Assembly (NCBI RefSeq): GCF_023702635.1
Contig: NZ_CP098455.1
Coordinates: 124,001-188,000 of the forward strand
Reading direction: 5' to 3'
DNA length: 64,000 nt
Source of the DNA: Spongiibacter taiwanensis
Lineage (GTDB): Bacteria > Pseudomonadota > Gammaproteobacteria > Pseudomonadales > Spongiibacteraceae
The first letter of the stretch is position 1; each line of letters begins with the position of its first letter. The translations under genes were made by a program, and so were the position numbers. The notes beneath the pieces were generated by a model. It was not told where the DNA came from and searched no databases. It was given only the letters and a program-made list of their open reading frames with translations. Positions 1 through 64,000 of the stretch are shown one piece after another.

Positions 1-206
1 CCCAGCCACTGCCTGCCGAAGTCAGCCTCCCGGGCTTTGAGGCCCGGCGCAGCGATGAGCAAATGCTGGAAGTGGTGCTAGAGAAGGGACGTTCTCTCAA
101 CGAGGTGTTCGCGGCGTTGGGAGAGCAGGGCATAGTGGTCACCAGCATGCGCAACAAGGCCAACCGCCTTGAGGAGCTGTTTGTATCGCTTCTGGCAAAT
201 AATTAG
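1..206 (+). CDS. ABC transporter ATP-binding protein, C-terminal fragment
   Basis: Only the last ~67 codons are inside the window (frame begins at base 3, stop TAG 204-206). The reading frame ends in a short alpha/beta tail (…VVTSMRNKANRLEELFVSLL) typical of the C-terminal domain of ABC-2 drug/polysaccharide exporters of the YadG type. No Walker motifs are visible because they lie upstream. The next gene, 18 bp downstream, is the matching ABC-2 permease, which supports the call. Confidence 0.75.
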   Translation, partial: QPLPAEVSLPGFEARRSDEQMLEVVLEKGRSLNEVFAALGEQGIVVTSMRNKANRLEELFVSLLANN

Positions 207-224
207 CGGTAGAGGGTTGAGTCG

Positions 225-998
225 ATGACATACGCCGAACAATGGATCGCCTTCAGCACTATCGTGCGCAAGGAAGTGCGCCGGTTTTTGCGAATTTGGA
301 TGCAGACATTGCTGCCCCCGGCAATCACCATGTCGCTTTATTTTATCATCTTCGGCACCCTGATCGGCTCGCGCATTGGGCAGATGGGTGGCTTTACCTA
401 CATGGAGTTTGTGGTGCCGGGGCTGATCATGATGTCTGTGATCACCAATGCCTATTCCAATGTGGTGTCCTCCTTCTTCGGCGCCAAGTTCCAGCGCTTT
501 GTCGAGGAAATCCTCGTTTCGCCAATGAGTAATGCCACCATTCTGTGGGGCTTTGTGCTCGGTGGTGTCGCCCGGGGTTTGGGTGTCGGGGTGATTGTCA
601 CGGTGCTGTCGCTGTTTTTTACGGACCTGGATATCAAACATCCGCTGATCACCGTGGCGATTGTGGTGATGAGTTCGGTGCTGTTTTCTCTGGCGGGCTT
701 TATCAATGCCGTCTTCGCCAACAACTTTGATGATGTGTCCATCGTGCCGACCTTTATCCTTACACCACTGACCTACCTGGGTGGGGTGTTTTATTCCATC
801 GATCTGCTGCCGGAGTTCTGGGCCGACGTCTCCCGTCTCAATCCCATGCTGTATATCGTCAATGCCTTTCGCTATGGGGTGCTCGGGGTGTCTGATGTGG
901 GTGTCGCCACGGCGTTTGTGATGGTCGGCGGCTTTACGGTGATGGCCTATGCCTACTGTATGTTTCTGTTGTCCAGGGGCACGCGCCTGCGCCAGTAG
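225..998 (+). CDS. yadH: ABC-2 type transporter permease (YadH family)
   Basis: 257 aa integral membrane protein with about six hydrophobic segments. It contains the conserved ABC-2 stretch with PLTYLGGVFYSIDLLP and the loop RLNPMLYIVNAFRYG near residues 180-220, as in YadH/NodJ-like permeases. It lies 18 bp after the ATPase gene, so the two form an inner-membrane export complex. The substrate cannot be told from sequence. Start is the ATG at 225; upstream GGTAGAGGG is a weak ribosome site. Confidence 0.88.
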   Translation: MTYAEQWIAFSTIVRKEVRRFLRIWMQTLLPPAITMSLYFIIFGTLIGSRIGQMGGFTYMEFVVPGLIMMSVITNAYSNVVSSFFGAKFQRFVEEILVSPMSNATILWGFVLGGVARGLGVGVIVTVLSLFFTDLDIKHPLITVAIVVMSSVLFSLAGFINAVFANNFDDVSIVPTFILTPLTYLGGVFYSIDLLPEFWADVSRLNPMLYIVNAFRYGVLGVSDVGVATAFVMVGGFTVMAYAYCMFLLSRGTRLRQ

Positions 999-1025
999 CG
1001 CAGCTGCCTGACAGGGAGAATTCCG

Positions 1026-1847
1026 ATGAGCGGCGTCAAACACGGTCCACTGGGGGAGAGCGTCAATTATCCCACCGAATACTCGGCGGATTTGCTGCAC
1101 CCCATCCCCCGGGCGCCGGGTCGCGATGCGTTGGCGCTGACGGCACCGATCCACGGCAGCGATGTCTGGACGGCCTTTGAGCTGTCCTGGCTCAATGCCA
1201 GTGGCAAGCCGATGGTGGCCTGCGCCGAGTTTTTTATTCCGGCTGCGTCGAGCCATATTATTGAATCCAAATCCTTCAAGCTGTACCTGAATTCGCTGAA
1301 TCAGCATCGCCTGGGTCATCCGGACGACCTGGTCGCCCTGCTCAAGGCAGACCTGTCGGCACGAGTGGGCTGCGCGATCGATCTGCGCCTCTACCTGCCA
1401 GACGACTGGCACAGTTTACTGCCGGTAGCGGCGCCCCCCGGCCTCTGTCTGGATGCGCTGGAGGTTCACCCCCAAAACTACGAGCTTGGCGATTCACCGC
1501 TGAAATCGACCGGTAAAAACAGTGTTGCGGAGTGTCTTTACAGCAACCTGTTGCGTTCGCGCTGTCCGGTGACTGGGCAGCCCGATTGGGCGACGGTGAT
1601 CATTGATTACTGCGGCCCGCAACTCTCCCATGAGGCGCTACTGCTTTACCTCATCTCCTTTCGCCAGCACGATGATTTTCATGAGCATTGTGTAGAACGA
1701 ATTTATCGGGATATCTGGCGCGATTGTGAGCCAGAACGGCTGACTGTCTCTGCTCGTTATTTGCGCCGTGGCGGGCTGGATATCAATCCCTGGCGAAGCT
1801 CTGACCCACAGGCTTGCGGGGCGATGGCTCGGCTGGTGCGGCAATAG
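1026..1847 (+). CDS. queF: NADPH-dependent 7-cyano-7-deazaguanine reductase QueF
   Basis: 273 aa, the long (two-domain, YqcD/QueF type II) form found in gammaproteobacteria. It reduces the nitrile preQ0 to preQ1 in queuosine tRNA modification. The motif RCPVTGQPDWATV around residue 180 holds the catalytic Cys that forms the thioimide, and FHEHCVERIY follows, including the conserved His/Glu region of the T-fold. Preceded by GGGAGAATTCC 5 bases before ATG. Cytosolic enzyme, single gene. Confidence 0.95.
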   Translation: MSGVKHGPLGESVNYPTEYSADLLHPIPRAPGRDALALTAPIHGSDVWTAFELSWLNASGKPMVACAEFFIPAASSHIIESKSFKLYLNSLNQHRLGHPDDLVALLKADLSARVGCAIDLRLYLPDDWHSLLPVAAPPGLCLDALEVHPQNYELGDSPLKSTGKNSVAECLYSNLLRSRCPVTGQPDWATVIIDYCGPQLSHEALLLYLISFRQHDDFHEHCVERIYRDIWRDCEPERLTVSARYLRRGGLDINPWRSSDPQACGAMARLVRQ

Positions 1848-1966
1848 AGCAGTCGTTTTGTGCACTGGGTCCCAGTTTTGCACCGGCTAGGTAATTCACC
1901 GGATTCTGCGAAATTCACCCCTGCCCGGATACTGCTGACTACGGGATCGGTCGGCCGGAGGGCGAT

Positions 1967-2293
1967 GTGCGAATTGCCGGATATTTGGTCGGTTACAACG
2001 TTCAGGGAAAGCTTTGTCATTTGGTGGTAGATGTACTGCCACCCAAGTCCAATGCGCTGGTCTTCGCTGATTTACTTCGCCGTCGCGATTCACTGCGTCG
2101 CCCCGTCTACGACCTGTTAATCAGCACTGGCGATCAGGCCACGCCTTATTTGTGCTTGCCCGCGCTCCCGGAGGAAGTCGCCAGTCACTTCCAACAGGGC
2201 GACCGCCTACCGCTAAGGGATCTGTCCAGCCTCAGGGAGATCCATGTTGAGGTGAGGGAGATCGATATGGAGGAAAGTCACAATGAGTTTTAA
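1967..2293 (+). CDS. Conserved hypothetical protein, start uncertain
   Basis: 108 aa from a GTG at 1967. The open frame continues upstream to base 1895 and reads plausibly as protein (…DYGIGRPEGD), but contains no ATG, GTG or TTG, so the gene may use a rare start or have lost its 5' end. No family recognised; mixed alpha/beta composition, no signal peptide. It overlaps the next small gene by 11 bp, suggesting a two-gene unit. Confidence 0.45.
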   Translation: MRIAGYLVGYNVQGKLCHLVVDVLPPKSNALVFADLLRRRDSLRRPVYDLLISTGDQATPYLCLPALPEEVASHFQQGDRLPLRDLSSLREIHVEVREIDMEESHNEF

Positions 2294-2507
2294 CCGAGAG
2301 CAACGGGCGGCCCATTACGTTGTCTGTGGCCCCCATGCCAGCCTGGTCATTCACAGCCGTCAGCGGCAGGTGCAGTTTGGTGCCAATTTTCTCTCCCAAT
2401 TGCCCAGCGCAATTCTCACCCATGTGGGTGACGACCAGCGCTGCGGTCTTGGCAACAGCGAAATGCAATATTTCATGTCGCTGGCCCAGCGCGATCCCCT
2501 CGAGTAA
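2283..2507 (+). CDS. Small hypothetical protein
   Basis: 74 aa from ATG 2283; GAGGAAAG 8 bp upstream is a good ribosome site, inside the end of the previous gene. Contains two Cys and a basic N-terminus (MSFNREQRAAHYVVCGPHA). No family recognised. Translational coupling with the preceding frame is likely. Confidence 0.5.
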   Translation: MSFNREQRAAHYVVCGPHASLVIHSRQRQVQFGANFLSQLPSAILTHVGDDQRCGLGNSEMQYFMSLAQRDPLE

Positions 2508-2618
2508 ATCTGCCATCGCCTTTTGTAAGGCGAACGCAATTCCTGCTTTTCTGGGCTGGGCTGCCTGTTTATGATGTAGCGCCTACCGCAACTGACATCC
2601 GCCCAGGAGAGTAACATC

Positions 2619-3248
2619 GTGTTTGATAGCCATCACCGGCAAGCCTTCGTCAATATGCTGCAATTGCAGGACAAGATGAACTGCAAAGTGCATCCCGAGT
2701 GGGTAAGCCAGGGCTTTGCGTGGTACCGGGCGGCTTGGATCGAATGTGCGGAATTGATGGACCACCAGGGCTATAAGTGGTGGAAGAAACAGCAGGCCGA
2801 TGTGCGCCAGGTTCAGTTAGAGGTTATCGATATCTGGCACTTTGGCATGAGTGCGCTGTTCCAACCCGATTCCGATGTTGAGGCCCTTGCCGATGGCATT
2901 TTGGCAGAGCTTGAGGGCTGGCAACCGGGTGCACGCGATGTGCTCACGGCCACGGAGGCGCTGGCCGAGCACTGTCTTACTCATCGGGCCTTTTCCGTCG
3001 CGTTGTTTTGGGACCTTCTGGTAGCGGCGGGTCTGGACTTTGATCAGCTCTACAAGCAATACATCGGTAAAAACGTGCTCAATTTCTTCCGTCAGGATAA
3101 TGGCTACAAGGCCGGGACTTACCAAAAAACCTGGGCCGGCCGCGAGGATAACGAGCACCTTTCCGACATTCTTGACACCCTTGATGCGGGCAGCGACGAC
3201 TTTGCCGGCCAGGTGTATCAGACGCTGCAATCTCGCTATCCCGGATAA
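2619..3248 (+). CDS. All-alpha dUTPase-like NTP pyrophosphatase (dUTPase_2 family)
   Basis: 209 aa, starting at GTG 2619 behind AGGAGAG. Motifs: LQDKMNCKVHPEW near the start, ECAELMDHQGYKWWKK (residues ~48-63) with the metal-binding Glu pair, and QLEVIDIWHFGMSAL (~70-84) with the second Glu/Asp set. These are the signatures of dimeric, mostly helical dUTP pyrophosphatases of the MazG/dUTPase_2 superfamily. A later GYKAGTYQKTW-GREDNEHL motif also fits. Expected role: hydrolysis of dUTP to dUMP, limiting uracil in DNA. Independent of the trimeric Dut enzyme. Confidence 0.8.
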   Translation: MFDSHHRQAFVNMLQLQDKMNCKVHPEWVSQGFAWYRAAWIECAELMDHQGYKWWKKQQADVRQVQLEVIDIWHFGMSALFQPDSDVEALADGILAELEGWQPGARDVLTATEALAEHCLTHRAFSVALFWDLLVAAGLDFDQLYKQYIGKNVLNFFRQDNGYKAGTYQKTWAGREDNEHLSDILDTLDAGSDDFAGQVYQTLQSRYPG

Positions 3249-3254
3249 ATAGCG

Positions 3255-4118
3255 GTGAACAACAGCGACGGCATTTCAACCTCTGCACTGGCCAGGCGAT
3301 TGGAGCTGCCGGTGCAGCAGCTGTTCAGTGCGCTGAAAGACCACAACTGGATCAAGAAAGTGGATGACGGCTGGGCGCTGACGGGTAAGGGCGAATTCGA
3401 AGGTGGCCGTTACCAGAATAGTAAACGTTATGGCCGTTATATCGTTTGGCCGACTTCACTGCTGGACCATCCACTGCTAAAAAATTTGGAAAAAGGCCGC
3501 CTGGTCAGCGCCGCTGCGGTGGGCAAGCCCTATGGTCTGAGTGCCCAGCAAATAAATCGGGTGCTGGTCGAGCTGGGCTGGCTGCGCCCGGCCAAGTCGG
3601 GCTGGATGCTCACCAAAATTGGCAAGCAGCTTGGTGGGCAGCTATTTGAGAATCAGCAAGTGGGGGCGGAATACGCCCTGTGGCCTGAGGAGATTGTGGA
3701 TCAGCGGCCGCTAAAGCGGTTACTTGACCAGCTGCGCGCCCCTGAATCGGCGGTGTCGGAGCAGGATCTTTTCAGTCAGAGTGCGCCACCGCCGACCCTC
3801 GATGGTCGCCAGATGGATTCATGGCCGCACTGGCAAATTGCCCAGTGGCTGTACTTGGCTGGTTTACGCTTTGCGTGTGATGCGCCGCTGCCGGTTGATG
3901 AGACGTTAACAGCCGACTTTTATCTGCCGGATTTTGGCGTGTATCTGGAGTACTGGGGGAGCGATAGCGAGGCAGAGATTTTGGCCCAGCGAATGCGCCG
4001 GGTGGAGGCATGTAAAAAGTTGGGCGCGCCGGTAGTGGATGTCCACCCAGACGACTTACCCCACCTGGATGACTACCTCAGCCGGCGCTTGCGCGAACTC
4101 GCGGTCGAGTTTTACTGA
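3255..4118 (+). CDS. Winged-helix-like protein with C-terminal nuclease-like fold
   Basis: 287 aa, GTG start 6 bp after the previous stop. The N-terminal half has two imperfect repeats of a helix-turn-wing pattern (…LARRLELPVQQLFSAL…ALTGKGE… and …INRVLVELGWL…MLTKIGKQLGG). The C-terminus (FYLPDFGVYLEYWG… KKLGAPVVDVHPDDL) resembles the D…E.W core of PD-(D/E)XK/VSR-type nuclease domains appended to many bacterial proteins. Function unknown; nuclease activity is inference from the short motif only. Confidence 0.6.
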   Translation: MNNSDGISTSALARRLELPVQQLFSALKDHNWIKKVDDGWALTGKGEFEGGRYQNSKRYGRYIVWPTSLLDHPLLKNLEKGRLVSAAAVGKPYGLSAQQINRVLVELGWLRPAKSGWMLTKIGKQLGGQLFENQQVGAEYALWPEEIVDQRPLKRLLDQLRAPESAVSEQDLFSQSAPPPTLDGRQMDSWPHWQIAQWLYLAGLRFACDAPLPVDETLTADFYLPDFGVYLEYWGSDSEAEILAQRMRRVEACKKLGAPVVDVHPDDLPHLDDYLSRRLRELAVEFY

Positions 4119-4136
4119 CCGGAGCCGAAGCGGCGG

Positions 4137-4418
4137 TTAAAGCTCTTTGTCGATGGCGTCAGCGAGGGCTAAATCTCTTGCCGATAAACCGCCAGCATCG
4201 TGGGTGGTAAGGGCAATACTGACTTTGTTGTAAACGTTGCTCCACTCGGGGTGATGGTCGATCTTTTCCGCGCGCATGGCGACCCGGGCCATAAAACTGA
4301 ACGCCGAAATAAAATTCTCAAATTCGATATCCCGGCAGAGTTTGCCGTCGCGCAGTTCCCAGTGGGGTAAAGCCTGAAGGGCTTCCTGGGTTTCCAGTTC
4401 AGTCAGTTTTACTGTCAT
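4137..4418 (-). CDS. phhB: Pterin-4a-carbinolamine dehydratase
   Basis: 93 aa from ATG 4418. Carries [16 protein letters not shown] with the two catalytic His, and [21 protein letters not shown], the diagnostic PCD/DCoH signature. It dehydrates 4a-hydroxytetrahydropterin, recycling the cofactor of aromatic amino acid hydroxylases. Its 5' end overlaps the 3' end of trmA by 20 bp, so they are probably co-transcribed. A longer in-frame extension upstream lies entirely inside trmA and is not needed. Confidence 0.93.
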
Positions 4419-5547
4419 CGACCACGCTCCGCTGCAGGTAGGCACCACATTCCATATGGTCAGTGTAAGGGAACTGATCGAACAGGGCGAAGCCATCCAG
4501 GCGGTGGGATTTTGTTAATAATTGCAAATCGCGCTGCAGAGAGTGTGGGTTGCAGGAAATATAGACGATATGGTCAAAGCGGCTGATGAGTGCGCAGGTC
4601 GCTTCATCCAGGCCAGCCCGCGGCGGATCGACGAATACCGAGCTAAAATCAAAGCTCGCCAGGTCGATGTCTTCCAGCCGACGAAATTCACGTTCGCCAT
4701 TCAGAGCACTGGTAAAGTCTTCGCTGGACATTCTCGCAATGCGGACATTGTCAGTGCCGTTGGCGGCAAAATTTTCCCGCGCTGCCCGCACTGAGGTTTT
4801 CGAAATTTCGGTCGCCAATACCTGCCGAAACTGCGTCGCTAAGGGCGCGGTGAAGTTGCCGTTGCCGCAGTACAGTTCCAGCAGGTCTTCATTTGGCCGA
4901 TGGCCGAACTGCTGCTTTGCCCAGCTGATCATGGTCTGATTGAGCTCGGCATTGGGCTGGGTAAAGCCCCCCTCATACTGGCGGTAGTGATAGCGCTGGC
5001 CGTCAATCTGCAGGGTCTCATTGACGTAGTCGCGGTCCAGCACCACCCGCTGCTTGCGACTGCGTCCGATGACTTGAATATTATTGAGCGCCTCGCTGAG
5101 CTGCTCCGCCGCCTGCCGCCAGGAATCGTCCAGCTTGCGGTGATATATCAGTGTTACCAGCATGTCACCGGCCAGGGTGCTCAGAAACTCTACCTGAAAC
5201 AGTCGTTGGCGCAGGCTTGGCTGTTTGGCGATCGCGTTGATGAGGGTGGGCATCAGTGCCCAGATGGCCTCACTCGCCACCGGGAATTGGTCTACCCGGA
5301 TTGGCGTCTTGGGGTCTTTCGGATCAAACATCGCATAGAACAGGTCGTCGCCTTCATGCCAGACCCGAAACTCGGCGCGCATCCGATAATGGGCCGGGCG
5401 GGAGGCAAACACCGAAGCCTCCGGCAGGGGGATGTCGGCAAAAATCTGGCGGACGGTGTTGACCTTCTGGTCGAGCAATTTTGGGTATTCGCCGGTGGGC
5501 AGCTGAGTAAGAAACATGGGGCAGGGTGGGGTATCCGAGTCTGTCAA
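4399..5547 (-). CDS. trmA: tRNA (uracil-54-C5)-methyltransferase TrmA
   Basis: 382 aa. SAM-binding motif [16 protein letters not shown] (~residues 224-239), [11 protein letters not shown] (~311) and the catalytic-Cys motif [13 protein letters not shown] (~332) with the conserved terminal Glu ([10 protein letters not shown]). Forms ribothymidine at position 54 of tRNAs. Length is close to E. coli TrmA (366 aa); the absence of an N-terminal TRAM domain or FeS cluster separates it from RlmD/RumA. Confidence 0.96.
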
Positions 5548-5563
5548 AGGTGAGAGGGAGGTG

Positions 5564-6550
5564 TTAACCCAATCGCTGGCGATTGCGTTGTTCCCAACAT
5601 TGCCGGGCCTGGGCGATGGCGTCTTCCTGGCTCAGTTCGGGCATGCGCAATTGCAGGGCGATGGCCAGGGTGCCGATGATGGCCAGCTGGCCGTATTCGG
5701 GAATGGCGTCGCCCCGCCAGGCCCGGCGCAGGTGCTCGGCGGAGATGTCTGTCTGCCATTCCTGCCGGCCATCAATCATTTTTGGCCAGGTTGCTTCGCC
5801 GAGTTGTCCCTCACGCAGTGTTTTAACGCGACACACCGCTTCTGGTTTGCGCTCGGCCTCGCCAGCCTCACCTTTAAAGACAACGGCATTGGCCTGCCCG
5901 AGCAACGCTGCGGCCTGCTGGTGGCTGTCCGCATACGCCGGATGGAAGATACTTTGTACGGAGTACGCTGCGCCGAGGGGATTGATCAGTCGCGACAGCG
6001 TGTGAACGGGCGAGCGAAGTCCAAACAATTGGCGCAGGTCCATCATGCTTTGCAGGCCAGGGCAGACCAGGGACAGGGGCAGATAGACAAAGCGCGTTTG
6101 ATCCAGGGCTGCGCTGGCTTCGCGCCAGTCGTGGGCCACACATTCGCCGAGCTCCTGCAGGATTTGCTCGGCGTAGCGCCGCTCAGCGGTGTGTCCGGCG
6201 GCGCCGTGCATTGCCACCCGTATTCCGCTATCTGCCAATGCCAGGGCGGCGAGCAGATACCAGGCCTGCTGACGGCGCTTGCCTGCATAGGAGGCCCAGT
6301 CCAGATCGACCGTAATGCCCGTGCTGGGAATATGCTGACGTACCGCGTCGACAAAACCCGCAAGCTCGTCAGGGCTTTCCTCTTTGACTCTGAGCAGCAT
6401 CAGGAAGGCACCGAGCTGAACATCCTCTACCTGGTCGTCCAGAATCATCGACATGGCCGCTGCCGCTTCCTCTCGGGTGAGCGAGCGGGAACCCGTCTTG
6501 CCTTTGCCAAGAATGCGAACGTATTGGGCGAAGGGATGCTCTGCTGTCAT
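5564..6550 (-). CDS. ybiB: YbiB family glycosyl transferase-fold protein (TrpD2-like)
   Basis: 328 aa. N-terminal helical domain with LTREEAAAAMSMILDDQVEDVQLGAFLMLLRVK, like anthranilate phosphoribosyltransferase TrpD, followed by GAAGHTAERRYAEQIL in place of the TrpD glycine-rich site. YbiB proteins bind nucleic acids and lack proven phosphoribosyltransferase activity (family knowledge). It sits between trmA and the tus genes, all leftward with short gaps. Confidence 0.85.
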   Translation of the reverse strand: MTAEHPFAQYVRILGKGKTGSRSLTREEAAAAMSMILDDQVEDVQLGAFLMLLRVKEESPDELAGFVDAVRQHIPSTGITVDLDWASYAGKRRQQAWYLLAALALADSGIRVAMHGAAGHTAERRYAEQILQELGECVAHDWREASAALDQTRFVYLPLSLVCPGLQSMMDLRQLFGLRSPVHTLSRLINPLGAAYSVQSIFHPAYADSHQQAAALLGQANAVVFKGEAGEAERKPEAVCRVKTLREGQLGEATWPKMIDGRQEWQTDISAEHLRRAWRGDAIPEYGQLAIIGTLAIALQLRMPELSQEDAIAQARQCWEQRNRQRLG

Positions 6551-6572
6551 AGTTGGCTCGCGAAAATCCGAA

Positions 6573-6908
6573 TTAAAGGCAGTTGTCGGGGCGGGGCAGG
6601 CCGGCGATTTTGCTCAGCAGTTTTGCCGGGCTGCCGGGAAACAGGCGCAAAAAATACAGACTGCTGCCCTGTTGTTCACCTAAGTTTTGGCGAGCATATT
6701 TTACCAGTGGCCGCATTGCCGGTGATAGGCCAAACTCCTGGTAAAAGCGCTGGACCAACTCGATCAACTGCCAGCGCGGCTGGTCCAGGGTGATGCCTTC
6801 GCTGGCAGCCAGCGCTTCGGCAACCTCTGCATCCCAGTCAGCAAGGTTTTTTAGAAAGCCATCTTTATCAACGGGAATGTCCCGGCCCTTTACCTGCAGC
6901 GCTGACAT
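6573..6908 (-). CDS. tusE: Sulfur relay protein TusE (DsrC family)
   Basis: 111 aa. DsrC fold motifs: DKDGFLKNLADWDAEVAEALAASEGI near residue 14, and the C-terminal arm ending PRPDNCL with the conserved penultimate Cys that receives persulfide from TusBCD and hands it to MnmA for 2-thiouridine in tRNA. Last gene of the tusDCBE run, 1 bp after tusB. Confidence 0.95.
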   Translation of the reverse strand: MSALQVKGRDIPVDKDGFLKNLADWDAEVAEALAASEGITLDQPRWQLIELVQRFYQEFGLSPAMRPLVKYARQNLGEQQGSSLYFLRLFPGSPAKLLSKIAGLPRPDNCL

Positions 6909-6909
6909 C

Positions 6910-7164
6910 TCACCAACTCAGGGTATGAGGGTGTTTGGCGGTGAGCGCAACAAAGCCTGCCATATCAATTGGGGTAAAGTGATTCGTTGCGGTTAACCCG
7001 CGCAGGCTCGCGTCATCAGTTAATACGTAGGCCTTTAGCCGTAGTGGCGTATCCGGCAGCGCCAGGTAGGTGCCATCGCCGACCAGAACGATTTCATCCT
7101 CGCTCTGCAAACAGGCGCCCGCTCGCTGCAAGCTGTCAATTGATTGGAATATATGCAGTGTCAT
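6910..7164 (-). CDS. tusB: Sulfur relay subunit TusB (DsrH family)
   Basis: 84 aa. Starts MTLHIFQSIDSLQRAGACLQSEDEIVLVGDGTYL…, typical of DsrH/TusB, the small non-catalytic subunit of the TusBCD heterohexamer. Tightly packed between tusC (3 bp gap) and tusE. Confidence 0.9.
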   Translation of the reverse strand: MTLHIFQSIDSLQRAGACLQSEDEIVLVGDGTYLALPDTPLRLKAYVLTDDASLRGLTATNHFTPIDMAGFVALTAKHPHTLSW

Positions 7165-7167
7165 AGT

Positions 7168-7521
7168 TTAGAAACTCTGGATGATGTCGCTAGCGGCCAG
7201 CTTTTGCTGCAGCAGCGTCTTGTCGATGCCTCGTGCATGCCCGACCAGCTGCGCGGGTGACAGGCCTAGCGCGGCGAGATCGTCCGCGAGGTAAAAAACC
7301 TCATCCACATCATAAAGGGGCAGGGCGTTAATCGCGCCCAGTAAGGACTTTTTGTGCTGGCCGGCCGGTGCTTGATTGGCCATGAGCTGATAAATGCCTC
7401 GGCCGCAAAATACCAAGCTCACTTGCTGATCAAAAGCCGCGCAAGCCAGCGCCATGTCCAAGGCTTCTTTGGCCGCGGGGCCCTGATATGGAGGTTGGGT
7501 GAATAGATAGAGAAACTGCAT
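7168..7521 (-). CDS. tusC: Sulfur relay subunit TusC (DsrF family)
   Basis: 117 aa with the DsrE/F fold: FLYLFTQPPYQGPAAKEALDMALACAAFDQQVSLVFCGRGIYQL. Part of TusBCD in the cytosolic persulfide relay. Its ATG overlaps the tusD stop by one base (TAATG), implying translational coupling. Confidence 0.92.
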   Translation of the reverse strand: MQFLYLFTQPPYQGPAAKEALDMALACAAFDQQVSLVFCGRGIYQLMANQAPAGQHKKSLLGAINALPLYDVDEVFYLADDLAALGLSPAQLVGHARGIDKTLLQQKLAASDIIQSF

Positions 7522-7919
7522 TACTGACCTCCAAACTGCAGCACGCGATCAGCTTGCAAGCAGGCTTCAACCCACTGCCCTAGGCCGCTAATGCTAAAAC
7601 CATTGGCCAAGTTGGCATTGCCCAGCTCATAACGCTGGGCCTCTCCTTCGTCCGCTACACCACGGCGCAGTGCGCTGGAAATACAGACGTTCAGCACCGG
7701 CGAGGTTTCGCCGCCCAGAGTCTGCCACTGCCGCCAAAGCGGCATTTCGTCCTGGGGTGGCGTGATCAGCGTGTTGGCGTGATTAACCCCATCACCAAAG
7801 AAGAAAACGCTGTGCAAGGCGTGCCCCTGCTCAAGCAAAGATTGCGCAAAGTGCAGGGCAAGGGGGGCGGAGGGGTGCCCGGGGGCAGCCGTCACCAGAA
7901 GAGCGTATTGGAGTTTCAT
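7521..7919 (-). CDS. tusD: Sulfur relay subunit TusD (DsrE family)
   Basis: 132 aa from ATG 7919 (a TTG at 7934 adds five residues and is an alternative start). YALLVTAAPGHPSAPLALHFAQSLLEQGH then FFFGDGVNHAN are DsrE-type, and NVCISSALRRGV carries the active Cys that accepts sulfur from TusA. First gene of tusDCBE, which serves mnm5s2U34 synthesis. Confidence 0.93.
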   Translation of the reverse strand: MKLQYALLVTAAPGHPSAPLALHFAQSLLEQGHALHSVFFFGDGVNHANTLITPPQDEMPLWRQWQTLGGETSPVLNVCISSALRRGVADEGEAQRYELGNANLANGFSISGLGQWVEACLQADRVLQFGGQ

Positions 7920-7949
7920 TGGGCGCAGCGTCAATACCTGAAAGAAATC

Positions 7950-7975
7950 GGCCCCAATGATTACTCATTGGGGCC
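7950..7975 (-). terminator. Intrinsic terminator-like hairpin between yccA and tusD
   Basis: Perfect 11-bp stem (GGCCCCAATGA / TCATTGGGGCC) with a 4-base loop. Read on the minus strand it follows the YccA gene and is succeeded by the T-rich GATTTCTTTC. Probably ends the yccA transcript before tusD. Confidence 0.75.
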
Positions 7976-8005
7976 GCGAGCTAGCGAGTTTGTAACAACT
8001 CGATA

Positions 8006-8677
8006 TCAATCGTCGCCGCTGAATGCGCCAAGCAGGTGGAGCATGTGGACGAACAAGTTGTAGATGTCCAAGTACAACGCGACGGTTGCGCGAATGTAGT
8101 TAGTTTCACCACCGTGGATAATGCGGCTGGTATCAAACAGGATCAAACCCGACATGATGAACACGGCCGCAGCGGAAATAGCCAGGGATGCCGCCGGTAC
8201 CTGGAAGAAGATATTGGCGATGCTGGCAACCACGATAACCAGCAAACCCACCATCAGGAAACCGCCCAGGAAAGAAAAGTCCTTGCGGGTGGTCAGCGCG
8301 TAAGCAGACAGGCCAAAGAACACCAGCGCAGTGCCACCGAGGGCTTGCATCACCAGCTGTGGGCCGTTAGCCAGGGACAAATAGGCTTGCAGCATTGGCC
8401 CAAGGGCCGCGCCCAGTAGCGCGGTAAATACAAACACGGCTGCCAGACCTTTGGCGGAGTCAGCGGTTTTGTGAACAACGAAAAGCATAACCAGGCCGAC
8501 CAGAGACAGCACCAGTGCGGTGCCGTGACCGATGTTCAGCGCCATGGCGATACCAGTAAACAGGGCGCTGTTCAGCAGTGTCATGCCTAACAGGAGATAA
8601 GTGTTGCGCAGTACCTTGCTGGTATCCAGGGCACCGGCGGCCTGAACGTTCGCGTGATACAGGGTTTTCTCTTGCAT
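8006..8677 (-). CDS. yccA: Bax inhibitor-1 / YccA family membrane protein
   Basis: 223 aa from ATG 8677 (GGAGCT 4 bases upstream); an upstream in-frame extension is rejected. Seven hydrophobic segments and the family C-terminus FDTSRIIHGGETNYIRATVALYLDIYNLF with the conserved Asp pair. E. coli YccA is a substrate and modulator of FtsH. Last host gene before the prophage, divergent from the attL side. Confidence 0.92.
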   Translation of the reverse strand: MQEKTLYHANVQAAGALDTSKVLRNTYLLLGMTLLNSALFTGIAMALNIGHGTALVLSLVGLVMLFVVHKTADSAKGLAAVFVFTALLGAALGPMLQAYLSLANGPQLVMQALGGTALVFFGLSAYALTTRKDFSFLGGFLMVGLLVIVVASIANIFFQVPAASLAISAAAVFIMSGLILFDTSRIIHGGETNYIRATVALYLDIYNLFVHMLHLLGAFSGDD

Positions 8678-8768
8678 TGTGAGCTCCGAAGTCACCAAAA
8701 AAGTGGGGTTTCGGCATTTATGATACTGAGGATGGGGGGTAAAGCAAAGCAAAACTGGTGGGGGAAAG

Positions 8769-8796
8769 ATGGCGGAGGGGCAGGGATTTGAACCCT
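8769..8796. repeat. attL core (28-bp copy of tRNA-Ser 3' end)
   Basis: Identical over 28 bases to 50389-50416, spanning the T-arm, acceptor strand and CCA of tRNA-Ser. Only this 3' fragment is present here, so it is the displaced host end of the tRNA target and not a second tRNA. Confidence 0.95.
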
Positions 8797-8868
8797 ATCT
8801 GCTTGTTATGCGCTCTATATAAATCAATGGGTTACGACTGAAAATAGCGCATTTGATGTGCTTATTTA

Positions 8869-8884
8869 GTCCCGAAGCGGTCCC
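8869..8884 (+). repeat. Phased GTCCC repeats beside attL (putative integrase arm sites)
   Basis: GTCCC occurs at 8869 and 8880, 11 bp apart. The same word occurs at 50316, 50327 and 50338, again 11 bp apart and in the same orientation, just inside attR. One helical turn of spacing on both arms fits arm-type binding sites of a tyrosine integrase. Confidence 0.55.
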
Positions 8885-8961
8885 AGCATTCCAGTGACAA
8901 TATTTAGCGTGGGTGTGAAACCTTCTCTATATAAGGGGTTTCGCCAAAATGTGTGGGGGGT

Positions 8962-9249
8962 TCGGAAAAGCGTAATTTTTGTAATTTTTTGCGGAGGCCG
9001 TCTTATCTAGTTGTTTTTAAATCGAAAACCCGAAACGGTGAATGTAATTATTGTGTTGGTGAAGCGTAATTTAGTTACACTATTTTTAGTAATATTTGGG
9101 TAAAATAATATCTATATAAATCAATGAGTTAAAAATTAATTACGTTTTTGGTTACGGTAAATTACGGTTATTTGTAATTTTAAAATCCTTTAATAACAAT
9201 GGCTTATGACGTAAAACAGGGGGTGACTACAAAAATTACGCTTTTCCGA
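8962..9249. repeat. 22-bp perfect inverted repeat enclosing AT-rich DNA
   Basis: 8962-8983 is the exact reverse complement of 9228-9249, separated by 244 bp of AT-rich sequence full of GTAATT/AATTAC words. C/G runs flank both arms (GGGGGG before, CCCCCCC after), extending the symmetry imperfectly. Function unknown. Confidence 0.75.
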
Positions 9250-9678
9250 TGCCCCCCCTGCACCTCAGAGAACACCCACCGCCCAATCTTTCTGCACGGA
9301 CATATAAATTCGCAATAAATCAGTGGCTTACGGCTTTGCACCAAAGCTGTGCCGCGCCTGATTTTCAGCTGATTATGCATCTGCAAAAAATCTTGGACAT
9401 AAAGCGCGGAGGCGCGGCGGGGGGCGAATTGCGCGCGCCGGGGGCTGGCCCCCCTCCCTGCCCCTGTCGGGGCTTAGGCTGCACTGAATTGGTGCGTTTT
9501 TTTGGGCCGAATGTGTCCGGGGAAGAGCTGGTGGCTCGGTAAAATGCCGACCCATCCAGGGGTGGGGCGTTTGGCCACCCCCTTGGTAGGTGCTGCGAGG
9601 GCTGTGATTTTATTAACTTGACGCCCCTTATATGCTGTGGAAGTCTGGCTGAGAACCACTAATTACGGGGCTTTGACG

Positions 9679-10536
9679 ATGGATCAGATTATTCCTTTTT
9701 ACTTCCAGGGCAGCCAAGTTCGTACGCTCAAAGACGAGAACGGGCAGCCATTATTTGTAGCTACTGATGTTGCGAGTGTGCTTGGGTATGAGCGCCCGGA
9801 AAATGCTGTAGCGAGGCATTGCGCGGACTCCCTGAAACGGGGAGTCCGCAACTCGCGCGGAGAGATGCGACCCACAGATTGCATCTACGAGCCTGACGTT
9901 TACGCCATGATCTTTGGCAGCAAGCTTCCATCTGCCAAGAAGTTCCAGCGTTGGGTCTTTGAAGAGGTGCTGCCAAGCCTGCGGCGCGATGGTTACTTCC
10001 GCACAGACCGGAAGTACAACATGGAATTCCCGTTTGATATGCCTGCCATGACTCGCCAGTTTTCGGCGGGGCTGACCTACCTGGAGCGCTCCGGGGTTCC
10101 TAAGCACCGGGCGGTGGCGATGTCGAACCGCATGGTGGCTGAAGTTACTGGCATTGATGTCCTGGAGATGCTTGGCGCCAAGGAAGAGGCGCTGGCAGAG
10201 AATCCGAAGGTGGCTCAGTTCTGGAATATTTACGAGGCGGTGTGCTTGGATGAGAAGGGCAACAACATTCTGAACCACAGTAAGGATGATGCGTACATTG
10301 CCCTGAACCTGAATCACTTTATCGATGTGGCCGCAGAGAACGGCTTTGATGTGCCGGAAGGCGTGAAGTCTGCCCTGAAAACCAGCGTGGATCGCCGCTT
10401 TGTAGAAACCAAGCCGGTGAACTCCCGTATCACTGGCGGCACGGTTCGATGCTGGGTGTTCTGCACGAGCAATCCTGACCTGGTGGATTTCCAGAACGAG
10501 CGGCGGCTTCGACTAGTGGAAGAAGATACCGAGTAA
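9679..10536 (+). CDS. Bro-N antirepressor with C-terminal domain shared with the phage primase
   Basis: 285 aa from ATG 9679 (an upstream GTG/TTG-type extension is unnecessary). Residues ~1-110 are a Bro-N domain (VRTLKDENGQPLFVATDVASVLGYERPENAV… QRWVFEEVLPSLRRDGYF), DNA-binding and typical of phage antirepressors. Residues ~173-280 (LNHSKDDAYIALNLNHF … VRCWVF) closely match the last 100 residues of the primase-helicase at 39916-42576. It is the first gene after the non-coding left arm and convergent with the next gene. Exact role unknown; likely regulates the lysis/lysogeny decision. Confidence 0.85.
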   Translation: MDQIIPFYFQGSQVRTLKDENGQPLFVATDVASVLGYERPENAVARHCADSLKRGVRNSRGEMRPTDCIYEPDVYAMIFGSKLPSAKKFQRWVFEEVLPSLRRDGYFRTDRKYNMEFPFDMPAMTRQFSAGLTYLERSGVPKHRAVAMSNRMVAEVTGIDVLEMLGAKEEALAENPKVAQFWNIYEAVCLDEKGNNILNHSKDDAYIALNLNHFIDVAAENGFDVPEGVKSALKTSVDRRFVETKPVNSRITGGTVRCWVFCTSNPDLVDFQNERRLRLVEEDTE

Positions 10537-10552
10537 ATATCCGCTGGCCATC

Positions 10553-11161
10553 TTACTCAAACGTCAATTGATGAAGCTTCCAGTTCTCCGTGAAGGCAGT
10601 GTCGCCTGTGTGAAGGAACTGTATGTCGCAGTACCAAGTCATTCGGATATTAGCGTTGTAATGATTTTTTGTATCGACATGCGACTTTATCGTGTAACGG
10701 CCCCTATTTTTCCGAATGGTTATGTAGTCGTAAAAGGGGAAGTCAGCATCTTTGGGGCTCAGCATCTCCGACCTGACAAGGTCTTGGCACTTGATGCGAG
10801 CGGAAATATCTAAATCGGAGTCAATGTCGTCGAGTTCGTCGTAGTGGCTTCGGAACTTTTCTGGCAGATTGTTGTGCTCATTGACGCACCATCCTAAGAC
10901 GGTTGTGAAGAGGAGGTCGGCGTTCTTTTGTGGAGCGAAATCGTTAAGGCAGACTTTAAATTGTTCCAGGTTATATCCTGAATTGCCCTCGCTTTTTAGA
11001 AACTTGTCTATGACTTTTGGCCGATCACTTGGGGTCAGAGCTATATAGTCAGAAAGATTGAGCTGAGCGATTTCGCTTTCGGAAGGGAGGCCGTCATCGA
11101 ACAACACAACGGCTACGCCCAAACCTATAAAAATAGAACCAACCCACGAACTCCATTTCAT
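10553..11161 (-). CDS. Membrane-anchored hypothetical protein (prophage cargo)
   Basis: 202 aa from ATG 11161, which has GGAAAG 5 bases upstream; longer starts are less likely. One N-terminal hydrophobic segment (WVGSIFIGLGVAVVLF) then a soluble, acidic, Cys-containing domain, presumably periplasmic. AT content is higher than in its neighbours. It is transcribed against the surrounding phage genes, a pattern of lysogenic-conversion genes. No family recognised. Confidence 0.7.
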   Translation of the reverse strand: MKWSSWVGSIFIGLGVAVVLFDDGLPSESEIAQLNLSDYIALTPSDRPKVIDKFLKSEGNSGYNLEQFKVCLNDFAPQKNADLLFTTVLGWCVNEHNNLPEKFRSHYDELDDIDSDLDISARIKCQDLVRSEMLSPKDADFPFYDYITIRKNRGRYTIKSHVDTKNHYNANIRMTWYCDIQFLHTGDTAFTENWKLHQLTFE

Positions 11162-11218
11162 GCTGCTTTCCATTTGTTGAGTGATTTGGTGCACGCTAGC
11201 AAGGAAAGTGCTATTCTG

Positions 11219-11420
11219 CCACTACTACATCGAAAGCGGTATCCGCACCCGTCAGCCTTGCGGTTTTTTTGTGCCTTTTATTTGGGCATGAACGCCTGTT
11301 ATGGCGGGATGATAGGGCCGAATACAATACCCTTCGGGGGAATAAGCCCAGCCGCCTTTCGACGGTAGTTGAGTCCCGCCGCCCTCATTCAAGGTGGCAC
11401 ACTACTAAATCGAAAGGAGG
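11219..11420 (+). ncRNA. C4-like antisense RNA leader (P1/P4-type immunity element)
   Basis: Layout matches the C4 leader of P1/P4-like phages: ACTACTACATCGAAAG (11221) repeated as ACTACTAAATCGAAAG (11401); a terminator hairpin CCGCA…TGCGG plus T7 (~11252-11269); then a ~78-nt structured core closed by GGCGGGA (11303-11309) and TCCCGCC (11374-11380). The core segment GCCGCCTTTCGA (11351-11362) is antisense, 11 of 12 bases, to TCGAAAGGAGGC (11410-11421), which holds the ribosome site of the next gene. It therefore probably blocks translation of that gene in the lysogen. Exact RNA ends unknown. Confidence 0.7.
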
Positions 11421-11426
11421 CCATGT

Positions 11427-11756
11427 ATGGCTGCTCAAAAACATGCAAGTTGTAAAACTCCCTCCCATTCAGCCGAGGCTGTCTGGCGGCAATCGCCCAT
11501 CTCCCGCAGTGCCTTTTTGTTCTTCTTCCACTTTGTTGACTACACCCACGCCTGCAGCGTTGATCAAGATCCCCGTGAGTTCTGGCCGGAAGTGTTCCGC
11601 CTTCTGGATTTGGCGGCGACAATCCCCGGACTGAAATTGGACAGACGCATAGCCGATCTGGTGGAGCGCCTGCAGCCCGCAGTGGACGCCTTTGATTTTA
11701 TGGAATGCGCGGTGGTTCTCAGTGAGTGGCTGATGGAACACGAGGGGGAGGTGTGA
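11427..11756 (+). CDS. Small phage protein downstream of C4-like RNA
   Basis: 109 aa from ATG 11427 (another ATG at 11423 opens an 10-codon frame in a different phase). AAAGGAGG lies 7 bases upstream. Basic N-terminus with a short hydrophobic run (SAFLFFFHFVDY), then a soluble helical part. By position it corresponds to the ash/icd/ant-type genes controlled by C4 RNA in P1/P4-like phages, whose products act on the host or on the repressor. No residue-level match claimed. Confidence 0.65.
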   Translation: MAAQKHASCKTPSHSAEAVWRQSPISRSAFLFFFHFVDYTHACSVDQDPREFWPEVFRLLDLAATIPGLKLDRRIADLVERLQPAVDAFDFMECAVVLSEWLMEHEGEV

Positions 11757-11757
11757 G

Positions 11758-12057
11758 ATGGCTGGCAAAAATGGAAAATCGGTCACCCAATCGCGCGCTG
11801 ATGACGGCGTTCCAGCAAGATTCACTATTTTCGGCTTTACGCCGATTTGCCCTCACTGCACGTACCCTGCCAAGGATATTTACACTTGCTACCTTACCCG
11901 GTGCGCCACAGAGCTGTTTTTGTCCTGCAGCAACAGCCGTTGCGGGCATCGTTGGGTAGCGTCATTAACGGCGACGATGACCGTGTCGGCTTCAAAAATT
12001 GAGAGTCCAAAGGTCCGGCTGTGCAAGCAGCCGCGGGGAAGCCTTTCGGCAGTGTGA
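11758..12057 (+). CDS. Ogr/Delta-like zinc-finger late activator
   Basis: 99 aa. CPHC near residue 31, later SCSNSRCGHRWVASLTATMTVS at ~57-78, the Ogr/Delta Cys4 zinc-finger layout of P2/P4 late transcription activators. C-terminal tail after the finger is longer than in P2 Ogr (72 aa). Starts 1 bp after the previous stop, so translation is coupled, and converges on the portal gene. Candidate protein for the dyad sites at 14876, 20758 and 27884. Confidence 0.8.
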   Translation: MAGKNGKSVTQSRADDGVPARFTIFGFTPICPHCTYPAKDIYTCYLTRCATELFLSCSNSRCGHRWVASLTATMTVSASKIESPKVRLCKQPRGSLSAV

Positions 12058-12069
12058 GGTGGTGGGCGG

Positions 12070-13080
12070 CTAGTCAGAGCTGCCGAGGCCTTCGATTCGG
12101 TATTCATCAAACCGCATGACCTCTTCGCCGATCCAATCGTTCAGGGCGCGGTAGCGTTCCTGCAGGGGCTCGACCTCGTTGGCGGCGAAGACTTTTGCGG
12201 CTTTCTCGGGATCCCCGAGGCCGCTGGTGTTGGTGGGAATGACGCCCATGAGCTGGGGCGGTACGCGGTGGCCGGCCATGAGGTCGTCCCGGGTGACGTT
12301 TTTGATGTTGAAAAACTCATCCTTTGCACTGACTTCGCTGATGGGGATGATCTGCATGCCGTCTTTTTTGCCGTTGGGCGCGTACATGAACAGGTTCTTG
12401 AAGTTACCCGGGCCCTTGCTTTCCTTCATGGCCTTGCGGATCGCGTCCACATCCTCGCCATTCTGGCTGGCGTCGGTCATGTACAGGATGAAGCCTGCGT
12501 GGCTGCCGTTGTCGTAATAACGGCGGCGGAATATGGTGGCGCTCTCATTCAGCCAGGCACTCTGCAGGCTGGACATATATTCCGGCACGCCGTACATCTC
12601 TTGATTGATATCCGGTTGCAGTAGGTGGAACACCGAACCGGCCGCAAATTCGTGGGGGTTGCCCGCGTCGTGGATAAACCAGTAGGCATCTTCTTTGCCG
12701 CGGCGGGTGAATTTGCTCAGGCTGTGGCGCAGGCGGATGGGTGTGCCTAATCGGCTGGTTTCACGCTCCAAGTAGGCATTGCCGAACACCAGGTCATCGA
12801 GGACGAACTTTTCAAACTCCTGACGACTCAGCAGCGGGTGAGGGCGGAAGGTTTTCACCAACACATTTTTTTTCACCTGGATAGCACTGGAGTGGTGAGG
12901 GTTGGCCCGGTAGGTTTTGGCCAGGCCGTTGACTGATACCGGCGGCTCATACCATTTGCCGCTAAACCACGACTCGGTGTAGCCCAAGATATCCCGGGCG
13001 GCCAGCACCGGCTCGGCATCGCCAAAGGTGAACACCTCGGTCTTGTGTTTTTTGGCGGGTTTGGCTTTCGCGGTGGCCAT
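12070..13080 (-). CDS. Q: Phage portal protein (P2 gpQ)
   Basis: 336 aa (P2 gpQ is 344). PBSX-type portal features: WYEPPVSVNGLAKTYRANPHHSSAI near the start, GNAYLERE, and DDLMAGHRVPPQLMGVIP then EPLQERYRALND at the end. Forms the dodecameric DNA channel at the capsid vertex. Its ATG overlaps the stop of P by one base, and both run leftward as in P2. Confidence 0.95.
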   Translation of the reverse strand: MATAKAKPAKKHKTEVFTFGDAEPVLAARDILGYTESWFSGKWYEPPVSVNGLAKTYRANPHHSSAIQVKKNVLVKTFRPHPLLSRQEFEKFVLDDLVFGNAYLERETSRLGTPIRLRHSLSKFTRRGKEDAYWFIHDAGNPHEFAAGSVFHLLQPDINQEMYGVPEYMSSLQSAWLNESATIFRRRYYDNGSHAGFILYMTDASQNGEDVDAIRKAMKESKGPGNFKNLFMYAPNGKKDGMQIIPISEVSAKDEFFNIKNVTRDDLMAGHRVPPQLMGVIPTNTSGLGDPEKAAKVFAANEVEPLQERYRALNDWIGEEVMRFDEYRIEGLGSSD

Positions 13081-14828
13081 TAGAAAATCTCCAATATGCT
13101 GTTGTTGCCCGCGCTCTCATGGAGCGGGGCGTTGTCGAGTGCGTGCATGAGTGCCCAGGCCAAATCCGCATGGCCGCTTTCGTTGGTGCGGCTAGCCTGG
13201 TAGGTCATCTGTCCGCCGCCGGCGGTCATGGTCCGCTTGATCATCAGCATGGCGTGAACCATATCGGTCCAGCCGTTATCAAATTCCAGGCGGCCATGGG
13301 AAATAATGTCTTTGGCCTTGAGCACCATTTGGGCCTTGATGCCAGGGTTGTAGTCGTAACCCACAGCGCGGGGGAAAAAGCGGCGGACCATATCAAAAAC
13401 GCCGGTGCCAATCGCGGTTTTATCGATGCCAATATGGGTAACGTTGTAAATTTCGGTCAACTTTTTTATGCGCTCAGCTTGGTCGACAAAGTCCATGCCC
13501 ACCCAGTTAAGCTTATCCAGAATGCGGTGCTTGCCGCCCGGTACCGGCGAAGGGGCGACCACCACACAGCTGGCGTTGTCACTGGTCCGCGACGGGTCAT
13601 AGCCTATCCACACATCGCGGCTGCCGATCGGTCGGGGAGCCAGTGGCTTGTAGTCATCCCAAGCCACCCAGCTGTCCACCATGCAGGCCGTCAGTTCAGT
13701 GAAGGAAAACACCGAAAAGGTGTCATCCACAAACTGGCACATAAAGAGGTTTTCCATTTCCTCTGGGCTGTATTCCAGGCGCAACTGGTCAATATCAAAC
13801 AGGTCGCAGCCCTTAGCCTCGGCATCCAATAGAGTAACGATTTGCCGCCATTGGCCGTCTTCACACATGCGGCCGGGTGAAAGCTTTTTGTGGGAAACGT
13901 CCAACTGGATCTGGTCTTCTTTCTTGCGCCCCCGGTTAAACAGCGCACCGGTCCAAAACGGATATGCCTCGTGGTTAACGCTGGAAGGGGTAGAAAAATA
14001 GGTCTGCCGCCACTTTTTGTGAGCCGCCATTCCCGAGGCCACTTTCCTCAGTTTCTGAAAATTGTTTGTCCAGAAATATTCATCGAAATACAGATGGCCG
14101 TGGTAGCTCTGTGCGGTGTTGCTGTTGGTAGACAGGAATATCAGCTCCGCACCATTGGGCAGCACAATCGGGTCGCCAGTCAGTTCTACGTCGCCCCATT
14201 TCTTGGCCGACTGCACCACATAATTTCGGAACACGTGCGCCTGAGCTTTTGAGGCTGATATAAAAATCTGGTTGTCTCCGGTTTCTGCAGCGTCAACAAA
14301 AGCCTCGTTGGAAAAATAGTAAGTTGCGCCGATTTGGCGACTCTTTAGTACGTCTCTGATACGGCAAATGGTCTTTTTACTGAGCCAAATTTTCTGGTAG
14401 CCAAATATCTCATCCATGAACCCTTCTTTGATGCGGTCCAGCGCTTCCGGCGAGATCTCATTCTTGATTTTTTTATTGCTGCGCCGCTTTCCCCTGTTGC
14501 GATTGCGAACGTTTGGGTTTAAATCTGCCTCGTTGCCGCCATCGTCATAGCGACGAATGCGGGCTGTGCGCTCAAGGCTTTTGGTCAGCACCTCGATCTC
14601 TTTCAGGTCCTGATCGGTTTTTTCATCTTTCTTCAGCAGCTGGCACAGCCGGGCATCGATTGATTGCTCAACCCGCTGCACCACGGGCGCATTGTCCCAA
14701 TCGTCCCGACGCTTCCAGCTGTGAAGGGTGGCGCCGGGCACAGATAACCGCCGAGTAATCTCGGGAATGCGGTAGCCCTGCCAATAGAGCAACCGCGCTT
14801 CTGTTCTGTCATCTGAGGCCGTTTTCAT
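13080..14828 (-). CDS. P: Terminase large subunit (P2 gpP)
   Basis: 582 aa (P2 gpP 590). N-terminal HTH-like segment (ITRRLSVPGATLHSWKRRDDWD), Walker A-like SRQIGATYYFS (~residue 168), Walker B LYFDEYFW, and a C-terminal nuclease region beginning DVWIGYDPSRTSDNASCVVV. Packages DNA by ATP hydrolysis and cuts cos. Transcribed divergently from gene O, with the dyad at 14876 between them. Confidence 0.96.
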   Translation of the reverse strand: MKTASDDRTEARLLYWQGYRIPEITRRLSVPGATLHSWKRRDDWDNAPVVQRVEQSIDARLCQLLKKDEKTDQDLKEIEVLTKSLERTARIRRYDDGGNEADLNPNVRNRNRGKRRSNKKIKNEISPEALDRIKEGFMDEIFGYQKIWLSKKTICRIRDVLKSRQIGATYYFSNEAFVDAAETGDNQIFISASKAQAHVFRNYVVQSAKKWGDVELTGDPIVLPNGAELIFLSTNSNTAQSYHGHLYFDEYFWTNNFQKLRKVASGMAAHKKWRQTYFSTPSSVNHEAYPFWTGALFNRGRKKEDQIQLDVSHKKLSPGRMCEDGQWRQIVTLLDAEAKGCDLFDIDQLRLEYSPEEMENLFMCQFVDDTFSVFSFTELTACMVDSWVAWDDYKPLAPRPIGSRDVWIGYDPSRTSDNASCVVVAPSPVPGGKHRILDKLNWVGMDFVDQAERIKKLTEIYNVTHIGIDKTAIGTGVFDMVRRFFPRAVGYDYNPGIKAQMVLKAKDIISHGRLEFDNGWTDMVHAMLMIKRTMTAGGGQMTYQASRTNESGHADLAWALMHALDNAPLHESAGNNSILEIF

Positions 14829-14875
14829 GCGCTCAGATTACGGGCAAACCTGCCGCCCCCTTATGTAGCCAAGGT

Positions 14876-14892
14876 GTAAAGCCCTTGTTTAC
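14876..14892 (+). promoter_or_regulatory. Putative late-activator dyad between P and O
   Basis: GTAAA-GCCCTTG-TTTAC, a 5+7+5 inverted repeat in the divergent P/O intergenic region, where P2 has its Ogr-dependent PP and PO promoters. Related copies occur at 20758 and 27884. Extended similarity: GGTGTAAAG…GTTTACTC. Confidence 0.6.
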
Positions 14893-14986
14893 TCCCGCGC
14901 CGCCTTGGCGTGTCAAAACAATTCCGCAACGCTACCGCTCAATAGCTGATTTCACAGCCCAACAGCCACCAAAGCGGATGCAGAAT

Positions 14987-15844
14987 ATGAAATCGAAATT
15001 TTTCCGAGTTGCCGTTGAAGGCCAGACCACCGATGGCCGCGCCATCACCCGCGAACAGATTGTGGACATGGGCAGCACCTACAACACAGAAAAATACGGC
15101 GCCCGTATTTGGCTGGAACACTTGCGGGGCCTATTCGCCGAAGGTCCATTCCCCGCCTTGGGTGACGTGGTAGAAGTCAAAGCAGAAGAAATCAAAGAGG
15201 GCGAGTTGAAAGGAAAAATGGCCCTCTACGCCGCCATCGATCCGACCAAAGAGCTTATTGCGATTAACGAAAAGCGCCAGAAAATCTACACCTCTATCGA
15301 GTTGGACCCCGACTTCGCTGGCAGCGGCCAGGCCTATATGTACGGGCTGGGCATTACCGACAGCCCCGCCAGTCTGGGCACTGAGGCCCTGAAATTCTCG
15401 GCGGAGAAACCGGCAGAAGAAAAGCTGTTGGCCAGCCGCAAAGCCCGACCCGAGAACCTGTTCAGCGCAGCGATGGAAGTCGACATTGTGTTTGAAACCG
15501 AAAGTAAGCCGGACTCAAAAACCGACGAAAGCGGGCTCTTTGCCAAGATCAAAGACATGTTCAAAAAGCAGTCCCGTGACACACGCGAAGAGTTCAGCGC
15601 TGCCATCGATACCCAAAACGACGCCATCACCCTGGTAGCGGAAGAGGTAGTCAAGCTGTCCAGCAGCCTGGCCGATTTAGCCGATAGCGTGAAGGCGGGT
15701 GGTGACACCAGCGGACTGCAAACCCAATTCTCCGCCCTGCAGGAAGAGCTGACCACGCTCAAAACCCAGCTCGGCAAAGAACACAAGCATAGCCAGCGCC
15801 CGTCCGCCACCGGTGGTGACGGCGAAGTCCTGGCAGATTGTTAA
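14987..15844 (+). CDS. O: Capsid scaffolding protein / protease (P2 gpO)
   Basis: 285 aa from ATG 14987 (P2 gpO 284); an in-frame ATG at 14978 is possible but its spacing to AGCGG is poor. N-terminal serine-protease half with KYGARIWLEHLRG (catalytic His), ITDSPASLGTEAL (catalytic Ser), and an alpha-helical C-terminal scaffold (coiled coil ~200-265). Guides shell assembly then cleaves itself and the capsid protein. Confidence 0.93.
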   Translation: MKSKFFRVAVEGQTTDGRAITREQIVDMGSTYNTEKYGARIWLEHLRGLFAEGPFPALGDVVEVKAEEIKEGELKGKMALYAAIDPTKELIAINEKRQKIYTSIELDPDFAGSGQAYMYGLGITDSPASLGTEALKFSAEKPAEEKLLASRKARPENLFSAAMEVDIVFETESKPDSKTDESGLFAKIKDMFKKQSRDTREEFSAAIDTQNDAITLVAEEVVKLSSSLADLADSVKAGGDTSGLQTQFSALQEELTTLKTQLGKEHKHSQRPSATGGDGEVLADC

Positions 15845-15904
15845 CCCAACAACCCCGAAAGCAACAGGCCGACAGCACAAAGACTTTGATTAGGAGCAAC
15901 TGGC

Positions 15905-16948
15905 ATGCGTAAAGAAACCCGCGAAAAATACAACGGCTATTTGGCCCAGCAAGCCGCGCTGAATGCCATTGCGCTTGAAGATATCAAGGGGGGCACCAAG
16001 TTCAGTGTTGAGCCCTCAATTTCCCAAACCTTGGAAGACCGTATTCAAGAATCCTCTGCCTTCCTGCAGAGCATCAACGTGGTGCCGGTTACCGAGCAAG
16101 AGGGCGAAACCCTTGGCTTGGGTACCAGCTCTACCATCGCAGGCACTACCGATACGGATTCAACCGATCGCGCTACAACCGACCCCACCGGGCTGAACGC
16201 GTTTGGTTACCGTTGCGAGCAAACCAACTTCGACACCCACCTGAAGTATTCCAAGCTGGATATGTGGGCAAAATTCCCCGATTTTCAAACCCGCATCCGC
16301 GATGCCATTCTGCGCCAGATCGCCCGCGACCGCCTGATGATCGGGTGGAACGGTACCAGCCGCGCTGCCACCTCTAACCGTGGCACCAACCCGCTGTTGC
16401 AAGATGTGAACAAGGGCTGGATTCAGTATGTGCGCGACAATGACGCCGCCCGCATTATGAGCGAGGTCGAAGCCGCCTCTTCCGCTGTTAACGTCGGCAC
16501 CAACGCCGGTTATGACTACCAGAACCTGGACTCGCTGGTGTTCGATGTGGTCGAAAACCTGCTGGACGAATGGCATGCCGAAGACACTGGCCTAGTGGCC
16601 ATCATGGGCCGTCAACTGCTGGCGGATAAATACTTCCCCATCATTGATGACAACAACACGCCCACTGAGAAAATCGCCAGCGACATGATTATTTCCAGCA
16701 AGCGTGTTGGCGGTCTGCCAGCGGTACGGGTGCCTTTCTTCCCGGCGCGCAGCATCGTGGTGACCACATTGGACAACCTGTCCATCTACTGGCAAGAGGG
16801 CACGCGCCGCCGCACCGTGGTGGACAACGCCAAGCGCGACCGCGTGGAAGACTACCAGTCCATCAACGAAGACTACGTAGTGGAAGACACCGGCGCCTTC
16901 GCCGCTGTCGAGAATATCAAACTGTGGAACGGCACTGCCTACGCGTAA
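15905..16948 (+). CDS. N: Major capsid protein precursor (P2 gpN)
   Basis: 347 aa (P2 gpN 357), HK97-like fold. Opens MRKETREKYNGYLAQQAALN, the region trimmed by gpO in P2. GEQ-type motifs and RRRTVVDNAKRDRVEDYQSINEDYVVEDTGAFAAVENI at the C-terminus are typical. AGGAGCAACTGGC is the ribosome site. Confidence 0.96.
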   Translation: MRKETREKYNGYLAQQAALNAIALEDIKGGTKFSVEPSISQTLEDRIQESSAFLQSINVVPVTEQEGETLGLGTSSTIAGTTDTDSTDRATTDPTGLNAFGYRCEQTNFDTHLKYSKLDMWAKFPDFQTRIRDAILRQIARDRLMIGWNGTSRAATSNRGTNPLLQDVNKGWIQYVRDNDAARIMSEVEAASSAVNVGTNAGYDYQNLDSLVFDVVENLLDEWHAEDTGLVAIMGRQLLADKYFPIIDDNNTPTEKIASDMIISSKRVGGLPAVRVPFFPARSIVVTTLDNLSIYWQEGTRRRTVVDNAKRDRVEDYQSINEDYVVEDTGAFAAVENIKLWNGTAYA

Positions 16949-17003
16949 GCGTGGGTAGCTGCCGATACAGCTAAACCACTAACCAGCAATAAACGGGGCG
17001 AAC

Positions 17004-17654
17004 ATGACACCAGCAGAGCGGCACCGCCAGCGCATGGCGGCCAAAATCGAAGCCGAGAAAAACGCTGATCCAGCCAACACCCAAAACCACACCGCCTACG
17101 AGCGGCAGCTGGTTTTGCTGGCTGAACATAAGCGTCAGCTGAAAAGCATTCAAAGCATCGAGAAGAAAATTGAGCTTAAAAAGCAGCTGATTCCTGATTA
17201 CGCAGCCTACATTGCTGGGGTTCTGGAAGCGGATGCCGGTGGCGCGGATGAAGTTGTCACCACGCTTTTGCTTTGGTGCATCGACGCCGGTTATTACGAA
17301 GGCGCGCTGGAGCTGGCTGAATATTGCCTGCGCCACAACCTGCCCACGCCAGACGCGCATCAGCGCACCATGGGCACGGTGATCGCCGAAGAGTTTGCCG
17401 ATTACAGCCTTAAAGGGGCAGAGGGCATCACGCTGGCCATGCTGCAGCAAGTTCAGGAGCTGACCAAAGAGCAAGACATGCCCGACCAGGTGCGCGCCAA
17501 GCTGCACAAGGCCATCGGCTATGAGCTGAGGGAAACCGACAAGCCCGCCGCCCTGACTGCGCTGCAACGCGCCCTGGAGCTGAACACCGCTGCGGGCGTG
17601 AAAAAAGACATTGAAAAACTGGAGCGGGAAATTAAAGCCGCTGCCAGTCAATAA
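17004..17654 (+). CDS. M: Terminase small subunit (P2 gpM)
   Basis: 216 aa, mostly helical. MTPAERHRQRMAAKIEAEK at the start and DEVVTTLLLWCIDAGYYEGALELAEYCLRHNLPTPD in the centre are the P2 gpM signature. Recognises cos and regulates the gpP nuclease-ATPase. Confidence 0.93.
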   Translation: MTPAERHRQRMAAKIEAEKNADPANTQNHTAYERQLVLLAEHKRQLKSIQSIEKKIELKKQLIPDYAAYIAGVLEADAGGADEVVTTLLLWCIDAGYYEGALELAEYCLRHNLPTPDAHQRTMGTVIAEEFADYSLKGAEGITLAMLQQVQELTKEQDMPDQVRAKLHKAIGYELRETDKPAALTALQRALELNTAAGVKKDIEKLEREIKAAASQ

Positions 17655-17760
17655 GAGGGTCGCCCCGCCGACGGAAGACCCGGCTGGAGGTTTTGAAATT
17701 GGTCAAAGCTGAAAGCCGGGCGCTTCTTAACGCAAAGGGCACATCAATATAGGTGAGATA

Positions 17761-18243
17761 ATGGGCAGTTTTATCCCCAGCGGCCAAGCATCCCCCAGCA
17801 ACGAGCCCGACCTGCCCAACATCCCCTTTTTTCCAACTGTCAGCCCGTCGCTTTTCCGCGATGCCATGGACGTAGACACCACCGTGTCTACCGAGCGCAT
17901 CAGCATGGCGCTGCAGCTCTCTCTGATGGAAGTCAATAACAGCCTGGCGGTGTGGTCTGCCGCGCAAATTGAACTGGGCAATGCCACCCTGGCCGCCACC
18001 AAAGACACCGTCTATGGCGAGGACGAACAGGCCGTTAACCATCAAGAAAAACTCTACCAGTCTGCCGTGTTCCACCTCGCTAAAGCCCGCGTGGTAGAGC
18101 ACATGCGCGACTTTGACAGCACCGCCGCCGGTCACAACAAAGCCGACGAACTCAGCCAACCCATTGACGACTTTAAGCGCGAGGCCCGCCGCAACGTGCG
18201 GGCCATTATGAGCCAGCCCGGCACCGTAGTGGAGCTGATCTGA
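17761..18243 (+). CDS. L: Head completion protein (P2 gpL)
   Basis: 160 aa. NIPFFPTVSPSLFRDAMDVDTTVSTERISMALQLSLMEVNN and a C-terminal DDFKREARRNVRAIM fit gpL, which seals the portal after packaging. About 105 bp non-coding separates it from M. Its TGA overlaps the ATG of X. Confidence 0.92.
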   Translation: MGSFIPSGQASPSNEPDLPNIPFFPTVSPSLFRDAMDVDTTVSTERISMALQLSLMEVNNSLAVWSAAQIELGNATLAATKDTVYGEDEQAVNHQEKLYQSAVFHLAKARVVEHMRDFDSTAAGHNKADELSQPIDDFKREARRNVRAIMSQPGTVVELI

Positions 18244-18449
18244 TGCGCCAGATCCGCACCCTGCAGGGCGACACCGCCGACCTGATTTGCTACCGGGAGC
18301 TGGGCCGCACCGCTGGCGTCACCGAGCAGCTGCTTGAACTCAACCCACGGCTGGCCGACTACGGCCACATACTGCCCGCCGGGCTTCTGGTGAACCTGCC
18401 AGACAAGCCCGTGCAGGAAAAATCCAAAACCCTCAACGTGTGGGACTAA
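18243..18449 (+). CDS. X: Tail protein X (P2 gpX)
   Basis: 68 aa, LysM-like tail-completion protein. TLQGDTADLICYRELGRTAGVTEQLLELNPRLADYG…LPAGLLVNLP matches the family closely. ATG overlaps the stop of L. Confidence 0.94.
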   Translation: MRQIRTLQGDTADLICYRELGRTAGVTEQLLELNPRLADYGHILPAGLLVNLPDKPVQEKSKTLNVWD

Positions 18450-18451
18450 CC

Positions 18452-18919
18452 ATGAACGTTAAGCAGCTGTCTGAGCATATTGTTAAACCGGTACTCATGG
18501 CTCTGGGCATGTTCAGTGGCGAGGCGTTTCTGTTGCTGCTCGGTACTGCCGCCCAAGAGAGCGGGGGTTTTAATTTTATCCGCCAATTGGGCAACGGACC
18601 CGCCCTGGGGCTGTGGCAAATGGAGCCCGCCACCCATGACGATATTGTCGAAAACTACCTGCGTTACCGGCCGGAATTGGCCAGCAAGGTGATGGAGCTG
18701 GCAGGTGTCACCGAATTTCACAGCCGCTATTTACTGATCAATCTGGCCTACGCCTGCGCCTTTGCCCGCTTGCACTATCGCCGGGTAAAAGAGGCCATCC
18801 CGCTGTCATTGGATGGTCAGGCCCGTTATTGGAAAGACCACTACAACACCCATCAGGGCAAGGGCCACCCACAGGAATTTATCGACAACTACCAGCGATA
18901 CGTAGCGGGGCAGTTGTGA
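18452..18919 (+). CDS. Phage endolysin (lytic-transglycosylase/lysozyme-like)
   Basis: 155 aa from ATG 18452. LLLLGTAAQESGGFNFIRQLGNGPALGLWQMEP has the Glu and GLWQ arrangement of lysozyme-superfamily enzymes. It lies between X and a holin, where P2 carries Y-K (holin-endolysin). No signal peptide, so release would need the holin. Enzyme class (muramidase or transglycosylase) is inference. Confidence 0.75.
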   Translation: MNVKQLSEHIVKPVLMALGMFSGEAFLLLLGTAAQESGGFNFIRQLGNGPALGLWQMEPATHDDIVENYLRYRPELASKVMELAGVTEFHSRYLLINLAYACAFARLHYRRVKEAIPLSLDGQARYWKDHYNTHQGKGHPQEFIDNYQRYVAGQL

Positions 18920-19416
18920 TGGACTGGAAGAGCGTAGGCCAGCGTGTTGCCAAAGCCGCGCCCCTGCTGGGAACCGTACTGGGAGGACCTGCTGGCGGTG
19001 CTTTTGGCGCTGTCGTTGCTGGCGCTCTCGGCGTGGATAATCAGCCTGATGCTGTGGCGGCTGCTATGGCATCCCCTGAAGCGCTGGTTAAGCTCAAGCA
19101 GATTGAGGCTGATCATCGAGCCGAACTTGAGCAGATAGCCGCCAAGGTCGCATTGGCGGAACTCAAAAACCAAGAGCACGCCCGGGAGATTCACAAGCAT
19201 TCACCCATGCCGGCCATTGTTACCGGTGCGCTAACGGTCATGGTTGCGGTGGCGGGCTGGCTGTTGTTCCACGTCGAGATCCCGGCAGCCAACCGCGATG
19301 TGGCCTATATGCTGTTTGGGCAGCTGCTGGGCTTATGGGCCGCGTCCGTTACGTATTGGGTGGGCACCACGCGCTCCAGCGCCGAAAAAACCCGTTTACT
19401 GAAGTCCGGGGCCTGA
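18919..19416 (+). CDS. Holin, three-TM type (GTA_holin family-like)
   Basis: 165 aa from ATG 18919, overlapping the endolysin stop. Glycine/alanine-rich amphipathic N-terminus (LGTVLGGPAGGAFGAVVAGALGV), helical linker, then two strong hydrophobic segments (PAIVTGALTVMVAVAGWLLF and VAYMLFGQLLGLWAASVTYWVG). This is the layout of 3TM holins of phages and gene-transfer agents. Expected to permeabilise the inner membrane at lysis. Confidence 0.8.
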   Translation: MDWKSVGQRVAKAAPLLGTVLGGPAGGAFGAVVAGALGVDNQPDAVAAAMASPEALVKLKQIEADHRAELEQIAAKVALAELKNQEHAREIHKHSPMPAIVTGALTVMVAVAGWLLFHVEIPAANRDVAYMLFGQLLGLWAASVTYWVGTTRSSAEKTRLLKSGA

Positions 19417-19469
19417 CGCTGCGGCGTTGCGGTTGAATTATTGCCACAAGATACAGTCAAGGATTAAGA

Positions 19470-19805
19470 ATGGCTGATGAATCACTGCGAGTCGTTTGGG
19501 AGCGCCTGGACCAATACCGGCAGGCGATTAGCGACCTGGAAAAAAACGATATTCGCCACGACACCCGGATTGCCGACATGAACACCAACATGAACGCAAA
19601 AATAGATGGATTGGCTGCGCAGGTGGCCACCTTTATGAGTGAGTCGAAAGTTTCCAGCGACGAAACAGCGCGTAAGCTGGACACCGTCATTGCTAACCAA
19701 AATCAGAAAGCGGGCGCCTTCCGCGCCAGCGCTTATATTATCGGCCTGATCCTGGCTGTTGTGCCCATCGTTGTGGCCCTGATCGCGCTGCTGAGTAAAC
19801 CGTAA
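19470..19805 (+). CDS. Small coiled-coil membrane protein in lysis cassette
   Basis: 111 aa. N-terminal ~75 residues form heptad-rich helix (VVWERLDQYRQAISDLEKNDIRHDTRIADMN…), then a C-terminal membrane anchor (SAYIIGLILAVVPIVVALIALL). Similar architecture to XhlA-like or accessory lysis proteins. Its stop overlaps the ATG of R. Position in the lysis cassette is the main clue. Confidence 0.65.
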   Translation: MADESLRVVWERLDQYRQAISDLEKNDIRHDTRIADMNTNMNAKIDGLAAQVATFMSESKVSSDETARKLDTVIANQNQKAGAFRASAYIIGLILAVVPIVVALIALLSKP

Positions 19806-20272
19806 TGGAATTACTCGCCGCGCTGCGCAATCACATTCTCGACAGTCCGCTTGGCATCAAGGCCGACAACCTGGTCACCTTTGCTAAAGACGGCGAAATC
19901 GTCAGCCACCAAGGCGACATTAACCACCATTTTGCCATCCGCTACGACGCCAACATCATTGTGGTGGATTACGGCAAAGCGCCCGATATGTTGTTTTACA
20001 TTGTGCTGAACTGGCTCAAGGCCAATAACGCCAACCACCAGGCCAACGCAATCCGCTTTAACGCCGACATCATCGACCACAAAAAAACTGATGTAGAAAT
20101 CATCGTCCAGCTCGAAGAGCTGGTGGGCGCCAACGAGGTAGAGGGCGGTATCCAGCTGGTACACAACGGCGTTGCGCCCATCGATGTCGTGCCCCTCAGC
20201 GCCGGGGAGTGGGAGCTGTACATTCCGCCCGATCCTGACCCCGTGGCCGACTGGGTTGCCCAGGGCGAATAG
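19805..20272 (+). CDS. R: Tail completion protein (P2 gpR)
   Basis: 155 aa (same as P2 gpR). Features LRNHILDSPLGIKADNLVTFAKDGEI and IVVDYGKAPDMLFYIVLNWLKAN. Needed for tail stability and head-tail joining. Followed by S with TAGTG overlap. Confidence 0.92.
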   Translation: MELLAALRNHILDSPLGIKADNLVTFAKDGEIVSHQGDINHHFAIRYDANIIVVDYGKAPDMLFYIVLNWLKANNANHQANAIRFNADIIDHKKTDVEIIVQLEELVGANEVEGGIQLVHNGVAPIDVVPLSAGEWELYIPPDPDPVADWVAQGE

Positions 20273-20727
20273 TGGCCACCGAATATACCGACAGCACCCT
20301 CAACGACTGGCTCAGCGCTACCCTGGCGCCATTGTCACCGGCCAGCCGCCGCCAGCTTATGCGCGATATCGCCCTCTATTTGCGCCAATCCCAAAGCCAG
20401 CGTGTTGCCGCCCAGAAAAACCCCGATGGCACCGCGTTTGAGCCCCGCAAAAGCCGCCTGCAGAAGCCCGGCATTCGCCGCCGAGCCATGTTTGCCCGCA
20501 TCCGCACTCGCAAGCACCTGCGCTACCGCGCCAGCGCCGACGAGGCCGCTGTGGGCTTCCGGGGCCGGGTGGCCGCTATTGCCGAGGTGCACCAGCACGG
20601 CCTTATTGCCGAGGTAGAGCAGGGCGGGCCGCTGGTGAAATACGCCCAGCGGGAGCTGCTGGGTCTATCAGACGCCGACATGAGCCACATCGACACCCTG
20701 GTTAGCAAGCACCTTTCTGGCCGGTAA
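20272..20727 (+). CDS. S: Tail completion / virion morphogenesis protein (P2 gpS)
   Basis: 151 aa, GTG start overlapping the R stop. LNDWLSATLAPLSPASRRQLMRDIALYLRQSQSQRVAAQKNPDGTAFEPRK and VHQHGL…RELLGLS are the gpS signature. Last gene of the O-to-S operon. Confidence 0.93.
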   Translation: MATEYTDSTLNDWLSATLAPLSPASRRQLMRDIALYLRQSQSQRVAAQKNPDGTAFEPRKSRLQKPGIRRRAMFARIRTRKHLRYRASADEAAVGFRGRVAAIAEVHQHGLIAEVEQGGPLVKYAQRELLGLSDADMSHIDTLVSKHLSGR

Positions 20728-20757
20728 AAACCACCCCATAAAATACCCCGCCAAGCC

Positions 20758-20774
20758 GTAAACCCGCCCGTTAC
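20758..20774 (-). promoter_or_regulatory. Putative late-activator dyad upstream of V
   Basis: On the minus strand GTAAC-GGGCGGG-TTTAC, preceded by GGT, in the 95-bp gap before V where P2 has its PV late promoter. Shares the GGTGTAA…GTTTAC frame with the 14876 site. CATAAAT at 20799-20805 could be a -10 element. Confidence 0.58.
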
Positions 20775-20822
20775 ACCGCCGCAGCCACTACGCGCGCGCA
20801 TAAATCATCAACAATCACAGCC

Positions 20823-21464
20823 ATGACCGAACTCGAACTCATCAGCGACCTGCAGCGCCGCATTGCCAATTTGATCACCCTGGGCATTGTGCACTCGGTG
20901 GACGGTATCTTTTGCCGGGTTGCCATTGGCGGTGATGCCAACAACCTCACCCCACCCATCAAGTGGCTGGCAAGCCGCGCCGCTGATGAAAAGAGCTGGT
21001 CCCAACTCGACGTAGGCGAGCAGGTCATGCTGCTGTGCCCCTCGGGCGACCCCGGCAACGCCGTGGCGCTGCCCGGGCTTTACAGCGCCGCCAAGCCCGC
21101 CCCCAGCACCGACCCCGACGAAACCGTGAGCGTGCTGCCCGATGGCGCCGTGTTCAGCTACCACCACGGCAACCAGCATTTATCCGTCACGCTGCCAGAA
21201 GGTGCGACCACCGAGCTGATAACCGACGGTGGCCTGCACATTGTGGGCGACACCGAAATCGACGGTAACGTGACCATTAACGGCACCACCCACAGCACCG
21301 GCGCTATCACCACCGACGACGACATGGCCGCCGCTGGCAGCATCCATGCCGACGGCGATGTTTCTGATGGCACCCGCTCAATGGGTTCCGACCGCGACAT
21401 TTACAACACCCACACCCACCCCAATGGCGTTATGAACACCGACGCGCCGAGTCAGCAGCAATGA
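20823..21464 (+). CDS. V: Baseplate spike protein (P2 gpV)
   Basis: 213 aa (P2 gpV 211). N-terminal OB-like domain (GIVHSVDGIFCRVAIGG… GEQVMLLCPSGDPGNAVALPGLYS) and a C-terminal beta-helix with TEIDGNVTINGTTHSTGAITTDDDMAAAG repeats, ending in an HTHPNGV motif that could bind metal. The membrane-piercing tip of the tail. Confidence 0.95.
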   Translation: MTELELISDLQRRIANLITLGIVHSVDGIFCRVAIGGDANNLTPPIKWLASRAADEKSWSQLDVGEQVMLLCPSGDPGNAVALPGLYSAAKPAPSTDPDETVSVLPDGAVFSYHHGNQHLSVTLPEGATTELITDGGLHIVGDTEIDGNVTINGTTHSTGAITTDDDMAAAGSIHADGDVSDGTRSMGSDRDIYNTHTHPNGVMNTDAPSQQQ

Positions 21465-21790
21465 ACGGCGTAAACGCAAAAACCGGCAAAGCGCTGAGCG
21501 GGGCAGAGCACCTGCGCCAATCCATTGCCGACATTCTCACTACGCCAGTGGGATCCCGGGTAATGCGGCGGGACTACGGCAGCCTGGTGCCGCTATTGAT
21601 CGACCAGCCCCTCAACCCCGCCACCAAACTGCGGCTGTTTGCCGCCACGGCCCACGCCATTGCCAAGTGGGAGCCGCGCTTTAAGCTCACCAAAACCCGC
21701 TTTGGCCAGGCGGATACCGACAAATTTGAGCTGCACGTTGAGGGCATTGATGAATCAGGCCAGCAAGTGCTGACGGGAGTGCCGCTGTAA
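21461..21790 (+). CDS. W: Baseplate wedge protein (P2 gpW)
   Basis: 109 aa, gp25-like lysozyme fold without the enzyme activity. HLRQSIADILTTPVGSRVMRRDYGSLVPLLIDQPLNPATKLRLFAATAHAIAKWEPR is highly diagnostic. Overlaps V by 4 bp and J by 1 bp. Confidence 0.96.
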   Translation: MNGVNAKTGKALSGAEHLRQSIADILTTPVGSRVMRRDYGSLVPLLIDQPLNPATKLRLFAATAHAIAKWEPRFKLTKTRFGQADTDKFELHVEGIDESGQQVLTGVPL

Positions 21791-22692
21791 TGACCACCAC
21801 ATTTTCCGCCATCGACCTGTCCCAGTTGCCACCGCCCAACGTGGTCCAACCCCTGGACTACGAAACCATCCTGGCAGAAATGATTGCCGACATGCGCGCC
21901 CGCCACCCGGATTTTGACGCCAATGTGGAATCAGACCCGGCCTATAAAATTCTGGAAGTGGCCGCTGCCCGCGAGCTGAATATTCGCCAGCGGGTTAACG
22001 ATGGCGCCCGGGCCATTATGCTGGCCTACGCCACCGGCTCAGACCTGGACCAGCTCGCCGCCAACAAAGAACTCACCCGTTTTGTGCTCGACCTCGGCAA
22101 CCCCAACGCCATCCCCCCGGTGCCGCCCACTTATGAGTCAGACGCCGACCTGCGCCGCCGGGTGCAACTGGCTGACGAAGCCCTGACCACGGCCGGCAGC
22201 CGGGGCAGTTACGTGGCGCTCACACTGAACGCCGACGCCAGCGTTAAAGACGCCGACGCTGAAAGCCCAAACCCCGGCGAGGTGACCGTGTATGTGCTCA
22301 GCCGCACGGGTGACGGCACCGCCGACAGCGGCTTGATTGAGACGGTAGAAGCGGCACTGAATGACGAAGACAAGCGGCCCATGACTGATAATGTCACTGT
22401 GCTGTCGGCCACCATCACTACGTACGCCATCGAGGCCGTGCTCACCATCTACCCCGGCCCCGATGCTATGGTAGTGCAGGCCAACGCCATTGCCGCCGCC
22501 CAGGCCTACGCAGACAGCATCCATAAGCTGGGCTACGACATTAAATTGTCCGCCGTCTATGCCGCCTTGCACCAGCCTGGAGTGCAGTCAGTTGATCTGG
22601 TCCAGCCCGCTGCCGATGTCGCCATCGATACCGGCGAGGCCGCCTATTGCACCGCCTTTGATATCACCGTAGAGGGCGAAGCCGGTGTCTGA
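21790..22692 (+). CDS. J: Baseplate assembly protein (P2 gpJ)
   Basis: 300 aa (P2 gpJ 302). LDYETILAEMIADMRARHPDF…SDPAYKILEVAAARELNIRQRVNDGARAIMLAYATGSDLDQLAA and YESDADLRRRVQLADEALTTAGSRGSY match the gpJ/Mu gp47 family. Overlaps I by 8 bp. Confidence 0.96.
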   Translation: MTTTFSAIDLSQLPPPNVVQPLDYETILAEMIADMRARHPDFDANVESDPAYKILEVAAARELNIRQRVNDGARAIMLAYATGSDLDQLAANKELTRFVLDLGNPNAIPPVPPTYESDADLRRRVQLADEALTTAGSRGSYVALTLNADASVKDADAESPNPGEVTVYVLSRTGDGTADSGLIETVEAALNDEDKRPMTDNVTVLSATITTYAIEAVLTIYPGPDAMVVQANAIAAAQAYADSIHKLGYDIKLSAVYAALHQPGVQSVDLVQPAADVAIDTGEAAYCTAFDITVEGEAGV

Positions 22693-23272
22693 TACCAGCC
22701 TGCTGCCCAAAAACGCCAGCGACTATGAGCTGGCGCTGGAAGCCGTCACCGCCCGGATCGGTAAAGTGCCAGTGGTAATGCGGGAAGTCTGGAACCCCGA
22801 TACTTGCCCCTATGCGCTCTTGCCCTGGCTGGCCAGCGCCGCCTCGGTAGATGCCTGGGATGCCAACTGGACCGATGCTCAAAAGCGCGCCGCTATCAAG
22901 GCCTCGCTGGCCGTGCATCGCCGCAAAGGCAGCATTGGCGCCGTCAAGCGCGCCCTCAATGCCATCGGCCTCGGCGTGAAGGTGCAGGAGTGGTTCAATC
23001 AGGACCCACCCGGCGACCCCTATACGTTCAACCTGATTTTTGAAACCGACCAGACCGGCATCCGCTTTGAAGATATCGACAAAATTCTGGCCGTGGTCGA
23101 CAGCGCCAAAAGCCTGCGCTCACACCTGAATCAGATCATCCCCATTGTGATCAGCCGCAACCAGCCCGCGTTCGCCACCGCCAGCAACAGCGGCCACGAA
23201 GTCACCGTTAATCAATACGCCGCCCCCATCGTTGTCATCAACGAATTGGTCGTGCCCGTCACCGAGGCCTGA
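22685..23272 (+). CDS. I: Tail formation protein (P2 gpI)
   Basis: 195 aa, GTG start. LLPKNASDYELALEAVTARIGKVPVVMREVWNPDTCPYALLPWLASAASVDAWDANW is the classic gpI motif; AIKASLAVHRRKGSIGAVKRAL follows. Links the baseplate to the receptor-binding proteins encoded next. Confidence 0.95.
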   Translation: MSDTSLLPKNASDYELALEAVTARIGKVPVVMREVWNPDTCPYALLPWLASAASVDAWDANWTDAQKRAAIKASLAVHRRKGSIGAVKRALNAIGLGVKVQEWFNQDPPGDPYTFNLIFETDQTGIRFEDIDKILAVVDSAKSLRSHLNQIIPIVISRNQPAFATASNSGHEVTVNQYAAPIVVINELVVPVTEA

Positions 23273-23273
23273 A

Positions 23274-25775
23274 ATGGAAGTTAAAAACTACTTCGCCTTC
23301 ACCGCTGAAAATAAGCCCATCCCGTTCTGCACGGCTTACCTCTACGAAGCGGGCACCAGCAACTTGGTAACTGGTCTGACGGATAAAAACGGCAACCCGA
23401 TTGATAACCCGTTTCAAGCAAATAAAGATGGGCTTGTCCAATTCAGCGCTCCCAACGGGGCTTACGACCTGAGATTTAAAGCAGGGCTAAGGGATTACAG
23501 AATTCGAACGACTGTTTTAGATTATTCGCCAATATCTGATGCCGCAGAGCAAGTCGTTGAATTTAGAGACGAATGGCTTTCGGGATCAATTAGAAAGGTA
23601 AAAACAATAGAAGAGCTGCAAAACGCGATAGATAGCAACCCACTAAATCAAAACTTCCATTTAACGGATGTTATGAGGGAGGGCGGATGGGTATGGTCGA
23701 CCGCGGACTGGTCAGCACTGGCAGAGATTGACACCAGAAACGCCCTTGTCATTACTCGATCCGGCGAGGACGGATCAAATGGAGCATTAATTCGCCAATT
23801 CGGGGCGCTTGAATATCGATTTTTCGGCCCAGCCGGGGAAGATGAGGCGGAAGATACCGCTGCTTGGCTCTCGTGTTTTGAAGTAGCGGATCACTTACGG
23901 CGAACTCCTGTAATAAACCGGGTTCCGGATAGCGATCCGTTGTCTATCACTGACAAATCGTGGCGTATCTCTGAGACTGCGAGACAGTTCCGGGGCAATA
24001 TAAGTAAAAACAGAGCTGGAAGAGGCTTGGTTTTTGAAGTCGGCTGTAAAATTCGAACCAGCGTCGTACCGGCACTGCACATTAATAGCAATGAATCACC
24101 CGGCATTCTTGAAGAGTATACCGTCCTGGGACAGTGCTGCTGGATACTTGATGGAGTCCATGATTTTACAGAGGGTGTTGTTAAACTCACGCGCCTCAGA
24201 AATTTCGATATTTCTAACCATTCGATCTGTCCAGCAAATGAAGTCGAATCTGGCTTCCTATTTCATTTCGACGGCACCTATCTTGGTACGGTTGCCAACT
24301 GCAACGCCGCTGGGCGTAATATCATGCTGCTTGACACATTTGTTGATTCAGACACCGGTCAGCAGGACACCGTGAGATTTGTGGGATGTGCAAATTACGG
24401 CATAGCTGTTGGGTTTCTGCGGCATTCAGACAATGGTCGGCATAGCCTTGTCTTTGAATCATTGAAGTGCAACGCTGGATATCCAGAGTACGCTGGAAAA
24501 AATGTGCGCGGGAAATTGGCTGCGCCAGCAGCTGCTGGCGACAATGAGGTCGTTGTTACTGACATCGATGGGCTGGTGGCAAATTTCAGTTTTATGGTTG
24601 GCCAGAATTCGCGGGCCGAGATCGTCACAATATCTCCAGAATGGGATGGTGTTAACACTACAATTCCACTCTCTACACGATTGCGCACTGAGAAACTTCT
24701 GAATGATCCGACGCTGTTTGGGCATTTTGGCCTGCATCTAAGCAGCGTGCGGATGGTAGAGCTGGACACACCGCACTTTGAAAGGGGATCTGCGGGGCTG
24801 GTAGTCGACGCAAGCTGTGAGCTGATTAGAATCAGAAATTACCACAACAGCTGTCGATCTGTAGTCCTATGCCGAGGTGGCGGCGTTGACTATATCGAGA
24901 TGGATACTGGGTATTATCAGGGCCCCTACGACTGGGGCGTGTTTTACGGGATATTGTGCACTCCAGAATGTATCGCGGCGGGTGCTCCCAAGCGTCTGGC
25001 TATGCGGGGGCGTCATTTTATTGCAGGTGGCAATACGGTAAACCTACAAAAGTCTAATTATTATGGAGACAGATGGACCTTCGACTGCGAGCAAATTGCA
25101 GTGGCCACCATCGCTACAGCCGATGTTTACGAAGGGTTCGGTGTAACCGTTCCGGTCGAGCCGACTAACGAATTTATTGCAAACGGCGAGAGCGTTTTTC
25201 TTGGAGAAAATGCCATCCTGATCGTCAGTGGAGATTACTTCCCCCATGCCACGCAGCTTATTGGAGATTTGACAGGAAACATATCTGCAGGCGATTTTGC
25301 GGGTCTTGGTGGCGCAGCGTTGTCACACACAATCGCAGTCAAGGGATCTGATATTACAGATATTGACGACGGCATGGCGCGTAGTGGCTACAGAATATTG
25401 GTCGATAACATCTTGAGGGCCGCGATGCGGCTTGACGGTACATTTAAAGGCGATTGTTTCAACACGCTTAAAGAAGAAGAGGAAGGCGGCGGAACAATAA
25501 ATATAGAGAATGGAGTTGCTACCACGCTGATTCCTGCTAGTCGTCTCGGGAAAGGATACCAGGCTCGAGTAATCGTCGGTAATTCTAGTCTTTATTGCTA
25601 TGGCGAGTGCACGGTCCATCGCTATAACAATATTACTCAGACCGCAGTGCAAAGCGCCGCCAATAACGTGAATGTTATTTTTTCGATAGACGCCAGTGGC
25701 AATCTACAGGTCACTCAGAATACCGGTGCTCCACGAGATATTAAGTGGTCCTTACTGAACCAACGAAAAGGATAA
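23274..25775 (+). CDS. Tail spike / receptor-binding protein, possible depolymerase
   Basis: 833 aa from ATG 23274, one base after the I stop. N-terminal ~90 residues (FTAENKPIPFCTAYLYEAGTSNLVTGLTDKNGNPIDNPFQANKDG) form a virion-attachment module seen in podovirus and myovirus tail spikes. The rest has the repetitive beta-rich pattern of a right-handed beta-helix. From ~23470 to 25775 the DNA is clearly AT-richer, with AGA and ATA codons that neighbours avoid, indicating recent acquisition. Enzymatic activity toward capsule or O-antigen is inference. Confidence 0.75.
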   Translation: MEVKNYFAFTAENKPIPFCTAYLYEAGTSNLVTGLTDKNGNPIDNPFQANKDGLVQFSAPNGAYDLRFKAGLRDYRIRTTVLDYSPISDAAEQVVEFRDEWLSGSIRKVKTIEELQNAIDSNPLNQNFHLTDVMREGGWVWSTADWSALAEIDTRNALVITRSGEDGSNGALIRQFGALEYRFFGPAGEDEAEDTAAWLSCFEVADHLRRTPVINRVPDSDPLSITDKSWRISETARQFRGNISKNRAGRGLVFEVGCKIRTSVVPALHINSNESPGILEEYTVLGQCCWILDGVHDFTEGVVKLTRLRNFDISNHSICPANEVESGFLFHFDGTYLGTVANCNAAGRNIMLLDTFVDSDTGQQDTVRFVGCANYGIAVGFLRHSDNGRHSLVFESLKCNAGYPEYAGKNVRGKLAAPAAAGDNEVVVTDIDGLVANFSFMVGQNSRAEIVTISPEWDGVNTTIPLSTRLRTEKLLNDPTLFGHFGLHLSSVRMVELDTPHFERGSAGLVVDASCELIRIRNYHNSCRSVVLCRGGGVDYIEMDTGYYQGPYDWGVFYGILCTPECIAAGAPKRLAMRGRHFIAGGNTVNLQKSNYYGDRWTFDCEQIAVATIATADVYEGFGVTVPVEPTNEFIANGESVFLGENAILIVSGDYFPHATQLIGDLTGNISAGDFAGLGGAALSHTIAVKGSDITDIDDGMARSGYRILVDNILRAAMRLDGTFKGDCFNTLKEEEEGGGTINIENGVATTLIPASRLGKGYQARVIVGNSSLYCYGECTVHRYNNITQTAVQSAANNVNVIFSIDASGNLQVTQNTGAPRDIKWSLLNQRKG

Positions 25776-25780
25776 ATGCG

Positions 25781-26134
25781 ATGACAAAAATCTATGTCCA
25801 GTTCAAAGATTCGGCCGGTAGCGTGTCGCCAGCTGTCTGTTTGGAATCGGATGCTGAATCGATCAAACAGAAAATAGCAGAATGCTCGACTTACATGTCT
25901 ACAACGCCAGACTCTTTGGCATGCAGCTTTCCGAGGTTCCTAGGTATGTGCCACGAAATTTTGGCGGGGCAGACCGATATGATGTTGTGGAATCAAAAAT
26001 CGGTAATTAATCCAAATGACGATGGATCTCCAGATTGCGAGATGTTCATTGTGAACTGTTCGAATTGGATTGTTCGTGATGCAGTCCGGAATCAAGTATT
26101 TCCTGCAGACGAATGGGGACAAGAACAGACTTAA
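25781..26134 (+). CDS. Small protein following the tail spike
   Basis: 117 aa from ATG 25781, five bases after the spike stop, with AAAAGGAT upstream. Shares the AT-rich composition of the spike and was probably acquired with it. Contains five Cys. No family recognised; a spike chaperone or accessory protein is plausible from position only. Confidence 0.6.
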   Translation: MTKIYVQFKDSAGSVSPAVCLESDAESIKQKIAECSTYMSTTPDSLACSFPRFLGMCHEILAGQTDMMLWNQKSVINPNDDGSPDCEMFIVNCSNWIVRDAVRNQVFPADEWGQEQT

Positions 26135-26185
26135 TTCCCAGTAAATTTTCATCGCAGAAGATTTTCTTAGATTGGGCTTATTACC

Positions 26186-27580
26186 ATGCCAAACTTCAAA
26201 ACCATCCACACCGCCTACGCCCTAGAGCGCCTTGCTGCCGCTGAAATCAGCGGCGAGCCCATCAACCTGGTGGAGATCGCCGTGGGCGATGGCAACGGCA
26301 ACGAGGTCTATCCCGACGAAGGTCAGGCTACCCTGGTGCGGGAGCGCTTCCGCGATGTGGTCAACCGCGTATATCAAGACCCGGAAGACAACACCCGCTA
26401 TACCGCCGAGCTGATTATTCCTGCCACGGAAGGGGGGTTTACCCTGCGGGAAATTGGCGTGTTTGACGACCAGGGCGGGTTATTCGTTGTTGGCAACTTG
26501 CCGGAAACTTACAAGCCTACTGATGCCGATGGGGCCTTTTCCGATACGGTGGTCCGCGTTGAATTTGCCGTAAGCAATGCGGCGGTGATTACTCTGCAGG
26601 TCGACCCCAACGTGGCGGTGGCCACCCAAACGTGGATCATCAACAACATCAAAATGGCCACGCTCACACCAGGTGGCACCACGGGCCAGGTGCTGCGCAA
26701 GCAATCGAATACCGATGGCGATGTGGACTGGCAAGACCCAGACGTGGCCAATATCACCGTGGACACCATCGAGGAGGAACAGACCCTGGCCGACAGCCAA
26801 ACCCAGGTGGATTTGGCGGTGGTCAGCACCCGGGGGCTGGCGGTGTACATTGACGGCCAGCGCCTTTACCCCGGGGCAGGGGCGGACCAGTGGCAGAAGG
26901 CGGCGGCGCCCAATGACGAAACCCGCATCATACTCGGCCAAAGCTACACCGCCGGCACCAAGATCATTTGCGCCCAGAACGAGCCCACCGGCAGCGCGCC
27001 TGCGCCGCTGGAAAAGAGCAAAAACCTGTCTGATGTGGCCAGCGTGGCGACCGCCCGGGCAAACCTGAGCGTGTACAGCAAGGCCGAGGCAGATCAGAAG
27101 GCACCCCCGGGGCTGGTGGGCATGTTTGCCCGCAACTCTGCACCCACGGGCTGGCTCAAGGCGAACGGCGCACTGGTGAGCCGCACAGCCTATGCCAACC
27201 TCTTTGCTGCAATCGGCACCACCTTTGGTGCGGGCGATGGCTTTAACACCTTCGCGCTGCCGGATCTGCGGGGGGAGTTTATGCGAGGCTGGGATGATAG
27301 CCGCGGCATTGATTCCGGCCGGACTTTTGGCTCAGCCCAAGGCTCAGATAACAAGGCCCACACCCACTTTTCGTTTACCTCAGACACCGGCTCAGTTAAC
27401 CCGCAAAGCAGCCCCATCACCGCCAGCAATAGCCCGGTGCCAAAGAGCGCGACCGGGGGCGAGGCTAACGCCCATATTGCAGGTAAAACCGCCACGCCAT
27501 CGGTGGGCCTCACATCGTCAGCGGGTGGCAGTGAGTCTCGCCCGCGCAATATTGCCATGCTGGCCTGCATCAAGTATTAA
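26186..27580 (+). CDS. H: Tail fibre protein with tail-collar domain (P2 gpH-like)
   Basis: 464 aa. N-terminus MPNFKTIHTAYALERLAAAEISGEPINLVEIAVGDGNG… with LREIGVFDDQGGLFVVGNLPETYKPT is the P2/Mu tail-fibre attachment domain (DUF3751 type). Residues ~300-380 are a phage tail-collar domain (GMFARNSAPTGWLKANGALVSRTAYANLFAAIG… FALPDLRGEFMRGWDD). The Gly/Ser/Ala-rich end is variable. Second receptor-binding candidate besides the spike. Base composition returns to GC-rich. Confidence 0.92.
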   Translation: MPNFKTIHTAYALERLAAAEISGEPINLVEIAVGDGNGNEVYPDEGQATLVRERFRDVVNRVYQDPEDNTRYTAELIIPATEGGFTLREIGVFDDQGGLFVVGNLPETYKPTDADGAFSDTVVRVEFAVSNAAVITLQVDPNVAVATQTWIINNIKMATLTPGGTTGQVLRKQSNTDGDVDWQDPDVANITVDTIEEEQTLADSQTQVDLAVVSTRGLAVYIDGQRLYPGAGADQWQKAAAPNDETRIILGQSYTAGTKIICAQNEPTGSAPAPLEKSKNLSDVASVATARANLSVYSKAEADQKAPPGLVGMFARNSAPTGWLKANGALVSRTAYANLFAAIGTTFGAGDGFNTFALPDLRGEFMRGWDDSRGIDSGRTFGSAQGSDNKAHTHFSFTSDTGSVNPQSSPITASNSPVPKSATGGEANAHIAGKTATPSVGLTSSAGGSESRPRNIAMLACIKY

Positions 27581-27591
27581 AGGAGCTGCGC

Positions 27592-27864
27592 ATGATTGTT
27601 TATCAGCACGACGCTGCAGGGCTGTATCAGGGCGAAACCGAAGCCGACGAATCGCCCCTGGAACCGGGCAAGTTTTTATTGCCCGCTCGATGCACCGAAA
27701 CACCGCCACCGTCTGAAGTGCCCGAGGGAAAATGGCCGCGCTGGAACGGTCACAGCTGGGATCTGGTTAACGCGCCCGCCCAAGCAGAACCCGAAAACCC
27801 AGTGGCCAAGCTCCAGGCCTTTTTGCAGCAAAACCCCGACGTGGCACAGCTCATTTCCCAATAG
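27592..27864 (+). CDS. Small tail-fibre assembly-like protein
   Basis: 90 aa, 11 bp after the fibre gene with AAAGGAGCTGCGC upstream. Motif PEGKWPRWNGHSWDLV resembles the W-x-G-x-W-x-LV core of short gpG/tail-fibre assembly chaperones. Position after H, as gene G in P2, supports this. Confidence 0.7.
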   Translation: MIVYQHDAAGLYQGETEADESPLEPGKFLLPARCTETPPPSEVPEGKWPRWNGHSWDLVNAPAQAEPENPVAKLQAFLQQNPDVAQLISQ

Positions 27865-27876
27865 CCCACCATCTTA

Positions 27877-27894
27877 CCCCGCTGTATAGCGGGG
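27877..27894 (+). terminator. Hairpin after the V-to-fibre operon
   Basis: CCCCGCT-GTAT-AGCGGGG stem-loop 12 bp after the stop of the last gene, followed by only a short T run (GTTTACT). A moderate terminator candidate. It overlaps the dyad proposed at 27884-27900. Confidence 0.5.
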
Positions 27895-27900
27895 GTTTAC
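27884..27900 (+). promoter_or_regulatory. Putative late-activator dyad upstream of FI
   Basis: GTATA-GCGGGGG-TTTAC, then TCC. Matches the 14876 copy in the TGTAWAGC…GTTTACTCC frame and lies in the gap before FI, where P2 has its PF late promoter. Confidence 0.58.
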
Positions 27901-27976
27901 TCCTGCCGCTGCTTTAACGCGCATGGCAACCAGCGAAAAATGCGGGTAACGCAATCATTAATCGCTGGAGACCACC

Positions 27977-29482
27977 ATGTCTGACCAATATCACCACGGC
28001 GTCCGCATTATCGAAAAATCCGAAGGGGCGCGCCCAATCCGCACCGTAAATACGGCGGTGATTGGTCTGGTGGGTACCGCGCCAGACTCCACCCCAGCGG
28101 TGGCTGCCACCGGTCAAATTGGTGTTGTCGCTTCAGACACCGCCATCGCGCTCACCTCAGCACTGATCGGCCAGGCTGGCAACAGCGTTACCATTACCGT
28201 GATTGATACCGGCGAAGTGGACGAAGCACTGGCGGTAGCAATCGACGGCAACGACATCACCGTTACCCTCGCCACCGACGGCACAGGCGATGTCACCAGC
28301 ACCGCCGCTGATGTGATTAACGAGCTCACCAGCGAGGCGTCCGCCCTGGTCACCGCCGCCAATGCCACCGGCTCAGACGGCACCGGCGTAATGATTGCCG
28401 AGGCGAAAGTCACCCTTACCGGCGGCGTCAACGAACCCTTCCCCCTGAATACTCCCGTGTTGGTGCTGGGCAACCGGGCCAAAGCCGCCTTGCTGGATAG
28501 CACCGGCAAAGGCCTTGGCACCTTGCCCGCTGCCATGACCGCCATCTTTGATCAGATTGGCGCGATGGTCGTAGTAGTGCGCGTGGCAGAGGGCATTGAT
28601 GATGCCGCCACCACCACGAATGTGATTGGCTCGGTGGTAGACGGTAAGGCCACCGGCCTGCTGGCCCTGAAAGATGCCCAGGCCCAACTGGGCGTTAAAC
28701 CTCGCATTCTGGGTGTGCCGGGCTTGGATCACCTCACCGGCGTGATTGCGGCCATGGTGAGCGTGGCAGATGATCTGCGCGCCTTTGCCTATGCCTACAT
28801 TAGCGCCGACACCATGGAGGCCGCTGTTACCGCCCGCGATAGCTACGGCTCAAAGCGTCTTATGCTGCTATGGCCTGAATTTACCGGCTGGAACACCGCA
28901 CTGAATGCCGAGGTCGCGCTCACCTCAACCGCTCGCGCACTGGGTGTGCGTGCCCGTGCCGACAACGAGGTGGGCTGGCACAAAACCCTGTCCAACATCG
29001 AGGTTAACGGCGTAACCGGCATTTCCAAATCGGTGCATTTCGACCTCACCAACGTCAACACCGACGCCAACTACCTCAACGGCAACGAAATCACCACGCT
29101 CATTCGCAGCAGTGGCTTCCGCTTCTGGGGTTCGCGCACCTGCTCCAACGACCCGGTGTTTGCCTTTGAGTCTGCCGCCCGCACTGGCGATATTCTGGCT
29201 GACACCATTGCCGAGGCGCACATGTGGGCGATGGATAAGCCCATGAGCAAGGTGCTGATCAAAGAGATTGTGGAGGGCATTAACGCCAAATTCCGCAGCC
29301 TCAAGGCCAGCGGCTACATTGTGGACGCCTATGCCTACGTGGATACCGATCTGAACACCACCGAGCAGCTGGCAGCGGGCAAGCTCACCATCAGCTACGA
29401 CTACACCCCCGTGCCGCCGCTGGAAGACCTCACCTTCATCCAGACCATTACCGACCGTTACCTGGTGCAACTGGTCGCCTAA
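27977..29482 (+). CDS. FI: Tail sheath protein with extra domain (P2 gpFI)
   Basis: 501 aa, about 100 longer than P2 gpFI (396). MSDQYHHGVRIIEKSEGARPIRTVNTAVIGLVGTAPD opens the protein, and the sheath core resumes at NEPFPLNTPVLVLGNRAKAALLD and RILGVPGLDH, ending TIMTITDRY-like LTFIQTITDRYLVQL. The extra part (residues ~45-155) is Thr/Ala/Asp-rich with beta-type repeats, probably a surface-exposed insertion. Contractile sheath. Confidence 0.95.
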   Translation: MSDQYHHGVRIIEKSEGARPIRTVNTAVIGLVGTAPDSTPAVAATGQIGVVASDTAIALTSALIGQAGNSVTITVIDTGEVDEALAVAIDGNDITVTLATDGTGDVTSTAADVINELTSEASALVTAANATGSDGTGVMIAEAKVTLTGGVNEPFPLNTPVLVLGNRAKAALLDSTGKGLGTLPAAMTAIFDQIGAMVVVVRVAEGIDDAATTTNVIGSVVDGKATGLLALKDAQAQLGVKPRILGVPGLDHLTGVIAAMVSVADDLRAFAYAYISADTMEAAVTARDSYGSKRLMLLWPEFTGWNTALNAEVALTSTARALGVRARADNEVGWHKTLSNIEVNGVTGISKSVHFDLTNVNTDANYLNGNEITTLIRSSGFRFWGSRTCSNDPVFAFESAARTGDILADTIAEAHMWAMDKPMSKVLIKEIVEGINAKFRSLKASGYIVDAYAYVDTDLNTTEQLAAGKLTISYDYTPVPPLEDLTFIQTITDRYLVQLVA

Positions 29483-29522
29483 GCGCGCCTGACGCCATCC
29501 ACTCAATCACCGGAGAGCAACC

Positions 29523-30035
29523 ATGCTGCCCAAGAAACTCAAGAACTTTAACCTGTTTGCCGACGGTGAAAACTTTGTTGGCAAGGTGGACGAAATCACG
29601 CTGCCCAACCTTGAGCGCAAAATGGAAGAAATGCGCCCCGGTGGCTTTAACGCCCCGGTCGACAGCGACATGGGCATGAACAAGCTCACGTCGTCTTTCC
29701 GCCTGCACGAAATGGCCGCCAGCGTGTTGCGTCAGTTTGGTGTAACCACGGTAGACGGCGTGGCCCTGCGCTTTCTGGGTGCCGCTGTGAGCGATGGTGA
29801 CACCAGTCGCACCGATGCCATTGAAGTGGTTATGCGCGGGCGCTACAGCGGCCTGGAGCTGCCCAGCGGCTACAAAGCCGGGGAGTCGGGCATGCTCAAC
29901 TGCACGGCCAGTCTCAGCTATTTCAAATATGTTGTGAACGGCGAAACCCTGATCGAAATCGACGTGATCAACATGATTGAAAACGTGGGCGGCACTGACC
30001 GCCTGGCGGGCCAGCGTAACGCACTGGGGCTTTAA
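29523..30035 (+). CDS. FII: Major tail tube protein (P2 gpFII)
   Basis: 170 aa (P2 gpFII 172). LPKKLKNFNLFADGENFVGKVDEITLPNLERKMEEMRPGGFNAPVDSDMGMNKL is diagnostic of the family. Forms the inner tube through which DNA passes. Confidence 0.97.
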   Translation: MLPKKLKNFNLFADGENFVGKVDEITLPNLERKMEEMRPGGFNAPVDSDMGMNKLTSSFRLHEMAASVLRQFGVTTVDGVALRFLGAAVSDGDTSRTDAIEVVMRGRYSGLELPSGYKAGESGMLNCTASLSYFKYVVNGETLIEIDVINMIENVGGTDRLAGQRNALGL

Positions 30036-30061
30036 TAGATTCTTAAAATCTTGAGGCGGCC

Positions 30062-30292
30062 ATGATCCTGATTCTTTTCTTAATGCTTTTATCGCTGCTG
30101 CTGGGTTTTGCGTTGGGTTGGGAGAAGGCGCATCTAACGGTAGCGAGAGAGTGTGAGTTGCTTGGCCGCTTTTATGTAGAGAAAAAAGTTTATCACTGCC
30201 ATTTACAGGCATCTGATGAGGAAACAGGGGCAAACCATGACAGAAAAAAACCACAGCCTGATCACGCTGAAAAAACCGATCAAACGCGGTGA
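30062..30292 (+). CDS. Small membrane protein inserted between FII and E
   Basis: 76 aa. N-terminal hydrophobic helix (ILILFLMLLSLLLGFALGW) and a charged tail. Preceded by GAGGCGGCC. Its last 56 bases overlap the start of E in another frame. Not part of the standard P2 set; function unknown. Confidence 0.55.
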   Translation: MILILFLMLLSLLLGFALGWEKAHLTVARECELLGRFYVEKKVYHCHLQASDEETGANHDRKKPQPDHAEKTDQTR

Positions 30293-30506
30293 GCAGGAAA
30301 TTACCGAACTCACTCTGCGCAAGCCCAATACCGGCGCACTGCGTGGCTGCCGTCTTTCCATGCTGCTGAACTCCGATGTAGACAGCCTGATTACCGTGTT
30401 GCCGCGTATCACCGAGCCTGCCCTGACCGAGCAAGACATTGCCGACATGGATGTTAAAGACCTGGTCAGCTGCGCCGGGGAGGTAGTCGGTTTTTTGACC
30501 GAATAG
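30237..30506 (+). CDS. E: Tail assembly chaperone (P2 gpE)
   Basis: 89 aa. ITLKKPIKRGEQEITELTLRKPNTGALRGCRLSMLL and DVKDLVSCAGEVVGFL are gpE-type. The end of the gene carries the T TTT TTG heptamer used in P2 for -1 frameshifting into E'. Chaperones the tape measure during tail assembly. Confidence 0.92.
   Translation: MTEKNHSLITLKKPIKRGEQEITELTLRKPNTGALRGCRLSMLLNSDVDSLITVLPRITEPALTEQDIADMDVKDLVSCAGEVVGFLTE
30491..30497 (+). promoter_or_regulatory. Programmed -1 frameshift heptamer (E / E')
   Basis: T TTT TTG, with zero-frame codons TTT (30492) and TTG (30495) of gene E. After a -1 slip the frame is open from GAC 30497 through to the E' stop at 30673. Same heptamer and placement as in phage P2. 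Confidence 0.88.
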
Positions 30507-30520
30507 GGCAGCAGGCAGGC

Positions 30521-30673
30521 ATGCCACTGCCCGACCAGGTGGAAGAGGCCATGGCAAATGTTGCCGTAATCTTCCACTGGCCGCCCTCAGAAATGGCAGC
30601 AATGCCCTTGGCCGACCTGGCCATGTGGGAGCAAAAAGCGCGGGACCGATCCGGCAACACTAAACCCAACTGA
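30521..30673 (+). CDS. E': Tail assembly frameshift domain E' (P2 GpE+E')
   Basis: 50 codons from an internal ATG; normally made as a -1 frameshift extension of E (frame open from 30497). VAVIFHWPPSEMAAMPLADLAMWEQKARDR is the GpE' signature. The fused E-E' product and E alone are both needed for tail length control in P2. Confidence 0.9.
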   Translation: MPLPDQVEEAMANVAVIFHWPPSEMAAMPLADLAMWEQKARDRSGNTKPN

Positions 30674-30687
30674 ACCCGGTAACGCAC

Positions 30688-33090
30688 ATGAGCAATAACC
30701 TCAATAGCACGCTAACGCTTCGCATTGTTGATCAGTGGAGTGGACCTGCAAAAAAGCTGGCTGGCATCAACAGTGAGCTAGCAAGAAAACTCTCTGCAAC
30801 CGGAAACGAGCTCAAAAATATTGGCAACCAGCGCAAAGCGGTGGCCCGCCTCAAAGAATATGAGCTTGCATCCAGCAAAGCCAAAGAAGCATCAAGTCAA
30901 GCTGCAGAAAAAGTAAAGCAGTTGCGCCTTGCCCGTGAAAAAGAAGCGGAACAGCTAAAGGTTGCCCGTGCCGAACTGCATAAGCTGCAGGACTTGAAAG
31001 CCAGCGGCGTAAAAGTCGATGCGAAAGAGATCGCCAATTTAAAGCGCCAGGCCAAAGAAAATAAAACCCTCATCCGCGAGCATGAGCGGGCAGAAAAGGC
31101 CCTGGAACAAACCACCAAGCAGCGGCGTCTTGCGGCGGAGCGGTCGGTGGCGCTGCGGAAGAAGCTAAAAGCAGAGGGCATCGAAACAAGGGAGCTGGCT
31201 GCCGAACAAAAGCGCCTGGGCGCCGCCTACGCTCAGACTCAAGACAGAATAAAGGCGGTGGCCAGGGCTCATGGCCAGCTGGAAGCCGCCGAATCAAAGC
31301 ACAACGAGACTTTGCAGAAAGCCGCTAACACCACCATTGTGGCGGCAGGGCTGGACCGGGTTGGCCGGGGTGCGCTGAATTTTCTGCGCGGGCCCACTGC
31401 CCAGGCCATTGCGTTTGAATCAGCGATGGCAGATGTGAAAAAGGTGGTGGAATTTGATAACCCTGCCCAATTCAAAGACTTTGCTGCCACCCTCCTGCAG
31501 ATGACCCGCAGCATTCCCATAGCCAAAGAGGGGCTGGCCGCCATTGCCGCCCAAGGTGGGCAATTGGGCGTGGATCGCGGCGCGCTGCCGGGCTTTGTTG
31601 AAACCGCCGCCAAAATGTCTACCGCCTTTGACATGCTGCCCGATCAGGCCGGTGAGGCCATGGCCAAGCTCAGCAACGTATACCAGGTGCCGATCGCTGA
31701 AATGGGTAACCTGGGTGATGCCGTCAACCACCTGTCTGACAACACCGCCGCCAAGGCCAAGGAGATTGTGGACGTACTCTTGCGGGTGGGCGGTACCGCC
31801 ACCCAGTTTGGTCTCACTACCGTGCAAACCGCTGCCCTGGGTGACGCTTTTGTGGCCCTGGGCAAAAAGCCCGAGGTGGCTGGCACCGCCATTAACGCCA
31901 TGCTCAACAAGCTGCAAACCGCCACCAAGCAGGGGGCCAAGTTTCAGGACGCGCTGGACGAAATCGGCATCTCTGCCGACACCATGGAATCCATGATTGC
32001 CCAAAACGGGCAGGGTGCGCTGGATGAGTTTCTGGCGGCACTCTCACAAATCGACAAACAGGCCCGCGCCGGGGTGCTCACTGATCTGTTTGGGCTTGAG
32101 TATTCCGACGATATTTCACTGCTGGCGGGCAATCTGCAGGTGTACAAAAAGGCATTGGATAAAGTAGCCGACAGCGCAGATTTTGCTGGCAGCATGTCCA
32201 GAGAAGCTGAAAACCGCGCTGCGACCAGAGAGAACCAATTAATCCTTTTGCAAAATCGCTGGGATGAATTTCAGACCAAGCTGGGTAATGAGCTGTTACC
32301 AGTAATCGATTGGGTTGCTGGTGCGGCAACCCGATTAATTGATGCCCTCGACTGGCTAACCGATAAATTCCCCGGCGCCAGCAAGGTCGCAATGATATTA
32401 GTGGGTGGATTAGGTGCGCTTGCCTTGGCAGTGGCGCCGGTGTTGGTGGCCATTGCCGCCCTTCGGGTGGCCATTTCCGGGCTGGGCGTGAGCGCTAAAC
32501 GGGCGGCACTGCAAAATGCGGCCGGAGGTTTAGGCGGTGCAGTAGCCGGCGGCGGCAAGGGCGGTGGCCTGAAGGGTTTGGCGCGGGGGCTGGGCTCTAA
32601 GGCCGGGTTAATTGGTGCGGGTATTGGTGCGCTGTCCATCGGTAGCACGTTGATGAGCGACAACCCCAATATCAATAAAGGGCTGGAGGTCTCCAAAGAC
32701 CTTGGCGGCATGGGTGGCGCACTGGCTGGCGGTGCGGCCGGTGCGGCACTGGGCTCAGTGGTGCCCATTGTCGGTACCGCCATTGGTGGCCTGGTAGGCG
32801 CCATTGCCGGTGGTATGGGCGGCGAGTGGTTTGGCAACAAGGTGGGCGACTGGGTGTTTGGCAACAAAGGCGCTGACGTCGCCAAGGCCAGTGTGCCGGT
32901 CAGCAGTGGGGCCCCGGTGGTGGCCGCTGGCGCCGCTGGTGGCCAGAACTATACCGACGCCAGCCAGTACACCATTAACGTCCACCAGCAGCCCGGCGAA
33001 AACGCCGATGCCCTGGTGAAAAAGACCATTGATGAAATTGACCGCCGCAAAACCCGCCGCCGGGGTGGGTCATACGCGGACCACTCGTGA
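30688..33090 (+). CDS. T: Tail tape measure protein (P2 gpT)
   Basis: 800 aa (P2 gpT 815). Long N-terminal coiled coil (~40-210), TP901-type tape-measure core around FESAMADVKKVVEFDNPAQF and AAIAAQGGQLGVDRGALPGF, then hydrophobic and Gly/Ala-rich segments (~570-720). Its length sets the tail length, so the tail should be close to that of P2. Confidence 0.95.
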   Translation: MSNNLNSTLTLRIVDQWSGPAKKLAGINSELARKLSATGNELKNIGNQRKAVARLKEYELASSKAKEASSQAAEKVKQLRLAREKEAEQLKVARAELHKLQDLKASGVKVDAKEIANLKRQAKENKTLIREHERAEKALEQTTKQRRLAAERSVALRKKLKAEGIETRELAAEQKRLGAAYAQTQDRIKAVARAHGQLEAAESKHNETLQKAANTTIVAAGLDRVGRGALNFLRGPTAQAIAFESAMADVKKVVEFDNPAQFKDFAATLLQMTRSIPIAKEGLAAIAAQGGQLGVDRGALPGFVETAAKMSTAFDMLPDQAGEAMAKLSNVYQVPIAEMGNLGDAVNHLSDNTAAKAKEIVDVLLRVGGTATQFGLTTVQTAALGDAFVALGKKPEVAGTAINAMLNKLQTATKQGAKFQDALDEIGISADTMESMIAQNGQGALDEFLAALSQIDKQARAGVLTDLFGLEYSDDISLLAGNLQVYKKALDKVADSADFAGSMSREAENRAATRENQLILLQNRWDEFQTKLGNELLPVIDWVAGAATRLIDALDWLTDKFPGASKVAMILVGGLGALALAVAPVLVAIAALRVAISGLGVSAKRAALQNAAGGLGGAVAGGGKGGGLKGLARGLGSKAGLIGAGIGALSIGSTLMSDNPNINKGLEVSKDLGGMGGALAGGAAGAALGSVVPIVGTAIGGLVGAIAGGMGGEWFGNKVGDWVFGNKGADVAKASVPVSSGAPVVAAGAAGGQNYTDASQYTINVHQQPGENADALVKKTIDEIDRRKTRRRGGSYADHS

Positions 33091-33100
33091 GGGCTAAGCC

Positions 33101-33547
33101 ATGCTGATGTCGCTGGGCTTGTTTGTATTCTCCATAGACTCGCTGGCCTATGACCGTCTGCAACGCAGCACCCAATGGCGTTGGGCGGCCAATAACCGCT
33201 TGGGTGAGCGTCCCGCCCATCAATTTACCGGCCCCGGTGAAGACCGCATTACCCTCAGCGGCACCCTGGCCCACGACATTACCGGCGACGGTCAGCGCCT
33301 GCAGGATCTGCGCGACCTGGGCGACAGCGGCAAAGCCTGGGTGCTGATGCAGGGCGATGGCGTTCACCAGGGATTTTGGTTTATCGACTCGGTGGAGGAG
33401 AACGCCAGTTATTTTTTCCCCGATGGCACCCCGCGCAAAATTGAATTTACCGTGGTGCTCAATCGCAACAATGACGGCGAAACCGACACCATCGGCACCC
33501 TGGCTATGAACGGCACCGGCAACCCCGAAACGGCCCGCACAGCATGA
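33101..33547 (+). CDS. U: Tail protein (P2 gpU)
   Basis: 148 aa. GLFVFSIDSLAYDRLQRSTQWRWAANNRLGERPAHQFTGPGEDRITLSGTL and GFWFIDSVEENASYFFPDG are classic gpU. Overlaps D by 4 bp. Confidence 0.95.
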   Translation: MLMSLGLFVFSIDSLAYDRLQRSTQWRWAANNRLGERPAHQFTGPGEDRITLSGTLAHDITGDGQRLQDLRDLGDSGKAWVLMQGDGVHQGFWFIDSVEENASYFFPDGTPRKIEFTVVLNRNNDGETDTIGTLAMNGTGNPETARTA

Positions 33548-34527
33548 CCCCCATTGCCGCCATTACTGCCAACGGCATTGCCCTGGCCACCGAGGTGCAA
33601 AAGCGCATTATCAGCGTGAGTTACCACGACGCCAGCGGCACCACAGCCGACCAGCTAGTGCTGGAGCTAGACGACAGCGACGGCACCCTGAACATTCCCC
33701 CCAAGGGCGCTGAGCTTACCCTGCAACTGGGCTACAAAGGCAAAGCCCTGCACAACAAGGGCACATTCACCGTAGACGATGTGGAGCATGCCGGCCCGCC
33801 GGATAAGCTGATCATCACCGCCCGCAGCGCTAACTTCCGCGAAGAGTTCAAAACGCTGCGCTCTACCCACTGGGAGCCCGGCACCACCCTGGGCGCGCTG
33901 GTGGCCACCATCGCCGAGCGCTACAACCTGGCGCCAAAGGTGGCCCCCGATCTGGCCGATCTTGCGCTGGCGCAACTCAACCAAACCGCCGAATCAGACA
34001 GCGCCTTTCTTAACCGCATTGGCAAACAGTTTGATGCGGTGGCCACCAGCAAAAACGGCTACCTGTTGTTTTTCCCCAAAGGGCAGGGCGCCACCGCCAG
34101 CGGTGCGGCCTTGCCGATGGCTACCATTGCCAAAAACCAGACCACCGACCACCGCTACAAAACGGCCGACCGCAACAGCCGCTTCACGGGCGTCACCGCC
34201 CGCTGGTACAACAACGACACCGCCCAAACCGAGACCGTCACCGTGGGTGAGGCAGGCTACACCAAACAGATCCGCGACCCACTGCCAGACGAGCAGCAAG
34301 CAGGGGAGGCAGCAAAAGCCGAGTGGGCACGTATTCAGCGCGGTGACGCCACCATGAGCATCACCGTAGAACCAGGCCGACCCGAGCTGGTAAACGGCCA
34401 GCCAGTGGCACTGAGCGGGTGGAAAGGGGATATCGACGCCCACAGCTGGGTGATCGAGGATTTGAATCACACCGCCAGCGACAGTGGGCTCGTCACGGCG
34501 GTGGAGTTGGTGACTAAAAAGGGGTGA
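33544..34527 (+). CDS. D: Late control / tail hub protein (P2 gpD)
   Basis: 327 aa (P2 gpD 387). DQLVLELDDSDGTLNIPPKGAELTLQLGYKG and LNRIGKQFDAVATSKNGYLLFFPKG match gpD. Baseplate hub below the spike V. Last structural gene; the two genes after it are cargo. Confidence 0.95.
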   Translation: MTPIAAITANGIALATEVQKRIISVSYHDASGTTADQLVLELDDSDGTLNIPPKGAELTLQLGYKGKALHNKGTFTVDDVEHAGPPDKLIITARSANFREEFKTLRSTHWEPGTTLGALVATIAERYNLAPKVAPDLADLALAQLNQTAESDSAFLNRIGKQFDAVATSKNGYLLFFPKGQGATASGAALPMATIAKNQTTDHRYKTADRNSRFTGVTARWYNNDTAQTETVTVGEAGYTKQIRDPLPDEQQAGEAAKAEWARIQRGDATMSITVEPGRPELVNGQPVALSGWKGDIDAHSWVIEDLNHTASDSGLVTAVELVTKKG

Positions 34528-34651
34528 GGTTATTTTCTAACGCTCTTTCCCTTGTCTGAGTTTCTCACTGAGACCGTTTCGGGCTGATGCGATTCGGATT
34601 CAGTAGGTTTTGGCTTTGGGGTAGTATCTTCGTTCGACATTGGAGGCTCCT

Positions 34652-35152
34652 ATGGGTGGTATCTCATATCAACAACGGGTTATTTTTGAACGGGTTTCAG
34701 AGAACAACGAGAAATTTGCTCGACTCAATAACGATATGAAGAACAGAGCAAATTTTATTACCGCAGCCTCGACTGCCATTGTCGGCATCATCACGGCAGC
34801 GAAATTTTTACCAGACTCCGCATCGAGCCGCGGTTTTGAGTTTGCATTTTTGAGCTTGGTTTGCCTTTGCTCAATAGGCATATACTGGTTTGCAGCCTTA
34901 ATCTGGAAAGGCGGCAACACCGCGCTCACTGGCACATTCGACGTGGATAAACTGTATGACTCGTATATCTCAAAGGACATCGATGTGGCGTACTGCAACA
35001 TGCTGACTGATCTATGCAGCGCCTTTGAGCAAAACGAAAAGGAAAATGCAGCGCGGGGCCGGTATTTAGACAGGATGGTCCAGTTTTTTATATTGCAGCT
35101 TGTTTTTCTTGCCATATCCATTGGCTGGGCGTCCTTCGCTTCCTTGCTTTGA
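34652..35152 (+). CDS. Three-TM membrane protein, cargo after gene D
   Basis: 166 aa from ATG 34652 (TGGAGG 5 bases upstream). Soluble N-terminus, two adjacent TM helices (ITAASTAIVGIITAAKFL; FLSLVCLCSIGIYWFAALIW), a ~70-residue cytosolic part and a C-terminal TM helix. The layout recalls SLATT-like membrane effectors, but no diagnostic motif was seen. Ends directly at the convergent nuclease gene. AT-richer than the structural genes. Function unknown; candidate exclusion or defence gene. Confidence 0.65.
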   Translation: MGGISYQQRVIFERVSENNEKFARLNNDMKNRANFITAASTAIVGIITAAKFLPDSASSRGFEFAFLSLVCLCSIGIYWFAALIWKGGNTALTGTFDVDKLYDSYISKDIDVAYCNMLTDLCSAFEQNEKENAARGRYLDRMVQFFILQLVFLAISIGWASFASLL

Positions 35153-35842
35153 CTAATGAGGATTGCGGCAACTAGTCGCCAACTGGGAAATAGCGCTGGA
35201 TTCTGAAGGGTAGAACACAAGCCTATACTTCGCCACTAATGTTTTGAACCTACCCAAGTACTCACACCGATATGCCGCCGCAGGCGGCATCCAGTCATCA
35301 GGCCCTTTGGCGCCTTTCTCCCGGTTGGCTCCAGCATCCACAGCCAACAAGTTATCCATGTCATTGGCGAAGGCGCGCTTCTGTGCCCTTGTCCAGCCGC
35401 CGGCACCGTGTCCATGCGCCCAGGCCAGCGGCACGATGTGATCAATATCCAAATCGGAGGCTTTATCAAAAAGCTGTCCGGTGTAGGGGTCTAGCCACGA
35501 TCCGTGGCTAACTGAGCAGCCTTTATTGCGCTTGAACTTGACCGGCACTTGGCTATCACGAATCAGGACCTCAGCGCGGGTGTCTTGGCAGTCGTTATCC
35601 GCATCTACCCAGTGTGGCCAGTCAGCCCGGTCATAGAGACTGGAGAAAGCACGACCTTCATCAACGGCTTCGGTTTGTGCCTTTTCGACTAGGGATTTAA
35701 CAGAAGTGCAGGGTGCGCGGTGGCAGTGGTATTCGCCGGTCTGGCGATTGTTATGGCCGCCGTTGCTATCGAGACCACCGCCGTGAGGAAAAGCGCTGGG
35801 CGCAAAAATCAGGAGAGAAACTAAAAACAGTCTATTTAACAT
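35153..35842 (-). CDS. Secreted HNH-type endonuclease (DUF1524-like)
   Basis: 229 aa. Signal peptide (MLNRLFLVSLLIFAPSAFPHG), then HGGGLDSNGGHNNRQTGEYHCHR, a His-rich YHYH-like stretch, and an HNH core DLDIDHIVPLAWAHGHGAGGW…NDMDNLLAVDAGANREKGAKGP. Same architecture as secreted proteins of the GmrSD/DUF1524 nuclease group. Probably acts in the periplasm or outside the cell. Leftward, against the phage genes on both sides. No immunity gene recognised. Confidence 0.82.
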   Translation of the reverse strand: MLNRLFLVSLLIFAPSAFPHGGGLDSNGGHNNRQTGEYHCHRAPCTSVKSLVEKAQTEAVDEGRAFSSLYDRADWPHWVDADNDCQDTRAEVLIRDSQVPVKFKRNKGCSVSHGSWLDPYTGQLFDKASDLDIDHIVPLAWAHGHGAGGWTRAQKRAFANDMDNLLAVDAGANREKGAKGPDDWMPPAAAYRCEYLGRFKTLVAKYRLVFYPSESSAISQLATSCRNPH

Positions 35843-35874
35843 AACGCAAATGCAATCCGTGCATGCTCGTTTTC

Positions 35875-36261
35875 TTACCCTTTATTTTCTAGCGCCTGGC
35901 GAAGTCCCGCGATGTGTAGGGCCATGCGTTCGAGGTGGAGGAGGTCGTCTAGGGTCAGGTGGCCATCTTCATAGAGTGATTGAATTCTTAATAACGTCTC
36001 TTCCGTTCTCTGTGGTTCAGAATCTTCCAGGCGCTTATCTCTAAGCCAAACAGGTGGATTAAACTCAAACAACTCGCAAATAAGAACTATGTTCTCTGCC
36101 GTTATATTCCCTGTTCTTTTCCACTTCGATACGGCGCTCTCTGTTACCCCCAGTGCTGTGGCAACTTGTACCTGAGACACGCCCGCCTCATTGAACAAGG
36201 TTGCAAGCCACTCCGAATTCTCGGCGAGTATGTTGTCGTCTCTATTACGCATCTTTCCCAT
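35875..36261 (-). CDS. CI-like phage repressor (XRE family)
   Basis: 128 aa from ATG 36261 (ATG 36252 is an alternative). N-terminal HTH: VSQVQVATALGVTESAVSKWKRTGNITAENIVLICELFEFNP. C-terminal helical segment with LLRIQSLYEDGHLTLDDLLHLERMALHI, lacking the LexA-type Ala-Gly cleavage and Ser/Lys residues, so it is not self-cleaving. Divergent from the Cro-like gene. Shares a 15-residue identical recognition region with it. Confidence 0.88.
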   Translation of the reverse strand: MGKMRNRDDNILAENSEWLATLFNEAGVSQVQVATALGVTESAVSKWKRTGNITAENIVLICELFEFNPPVWLRDKRLEDSEPQRTEETLLRIQSLYEDGHLTLDDLLHLERMALHIAGLRQALENKG

Positions 36262-36285
36262 AGGTCAAGTTTATACGAAAAACCG

Positions 36286-36336
36286 TTGACATTTACTGTC
36301 CAGTTGGTTCAGTATTCTCCGAAAAGGTGAACCTTT
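36286..36336 (+). promoter_or_regulatory. Early rightward promoter and putative operator
   Basis: TTGACA (36286-36291), 18-bp spacer, CAGTAT (36310-36315), followed by the palindrome AAAGGT-GA-ACCTTT (36323-36336) near the expected transcription start. Lies between the divergent repressor and Cro-like genes. Operator role is inference. Confidence 0.6.
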
Positions 36337-36346
36337 AGGAAAGTAT

Positions 36347-36568
36347 ATGTCCGCAATTCAACGCGCAATCGATCTCCTCGAAAGCCAAAAGTCCCTAGCC
36401 GATTTCTTGGGGGTGACAGAGAGCGCCGTATCCAAATGGAAACGGACAGGTGTTGTTCCTCCACACCGCTGCCGCGCCATAGCGCAGGCTACAGATGGTG
36501 CTATTTCAGTTCACGACCTGAGGCCCGACATCTTTGGTCCTCCTTCTCCTGTGAAAACTGAATCCTAA
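36347..36568 (+). CDS. Cro-like / YdaS-type HTH regulator
   Basis: 73 aa. AIDLLESQKSLADFLGVTESAVSKWKRTGVVPPHRCRAIAQATDGAISVHDLRPDIFG follows the YdaS/Cro pattern. TTTAGGAAAG upstream is the ribosome site. First gene of the rightward early operon and expected to oppose the repressor. Confidence 0.9.
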   Translation: MSAIQRAIDLLESQKSLADFLGVTESAVSKWKRTGVVPPHRCRAIAQATDGAISVHDLRPDIFGPPSPVKTES

Positions 36569-36628
36569 ATCCAAACAGTTAGAGCGTCTTGAATATCCGA
36601 TCACAGACCACTCAGCGAGGCGAAAACC

Positions 36629-37192
36629 ATGAGTAACGCAACCAGGGTAGTAAATCTGATCAACTTCCACGGGGTCACCATGATTGTGGTGGAACATGAA
36701 GGGGTGCAGTACATCCCTTTCAAACCCCTGGTAGACCTCTCCGAAACTGACTGGCGGAATGCAAAAAAGGCCGCTTTTTCGGTTGATAACGCGATTTTGT
36801 TTGGCTCCAAGCTGCTAAAAGACCCCATTTTTGCAGCCGAGGGGGGTGATATCACCCCCCAGAAAGAGAGCATTTATATCCGTCTTGACCGTTCGCGGAT
36901 GTTTCTAGCGCGCATTCAAACAAGCCGAGTCCGAGCGCAAGGCAACGAAGAGGCCGCCGAAAAGCTCCTGAAGCTCCAAATCGAATGGGCGCAGGCTCTC
37001 CACTCCTACGAAACCAACGGCGTCGCCTACAAGCGCGGCAAGGGTGAGGCGGTTAGCCAGCTCGACAAGCTGATTCGCTCTCGCAACGCCACCAATGACG
37101 CCAAGGAAAAGCAATCCATCTCCCTGCTTATCCGTGACCACCTGAATGAAATGGGCGCAGCCGTCGATGACGACATGCCGCTTTTCCAATAG
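36629..37192 (+). CDS. Phage antirepressor, P22_AR_N type
   Basis: 187 aa. NLINFHGVTMIVVEHEGVQYIPFKPLVDLSETDWRNAKKA and ESIYIRLDRSRMFLARIQTSRVRAQGNEEAAEKLLKLQIEWAQALHSYETNGVA fit the P22 Ant N-terminal family. Second antirepressor of the prophage besides the Bro-N protein. Confidence 0.85.
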   Translation: MSNATRVVNLINFHGVTMIVVEHEGVQYIPFKPLVDLSETDWRNAKKAAFSVDNAILFGSKLLKDPIFAAEGGDITPQKESIYIRLDRSRMFLARIQTSRVRAQGNEEAAEKLLKLQIEWAQALHSYETNGVAYKRGKGEAVSQLDKLIRSRNATNDAKEKQSISLLIRDHLNEMGAAVDDDMPLFQ

Positions 37193-37215
37193 CCGAGCCA
37201 TTCCACGTGGTTGAT

Positions 37216-37308
37216 ATGAATATCAAAGCACCCCGCATGCACGCTGAGTTGCTGGTTCTGAAATCTGTGCGACGTTGGTGGAGCAACTACCAACAAGGAA
37301 GGAAATAA
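37216..37308 (+). CDS. Very small ORF, possibly translated
   Basis: 30 codons from ATG 37216 (GTG 37207 adds three). Basic peptide (MNIKAPRMHAELLVLKSVRR…). Ends two bases before the next ATG and its last codons contain that gene's ribosome site (AAGGAAGG), so it may act as a coupled leader peptide. Weak evidence. Confidence 0.35.
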   Translation: MNIKAPRMHAELLVLKSVRRWWSNYQQGRK

Positions 37309-37310
37309 GC

Positions 37311-37880
37311 ATGGAAATAACAAACCTACAGAATCGTTTGGCCCTGATCCGTCGCTACCTCGATAAGTGGGCTGCCAGCCCGCGCCATAACCGCCAGGTT
37401 GTGGCGGAAATCGTTGTCGAAAAATTTGACGAACTAGGGCTGAAAGAACAACTGGCGGGCACCGGGGTCGAGTTTTCCCATGGGGATGACGCGGTAGGGG
37501 ATATGCGGGCGCATGCCCAAAAGCTTTGGCGCTGGCTGGGGGCCTACGAAGAAGCCAAGCCCGCCCCAGACAAACTCTGGTACATGGAGCAGGCCATTGT
37601 TGCCGCCATGCCACAAGACATGCGCCTTCATTACCTACGTGATGTGTATTCAGAGGCCGGTGTTGCTGTCTCCATTCGGATCGATGGGAGTAGCGCTGCG
37701 CTCGCGGCTGATCTGCTGATTAAGGAACAGTCAGACGCTGCTCGCTCAGTGGTAGCGCTGCTGGATGGCATCGACCCGGGCGAACTGGATAAGGCAGATA
37801 AAGAGTTGCACGAAGCCCTGTCGGCCACCGTTAGCGCCATCAACTACGTTAAATCCCTGCGCGCGGGAGGTGCCCAATGA
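37311..37880 (+). CDS. Early phage protein of unknown function
   Basis: 189 aa from ATG 37311 behind AAGGAAGGAAATAAGC. Helical, no membrane segment. Contains KLWRWLGAYEEAKPAPDKLWYMEQAIVAAMPQDMRLHYL. No family recognised. Overlaps the following zinc-finger gene by 4 bp. Confidence 0.7.
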   Translation: MEITNLQNRLALIRRYLDKWAASPRHNRQVVAEIVVEKFDELGLKEQLAGTGVEFSHGDDAVGDMRAHAQKLWRWLGAYEEAKPAPDKLWYMEQAIVAAMPQDMRLHYLRDVYSEAGVAVSIRIDGSSAALAADLLIKEQSDAARSVVALLDGIDPGELDKADKELHEALSATVSAINYVKSLRAGGAQ

Positions 37881-38101
37881 GCCGCCTGGTGCCATGCCCC
37901 CACTGCCTCTGCGACAGCTACATCCGCGACAGCGAGCAGATGACCCGGCTCACCCGGGAATTAACGCTGATCTGCAAAAACCCGGTTTGCGGCCACACCT
38001 GGGTGGCCCATTTAACCGCCACCCGGACGCTGTCCGAGTCGGCAACTCCCCACCCCTCGGTTCACCTTCCGGTGACCAAGGGCCTTTTCTCCAAAAACTA
38101 A
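37877..38101 (+). CDS. Second Ogr/Delta-like zinc-finger protein
   Basis: 74 aa, the normal Ogr size. CPHCLCDSYIRDSEQMTRLTRELTLICKNPVCGHTWVAHLTATRTLSES has Cys4 spacing and the RTS/T-like and C-GHTWVA motifs of Ogr/Delta. Located in the early operon rather than after D. Either this or the 11758 gene could drive late transcription. Confidence 0.85.
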   Translation: MSRLVPCPHCLCDSYIRDSEQMTRLTRELTLICKNPVCGHTWVAHLTATRTLSESATPHPSVHLPVTKGLFSKN

Positions 38102-38114
38102 CGCAGGTGCGACC

Positions 38115-38459
38115 ATGAGCAATGTATTGCCTTTCAGCCCAGAAACCACTGTCAGCAACGCAGCCATGAGCTATGTGCTGGCACACCGTAACCAGCATCT
38201 GGCCAGCCGCGAGGGCAACGAGGCGCTGGTGTCGCGCTGCCAGGCGCACCTCATGATGGCCTTTGATATCACCGCCGACCGGGCACAAAAAGAAGCGGCC
38301 CTGGCATTGGCCGAGGCAAGCCATACCGGCGAGGTGTGGCTTGACGCCGAGGCGACCACGGCGTTTTACACCACACTGCGCACCAAGGACGGCCGCCAGA
38401 TCATTGTGAGTGCAGACCAGATTCTGCACGCCATTACCGACTTTTTCTCACTCCAATAA
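38115..38459 (+). CDS. Early phage protein of unknown function
   Basis: 114 aa. AMSYVLAHRNQHLASREGNEALVSRCQAHLMMAFDITADRAQKEAALALAEA suggests a helical fold. GCAGGTGCGACC upstream. It sits 11 bp before the clamp gene, so may serve replication. No family recognised. Confidence 0.65.
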   Translation: MSNVLPFSPETTVSNAAMSYVLAHRNQHLASREGNEALVSRCQAHLMMAFDITADRAQKEAALALAEASHTGEVWLDAEATTAFYTTLRTKDGRQIIVSADQILHAITDFFSLQ

Positions 38460-38470
38460 CGAGGCCCCAC

Positions 38471-39562
38471 ATGAACGTGACTGTGAATGCACAGGGACTG
38501 GCTGCCGCCCTGAAAAACAATCTTGCGCAAAAGCGCAGCACCCTAAACATCTATGAGCATGTGCTGTTGATTGCCACCCAGTCGCCCGCTGAGCTTCGGG
38601 TGATCAGCCGGGACGGCAGCCAGGAGCGCGAGGTGGTGATTGCTGCTGAACGGGTAGAGCAGGGCGGTAGCGTTACCTGCCACGCTGAAAAGCTGCAGGC
38701 GGCTGTCACCGGTTTGGCTGGGCCTGCGACGCTCAGCACCGAGGGCAGCCCCGGCACCGAGAAGTTTAAAACCGTGCTGCAGCAGGGCCGTCGGCGGTTT
38801 CAGATTTTGTCCCTCTCGGCAGACATTTTCCCGAAGGGGCAGGCAATGGGCCGGGCAATGACGCCGGTGCTGGACCCGCAAGCGCTGGCCAAGGCCATTG
38901 CTACCGTGCAGTACGCCGCGGCGGTGAATGATGTGCGGTTCATGCTGCTGGGCGTCCACCTCAACGAAGGCGACGTGGTGGCCGCCGACGGGCACCGGTT
39001 GGCCTGTGCGTCTGTTGATGCAGATTTCAAACCCATCACCATCCCCCGGGACAGCCTGAAAAACCTGATTGCCGCGCTGATGGAAGAGGGCGCCGAGCTT
39101 CAGTACAGCGACAGCGCCATTGAGGTGACCCACGCGGCCGGCCGGTACCGGTCCCAGCTGCTGGACTGCCAATACGTGGATTACAAGCGGGTGATGCACA
39201 TCCCTGAAACGGGCGTGAAGGCAACCCTGGACGCCACCCATATTTCCCCGGCCTTGAGCCGCCTGCGCAGCTTTGTGCCGGTGGGCACCAACATGCTGGG
39301 CTGCATGATTGAAGACAACCTGCTGACGCTGAGCGCCGGGGACGACAGCAAGAATAAGGGCGAGCCCGCAGCCAAGGACGAGGCCCCAGCGACCTGCCAA
39401 GAAAAGTGGCCCAAGGTGTATATGAATCTGGCCTACGTGAACGACGCCATGCATTCCATCAAAGGCGAGTTTACCTGGCTCAATTCTGGTGCCCACAACG
39501 CCCAGGTGTTGTGGACCGGCAATCAGGAAATCGTGCATGTGCTCATGCCGATTCGCATGTAG
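38471..39562 (+). CDS. Phage-encoded DNA polymerase III beta sliding clamp homologue
   Basis: 363 aa, close to bacterial DnaN (366). Three-domain clamp pattern: MNVTVNAQGLAAALKN at the start, RFMLLGVHLNEGDVVAADGHRLACASV in the middle (matches DnaN R-LNG-…DGHRLA), VDYKRVMHIP, and the C-terminal VLMPIRM equivalent to VIMPMRL. A polar insertion (DDSKNKGEPAAKDEAPAT) sits near residue 300. Overall divergent from host DnaN. Probably a processivity factor for phage replication, or a competitor of the host clamp. Confidence 0.88.
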   Translation: MNVTVNAQGLAAALKNNLAQKRSTLNIYEHVLLIATQSPAELRVISRDGSQEREVVIAAERVEQGGSVTCHAEKLQAAVTGLAGPATLSTEGSPGTEKFKTVLQQGRRRFQILSLSADIFPKGQAMGRAMTPVLDPQALAKAIATVQYAAAVNDVRFMLLGVHLNEGDVVAADGHRLACASVDADFKPITIPRDSLKNLIAALMEEGAELQYSDSAIEVTHAAGRYRSQLLDCQYVDYKRVMHIPETGVKATLDATHISPALSRLRSFVPVGTNMLGCMIEDNLLTLSAGDDSKNKGEPAAKDEAPATCQEKWPKVYMNLAYVNDAMHSIKGEFTWLNSGAHNAQVLWTGNQEIVHVLMPIRM

Positions 39563-39603
39563 ATCGAGCCATGAAAACCAGTGACCAAAACGGAGAAAGC
39601 ATC

Positions 39604-39906
39604 ATGAATGAAGCCATGTTGAGAAACCTGACCCTGGATGAGCTGGAGTGTCATTTGCGTGTGACCGAGCAGGGCAGCCCGGCACATATTGCAGTGTGTA
39701 TGAAGCTCGATGAGCTGGATGTGCCGGACGCCCGGCATGAGCAAGCCGTTACCCGCCTGACTGAGCTCAAAGCTGGCGCGAACAATCTGTCCAAGGCGAT
39801 AGAAAGTATTTCTAACGCCGTCCGCGATCAGCTTGGCGGGCTATTCGACGACGCAGAGCAGCTCAGCGCCGACATAACTACGATTCAGCACAGCCTGCAA
39901 TTCTAA
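39604..39906 (+). CDS. Small helical early protein
   Basis: 100 aa from ATG 39604 (GGAG 8 bases upstream; in-frame ATG 39571 is an alternative). Entirely helical, acidic, with a probable coiled coil (AVTRLTELKAGANNLSKAIESISNAVRDQL). Lies between clamp and primase-helicase. Function unknown. Confidence 0.65.
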   Translation: MNEAMLRNLTLDELECHLRVTEQGSPAHIAVCMKLDELDVPDARHEQAVTRLTELKAGANNLSKAIESISNAVRDQLGGLFDDAEQLSADITTIQHSLQF

Positions 39907-39915
39907 GGGGCTGCC

Positions 39916-42576
39916 ATGATCCCAGCGGTACACAACGATATCACCCAGCGCCTGCTGCGGGATTATCAGTTCAAAGAGCGGGCAGGGTGGTTGCGGTCGG
40001 GCATCTGCCCCAGCTGCAGCAAAAAAGAGCTCTACGCCAAAGCGGAAAGCCCTTGGGTTATCCGCTGCGGCAGGGAAAACAACTGCGCCTGGTCTGGCCA
40101 CATTAAAGAGCTTTACCCCGATGCGTTTGAGAAATTCAACGAACGCTACCAGCCCACCGACGATAACCCCCGGGCCACTGCCGACGCGTACTTGATGCAG
40201 GCCAGGGGCTTCGACATTACCCGCATTGCCGGCTGGTATGAGCAGGATCGCTGGTGGAGCGCCAACGTCATCGGTAAGCAGTCGGGCACGGCCACCGTGC
40301 GCTTTATGATTGCCGACGGCATCTATTTCGACCGCTTTGTTGAAGAGCTTTGGGTAAATGACAACGGCGAGAAGAAGAAGCGCAAGGCCTCATTCAAAGG
40401 CGATTATAAAGGCTTGGCCTGGTTGGCCCCGGGGCAGGAAATTGCTCAGGGCGACGAGGTGTTTATTGTAGAGGGCATTCTGGATGCCATTGCCCTTTAC
40501 CTGAACGGCTACAAGGCCTGCGCCATTCTGGGTTGCACCAACTTCCCCGCGGCGTTTTTTGATGAGCACAAGCATAAAGACGTGCGCTGGGTGTGGGCGC
40601 TGGACGGTGACCACGCTGGCCGCAAGTGGACTCTGCGCCACCATACCCGCCTGGCTGAAACCAAAGAAAGTTCCAGCGCCGTCACCATCCCCCAAGACAG
40701 CAAAGGCAAAGACGACTGGAACGACCTGCACATGCAGGCCCGCCTCACCGACAAGGACATGGCCCGGTATCGCTACCACGGCAGTTTGCTGATTGCCGCC
40801 AGTGCCAGCGAAAAGGCCTTGCTGATGTACAACCACCACCAGCGGCAGGAGTTTAATTTTGAGTTTCGCAGCCGGGTGTACTGGTTTGCCCTCAACCTGG
40901 ATAAGTTCAACAAGGCCTATAACAGCCTGGCTGATGGCGACGAAGGCCTGACTGAAAAGCAGATGCGCGATAAGGCCCTGGAGCTGAGCAACAGCATTTG
41001 CGAGATCGCCAACTGCCACTTTCAGTTTTTGTATTTTCAGGCCAACACCATCACCGATGAGAGTTGGTACTACGCCCGCATCACCTTTCCCCACGGTGGT
41101 CTGCCGGTCAAAAACACCTTTACCGGGGGCCAGCTTTCCAGCGCCAGCGAGTTTAAAAAGCGGCTGTTGTCGGTGGCGGCGGGCAGTGTGTTTACCGGCA
41201 CCAGCCAGCAGCTGGACACTATTGCCAAAGACCAGCTCTACAACATTAAAACCGTGAACACCATCGACTTTTTGGGCTACAGCAAAGAGTTTGGCATTTA
41301 CGTTTATAACGATGTGGCGGTGAAAGATGGCCGCCTGATTGCCATTAACGACGAGGATTATTTTGACGCGGGCAAGCTGGCCATCAAGAGCCTGAACCAA
41401 TCCGTTCACCTGGCTATTGCCAAGAATGCCGACAACTACCGGACTGACTGGGTTCACCACATTCATGTGTGCTTTGGTGAAAAGGGCCTGGTGGCGCTGG
41501 CGTTCTGGTTTGGTGCCTTGTTTGCCGAGCAGATCCGCGAGACTCAAAAAAGCTACCCGTTCTGCGAAATCATTGGCGAGCCCGGCGCCGGTAAAACCAC
41601 CCTGATTGAATTCCTCTGGAAGACCTTTGGCCGGCGCGATTACGAAGGCTTCGACCCCAGCAAATCCACCGCGGCGGCCCGGGCCCGGAATATGGGGCAG
41701 GTGTCCAACATGCCGGTGGTGCTCATTGAGGGCGACCGGGACGAAGATACCGCCCACGGCAAAAAGTTTGACTGGGATGAGCTGAAAACCGCCTACAACG
41801 GGCGGTCGGTGCGTAGCCGGGGAATGAAGAACAGCGGCAATGAAACCTACGAGCCGCCATTTCGGGGTGCCATTGCCATCAGCCAGAACGCCGCTGTGCA
41901 GGCCAGTGAGGCGGTGCTGCAGCGGATAGTGCATCTGCGCTTTACCCGGGCCGCCCACAATGACGACAGCAAGCGAATGGCCCACGAGCTGGAGCACATG
42001 CCCCTGGAGCATGTGAGCAGCTTTGTGCTCGAGTCAGTAAAGAAAGAGGCCGATGTCATGGCCCTGATCACCGAGAAAACCCCTGAATTTGAAAAGCGCC
42101 TGATGGCCCAGCCCGGCATTAAGAACGTGCGGATCGCTAAAAACCACGGCCAGCTGTGTGCCCTGGTGAGCGCCCTTGCGCTGGTGCTGCCCCTCAGCAA
42201 AGAGCAGGTGCAGGCCGCCCAGCGGGAGCTGCTGAACATGGCCGTGGAGCGCCAGCAGGCCATCAGCGCCGATCATCCGGTGGTGCAGGAGTTCTGGGAG
42301 CAATACGAATTTTTGAATGGCTCCGATAAAGAACCCAAGCTGAATCACAGCAAAAACGACGACCGGATTGCCATCAACCTCAACCACTTTGTTGAGCGCG
42401 CCGTGGAGCACCGCCAGCAGGTGCCGCCCATGACCGATCTGAAACGCCTGCTCAAAGGCAGCCGCCGCTACAAGTACCTGGACACCACTGTGGTCAACTC
42501 TGCCATTTCCCTGAACGGCACAGAGGGCAAGTCGGTGCGCTGCTGGATTTTTGAAAACAAGGAGAGAACCGCGTGA
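39916..42576 (+). CDS. Primase-helicase: zinc finger, Toprim and P-loop ATPase
   Basis: 886 aa. N-terminal zinc-ribbon (CPSCSKK ~32-38, CGRENNC ~54-60), Toprim core (VFIVEGILDAIAL ~181-193 with catalytic Glu; WALDGDHAG ~226-234), then a helicase-type ATPase with Walker A GEPGAGKTT at ~554 and PVVLIEGDRDED. The last ~100 residues repeat the C-terminal domain of the Bro-N antirepressor. Resembles phage bifunctional primase/helicases (P4 alpha/T7 gp4 principle) but with its own domain order. Likely the replication initiator or replicative helicase, replacing P2 gpA. Confidence 0.88.
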   Translation: MIPAVHNDITQRLLRDYQFKERAGWLRSGICPSCSKKELYAKAESPWVIRCGRENNCAWSGHIKELYPDAFEKFNERYQPTDDNPRATADAYLMQARGFDITRIAGWYEQDRWWSANVIGKQSGTATVRFMIADGIYFDRFVEELWVNDNGEKKKRKASFKGDYKGLAWLAPGQEIAQGDEVFIVEGILDAIALYLNGYKACAILGCTNFPAAFFDEHKHKDVRWVWALDGDHAGRKWTLRHHTRLAETKESSSAVTIPQDSKGKDDWNDLHMQARLTDKDMARYRYHGSLLIAASASEKALLMYNHHQRQEFNFEFRSRVYWFALNLDKFNKAYNSLADGDEGLTEKQMRDKALELSNSICEIANCHFQFLYFQANTITDESWYYARITFPHGGLPVKNTFTGGQLSSASEFKKRLLSVAAGSVFTGTSQQLDTIAKDQLYNIKTVNTIDFLGYSKEFGIYVYNDVAVKDGRLIAINDEDYFDAGKLAIKSLNQSVHLAIAKNADNYRTDWVHHIHVCFGEKGLVALAFWFGALFAEQIRETQKSYPFCEIIGEPGAGKTTLIEFLWKTFGRRDYEGFDPSKSTAAARARNMGQVSNMPVVLIEGDRDEDTAHGKKFDWDELKTAYNGRSVRSRGMKNSGNETYEPPFRGAIAISQNAAVQASEAVLQRIVHLRFTRAAHNDDSKRMAHELEHMPLEHVSSFVLESVKKEADVMALITEKTPEFEKRLMAQPGIKNVRIAKNHGQLCALVSALALVLPLSKEQVQAAQRELLNMAVERQQAISADHPVVQEFWEQYEFLNGSDKEPKLNHSKNDDRIAINLNHFVERAVEHRQQVPPMTDLKRLLKGSRRYKYLDTTVVNSAISLNGTEGKSVRCWIFENKERTA

Positions 42577-42806
42577 GTGAATTTACCCAGGACCCCGGCG
42601 TGGCCAGCTATGAAGAGCTGGTGGCAGGCGGCAATGCGCTGGCCATTGCGCTTCTGGATGTGCTGTTGCAAGTGCATCGGGAAGACGAGGCCAACAACCT
42701 GATGACCATCGCCGCCAAGCCCCTTAGCCAGTGGAAAGCGTTATTCGACCGCACCGGCTTTGCCCGGCTCCCGCCGCTGTCTGAGGGTGCCAACCATGAC
42801 CGCTGA
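42573..42806 (+). CDS. Small early protein, GTG start
   Basis: 77 aa. Start GTG overlaps the primase stop (GTGA). Helical: YEELVAGGNALAIALLDVLLQVHREDEANNLMTIAAKPLSQWKALFDR. No family recognised. Confidence 0.65.
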   Translation: MSEFTQDPGVASYEELVAGGNALAIALLDVLLQVHREDEANNLMTIAAKPLSQWKALFDRTGFARLPPLSEGANHDR

Positions 42807-42936
42807 AAAACTGTTACCCGCCGCCATGATGGTGCTGCAGTTGGGGTCAGCGACCCCCTACCTGATGTGTGGCGACTGGCGAAAAGGGCTCTATTGGCTG
42901 TTTGCCGCAGGGCTCACCTACGTGGTCACGTTTTAG
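42796..42936 (+). CDS. Tiny membrane protein
   Basis: 46 aa, overlapping the previous gene by 11 bp. MTAEKLLPAAMMVLQLGSATPYLMCGDWRKGLYWLFAAGLTYVVTF has two hydrophobic stretches around a DWRKGLYW turn. Directly precedes csrA. Possibly a host-modifying membrane peptide. Confidence 0.6.
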   Translation: MTAEKLLPAAMMVLQLGSATPYLMCGDWRKGLYWLFAAGLTYVVTF

Positions 42937-42965
42937 TGACCCAAAACTAAGGAAGGAGAACCACC

Positions 42966-43190
42966 ATGTTGATATTAACCCGACGGATAGGCGAGACCCT
43001 GATTTGCGATGACAACGGCAAGCTCACTGAGGTGACCGTGTTGGGCGTGAAGGGCAACCAGGTGCGGCTGGGGGTGCAGGCCCCGCGCCATGTGGGTGTG
43101 GACCGCGAGGAAATTTACCAGCGCAAGCAGGCCCAGAAAAAAGCACCCGACACCATGACCGACCGGCGCAAGCACCTCACCGCCATTTAA
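42966..43190 (+). CDS. csrA: Prophage-encoded CsrA/RsmA translational regulator
   Basis: 74 aa (host CsrA is ~61-65). [51 protein letters not shown]: the RNA-binding residues L4, R6 and the Arg of the V-DREEIYQR segment (R44 equivalent) are kept. It carries a few extra residues between beta1 and beta2 and a basic tail. AAGGAAGGAG upstream. Expected to bind GGA motifs in mRNA leaders, host or phage. Confidence 0.95.
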
Positions 43191-43252
43191 CCAAGGCGGC
43201 ACCGGAGAGCGGCAACTCCCCGGTGCCTACTGACCGCAACAGGGGCAAGACC

Positions 43253-43747
43253 ATGCAAATAGTAAAGACCCGCGCTGAAGCCAGCGCCAAGAAGCCTACC
43301 ACCTTTCCCGACTCGGACAAGGTTTCATTGCTCAACCACAAGGTGGCAATGCTGGTAGAAGAAATCGATAGACTCGAGGACACCAAAAATTACCTGCTGC
43401 GCCGTTTGGCAAAGGCCGAGGACATCGCCAATAAACTACGCGGCGACGAAGACGTTGCCATGTGGTTTTGGCAAGACAACGGCGAAGACCACCCCGAGTC
43501 CATGGTGAATTCCCTCACCGTGGTAATGACCGCCGGAGATCTGCGCCGGGAAATTCACCGCCAATTGGCACCCATGCGCGCCCTGCAGCACCGCGCCACC
43601 GCACTGGCCCAGGCCGTCGAGTTCTACGCCCACCAGGCCAAATACGCCGGCAGCTGGCTGGGCGGTGACCCATTCCACGTCATGGAAGACGGCGGCCGCG
43701 TGGCCCGCAATGCCTTGGCTTTTGCTGAGAAAGGGGGTGTGGCATGA
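43253..43747 (+). CDS. Early phage protein with coiled coil
   Basis: 164 aa from ATG 43253. Coiled coil ~30-60 (DKVSLLNHKVAMLVEEIDRLEDTKNYLLRRLAKAEDIAN), then a helical domain with DHPESMVNSLTVVMTAGDLRREIHRQL. Overlaps the following gene by 4 bp. No family recognised. Confidence 0.65.
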   Translation: MQIVKTRAEASAKKPTTFPDSDKVSLLNHKVAMLVEEIDRLEDTKNYLLRRLAKAEDIANKLRGDEDVAMWFWQDNGEDHPESMVNSLTVVMTAGDLRREIHRQLAPMRALQHRATALAQAVEFYAHQAKYAGSWLGGDPFHVMEDGGRVARNALAFAEKGGVA

Positions 43748-44337
43748 GCGTTTATTATCGTTATTTCAAGGTGCTTGATGCCGCAACCACGCAGGCGATT
43801 GAATCGCTGGTAGATCAGCGAAATCAATATCAGCAATCAATCCATGAAATCTCCAAAGCAGTGGGCGCAAGTGATACTTACTTCTATGATCGCGCGCACG
43901 GCTTTGCCGGGTTTGGGTTTTCTGAAACTCCCGATAAAACCCTGTGGAGGAAGATAAAAGGCGGCGATATTTTCTATCCAAAAAAGTCATCCAAGGCCGG
44001 AAAAGCCCTGGCAAATCGGATTGAGGCGCTGTCCCGCCCAAAGTCGGTTCACACTGCATTGAGCACTGCAGGGATCGAGACCGGCCCATTTGGTGTTCTT
44101 ATGGATGGCCTCAGATGTTATAGCGCAACCGTTTGCGGATCGCAGAAAAAAGGCTGGTTTGCGGTTATTCCGTGGATGGATATAGACCCCAGGCTCCTTG
44201 AGGAGTACCGCGCTGAAAGAGCGTCTGGAATATCCGGAAACGGCAACTACGAACACCTGCTTTGGACACCGCCGGAAGAATGGGTGGAGGTTAAAAAGTG
44301 GGAGGTCGAGCGGGCTATTGAGGGGGTGGAGCTATGA
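43744..44337 (+). CDS. Early phage protein of unknown function
   Basis: 197 aa, ATG overlapping the previous stop. Contains FYDRAHGFAGFGF and a C-terminal YEHLLWTPPEEWVEVKKWEVERAIEGVEL. Moderately AT-rich. No family recognised; neighbours are of the same modular type (small accessory early genes). Confidence 0.6.
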   Translation: MSVYYRYFKVLDAATTQAIESLVDQRNQYQQSIHEISKAVGASDTYFYDRAHGFAGFGFSETPDKTLWRKIKGGDIFYPKKSSKAGKALANRIEALSRPKSVHTALSTAGIETGPFGVLMDGLRCYSATVCGSQKKGWFAVIPWMDIDPRLLEEYRAERASGISGNGNYEHLLWTPPEEWVEVKKWEVERAIEGVEL

Positions 44338-44873
44338 ACATCGAAAAATCCACCATCACCAAACTGCGGATTACCGGCGCTACAGCGCTGGACCCCATCA
44401 CCGTGATTGCTGAAGACCTTGGCCCCCGCCAAGGCAAGATCATCATTGAGTGTTACGGCCAAAGCTGGAGCGCCTACTGGGGTGGCATGGGCAACCGCAC
44501 CATTGCCGAGTTTTTTTGCTCCTGTGACGCCGGATATTTGTCGGACAAGTTATCCAGCATCCCAAGCCAAATTCCAGATTACGACAACCTGGATAAATGG
44601 CTTAAATCAGAAGTGATCAGGCTTCGCCGCGAGATAGAAATTCCAAAGGAGGAAGCCAGGCGCTATTGGGACGAAATCGAACTCTGGTGCGACAACGACG
44701 AAGCGTTTTTGCGCTCTGATAGCGGCGCCAAGCTCGCCAGTGAAATCATTGGTGACGACTGGTGGCTCTCCATCCCGGATGTTCCAAATCCCGATTATCA
44801 ATACCTGTGCCGCATCATCAATGCGGTTAAAGCGGCGCTGAAATCTCAGATGGAAGAGGGGGTGACGGCATGA
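44334..44873 (+). CDS. Early phage protein of unknown function
   Basis: 179 aa, overlaps its neighbours by 4 bp on both sides. Contains IIIECYGQSWSAYWGGMGNRTIAEFFCSCDAGYLSDKL, a pattern found in hypothetical phage proteins that often accompany DNA metabolism genes. Function unknown. Confidence 0.6.
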   Translation: MNIEKSTITKLRITGATALDPITVIAEDLGPRQGKIIIECYGQSWSAYWGGMGNRTIAEFFCSCDAGYLSDKLSSIPSQIPDYDNLDKWLKSEVIRLRREIEIPKEEARRYWDEIELWCDNDEAFLRSDSGAKLASEIIGDDWWLSIPDVPNPDYQYLCRIINAVKAALKSQMEEGVTA

Positions 44874-45529
44874 TCCGACAAAACCGCTACACCGTCCTCA
44901 AGAACACAGATGTGTTTGCCTACCTGTCTGCAGATGACCACCAGTGCATTATCGAGATCCTGAAAAAGATCAGTGCGGGCAGGCAAGCCGCAGAAAAGCC
45001 TGATCAGGAATATCTGGTAGTAGAAAGCGACTGGCCGGAATACGAGCCCACCTGGCAGCGCATTCAGCGCCGAGTCGATGGAAATGATGGCGAACAATGG
45101 CCGCTTCCCCACCACAAGGGGGCGCTGGAAAGAGCTATTCACGACTTTGAGCGATTGGCTAAACAGCTGGCTGAGCAGGACGACTATAGCTGTGGACTCC
45201 CGGAGGGAGATGCCCAGTCGCTGAGGGAAGTTGCCATGCTTTTAGATGGCTACCATGAACGCCATTCGACTGATCTCACCGCACCGGGGACCATGGCTAT
45301 ACCTGTGGATGCTACGAGGGACGGCAAGAAGCCGCACATCAATAGCGCTATGAAAGCAGAGTGCATCGGTCAGTTTGCATGGCAAGAGCAAGCCGACTAC
45401 TACGACGAACAGGGAAATGTGGTCGAGCATGTGGCGACCCGCATTGTGCCATGGGATCTGTGCAAAGAGATTTACCGGCGCATGGCGATGGCTGCCCACC
45501 GGTCATTGGGACCGGAGTCCGCGGGATGA
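44870..45529 (+). CDS. Early phage protein of unknown function
   Basis: 219 aa, ATGA overlap with the previous gene. Helical N-terminal half; C-terminal DYYDEQGNVVEHVATRIVPWDLCKEIYRRMA. No family recognised. Confidence 0.6.
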   Translation: MIRQNRYTVLKNTDVFAYLSADDHQCIIEILKKISAGRQAAEKPDQEYLVVESDWPEYEPTWQRIQRRVDGNDGEQWPLPHHKGALERAIHDFERLAKQLAEQDDYSCGLPEGDAQSLREVAMLLDGYHERHSTDLTAPGTMAIPVDATRDGKKPHINSAMKAECIGQFAWQEQADYYDEQGNVVEHVATRIVPWDLCKEIYRRMAMAAHRSLGPESAG

Positions 45530-45621
45530 AATATCTATGTGCGGCCTTCGTCATCGTTGCGCTGTTGCTGACGGTATTCGCCATGGCGGCCTGCAGGATC
45601 GCCAAGGATGACCAGCCATGA
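45526..45621 (+). CDS. Tiny membrane or lipoprotein-like peptide
   Basis: 31 aa, ATGA overlap with the previous stop. MKYLCAAFVIVALLLTVFAMAACRIAKDDQP is a single hydrophobic helix ending in a lipobox-like MAAC. Overlaps the next gene by 4 bp. Could be a membrane toxin-like or spanin-like peptide; no proof. Confidence 0.5.
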   Translation: MKYLCAAFVIVALLLTVFAMAACRIAKDDQP

Positions 45622-45881
45622 AGGGCGGGGCACTGTCACGCCGTGCGGCCATGCTTTGCCAGGCACCGGAATTTCGCCTGTGGCTGGACCGCATGCGCAA
45701 CGCCAAATACCCCATCGACATTCCCGACGGCACCCACACCGAAGAAGACGCCCGCGACTTCTTTCTGGAGGCCTGCGGCATAGAAAGCCGCGCCGAGTTG
45801 GACCACAAACCCGAGGCGGCGACGATGTTTTACAAAATTAATCAGGCCTACCAGAAGTATCTGGGGCAGAGGAGAGCATGA
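45618..45881 (+). CDS. Small early phage protein
   Basis: 87 aa. AAMLCQAPEFRLWLDRMRNAKYPIDIPDGTHTEEDARDFFLEACGIESRAEL…INQAYQKYL is a compact helical fold seen in phage early regions. ATGA overlaps on both sides. Function unknown. Confidence 0.6.
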   Translation: MKGGALSRRAAMLCQAPEFRLWLDRMRNAKYPIDIPDGTHTEEDARDFFLEACGIESRAELDHKPEAATMFYKINQAYQKYLGQRRA

Positions 45882-46183
45882 TGAAATCCGTAAAGATATT
45901 TAGCTCTAAGATGGTGACTAATTCTGATATCAGGCGGCAAGTATTTGAGTCGGGTGGCTACGGCGAACCAATTGTTGTCTACGGTCCTCAGGCATGTGGA
46001 AAAACCCGAAACGCAGAAGCCGTTGCAAAATATCTAAACCGCCCAGTTGTTATTGATGATTATTTATTTGAGCGATCGCTGCCTGATGGTTGTGTGGCCC
46101 TGACATACCTGGAACCACCGCAGTCAAAACCGTTTCATGGTTTTAGAGCGATTAAGTTCTCTGATATTGAAGGGAAAATATAA
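45878..46183 (+). CDS. Minimal P-loop protein
   Basis: 101 aa. Walker A GPQACGKTRNAEAVAKYL (~36-53), VVIDDYLFERSLPDG resembling a Walker B segment, and LTYLEPPQS. Far shorter than any standard AAA+ or kinase domain. AT-richer than its neighbours. Could be a truncated or specialised nucleotide-binding protein. Confidence 0.65.
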   Translation: MMKSVKIFSSKMVTNSDIRRQVFESGGYGEPIVVYGPQACGKTRNAEAVAKYLNRPVVIDDYLFERSLPDGCVALTYLEPPQSKPFHGFRAIKFSDIEGKI

Positions 46184-46185
46184 CC

Positions 46186-46644
46186 ATGGCCTACGCCGAA
46201 AACACCAGTGTGAGCACCGACAAAAGCCGCGCCGAGATCGAGCGCACCCTGCAGCGCTATGGCGCTGATCAATTCATGTATGGCTGGGATCAGGATAAAG
46301 CCGTGGTCGGCTTTCGTATGGCAAAGCGCCAGATCCGCTTTCTGCTGCCCATGCCGGATAAGCGCGATCGCAAATTCACCCACACCCCCACCGGCAAACT
46401 GCGGAAGGAAACGGCTGCATTCACCGAATGGGAACAGGCCTGCCGCCAGAAATGGCGCGCCCTGTCGTTGGTGATTAAAGCCAAGCTGGAAGCGGTAGAG
46501 GCGGGCATTGCCGTGTTTGAAGACGAGTTTATGGCCAACATCGTGCTGCCCAATGGGACCACCGTCAGCCAGTTTATGCTGCCCCAGATCGCCCAGGCCT
46601 ATGAGTCGGGCCAGATGCCCAAACTGTTGCCGGACTTGGGGTAG
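46186..46644 (+). CDS. Early phage protein (recurrent phage hypothetical)
   Basis: 152 aa. VGFRMAKRQIRFLLPMPDKRDRKFTHTPTGKLRKETAAFTEWEQACRQKWRALSLVIKAKLEAVEAGI is a pattern I associate with uncharacterised phage proteins near replication genes. Ends 4 bp before the methyltransferase. Function unknown. Confidence 0.65.
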   Translation: MAYAENTSVSTDKSRAEIERTLQRYGADQFMYGWDQDKAVVGFRMAKRQIRFLLPMPDKRDRKFTHTPTGKLRKETAAFTEWEQACRQKWRALSLVIKAKLEAVEAGIAVFEDEFMANIVLPNGTTVSQFMLPQIAQAYESGQMPKLLPDLG

Positions 46645-46648
46645 GGCG

Positions 46649-47498
46649 ATGGAAGAGTTAGCGCGAGTAAAAAGCCCGGTAATGCGCTATCACGGCGGCA
46701 AGTTTCGGCTTGCCCCCTGGGTAATGTCATTTTTCCCCAAACACCACACCTATGTGGAGCCATTTGCCGGTGCGGCGGGAGTGCTTTTGCAGAAGCCCCG
46801 GTCAATCAGTGAGGTTTATAACGACTTGGACGGTGAGGTGGTGAACGTATTCCGGGTGCTTCAGCAACCCGACACCGCCGCAGCGTTGGAGCGGCTACTG
46901 GCCCTAACCCCGTACGCCAGGGATGAGTTTAATCTCAGCTATGAGCCTTCCGAATGCCCCGTAGAACAGGCCAGAAGAACGCTGATTCGTGCCCATCAGG
47001 GCTTTGGGTCTGCGGGCGCCACCAAGCATAAAACCGGTTTCCGGATTGATTCTGCCCGGGCCTATGGCACCTCCGCGCATATTTGGGCGAAGTATCCTCG
47101 ATGCATTTCCCAGTTCGTTGAGCGCCTGCAGGCGGTGGTGATTGAAAACAAGCCCGCGCTGGACGTGATCGACAATCACGACCGCCCTGACACGTTGTTT
47201 TTTGTTGACCCGCCTTATGTTCACTCCACCCGGAAAATGCGGGCGGGGGGGGGGGTACTACAACCACGAAATGAGTGATGAACAGCACGTTCAACTGCTT
47301 GCGCGCTTGATGGTGGCTGATGGCATGGTGGTGATATCAGGCTACGACAGCGAGCTCTACAACGACATGCTGGCAGGTTGGGAGAAGCATTCCACTACCG
47401 CTCGGATCAGCGCCGGGAGAGGCACGACAACCCGCACAGAGGTGGTGTGGCTAAATCCGGCCTGCATCGAGAATCGGGCGCAGCAAGCCCTTTTTTGA
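46649..47498 (+). CDS. D12-class DNA adenine methyltransferase, frameshifted at a G11 tract
   Basis: In this sequence the frame from ATG 46649 stops at 47278 just after a run of 11 G (47245-47255). With 10 G it would continue in frame to 47498, giving 282 aa. Motifs: RYHGGKFRLAPWVMSFFP, YVEPFAGAAGVLL (SAM site, ~38), NDLDGEVVNVFRVLQ, and catalytic FFVDPPY (~184-190) before the tract; YNHEMSDEQHVQLLARL and TRTEVVWLNP after it. A Dam-like enzyme that methylates adenine N6. Switched off here, or misread at the homopolymer. Confidence 0.85.
47245..47255 (+). repeat. Poly-G tract (G11) inside methyltransferase gene
   Basis: Eleven consecutive G. Loss of one (or gain of two) restores the methyltransferase frame. 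Tracts of this kind undergo slipped-strand mispairing, so it is a phase-variation candidate. Confidence 0.8.
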
Positions 47499-47513
47499 GT
47501 TATGGAGACTGAA

Positions 47514-47843
47514 ATGTCCTTTTGTAAAGATTGTGAAAGAGATGACTGCTTGGGTGGTATTGATTGCTTAGCCGCGGCGGTAGTCGATCAGAAGGACGCC
47601 ATCTCGAGTAACGGAAGCTGTGAGCGCTGCGGTAAATGTGGTAGCGCGGAAACCTATGCCAACCAGGTAATGATGCCTCTGCAGGGAAAGGTTCGGTGCA
47701 TTGACTGGTGCATCCATCAAATCGTGGCCGCGCTGAATGCCGGCGGCGTTGAGACGGTTGCCTGCTGTTGTGGGCATGGCGCAGAGCAGGGCCGTATTGA
47801 CTTGGCAGATGGCAGAATCCTGCGGATCGAGACGCCTTCATAA
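47514..47843 (+). CDS. Cys-rich small protein, likely metal-binding
   Basis: 109 aa from ATG 47514 (GGAG 6 bases upstream; ATG 47502 possible). Thirteen Cys, grouped as CKDCERDDCLGGIDC, CERCGKCG and ACCCGHG. Probably binds zinc or an Fe-S cluster. No family recognised. Confidence 0.65.
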   Translation: MSFCKDCERDDCLGGIDCLAAAVVDQKDAISSNGSCERCGKCGSAETYANQVMMPLQGKVRCIDWCIHQIVAALNAGGVETVACCCGHGAEQGRIDLADGRILRIETPS

Positions 47844-47908
47844 CCCCCAGCTCAGCGGCGGCGCAGCCGTCCGAGCGTAACGAAGTGAAGCGACTGGAGC
47901 GGATTGTT

Positions 47909-48121
47909 ATGGGTGAATTAACTCAAGACGAAGTGAACGCCTTGGAGACAGGAGCGGAGGTAGTGGTGCTGTGGTCGGGCGGTAACGGCCCTCACAAATA
48001 TAGGGTGGTTAATGATAACGGCTTGGTGTGGGCGGAAGCACCCCACTCGCCGGGCTACAACTCAGGGTTTCTCGACTTCGTTGGGCCGGAGAAATACCAC
48101 ACAAAAGTGTTTTACCCATAA
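47909..48121 (+). CDS. Small beta-rich phage protein
   Basis: 70 aa from ATG 47909 behind GGAGCGG. ALETGAEVVVLWSGGNGPHKYRVVNDNGLVWAE suggests an SH3-like barrel. Last rightward gene of the early operon. Function unknown. Confidence 0.55.
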   Translation: MGELTQDEVNALETGAEVVVLWSGGNGPHKYRVVNDNGLVWAEAPHSPGYNSGFLDFVGPEKYHTKVFYP

Positions 48122-48163
48122 CGCCGCTATTCCCGGGCCGCTAGGTCCCGGGCAATGCAAGTG

Positions 48164-48517
48164 TTATCGCTGGAATTCGGCAACCATGGCGGGAATGTCG
48201 ATATCATCGGGCACTGGCCTGGGCAGGTCCTGAAATTCTGTGTAGTTCCCCAGGGCCTCCCGATCGCTGCGGGCGGTGCCATTGACGGCCAGAAAGGTTT
48301 TCCCCTCGAGGAGCCACACCGCGGTTTTCTGGCTGCCGCCGACCTTATAGGGGCAGCCGATAAAGTCCCGGTTATTCATCTGCTTGTGGGTGCACCAGGC
48401 GCCCTCGGCATAGGGAAGGTGCTGGGAGTAGGCGTAATTGATGACGTCCAGCTGTTGGTCATAAGGTCCAGAACAGGCGGTAAGGGCGATCAACAATAAT
48501 AGACTGGCGCGGCGCAT
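48164..48517 (-). CDS. Predicted lipoprotein, lysogenic cargo
   Basis: 117 aa. Signal peptide with lipobox (MRRASLLLLIALTACSG), so lipidated at Cys15. AGGGAGATG ribosome site. Three further Cys in the mature part. Leftward between the early operon and the integrase, so probably expressed in the lysogen. Could be a surface-exclusion or envelope-modifying protein; no family recognised. Confidence 0.75.
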   Translation of the reverse strand: MRRASLLLLIALTACSGPYDQQLDVINYAYSQHLPYAEGAWCTHKQMNNRDFIGCPYKVGGSQKTAVWLLEGKTFLAVNGTARSDREALGNYTEFQDLPRPVPDDIDIPAMVAEFQR

Positions 48518-48561
48518 GGAACATCTCCCTGTTCTGTGAGTGGCAATTCTTGAACGGCGGG

Positions 48562-48583
48562 GGCCTATCTCTCAATGTAGGCC
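48562..48583 (+). terminator. Hairpin between lipoprotein and integrase genes
   Basis: GGCCTA-N10-TAGGCC followed by GCTAATTAGTTATTTT. May stop early-operon transcription before int, or regulate int. Moderate stem strength. Confidence 0.4.
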
Positions 48584-48610
48584 GCTAATTAGTTATTTTG
48601 GGCGATAGTA

Positions 48611-49789
48611 ATGGCGAAGGGTTGGGAAGTCCACGGTGGGATGCTGCGGGTCTATTTCTATTACAAGGGGGATAAATGCCGGGAGCCGCTGAACCTGCCG
48701 CCAACGGATCAAAACAAGGCCTACGCTGAAGGCCTGGTGGCCACCATCAAGCACGAGATCCGGCAGGGCATTTTCGACTATGCCAGCCGATTTCCCAATT
48801 CGCCGCGGTTGAAGCAAAACACGTTCGGCCACTACTTGGATATATTCTATGAGATCAAAGCCCGCAAAGTGGCGGCGTTGACGATCGAGAATTACCAGCG
48901 CTGGGGCAGGGGTTATATTCGCCCCCAGTGGGGCCACCGGCTGGTGGAGGATATCGACACCATCGACATTGAGAAATGGATCAGCGCAGCATTACATGAG
49001 CTGGCCAGTAAGAGTATCAAAGAGATCCTGCAGATCATGTCTCAGGTGTTTGACCTGTACGGCACGCGGCACCGCGTTCACTACAACCCTACCAAGCCGA
49101 TCCGCGTGGCGCTGCCAGACTCGGAAGACCCGGACGTGTTCAACCGGAAGGAAATCAACCTGATTCTCAACACGCCCACAGAGCGGGAGTCTGAACGGAA
49201 TATGGCAGAGTTTTGGTTGTGGTCCGGCCCGCGCACCGCAGAACTGATTGCCATGAGCTGGGATTATATCGACCTCGATGCCGGAATCGCCCGCTATGAA
49301 ATGGGTGTGGTGGAAGGGCAGTACAAGGCGACCAAGACCCGCCGATCAAAGCGCACGGTCGAGCTGCTGAAACCGGCCGTCGACGCGTTGCGCCGGCAGA
49401 AAGCCATCACCGGCGACCTGGACCCGATCACTGTTGAGATGACCGATCGGGATAACCGCACTATCCGCAAGGTGAAATTCCGTCCGGTATGGATAAGCAC
49501 CGGTACCGGCGAACCATTCATCCACATCAAGAGCTACCGGGAACACTGGTGGACCAAACACCTGGAAGCGGCCGGGGTTCGCTACCGGGGCCCCAGCCAG
49601 TGCCGTCACACCTTCATCAGTCAAATGTTAACGGTGGGCATGCCCATCAACTGGATTATTGCGCAGGTAGGCCACACGTCAGAAGCCATGATCCGGAAGC
49701 ACTATGGCAAATTCATTCAGGAAGACCAGCCGGTCAATTTCTCACAGCTGGCAAATACCAAACTGGGGTTTACTGGGCAGGAAGAATAA
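48611..49789 (+). CDS. int: Tyrosine recombinase integrase
   Basis: 392 aa. N-terminal arm-binding and SAM-like domains (~1-150; TIENYQRWGRGYIRPQWGHRLVEDI), catalytic Arg in WLWSGPRTAELIAMSW (~202), beta-hairpin Lys region (KATKTRRSKRTVEL), box II CRHTFISQM (the usual His three before Arg is Ser), VGHTSEAMIRKHYGKF with His and nucleophile Tyr. Integrates at tRNA-Ser(UGA), 600 bp from the attR core. Ends convergent with the BRCT gene. Confidence 0.95.
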   Translation: MAKGWEVHGGMLRVYFYYKGDKCREPLNLPPTDQNKAYAEGLVATIKHEIRQGIFDYASRFPNSPRLKQNTFGHYLDIFYEIKARKVAALTIENYQRWGRGYIRPQWGHRLVEDIDTIDIEKWISAALHELASKSIKEILQIMSQVFDLYGTRHRVHYNPTKPIRVALPDSEDPDVFNRKEINLILNTPTERESERNMAEFWLWSGPRTAELIAMSWDYIDLDAGIARYEMGVVEGQYKATKTRRSKRTVELLKPAVDALRRQKAITGDLDPITVEMTDRDNRTIRKVKFRPVWISTGTGEPFIHIKSYREHWWTKHLEAAGVRYRGPSQCRHTFISQMLTVGMPINWIIAQVGHTSEAMIRKHYGKFIQEDQPVNFSQLANTKLGFTGQEE

Positions 49790-49799
49790 TTGCCAGGCT

Positions 49800-50291
49800 C
49801 TAAACGTCGTCCAACAGCTCGCCAGTTTGGAGAAGGTGGAGAAAGCCCGCTTCGTAAGTGATCGAAACACCCTGGTTGTGAGCCTTCAGCAACTTGGCTG
49901 GCCCGGCGTTGTTACCGGTCACCAGTAAATCTAAAGCCGTTGTGACGCTAGATCTTACCTGCATTCCGCCTTCCACGGCGGCAGCAACCAACCTGGCTTT
50001 GTCCCCAGCTGAAAATCCGGTAAAGCAGACCTCAAAGGCATCGATACGATTGGCGCTGGAAGGTCTTGCCGTTGGGGAAGGGGTGTCTTTTTGAAATTGA
50101 ACTAACGCGGCTTGCGCTTCTTCAGCTGAGTCACTGGAGAACAACACCCGATCGAGGCGCGGGGTTTTATAACGACCGCTGGCCTCATCAAAGAACTGAA
50201 GGTACTCGCGGCCATTTCTGAAAAAGACCTGGGGCTCATCGATTGAGAACAGAGAAATCTTGCCAGCCGCAGAGCAGTAAACATAGTGCAT
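49800..50291 (-). CDS. BRCT-domain protein encoded at the attR end
   Basis: 163 aa. C-terminal BRCT domain (~85-160): FEVCFTGFSAGDKARLVAAAVEGGMQVRSSVTTALDLLVTGNNAGPAKLLKAHNQGVSITYEAGFLHLL, like the BRCT of NAD-dependent DNA ligase and Pol III epsilon. The N-terminal half (YVYCSAAGKISLFSIDEPQVFFRNGREYLQFFDEASGRYKTPRLDRVLF) is unrecognised. Inside the prophage, convergent with int by 10 bp. May bind DNA ends or a host repair/replication protein. Confidence 0.82.
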   Translation of the reverse strand: MHYVYCSAAGKISLFSIDEPQVFFRNGREYLQFFDEASGRYKTPRLDRVLFSSDSAEEAQAALVQFQKDTPSPTARPSSANRIDAFEVCFTGFSAGDKARLVAAAVEGGMQVRSSVTTALDLLVTGNNAGPAKLLKAHNQGVSITYEAGFLHLLQTGELLDDV

Positions 50292-50315
50292 TCCGTCGCA
50301 CCTCGCTTATCGCCA

Positions 50316-50342
50316 GTCCCAGAACGGTCCCAAAATCGTCCC
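50316..50342 (+). repeat. Phased GTCCC repeats beside attR (putative integrase arm sites)
   Basis: GTCCC at 50316, 50327 and 50338, spaced exactly 11 bp, about 50 bp inside attR. Counterpart of the pair at 8869/8880 by attL. Lies in the 97-bp gap between the BRCT gene and attR. Confidence 0.55.
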
Positions 50343-50388
50343 ATTCCAAACTGCTAGTCTCGGGAAGCCCCGAATTACGCGGGTTTAA

Positions 50389-50416
50389 ATGGCGGAGGGG
50401 CAGGGATTTGAACCCT
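50389..50416. repeat. attR core (28 bp, 3' part of tRNA-Ser)
   Basis: Identical to 8769-8796. The phage supplied this copy, which restores the tRNA-Ser 3' end after integration. Confidence 0.95.
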
Positions 50417-50477
50417 GGGAACCTCGCGGTTCGCCGGTTTTCAAGACCGGTGCAATCGACCACTCTGCCACCCCTCC
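50390..50477 (-). tRNA. serT: tRNA-Ser (anticodon UGA)
   Basis: 88 nt including encoded CCA. Acceptor GGAGGGG pairs with CCCCTCC, discriminator G, long variable arm, anticodon loop CTTGAAA giving UGA. Its 3' 27 bases belong to the attR core, so the prophage does not disrupt it. Confidence 0.97.
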
Positions 50478-50600
50478 GCGGCAGACGAGATTATACAGAG
50501 CTTGGTTTTGGAAACAAGCGCCAGACAAAAAAGAACTTAAAAATCAGCTCGATGGCGCGACCTCTGAGTAAACTGCAGCCCGCACAGCAGGCTTGAGGCG

Positions 50601-50626
50601 AAAAAAAGCCCGGCAAAGGCCGGGCT
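50601..50626 (-). terminator. Intrinsic terminator of rne
   Basis: On the minus strand, stem AGCCCGGC/GCCGGGCT with a 4-base loop followed by TTTTTT, 27 bp after the rne stop. Classical rho-independent terminator. Confidence 0.92.
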
Positions 50627-50652
50627 CCGAGGTGACCGAAATCGGGTCAAAT

Positions 50653-53646
50653 TTAGTTGCGCGGATCGTTCGCGGCTCTGGGCAGCACGGGTCGGTCAGG
50701 GTTGGGGCTGGCCATTACGCTTGGGTCCAGCGCCGGAGGGCGCGGCCGATTGGTCGTAATATCCACCTGGCTGACGGGCTTGGGCGCCACTCTGGGGTCG
50801 TTCGCTGCGCGTCCGGTGGGTCGAACACGCTCAGTGCTACTGGGCACGGTTGCCGCAGGCGCAGATGCCGGGGCAATGACTGGGGCGGGCGCATCGACCT
50901 CCGGGGTCGCTTCGGCGGCAACGGGGTCTGCCTTGTCGCTGGCCTGGTCACCCTCGGTGCCAATTTCCGCGGCATTTGCTGCCTCGAAAGAGGCCTTTGG
51001 TGCCTGCTCGGCGGTCTCTGGGGCGGCCGGTTGGCTGGCTTCTGCTGCGACCGAGTGCTTCGATTCCTCAGGGTTTTCGGTGGCCTGTGGTTCTGCAGTG
51101 GCGGCCACGTCTTCTTTCACGTTGGCCTCCACTGGCTCTGCCGGAGCTTCTGTGGCAACGGCAGGCTCGGCGGCCGTAACCTGCGCCGCTGGGGTTTGGT
51201 CCGCGACCTCTTCAGTGCCCGCGGTATCAGTAGCGGCGGTTTCTACTACTGATTTTTCAACCACAACCTCCGCTGTGACTGAGGCGGGCGCCGGTGCGTC
51301 TTCCACTGCGGTTTCGGCAACTTCAGCGGCTTCGCTCGCTGCGATGCTGCTTTGTTCAACCGCATTCTGACGGGCTTCCTTGTCTTCCTGGCGGTTGGCG
51401 CGCTCGCGACGGGGGCGCTGTCTGCTTTCGCGAGCTGGCTTTTCCCGGGCAGTGTCTTCGCTTGCGTTCACCGGCGGGGTGATGTCAGCGCTTTCCTCGC
51501 CAGAAGCCTCATTGCTGCGCTGTTCGGCCGGCAAAGCATCTTCTGGTGCCTTGCTGCGGCGACGCTCTTGTGGTGAGCGCGGCTTGCGGTTGTTGGGACG
51601 ACGCTTTGGACGTGCATTCTGGCTGCTATCCTGCTCTTGGCTGCTGTCGTCCTGGGATTGAGGGGCCGGCTTTTCCCGCTTTGGCGCATCTTCTTGATTG
51701 CTGGCGGCTTTACTGGTTTCGTCATCCCGGTTGCCGCGATTGTCATTGCGATTGCGGTTTTGCCGGTTGTCGCCGCCGCGGCGATTGTTGCGATTGCGCT
51801 GGTTGTTACGGCGCTCACCATTGCCCTTGGGCTGGCGTTTTTCTTCGCTGGGTTCTTGTGGCGCTTCAACCGGTTCTACTGGCGTCTCGAGTTTCGGCGG
51901 CTCACCGGCGAACAGGGTGGCAAGACCCTTGCCGAGACGGCTGAAGAAACCGGGTTGTTGGGGCGCCGACGGCGCGGCAGCTTCGGGTTTGGCCGCCACT
52001 GGTGCGACCGGGTCGGCGGCTGGTGCGACGGGAGAGGGCGCCTTTGGCGCTAATGTACGCACTACAGCAGCCGGCGCGGGCTGGGCCGGGGCGATTTCCT
52101 CTTCTTGCGCTTCGGCCTCTGCTTTCAACTCTGAAGCGATTTTGTAGCTGACCTCGGCTTCCTCTGACAGGTCATTTTCCCGCAGGCGCTGAACGTCAAA
52201 GTGGGGCGTTTCCAGCGTCGGGGTGGGAATGACCACCACGCGTACACCACAGCGCTGTTCAATGGCTTGAATGGCTTCGCGCTTTTCATTGAGCAGGTAG
52301 GCGCCGACATTGACCGGCACAATGGCACGGATTTCCGCGCTCTTCTCTTTATTGGCTTCTTCTTCAACCAGGCGGAGAATCGACAAGGCGAGGGATTTGG
52401 TGTCGCGAATCGTCCCTTGACCGCTGCAGCGAGGGCAGACTTTGGCGCTGGTTTCGCCCAGCGAGGGCCGCAGGCGCTGGCGGGACATTTCCAGCAGACC
52501 AAACCGTGAGATCCGGCCAACCTGAACCCGGGCGCGATCGGCCTCCATGGCATCTTTAACCCGGTTCTCGACTTCGCGCTGGTTTTTGGCCGCCATCATG
52601 TCGATGAAGTCGACCACGATCAGGCCGCCGATGTCGCGCAGGCGCAATTGCCGGGCAATCTCGTCGGCGGCTTCCAGGTTGGTCTGCAGCGCGGTTTCTT
52701 CGATATCGCCACCCTTGGTGGCCCGGGCAGAGTTGATATCGATTGATACCAGCGCCTCGGTCGGATCAATCACAATGGAGCCACCCGAGGGCAGCTGCAC
52801 TTCACGGAGGAAGGCGGATTCGATCTGGCTTTCGATTTGGTAGCGGTTAAACAGCGGCACCGGGTCCTGGTAGAACCGAACCTTGTTTTTGTAGTGGGGC
52901 ATGACCTGCTCAACGAAATGCATGGCTTCGTTGAAGGAATCTTCGCCATCAATCAACACTTGGTCGATATCGTCGCGCAGATAGTCGCGAATGGCGCGGA
53001 TAATGACGTTGCTTTCCTGCAGGATCAGAATTGGGGCTTTGCGCTCGGTAGCGGCCTGCTTGATGGCGCTTGCCAAGTGGAGCAGGTAGTCCAAATCCCA
53101 CTGTAATTCTTCGGAACTGCGACCGACACCCGCGGTGCGCACAATCACGCCCATGCCGTCCGGGATGGTAATGCTGCTAAGGGCGTCTTTGAGGGCGCTG
53201 CGATCTTCACCTTCAATGCGGCGGGAGATACCGCCCGCGCGGGGGTTGTTGGGCATCAGCACCATGTACCGGCCAGCGAGGCTGATGAAGGTGGTCAGGG
53301 CAGCGCCCTTATTGCCACGCTCTTCTTTCTCTACCTGGACGATAACTTCGGTGCCTTCCTTGACCAGATCTTTGATCTTGGCCCGACCGCTGACATCGGA
53401 GGGGGTGCGGTAGAAATATTCCTTGGAGATTTCTTTGAGGGGGAGAAAGCCGTGACGCTCGGCGCCAAAATCCACGAACGCCGCTTCAAGGCTGGGCTCC
53501 ACCCGGGTGATGGTGCCTTTATAAATATTGGCTTTCTTTTGGACGCGGGTGCGGTTTTCAATATCCAGATCGTACAGTCGCTGGCCATCGACCAGGGCAA
53601 CGCGCAACTCCTCTGGTTGAGTTGCATTGATTAACATTCTTTTCAT
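50653..53646 (-). CDS. rne: Ribonuclease E
   Basis: 997 aa from ATG 53646 ([13 protein letters not shown], the canonical RNase E start; the longer frame is leader sequence). S1 domain ~35-125, catalytic Asp in [24 protein letters not shown] and IVVDFIDM, Zn-link CPRCSGQG, then ~490 residues of Ala/Pro/Glu/Arg-rich disordered scaffold with an Arg-rich RNA-binding patch (~620-800). Core of the RNA degradosome, membrane-attached. Expected autoregulation through its long 5' leader. Confidence 0.97.
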
Positions 53647-54199
53647 GAGCAAATATCCCGAAATGCCGGGAATTGCTAGTCCGCTCATGTGACGGATCGT
53701 CTTCAAGCGCTTTGACTGGGCTGTCCTTGGGCCCTCAGGGGCCGGACCTGGTAACAAACTTCAGGTTTTTGGTTCAGCTCGGGGGTTCAATCCGCGCCAG
53801 TCAGGGGCTGGTCTTTCCAGCCCGTTCTTCGCACACTGCGCTCGGTTTTGGGAGGGCAGTAGCGGCGTGTTTCATCTATTACTATCGGGCGTCAATCGCA
53901 CGCCAGTATTGGTAACGTCGTCTACGTCGCGTTTCAGAGTTCTGTCACATGCCGGTGACTAACAAATTCGGCAGTACTATTAAATTGTGCGCCGACACTA
54001 GGCTAGAATGCAGCCAGCGCACCAACTGTTCAAAAATTTAAGGGTGCTGCGAAACGATTCGCAGTGCGTACCCCACAGTACAGAACTGGCGGTTTTCCCT
54101 CACCTCATAGCCACGCTATGGCGGGAACCAAGCCCAATTCGTACCGGGCGGAATATATCAGCATTCAACTGGATTCTCAATGAGTTACGGGAGATTATC
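53647..54199. other. Intergenic region: rne 5' leader and divergent promoters
   Basis: About 550 bp between divergent rne and rluC without a credible gene. Several GC-rich inverted segments (for example GGGCCCTCAGGGGCC at ~53730) fit a structured rne leader like that through which E. coli RNase E controls its own mRNA. TAGAAT at 54003-54008 may be a -10 for rluC. An open frame upstream of rluC is taken to be non-coding. Confidence 0.55.
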
Positions 54200-55156
54200 G
54201 TGGCCTCGGATGCCGTCATCAATCCTGCGGTTAAATTTCTGGCGGTATCCGCTGAGTTTGACGGTCAACGTATCGACAATTTCTTAGTTCGCGAATTAAA
54301 AGGCGTTCCTAAGTCAAAGATTTACAACATTATTCGGCGCGGCGAAGTCCGTGTTAACAAAGCGAGAGTGAAACCCGATACCAAATTGGTGGAGGGGGAT
54401 ACCGTGCGCATCCCGCCGGTCAGGCTGGCAGATCGGCCGGCAGAAAGCCGGGTTTCGGGCGACCTGGCAGACAAAATTCGCTCCTCGGTGTTGTATGAGG
54501 ATGCCGGCCTGCTGATTATCGACAAGCCATCAGGGCTGGCAGTGCACGGCGGTAGCGGTGTTTCCCTTGGTCTGATCGAAAGTCTGCGCCAGGTTTTTCC
54601 CGAGCATCGTTCAATGGAATTGGTGCACCGCCTGGATCGTGATACTTCCGGCTGCGTGATGGTGGCAAAAAAGCGCTCGGTGCTTAAACAACTCCACGAA
54701 ATGCTGAAAAGCAAGAAAGGCGTTGAGAAGCGATACCTAGCCGCGGTGGCGGGGAGTTGGCCAACCCGCAAAGTGCAGGTCAATGCGCCCTTGCAGAAAA
54801 ATGTCCTGCAGTCCGGTGAGCGGATGGTCAGGGTGGAGCTGGAGGGCAAGCGGGCGCTGACCGAATACTCGGTGATCGCCAGGGAAGGGGGGGTGAGCTT
54901 GGTGGAAGCCCGGCCGATTACTGGCCGCACCCATCAAATCAGGGCTCACTGTCTGCATGCCGGTCATCCCATCCTGGGTGATGAAAAGTACGGCGATGAC
55001 AACGCCAATCTGGCGGCAAAGCAGCGAGGGTTGCGGCGCTTGTTTCTGCATGCCCACAGCCTGGCGTTTGCCCTGGACGGGCGCCATATATCGGTTCAGG
55101 CGCCGCTGCCTACTGAATTAAAAGAATTTTTAGAAAAGTCAGGTATTTCTTTGTAA
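54200..55156 (+). CDS. rluC: 23S rRNA pseudouridine(955/2504/2580) synthase RluC
   Basis: 318 aa from GTG 54200, which has GGGAG 7 bases upstream; length equals E. coli RluC (319). N-terminal S4 domain (RIDNFLVRELKGVPKSKIYNIIRRGEVRVN), catalytic Asp in LVHRLDRDTSG (~150), RPITGRTHQIRAH and LGDEKYGDD. Modifies three uridines in the large ribosomal subunit. Beside rne as in many gammaproteobacteria. Confidence 0.95.
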   Translation: MASDAVINPAVKFLAVSAEFDGQRIDNFLVRELKGVPKSKIYNIIRRGEVRVNKARVKPDTKLVEGDTVRIPPVRLADRPAESRVSGDLADKIRSSVLYEDAGLLIIDKPSGLAVHGGSGVSLGLIESLRQVFPEHRSMELVHRLDRDTSGCVMVAKKRSVLKQLHEMLKSKKGVEKRYLAAVAGSWPTRKVQVNAPLQKNVLQSGERMVRVELEGKRALTEYSVIAREGGVSLVEARPITGRTHQIRAHCLHAGHPILGDEKYGDDNANLAAKQRGLRRLFLHAHSLAFALDGRHISVQAPLPTELKEFLEKSGISL

Positions 55157-55845
55157 TGCTTATTATTTTTGACTGGGATGGAACCCTGCTTGATTCTGAA
55201 GACAAGATTATTGCCTGCATGCAAAAAGCGGCAATAGAGTTGGGCTTACCGCCGCGCTCTGCTGGCGAAATTCGCAATATCATCGGGTTGGAGCTGAGCT
55301 TGGCGATTCGTCGCCTGCATCCGGATCTGAGTCGAGCTGCAGCCTTTGCGATGCGGGAGGCCTATTCCAAGGCCTTTACCAGCGCCGATGTCACGCCTTG
55401 TCCATTTTTTCCCAATGTCGAGGACAGCCTGCAGGCTTTGAAGCGTGAGGGGCACACCCTCTGTGTGGCTACCGGTAAAAGTCGGCGCGGCCTGGATCGG
55501 GTATTTCGCCATTTGCCGGTATCCCGTTTGTTCTCGGCAACACGTTGCGCGGACGAGACAGCATCCAAACCCGACCCACAAATGCTGTTGGAATTATGCG
55601 AGGTGTTTTCCGAGTCGCCCGAAGAGGCGTTAATGATTGGAGATACCGAATACGACCTGGAAATGGCCAGTCGAATCAATATGCCCCGCATTGGCGTGAC
55701 CTACGGTGCGCATCAGATCAGTCGCCTGCGCCGGTGGCAGCCCCGGGCCTTGATTGACTGCATGAGCGAACTGCCGCCGATTGTTCAGCAGATTGCCCAG
55801 CGCAGTTCGGAGCATTATGGAATTTGGCCGCCGCGGCCCCAGTGA
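55156..55845 (+). CDS. HAD-family phosphatase (phosphoglycolate phosphatase-like)
   Basis: 229 aa, ATG overlapping the rluC stop (TAATG). HAD motifs: IFDWDGTLLDS (I), VATGKSRRGL (II), SKPDPQML (III) and MIGDTEYDLEMA (IV). Helical cap after motif I, as in Gph. Coupled to rluC; substrate not determined. Confidence 0.92.
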   Translation: MLIIFDWDGTLLDSEDKIIACMQKAAIELGLPPRSAGEIRNIIGLELSLAIRRLHPDLSRAAAFAMREAYSKAFTSADVTPCPFFPNVEDSLQALKREGHTLCVATGKSRRGLDRVFRHLPVSRLFSATRCADETASKPDPQMLLELCEVFSESPEEALMIGDTEYDLEMASRINMPRIGVTYGAHQISRLRRWQPRALIDCMSELPPIVQQIAQRSSEHYGIWPPRPQ

Positions 55846-55886
55846 GCGGGCCGGCAGGGACGGCATGGCGACAGGAAGCGCCTGCG

Positions 55887-56501
55887 CTAACCTTCCGGAA
55901 ATAGGCCGTAGCCCTCTTGGGCGAGAAAGTCGAGCAGGCGAATGACCGGCAGGCCTTGTAACGTGTTGGGGTCGGTTGCCTCAATCGATTTGAACAGGGC
56001 GATACCCAGGCCCTCAGACTTAAAACTGCCCGCGCAATCCAGCACATCCTCTCTTTCTAAATAGCCACTGATAAAGTCGGCAGACAGTGGCCGGAATTTC
56101 ACCGTTACGGTTTCGCAGCTTTGTTGTCTGCGTCCAGTGGCGCTGTTGAGTAAACAGACGGCAGTGTGAAACAGCACGCTTTTTCCGGAGCAGGCGCTGA
56201 GCTGCTCAACGGCGCGTTGGCGGGTGCCGGGTTTGCCGAGGGGTTGGCCGTCCAGTTCCGCTACCTGATCGCTGCCGATGATCAGTGCGCGGGCATGATG
56301 CTGGGCGGCCGCATCGGCCTTCTCGCAAGCCAGGCGCAACGCGGTTTGTTGAGGTAATTCGCCCTTGATGGGGGATTCATCAATGTGGGTTGGGTGGCAG
56401 AGCGGGTCGAGGTGGAGTTTTTGCAGCATTGCCAGGCGATAGCGGGACTGGGAGGCAAGCACTAATAGCCGGCGATCCGGCGGAGTGGGGGTAGAATTCA
56501 T
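55887..56501 (-). CDS. yceF: Maf-like nucleotide pyrophosphatase (YceF type)
   Basis: 204 aa from ATG 56501; the longer frame upstream is not supported. LVLASQSRYRLAMLQKLHL, HIDESPIKGELPQQTALRLACEKA and IIGSDQVAELDGQPLGKPG are the Maf motifs. The YceF subgroup hydrolyses m7GTP and protects against modified nucleotides. Divergent from yceD. Confidence 0.93.
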   Translation of the reverse strand: MNSTPTPPDRRLLVLASQSRYRLAMLQKLHLDPLCHPTHIDESPIKGELPQQTALRLACEKADAAAQHHARALIIGSDQVAELDGQPLGKPGTRQRAVEQLSACSGKSVLFHTAVCLLNSATGRRQQSCETVTVKFRPLSADFISGYLEREDVLDCAGSFKSEGLGIALFKSIEATDPNTLQGLPVIRLLDFLAQEGYGLFPEG

Positions 56502-56679
56502 TGGTGTCGATACCGGTGTTTTTGGGGTGGCAAGGTGTCGCAATAAGCGCGGCGTAAATGGGGCCATGGTGCAACGGCCCACTTCGGCGCAAATACTGAC
56601 CCTAAATTACCGGATTTGTCGAGGAAACTCAGCGGTTTGCTTTGACAAGGCTAGGCGAAATCCCTATGATTGCGCGCCT

Positions 56680-57210
56680 ATGCAAAGACAGCCCCTTCCC
56701 CGGCTGGTGGATGCGCGAAAATTCGCCGCCATCGGCACCGAGATAGCCGCTACGGAACCAGTTGTGGCGCTGACTCGTTTTAGGGAGGGATTGGCATCTG
56801 ATCGTGGTGTGGTAGAGGTCGATTTTCACTTCTATCGCGACTTGCAGGGCTTTTACCGCCTCGACGGTAAACTCAATACTGAGGTCGATGTTGTCTGTGA
56901 GCGATGTTTGCAGGCAATGGCTATTGGTATCGAGGCTGATTTCCAGCTAGCGATTGTGTGGACCGATGAGCAGGCCAAGGCGTTACCCAAGTCTCTCGAC
57001 CCTCTATTGGTGGGCGAAGAAGGATTGGTGCTCGCGGAGCTGTTACAGGACGAGTTGATTTTGAACACGCCCTTTGTCAACTACCACGACGTTGATCAGT
57101 GCTCGGCGCCGAACTCCGCAGAGTTCGCGCCCGCTGAAGACGAGGTGGAGGTTAAGGCGGAGGGCAGTTCGCCGTTTTCGGTGTTAGGGCAATTAAAGCC
57201 CAAAGACTAA
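56680..57210 (+). CDS. yceD: YceD family protein (DUF177)
   Basis: 176 aa from ATG 56680. LTRFREGLASDRGVVEVDFHFYRDLQGFYRLDGKLNTEVDVVCERCLQAM with the conserved C-x-x-C, and EEGLVLAELLQDELILNTPFVNYHD. Associated with 23S rRNA accumulation; always upstream of rpmF. Confidence 0.93.
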   Translation: MQRQPLPRLVDARKFAAIGTEIAATEPVVALTRFREGLASDRGVVEVDFHFYRDLQGFYRLDGKLNTEVDVVCERCLQAMAIGIEADFQLAIVWTDEQAKALPKSLDPLLVGEEGLVLAELLQDELILNTPFVNYHDVDQCSAPNSAEFAPAEDEVEVKAEGSSPFSVLGQLKPKD

Positions 57211-57236
57211 TTTTTAGTACGAGGAATTATTGAGCC

Positions 57237-57416
57237 ATGGCTGTTCAGAAAAGTAAAAAGACACGTTCGCGCCGCGGAATGCGCCGTTCACACGACGCGT
57301 TGACTGGTGTTGCTCTGTCTGTTGATCAGACCAGCGGTGAAAAGCACCTGCGTCACAATGTGTCCGCAGACGGCTTCTACCGCGGCCGCAAAGTAGTTGC
57401 TGGCAAAGACGACTAA
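57237..57416 (+). CDS. rpmF: 50S ribosomal protein L32
   Basis: 59 aa. [22 protein letters not shown] is the standard L32 start, and FYRGRKVV is near the end. It has no zinc Cys motif, i.e. the C- type. ACGAGGAATT upstream. Between yceD and plsX as usual. Confidence 0.97.
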
Positions 57417-57424
57417 GTTGTTAA

Positions 57425-58438
57425 GTGGCATCACTGCGTCTCGCCGTTGATGCTATGGGCGGAGACTTCGGTCTCCGCTCCTCAATCCCTGCCGCTCTCG
57501 CGGCAATCAGCGAAAATCCCCGCCTACACATTACCCTCATCGGTGATAAGCACGCTATCGACGCCGCCATTCAGGGCAAGCGTTTCGATAGCACTCGTCT
57601 TGAGATTGTTCACAGTGATTGCGCGGTTGCGATGGATGAAAAGCCGTCGGTCGCGCTGCGCAAAAAACGTCATTCCTCCATGGGGATGGCGCTGGAAATG
57701 CTGAAGGATGGCCGCGCCAATGGCGTGGTCAGCGCTGGCAATACCGGTGCGCTCGTCGCCATGGGCTGTTTTATTGTTGAGCGCATTCCCGGCATTCGCC
57801 GCCCGGCCATCTGTGCGCCGATACCATCTCGCAGCGGGCACACCTTTGTTCTTGATCTGGGCGCCAACGTGGATGGCGATGCCGATGAGCTGCATCAGTT
57901 TGCGATTATGGGCAGCGCGCTGGCCTGTATATTGGACAACAAGCCGTCGCCCCGAGTCGCAGTGCTCAACATTGGCGAAGAGCTGTTGAAGGGCAAAGAG
58001 TATCTGCGCGATGCGGCCGAGTTGATCAGAAAAGACAACAGCTTGAATTATGCCGGCTTTGTTGAAGGTGGCGATATCCTCGGTAGCGCGGCCGATGTAG
58101 TTGTCTGCGAGGGCTTTGTTGGCAACGTCGCGGTGAAAGTGTGCGAGGGTACCGCACGGTTTATTGGCGAAGGACTGGCAAGCCAGTTCAAGCGCACGGT
58201 CTACGGACGTCTCGTGGGCGCGGCAGCCAAACCCTTGCTGCGTTCTTTTCGCCAACAAATCAATCCCGAGCGTTACAATGGCGCCGCCCTGCTAGGGCTG
58301 AAGGGCGTGGTAGTGAAAAGCCATGGTCGCTCCCATGCCCGCAGTTTTCAAAATGCCATCCGCCACGCTGTACAGGCGGTTGAGCTTGACCTTCCTGCCC
58401 GAATTGCCCGGCAGATCGAGGTGATGGTTGAGCATTAA
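57425..58438 (+). CDS. plsX: Phosphate acyltransferase PlsX
   Basis: 337 aa, GTG start 8 bp after rpmF. LRLAVDAMGGDFG, VVSAGNTGALVAMG and VVCEGFVGNVAVKVCEGTA are PlsX signatures. Converts acyl-ACP to acyl-phosphate for phospholipid synthesis by PlsY. fabH, which follows plsX in E. coli, is absent here. Confidence 0.96.
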   Translation: MASLRLAVDAMGGDFGLRSSIPAALAAISENPRLHITLIGDKHAIDAAIQGKRFDSTRLEIVHSDCAVAMDEKPSVALRKKRHSSMGMALEMLKDGRANGVVSAGNTGALVAMGCFIVERIPGIRRPAICAPIPSRSGHTFVLDLGANVDGDADELHQFAIMGSALACILDNKPSPRVAVLNIGEELLKGKEYLRDAAELIRKDNSLNYAGFVEGGDILGSAADVVVCEGFVGNVAVKVCEGTARFIGEGLASQFKRTVYGRLVGAAAKPLLRSFRQQINPERYNGAALLGLKGVVVKSHGRSHARSFQNAIRHAVQAVELDLPARIARQIEVMVEH

Positions 58439-58473
58439 TTTCAATCACTGGTAGACCAAATAAGGAAGATGGA

Positions 58474-59418
58474 ATGACAAGCAAGAAAGTCGCGTTCGTA
58501 TTTCCGGGGCAAGGTTCCCAAAAGGTGGGAATGTTGTCTGAATTGGCCGCAGCCCACGCCAGCGTTCGGGCCACCTTTGACGAAGCTTCAGAGGCCCTTG
58601 GCTACGATATGTGGGATCTGGTGCAAAATGGTCAGCAAGAACAGCTGAACCTGACCGAAACCACCCAGCCTGTATTGCTGACCTCGAGTGTGGCCGTATG
58701 GCGTTTATGGTGTGAGCTCGGTGGCGCCAAACCTGCGCTGATGGCAGGGCACAGCCTGGGCGAATTCTCCGCGCTGGTTTGCGCCGGGAGCCTGCAATTT
58801 GCAGATGCGGTAAAACTGGTCCGCGCCCGCGGCCAGGCCATGCAAACCGCCGTTCCGGTGGGTGAGGGCGCCATGGCTGCCGTGCTCGGGCTGGATGATG
58901 AGCAAATTGTTGCGATTTGTCAGCAAGCCAGCGAGGCGGGTGTGGTTGAAGCGGTCAACTTCAACTCCCCGGGCCAGGTGGTTATTGCCGGCCAGGTAGC
59001 CGCGGTGGACCGGGCGATCGAATTATTAAAAGAAGCCGGGGCAAAGCGTGCCATGCCATTGCCCGTCAGCGCGCCTTTCCATACGTCACTGATGCGTCCG
59101 GCCGGCGAGAAACTGCAAGAGGCGCTTGCCCAGCTGAGTGTTGGCGCACCGGCAATTCCGGTAGTACACAACGTGCACGGTGCGACTGAGGCGGATCCGG
59201 AAAAAATTAAGGCGCTACTGGTTGAGCAAATCTACAGTCCGGTGAAGTGGGTCTCCTGCGTGGAGGCGATGCTTGAAGCCGGTGTTGAGACCACGGTTGA
59301 ATGTGGTCCCGGCAAAGTCCTCAGCGGCTTGAACAAGCGTGTTCAAAAATCCCTGGAATGCTTGAATATCGAAACCCCCGAGACGCTGGATGCCGCCCTG
59401 GCGGCACTGCAAGCGTAA
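58474..59418 (+). CDS. fabD: Malonyl-CoA:ACP transacylase FabD
   Basis: 314 aa. AFVFPGQGSQKVGM at the N-terminus, catalytic Ser in AGHSLGEFSALV (~92), His in PVSAPFHTSLM and QIYSPVKWV. Supplies malonyl-ACP for chain elongation. Confidence 0.97.
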   Translation: MTSKKVAFVFPGQGSQKVGMLSELAAAHASVRATFDEASEALGYDMWDLVQNGQQEQLNLTETTQPVLLTSSVAVWRLWCELGGAKPALMAGHSLGEFSALVCAGSLQFADAVKLVRARGQAMQTAVPVGEGAMAAVLGLDDEQIVAICQQASEAGVVEAVNFNSPGQVVIAGQVAAVDRAIELLKEAGAKRAMPLPVSAPFHTSLMRPAGEKLQEALAQLSVGAPAIPVVHNVHGATEADPEKIKALLVEQIYSPVKWVSCVEAMLEAGVETTVECGPGKVLSGLNKRVQKSLECLNIETPETLDAALAALQA

Positions 59419-59433
59419 AATAAGGAGAGAACA

Positions 59434-60171
59434 ATGACAGACAAAGTCGCCCTGGTGACTGGCGCCAGCCGTGGTATCGGCAAGGCCATCGCCCATTCTT
59501 TGGCCCAGGCCGGTATGCAGGTGGTTGGTACCGCGACCTCGGAAGCGGGCGCCGACGCCATTACTGCTGGTTTTAAAGAAGTCGGGTTGAAAGGCGAAGG
59601 TCGGGTGTTGAACATTGCCGATAGCGCGTCGGTCGATGCCCTGGTCAAAGAGATCAGCGACACTTTTGGCGCACCGCAGGTGCTGGTGAACAATGCCGGC
59701 ATTACCAAAGACAATATCATGCTGCGCATGAAGGATGATGAGTGGTTCGATGTGATCGACACCAATCTCAACTCCCTGTATCGCCTCAGCAAAGCGTGTT
59801 TGCGCGGCATGACCAAGGCCCGCTGGGGGCGGATCATCAATATCAGCTCCGTGGTGGGTTCGATGGGTAATGCTGGCCAGGCGAACTACGCCGCAGCCAA
59901 ATCTGGGATGAACGGATTTACCCGGGCATTGGCCCGTGAAATTGGCTCCAGAGGCATTACCGTAAACGCGGTGGCACCCGGTTTTATCGATACCGATATG
60001 ACTAAAAAATTGCCCGAAGATCAACGTGACACTCTGAAGGCACAGATACCCATGCAGCGTCTCGGTGAGAGTGAGGAAATTGCTGCGGTAGTCGCCTTTC
60101 TTGCCAGCGAGGGCGCAGGCTATGTCACGGGTGAGACAATCCATGTGAACGGCGGCATGTATATGGCGTAA
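59434..60171 (+). CDS. fabG: 3-oxoacyl-ACP reductase FabG
   Basis: 245 aa short-chain dehydrogenase. TGASRGIGKAIA (NADPH site), NNAGITKDNIMLRMKDDEW, Ser/Tyr/Lys triad in NISSVVG and YAAAKSG, PGFIDTDMTK. Follows fabD by 15 bp. Confidence 0.98.
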   Translation: MTDKVALVTGASRGIGKAIAHSLAQAGMQVVGTATSEAGADAITAGFKEVGLKGEGRVLNIADSASVDALVKEISDTFGAPQVLVNNAGITKDNIMLRMKDDEWFDVIDTNLNSLYRLSKACLRGMTKARWGRIINISSVVGSMGNAGQANYAAAKSGMNGFTRALAREIGSRGITVNAVAPGFIDTDMTKKLPEDQRDTLKAQIPMQRLGESEEIAAVVAFLASEGAGYVTGETIHVNGGMYMA

Positions 60172-60384
60172 ACATCTGTTCTGTAAGCGCTTTTTGCTTC
60201 GGAATGTGATTTTTTCGCCTTTTTCTATGCACAAGGGCTCGGACTCGGGTTAGAATTAGCGCCCAAGTGCTGAGCGGTACAAACACTAACTCGGTAGCTT
60301 GGCCTTTTTCGAAGCGATGGATGGTATTCCGGATCTCTACAGGTCAGCCCAAATTTTAATATCAATCAGGAGTCATCAACGACC

Positions 60385-60621
60385 ATGAGTAGCATTGAAG
60401 AACGCGTCAAGAAGATTGTTGCAGAGCAACTGGGTGTGAAAGAGGAGGACGTACAAGAGTCCGCTTCTTTCGTAGAAGACCTGGGTGCTGACTCTCTCGA
60501 CACGGTGGAACTGGTTATGGCCTTGGAAGAGGAATTCGAGACCGAGATTCCCGATGAAGAAGCTGAGAAAATCACCACCGTTAAACTGGCGATCGATTAC
60601 ATCAAAGAAAATCTCCAGTAA
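60385..60621 (+). CDS. acpP: Acyl carrier protein
   Basis: 78 aa, acidic. [20 protein letters not shown] carries the phosphopantetheine-attachment Ser. The 213-bp gap before it is longer than others in the cluster, allowing its own strong promoter, as known for acpP elsewhere. Confidence 0.98.
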
Positions 60622-60651
60622 GCGCTGTTCCTAACGGTCCAGCCGTTGAAG

Positions 60652-60687
60652 AAGCCGTTTCTATTGAGTTAGGGCGGCTTTTTTTTT
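60652..60687 (+). terminator. Weak T-rich terminator after acpP
   Basis: AAGCCG (60652-60657) and CGGCTT (60675-60680) enclose a 17-base loop and are followed by a run of T. Probably partial, giving high acpP relative to fabF. Confidence 0.5.
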
Positions 60688-60751
60688 GCCCGGGCGCGAC
60701 TGAATTAGCCCCGGGGTATCATCCGACAGTTTTCATCGCCGGGAGACAGTT

Positions 60752-61996
60752 ATGGGCAAAAAGCGGGTCGTCATCACTGGGTTGGGTATGGTTAGCCCTT
60801 TGGGGAATACCGTTGCGGCTACCTGGGAAAACATTCTTGCCGGAAAAAGCGGCATCGCAGAAATTTCGCGTTTTGATGTCTCACAATACGCCACCCGATT
60901 CGGTGGCGAAGTAAAAAATTTCGATGTCGCCGACTTTATGGCACCGAAGGAGGCAAAGCGTTTTGACCCCTTCATTCATTACGGTGTTGCTGCCGCAGAA
61001 GAGGCCCTGGCCGACAGTGGTCTTGAAGTTACTGACGCAAATTGTCACCGCTTCGGCGCGGCCATCGGTTCGGGCATTGGCGGTATTGGCCTGATAGAAA
61101 ATAGCCGGGTGATCATCGAAAACAGCGGTCCCCGCAAGCTTTCTCCCTTTACCGTGCCAGGCGCCATCATCAATATGGTGGCTGGTGTGCTATCCATAAA
61201 GCACAACCTGCAGGGGCCCACCTTTGCGGTGACCACCGCCTGCACCACGGGCACCCACAATATCGGCATGGCAGCGCGTGCCATCGCCTATGGCGATGCC
61301 GATGTCATGCTGGCGGGTGGCGCTGAAATGGCGACTACGCCGGTGGGTGTCGGCGGATTTGCGGCGGCCCGGGCGATGTCCACCCGCAACGATGATCCCC
61401 AGGGCGCCAGCCGTCCATGGGACCGGGACCGGGATGGGTTTGTACTGGGCGATGGCGCGGGCATGCTAGTGCTAGAAGAGTATGAACACGCCAAAGCTCG
61501 AGGTGCGACCATCCACGCCGAATTGGTCGGTTTTGGCATGAGTAGCGATGCCTTCCATATGACGTCGCCACCGGAAGATGGTCGTGGTGCATTGGCCGCA
61601 ATGCGCAATGCCCTGAGCGATGCGAGTTTGTCTGCTGACTGTATCGACTATATCAATGCTCACGGCACCTCGACGCCAGCGGGGGATGTGGCAGAAAGCC
61701 GGGCAATCGAAGCACTGATGGGCGCGGCGGCCAGTCAGGTCGCGGTCAGCTCAACCAAGTCAATGGTAGGGCACTTATTGGGCGCAGCCGGCGCGGTAGA
61801 AGCAATCTTCAGTATTCTGGCCCTGCGCGACCAGGTTGCACCGCCAACGATTAATCTGGAGAACGTCGACGAAAACTGCCCCCTCAATTACGTGCCCAAT
61901 ACCGCGCAATCCCGGCAAATAGACTATGCGCTTTCCAATTCATTTGGTTTCGGCGGCACCAACGGCAGCCTGTTGTTTACCCGAAAGGGAATATGA
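60752..61996 (+). CDS. fabF: 3-oxoacyl-ACP synthase II FabF
   Basis: 414 aa. [14 protein letters not shown], catalytic Cys in [13 protein letters not shown] (~164), His residues in [11 protein letters not shown] and [13 protein letters not shown], and the GFGGTNGSL end. Elongating condensing enzyme. Overlaps pabC by 4 bp. Confidence 0.98.
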
Positions 61997-62820
61997 CCAT
62001 CGGCGCGCAACGCCATTTGCTTAATGGCAATCGGCTGACCGGCATTGCCCCCGACAACCGGGGGCTTGCCTACGGCGATGGGCTATTTGAAACTATCCTG
62101 GTGCGTGATGGCCGTCCCGTTTGGCTGGACGCCCATCTTGACCGCCTTGAGCGCGGCAGTAAACTTCTTGAAATACAGTGTGATACCGATCTTATTTCAT
62201 CTGAAATACATCACTTTGTATCGAGCTGTGATGCCCCTTTTGCGATTCTGAAAGTGGTCTTGTTTCGCCGCGCACAGGGGCGGGGCTATGCACCGACAAC
62301 GGCAAAGGCGGAACGGCTACTAACGCTGTCGTCCGGCGCGCCCGCTCGGGTTGCCTGGCAGCGAGGGATCGAGGCCATCGTTTGTCAGCATCGATTGGCA
62401 AGTCCTTGCCTGTTGCCGGGGGTCAAGCACCTCAATCGCCTGGAGCAGGTTTTTGGCGCGCGGGAACTATTGCAGCGCCGGGCGGTGGAGGGCTTGATGT
62501 TTGACTCGCGGGGCGCCCTCATTGAAGGCACCCGTAGCAATGTGTTTATTGTGCGGGGGGGAGTGCTGGTGACACCCAGTCTGAACGAGGCAGGGGTTGC
62601 CGGCATTATGCGCGCTAAGGTTTTGGAATGGGCCCACCAAGGTGGTCAGCCCGTTAAAATTGGTCGGCTCGGTTACCCGGATCTGGCAGCCGCTGACGAA
62701 GTTTTTGTTTGCAATAGTGTGTTTGGTATTTGGCCGGTGACCAAGGTGGAGTGTTTGACCAAGTCGGTTGGCCCGGTGGCTCGACAATTACAACAAGAAT
62801 TCGAGGAGCTATTTAATTGA
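61993..62820 (+). CDS. pabC: Aminodeoxychorismate lyase PabC
   Basis: 275 aa PLP fold type IV enzyme. [18 protein letters not shown], catalytic Lys in [14 protein letters not shown] (~145), [12 protein letters not shown] and [11 protein letters not shown]. Makes p-aminobenzoate for folate. Its place between fabF and mltG is conserved. Confidence 0.95.
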
Positions 62821-63893
62821 GAAAATTGTTTCGCCTCTTGATGGCCGGCATGTTGCCGCTGCTGTTCTTGGCCTTACTCGCCGCCTGGTATTTCAACGCA
62901 AACCTTAATCAGTCCCTAGATCTGGATGACGAGCGCTCCTTTATTTTGCCGGTAGGAACTGGTTTTTCGGCGATGGTGAACCAGCTTCAGGCCGAGGGGC
63001 TGATTGAGCGCGGGGCGGCTTTGAAGCTTTACGGGCGGCTTTACCCCCCGGCTGCCCAGATTCGAGCCGGTGAGTATCGCCTGTTACCGGGACAAACCGT
63101 TGCCGAGGCATTGTCGATGATGCAATCGGGGCAGGTCGTTCGTCACCAGTTGACCCTGGTAGAGGGGTGGAGCCTCTCGCAGGTGATCAAATACCTTAGC
63201 GAGCAAAGCAGTTTGCAGACCCAAGCGCTGCCAGCGGATGAAACCCTGTGGGCGATACTGGGGGTGGACGACCCGATTGCGCCTCACCCTGAGGGTGCCT
63301 TCTTTCCCGACACCTATGACTATCATCTGGGCGAACAACCCAGCGTCATTTTGAATAGAGCGTATCGCAAAATGTTGCGGGTGCTAGATGAGGAGTGGCA
63401 GGCTCGGGATGCTGGCCTGCCTTACCAGTCGCCGTACGAGGCACTGATTATGGCCTCAATTATTGAGAAGGAAACGGGTGTCGCCTACGAGCGCGATGCG
63501 ATTGCCGGTGTCTTTGTCCGGCGGCTTGCTGCTGGAATGCGATTGCAGACCGACCCAACCGTGATTTACGGCATTGGCGATGCGTACGCCGGGAATCTGC
63601 GGGGAACCCATTTACGAGACGAATCCAATCTTTACAACACCTACCGACACAATGGCCTGCCTCCCACGCCCATCGCGCTGGCCGGCAGGGAGGCCATCCA
63701 TGCGGCAATGCATCCAGGTGAGGGGGATGCGCTGTTCTTCGTGGCCAAAGGTGACGGAACTCATCAGTTTTCGGCGACTCTGGCCGAGCACGAAGCCGCG
63801 GTTCGTCATTATCAGATTGAAAAGCGGCGAAGTGATTACCGGTCCGCGCCGCCGGTGAACAACCAGCCGACTTCCGAGGAGGCGGCGCAGTGA
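62817..63893 (+). CDS. mltG: Endolytic murein transglycosylase MltG
   Basis: 358 aa, TTG start overlapping the pabC stop. One N-terminal TM helix, LysM-like domain, then YceG core: YEALIMASIIEKETG with catalytic Glu, FVRRLAAGMRLQTDPTVIYGIG and YNTYRHNGLPPTPIALAGREAI. Cuts nascent glycan strands and limits their length. Inner-membrane anchored, periplasmic domain. Confidence 0.96.
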   Translation: MRKLFRLLMAGMLPLLFLALLAAWYFNANLNQSLDLDDERSFILPVGTGFSAMVNQLQAEGLIERGAALKLYGRLYPPAAQIRAGEYRLLPGQTVAEALSMMQSGQVVRHQLTLVEGWSLSQVIKYLSEQSSLQTQALPADETLWAILGVDDPIAPHPEGAFFPDTYDYHLGEQPSVILNRAYRKMLRVLDEEWQARDAGLPYQSPYEALIMASIIEKETGVAYERDAIAGVFVRRLAAGMRLQTDPTVIYGIGDAYAGNLRGTHLRDESNLYNTYRHNGLPPTPIALAGREAIHAAMHPGEGDALFFVAKGDGTHQFSATLAEHEAAVRHYQIEKRRSDYRSAPPVNNQPTSEEAAQ

Positions 63894-64000
63894 CGGTATC
63901 CCAGGGACTTTTTATCACTATTGAGGGCACCGAGGGCGTCGGCAAATCGAGCAATATCTCGCTGATTGCCGAGCTCCTGTCTGAGGCGGGTATTGATTTT
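63890..64000 (+). CDS. tmk: Thymidylate kinase, 5' part
   Basis: First 37 codons; gene runs off the window. GTG start overlaps the mltG stop (GTGA). FITIEGTEGVGKSSN is the P-loop of TMP kinases. Position after mltG is conserved. Confidence 0.93.
   Translation, partial: MTVSQGLFITIEGTEGVGKSSNISLIAELLSEAGIDF

Follow-up and report, generated by a model that had tools for sequence, protein, structure and literature searches.

The window, by which we mean the whole 64,000-nt stretch of Spongiibacter taiwanensis DNA analyzed here, harbors a P2-like prophage containing both a Bro-N protein gene and a primase-helicase gene (Table 1). The prophage is delimited by two exact copies of a 28-nt repeat, at 8769-8796 and at 50389-50416, the latter coinciding with the end of a tRNA-Ser gene, and its Pfam content includes a portal protein, a gpP-like terminase and an integrase. 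Both ORFs were found where a preceding sequence-only reading had placed them, and the mechanical ORF list opens the Bro-N frame 42 nt earlier, at a GTG. The distance of 30 kb given in that reading applies to the integrated form, but not to the excised circle, on which the two genes would be only ~8.7 kb apart, since the repeat bounds the prophage. The Bro-N domain scored 83.4 bits in Pfam (cut-off 25.6), while the primase-helicase contains Toprim_2 and matches the phrog_1139 DNA primase over its full length (residues 5-883, 1095.7 bits). The label “antirepressor”, applied below to the Bro-N, P22_AR_N and KilA-N families, comes from PHROG family names only.

Several other features of the prophage were recorded. 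Upstream of the primase, and adjoining a repressor-like gene, is a second antirepressor-like gene lacking the module described below (36629-37192, plus strand; P22_AR_N, 32.9 bits). A 43-nt inverted repeat (36110-36152 and 36408-36450, 88% complementary, with 255 nt between the arms) overlaps the end of the repressor-like gene as well as the gap that follows it, and a GmrSD_C/HNH-like protein, possibly a defence gene, is encoded next to the same gene on the minus strand (35153-35842).

Table 1. Coordinates of the prophage, the candidate origin and the two module-bearing proteins in the window
Feature	Position	Strand	Evidence
P2-like prophage, 41.6 kb, with both genes inside	8769..50416	.	28-nt exact repeat; portal, terminase and integrase by Pfam
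Mirrored iteron array, candidate replication origin	8955..9256	.	GTAAT iterons, 6 forward and 3 reverse
Bro-N protein with shared module, 285 aa from ATG	9679..10536	+	ORF, BLASTP, Pfam
Bro-N domain, residues 13-99	9715..9975	+	Pfam, E 1.8e-23
Helical linker, residues 121-156 in the model	10039..10146	+	Predicted; like the linker in other carriers
Shared module in Bro protein, residues 160-261	10156..10461	+	BLASTP, PHROG, structure model
Wing residue N248 of motif V-N-S, Bro protein	10420..10422	+	Base and own-phage comparisons
Toprim primase-helicase (phrog_1139), 886 aa	39916..42576	+	ORF, Pfam, PHROG
Shared module in primase, residues 771-879	42226..42552	+	BLASTP
Wing residue N861 of motif V-N-S, primase	42496..42498	+	Base and own-phage comparisons

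The C-terminal modules of the two proteins align by BLASTP with 43 of 110 residues identical (69.3 bits, E = 2e-17), and on this alignment the two tails are homologous. A common C-terminal module had been proposed by the sequence-only reading, which named the lack of a significant match between the tails as its refutation; a significant match was obtained. When the Bro tail was searched against the whole genome, no place other than the Bro gene and the primase came up at E ≤ 1. Spongiibacter marinus DSM 17750 has a counterpart of the primase tail with 91% identity. Neither tail is covered by a Pfam model, and no described domain of known function, the other outcome named as a refutation, was found for the module in Pfam, NCBIfam or PDB sequences. 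Calling it undescribed is correct with respect to Pfam, but not to PHROG, where it already constitutes the C-terminus of phrog_1139 and also matches the unnamed families phrog_20645 and phrog_18886. Of the seven PDB sequence matches to the Bro tail, all of which were discarded, the only one with a low E-value, 4yxx (dTor_6x35L), covers 23 residues, and the remainder are five tandem-repeat or de novo designed chains and 4p99 at E = 7.8. A domain common to an antirepressor and a primase was not found in the open-licence literature, as judged by titles and abstract openings.

We sought the module more widely and found it, within 301 sequences, in 225 ORFs, comprising 187 primases, 24 P22_AR_N-like proteins (four of them near-identical), seven Bro-N proteins (four distinct, two of these 99% alike), two KilA-N proteins and five fragments, with the N-terminal families confirmed by Pfam in the five carriers scanned. 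Additional Bro-N carriers are L307/G400, L319/G474 and L334/G489, and the 14.9-kb contig of the first encodes a Bro-N carrier and a P22_AR_N carrier together. The helical linker preceding the module is alike across the carriers read, and is also present in Bro-N-like proteins without the module. In the Bro proteins of G474 and G489, linker and module are identical at 149 of 153 positions, versus 73 of 114 in the N-terminal parts. Of 50,697 phage records, the Bro tail matched 20 and the primase tail 21; among the eleven matching records that were opened, ten have the match within an annotated gene encoding 851-910 aa (named only “hypothetical” in some cases), and the unannotated one has a 931-aa open frame. 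In phage Smp131 (L006, 1657-4342), the annotated primase CDS ends out of frame with the module, which is found in a 170-aa open frame. Four plasmid records matched the Bro tail. Plasmid p2 of Azospirillum sp. TSH100 (L026) has phage tail genes, as well as acyl-homoserine-lactone synthase and autoinducer-binding genes (13680-15053) upstream of its Bro-N carrier and primase, and a viral scan with its Bro tail yielded no relative.

Antirepressors with the module co-occur with primases bearing it. All 14 carrier contigs of at least 31 kb (out of 27, and including the near-copies G394-G397) also encode a module-containing ORF of 900-989 aa; of the 13 others, which have no module ORF of primase length, 12 do not exceed 26.7 kb, and G415, at 30.9 kb, has a broken antirepressor. 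The module was absent from all 48 control contigs, whose KilA-N or P22_AR_N proteins lack it. Of these contigs, 47 are at least 33 kb long; most of the 48 are KilA-N and many are near-copies, and the contrast of 14/14 to 0/48 is due in part to shared descent of the phage group. A tree was built from 132 modules, 28 of them from antirepressors. Of the latter, 26, including that from the window, form one clade (98/97), although the tree is based on few columns and its bootstrap had not settled. Of the other two, the L198 module nests with its own primase (99/82) and reads as a separate, recent capture by the neighbouring gene, while that from L218 forms a long branch without placement.

The AlphaFold2 model of the module (mean pLDDT 84.9) displays the helix-strand-helix-helix-strand-strand order of a winged helix (H22-35, E52-55, H57-66, H75-79, E86-94, E101-108). 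Among the matches listed, its best fold matches were to TcpK of the pCW3 relaxosome, also in complex with oriT DNA, followed at a lower level by the helicase Cch and by PriRep1 with DNA. The origin-binding domain of P4 alpha was not among the best 50 VIA-align entries, which is uninformative on kinship.

Upstream of the Bro gene, and not directly downstream of the primase gene, the window has an AT-rich noncoding stretch (GC 0.34, versus ~0.5 or more around it) which holds a mirrored array of short iterons. The same layout occurs in contig L218, which has a P22_AR_N carrier, directly upstream of the antirepressor gene, which separates the array from the primase. In 3.8 Mb of sequence, an exact CGGAAAAGCGT was found in the window array, in L218 and once in L268, with L134 containing a one-mismatch pair. 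A DNA-only scan of IMG/VR for the array edge GGGNTTCGGAAAAGYGTWA returned 27 viral contigs, 22 of them with the mirrored second edge (all except L310, L319, L320, L328 and L330). Apart from the L218 contig, 17 of 26 encode the module, as do 10 of the 11 that are at least 20 kb long (15 of 24 and 9 of 10, respectively, if G473 and G478, known earlier through their primases, are left out), the exception in the latter class being L330, a lone edge match without iterons. The array begins ~80-360 bp behind the primase gene in G469, G470, G472, G482 and G486, and directly after it in L113 and L013. A clear array is present in seven carrier contigs; in six of them (the window, L218, L190, L192, G474 and G489) the antirepressor gene is no more than ~1 kb away from it, the seventh being G411. 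Three copies of ATAAATCARTGRSTTA are located in or beside the window array (8814-8834, 9111-9131 and 9310-9330), and the L218 array holds a similar stretch; these may be integrase sites or else constitute a further motif of the element.

Similar arrays near other primases have the iterons GTAAC or GTAAT in Comamonas, GTAAC in Halomonas, and GTAAT, GTTAG, GTCAG, GGAAC or GGAAG in Pseudomonas and its phages. The geometry of the array is kept while its letters change: L359 (GTAAC) and L185 (GTAAT) have in common the forward offsets 0, 9, 74, 85, 119 and 204 and the reverse offsets 103, 169, 181, 191, 257 and 266. A loose repeat criterion failed to separate module loci from controls (17/86 versus 15/79). 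Strict array geometry, which was defined post hoc, is seen at 13 of 86 module loci, four of which had been fetched by the array pattern, and at one of 79 controls. This lone control, L298, has five forward and five reverse GTCAC iterons and a KilA-N-like ORF, and may represent a related origin with a different initiator. Scanning of 29 carrier loci gave a clear array in three (L359, L192 and L190) and a weak one in L361. A k-mer search for arrays without regard to geometry was not specific and was abandoned, and GC skew gave no clean origin signal.

We then compared iteron letters with module residues. Only one of 105 module columns, corresponding to x in the wing motif V-x-S, fully separates primases with GTWAC iterons (n = 10, R or K) from those with GTAAT iterons (n = 7, N, S or H), thereby tracking the fifth iteron base; the pattern was first noticed by eye, and the ranking of all columns was done afterwards. 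When the residue was predicted, L115 had N, as expected, and L185 had H. Arrays found later agree (R with GTAAC in G411, Y with GTAAT in G392), and other pairs are D with GTTAG (L171), E with GTCAG (L011), H with GGAAG (L009) and R with GGAAC (L013). In Comamonas, L113 and L120 combine GTAAC with K, while their close relatives L115 and L116 combine GTAAT with N. Overall, a fifth base C goes with R or K, T with N, S, H or Y, and G with D, E or H, although independent cases are few, because several of the sequences are close relatives. A value of 0.0005 was set aside, as lineages had been collapsed by hand and arrays chosen after the pattern was seen.

The antirepressor modules resemble those of their own primases more than expected by chance. 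Sixteen antirepressor-primase pairs, which leave out the recent copy in L198 and of which L025/L022, 28 kb apart on a bacterial contig, may belong to separate prophages, have 467 identities to their own primase, compared with 435.6 (sd 11.0) under shuffled pairing (P = 0.003; P = 0.012 for 14 less redundant pairs). The top column in this comparison is again the wing residue of V-x-S, identical in 8 of 16 pairs versus 2.35 expected, a level reached in none of 5000 shuffles. The eight pairs that differ at this position show, in the order antirepressor/primase, A/D (two pairs), K/D, H/D, A/N, S/N, C/Y and K/R. The placement of the covarying residue in the modeled wing is suggestive of wing-in-groove DNA reading, as in TcpK.

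We think it probable that the tail is the origin-recognition domain of the primase, borrowed by antirepressors, which thereby act at the phage's own origin. The module would then be a winged-helix domain by which these primase-helicases recognize the replication origin of the phage, and the putative origin would be the AT-rich array of ~270-350 bp, composed of 5-bp iterons of the GTAAx type and usually carrying at its ends inward-pointing iteron pairs 9 bp apart, with the fifth iteron base read by one wing residue. Bro-N, P22_AR_N and KilA-N regulators, which carry the module behind a helical linker, would have gained it in one early event and in at least one of more recent date. As they bear the module of the primase, their N-terminal regulatory domain would be brought to the phage's own origin, presumably through binding of the module to the array, and there the antirepressor might either compete with the primase or be titrated as further copies of the origin are made; one DNA address would then serve both lysogeny control and replication. 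Its likeliest role at the origin would be that of a brake or timer. Of the common partners suggested by the sequence-only reading, a DNA site is indirectly favored by the winged-helix model, the iteron array of module phages and the wing residue, while no result pointed to a host replication protein; its further suggestion, regulation of replication by the antirepressor, is plausible.

Winged helices are able to bind proteins, and the module could be a protein-binding domain through which the antirepressor and the primase bind one another or the same replication protein. The own-phage match could arise from such an interface as well as from DNA; however, the best-matched column also tracks a base of the DNA repeat, which a protein interface does not predict, making this option improbable. 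We consider it equally improbable that the array is an integration, packaging or transcription-control site, rather than an origin: the arrays in the window and in L134 do have the integrase side on one flank and the portal gene on the other, and the window also has related repeats around attL, yet the array lies directly behind the primase gene in the seven contigs listed above, and its fifth iteron base tracks a primase residue.

Recombination within one phage group might also have put the tail into antirepressors by neutral domain shuffling, with nothing specific done there. Several antirepressor modules are indeed long-branched, and co-occurrence is partly a matter of shared descent, because carriers and tail-bearing primases constitute one phage group. 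Neutrality nevertheless seems improbable in view of the retention of the tail while the N-terminal part changes (the G474-G489 pair), its presence in three N-terminal families, and own-phage matching in an antirepressor clade that stands apart from the primases. Finally, the carriers could be BstA-like superinfection or defence factors, which stop replication at the origins of incoming related phages, rather than antirepressors of their own phage. The faster divergence of the N-terminal parts in the same pair would agree with such a function, but the match of the tail to the carrier's own primase is no less consistent with self-control, and we regard a defence role as rather unlikely.

If antirepressors do borrow the origin-recognition domain of the primase, both the origin and the initiator domain of P2-like phages with this primase could be predicted, the occurrence of one unnamed tail across antirepressors of three N-terminal families would be explained, and a direct link between lysogeny control and DNA replication could be tested with standard binding assays. 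Closely related Comamonas phages, which differ naturally in residue and iteron (K with GTAAC, N with GTAAT), would allow such a test without any engineered substitution. We are evenly divided as to the broader proposition that these proteins form a class of phage switches targeted to the replication origin of their own phage, in which N-terminal domains are swapped and the tail is tuned through its wing residue to the iteron letter of the primase; the residue-base pair would then be a readable code, and the level of free antirepressor would tell the lysis-lysogeny switch how many origin copies are present.

Bro-N proteins, Toprim primases, winged helices and iteron arrays are all of known kinds, but their combination was not found in the open-licence literature searched. 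The N-terminal domains of the carriers are, by Pfam, those of other Bro-N, P22_AR_N and KilA-N antirepressors, to which a primase-type tail is added here. BstA phage-defence proteins resemble the carriers in their KilA-N-like N-terminal domain and their link to phage replication sites (PMC8585504). The initiator helicases SaPI Rep and SCCmec Cch2 recognize iteron origins by means of their C-terminal domains, with SaPI origins located just downstream of rep; binding was measured in those systems and is inferred in ours, the proteins and hosts are different, and the portion of that report consulted mentions no antirepressor with the same domain (PMC7581432). TcpK of plasmid pCW3, the best fold match among those listed, is a winged helix described as binding 9-nt tandem repeats through a wing placed in the major groove (PMC6137059), and a spacing of 9 bp is seen in the terminal iteron pairs here. 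RepR and RepR' of plasmid pIGRK are described as sharing a DNA-binding part and one origin, with opposite effects (PMC6854812); they arise by in-frame truncation of a single gene, whereas here the shared part is fused to another regulator. SaPI Rep/Cch2, TcpK and RepR/RepR' provide precedents for single steps of the proposed mechanism.
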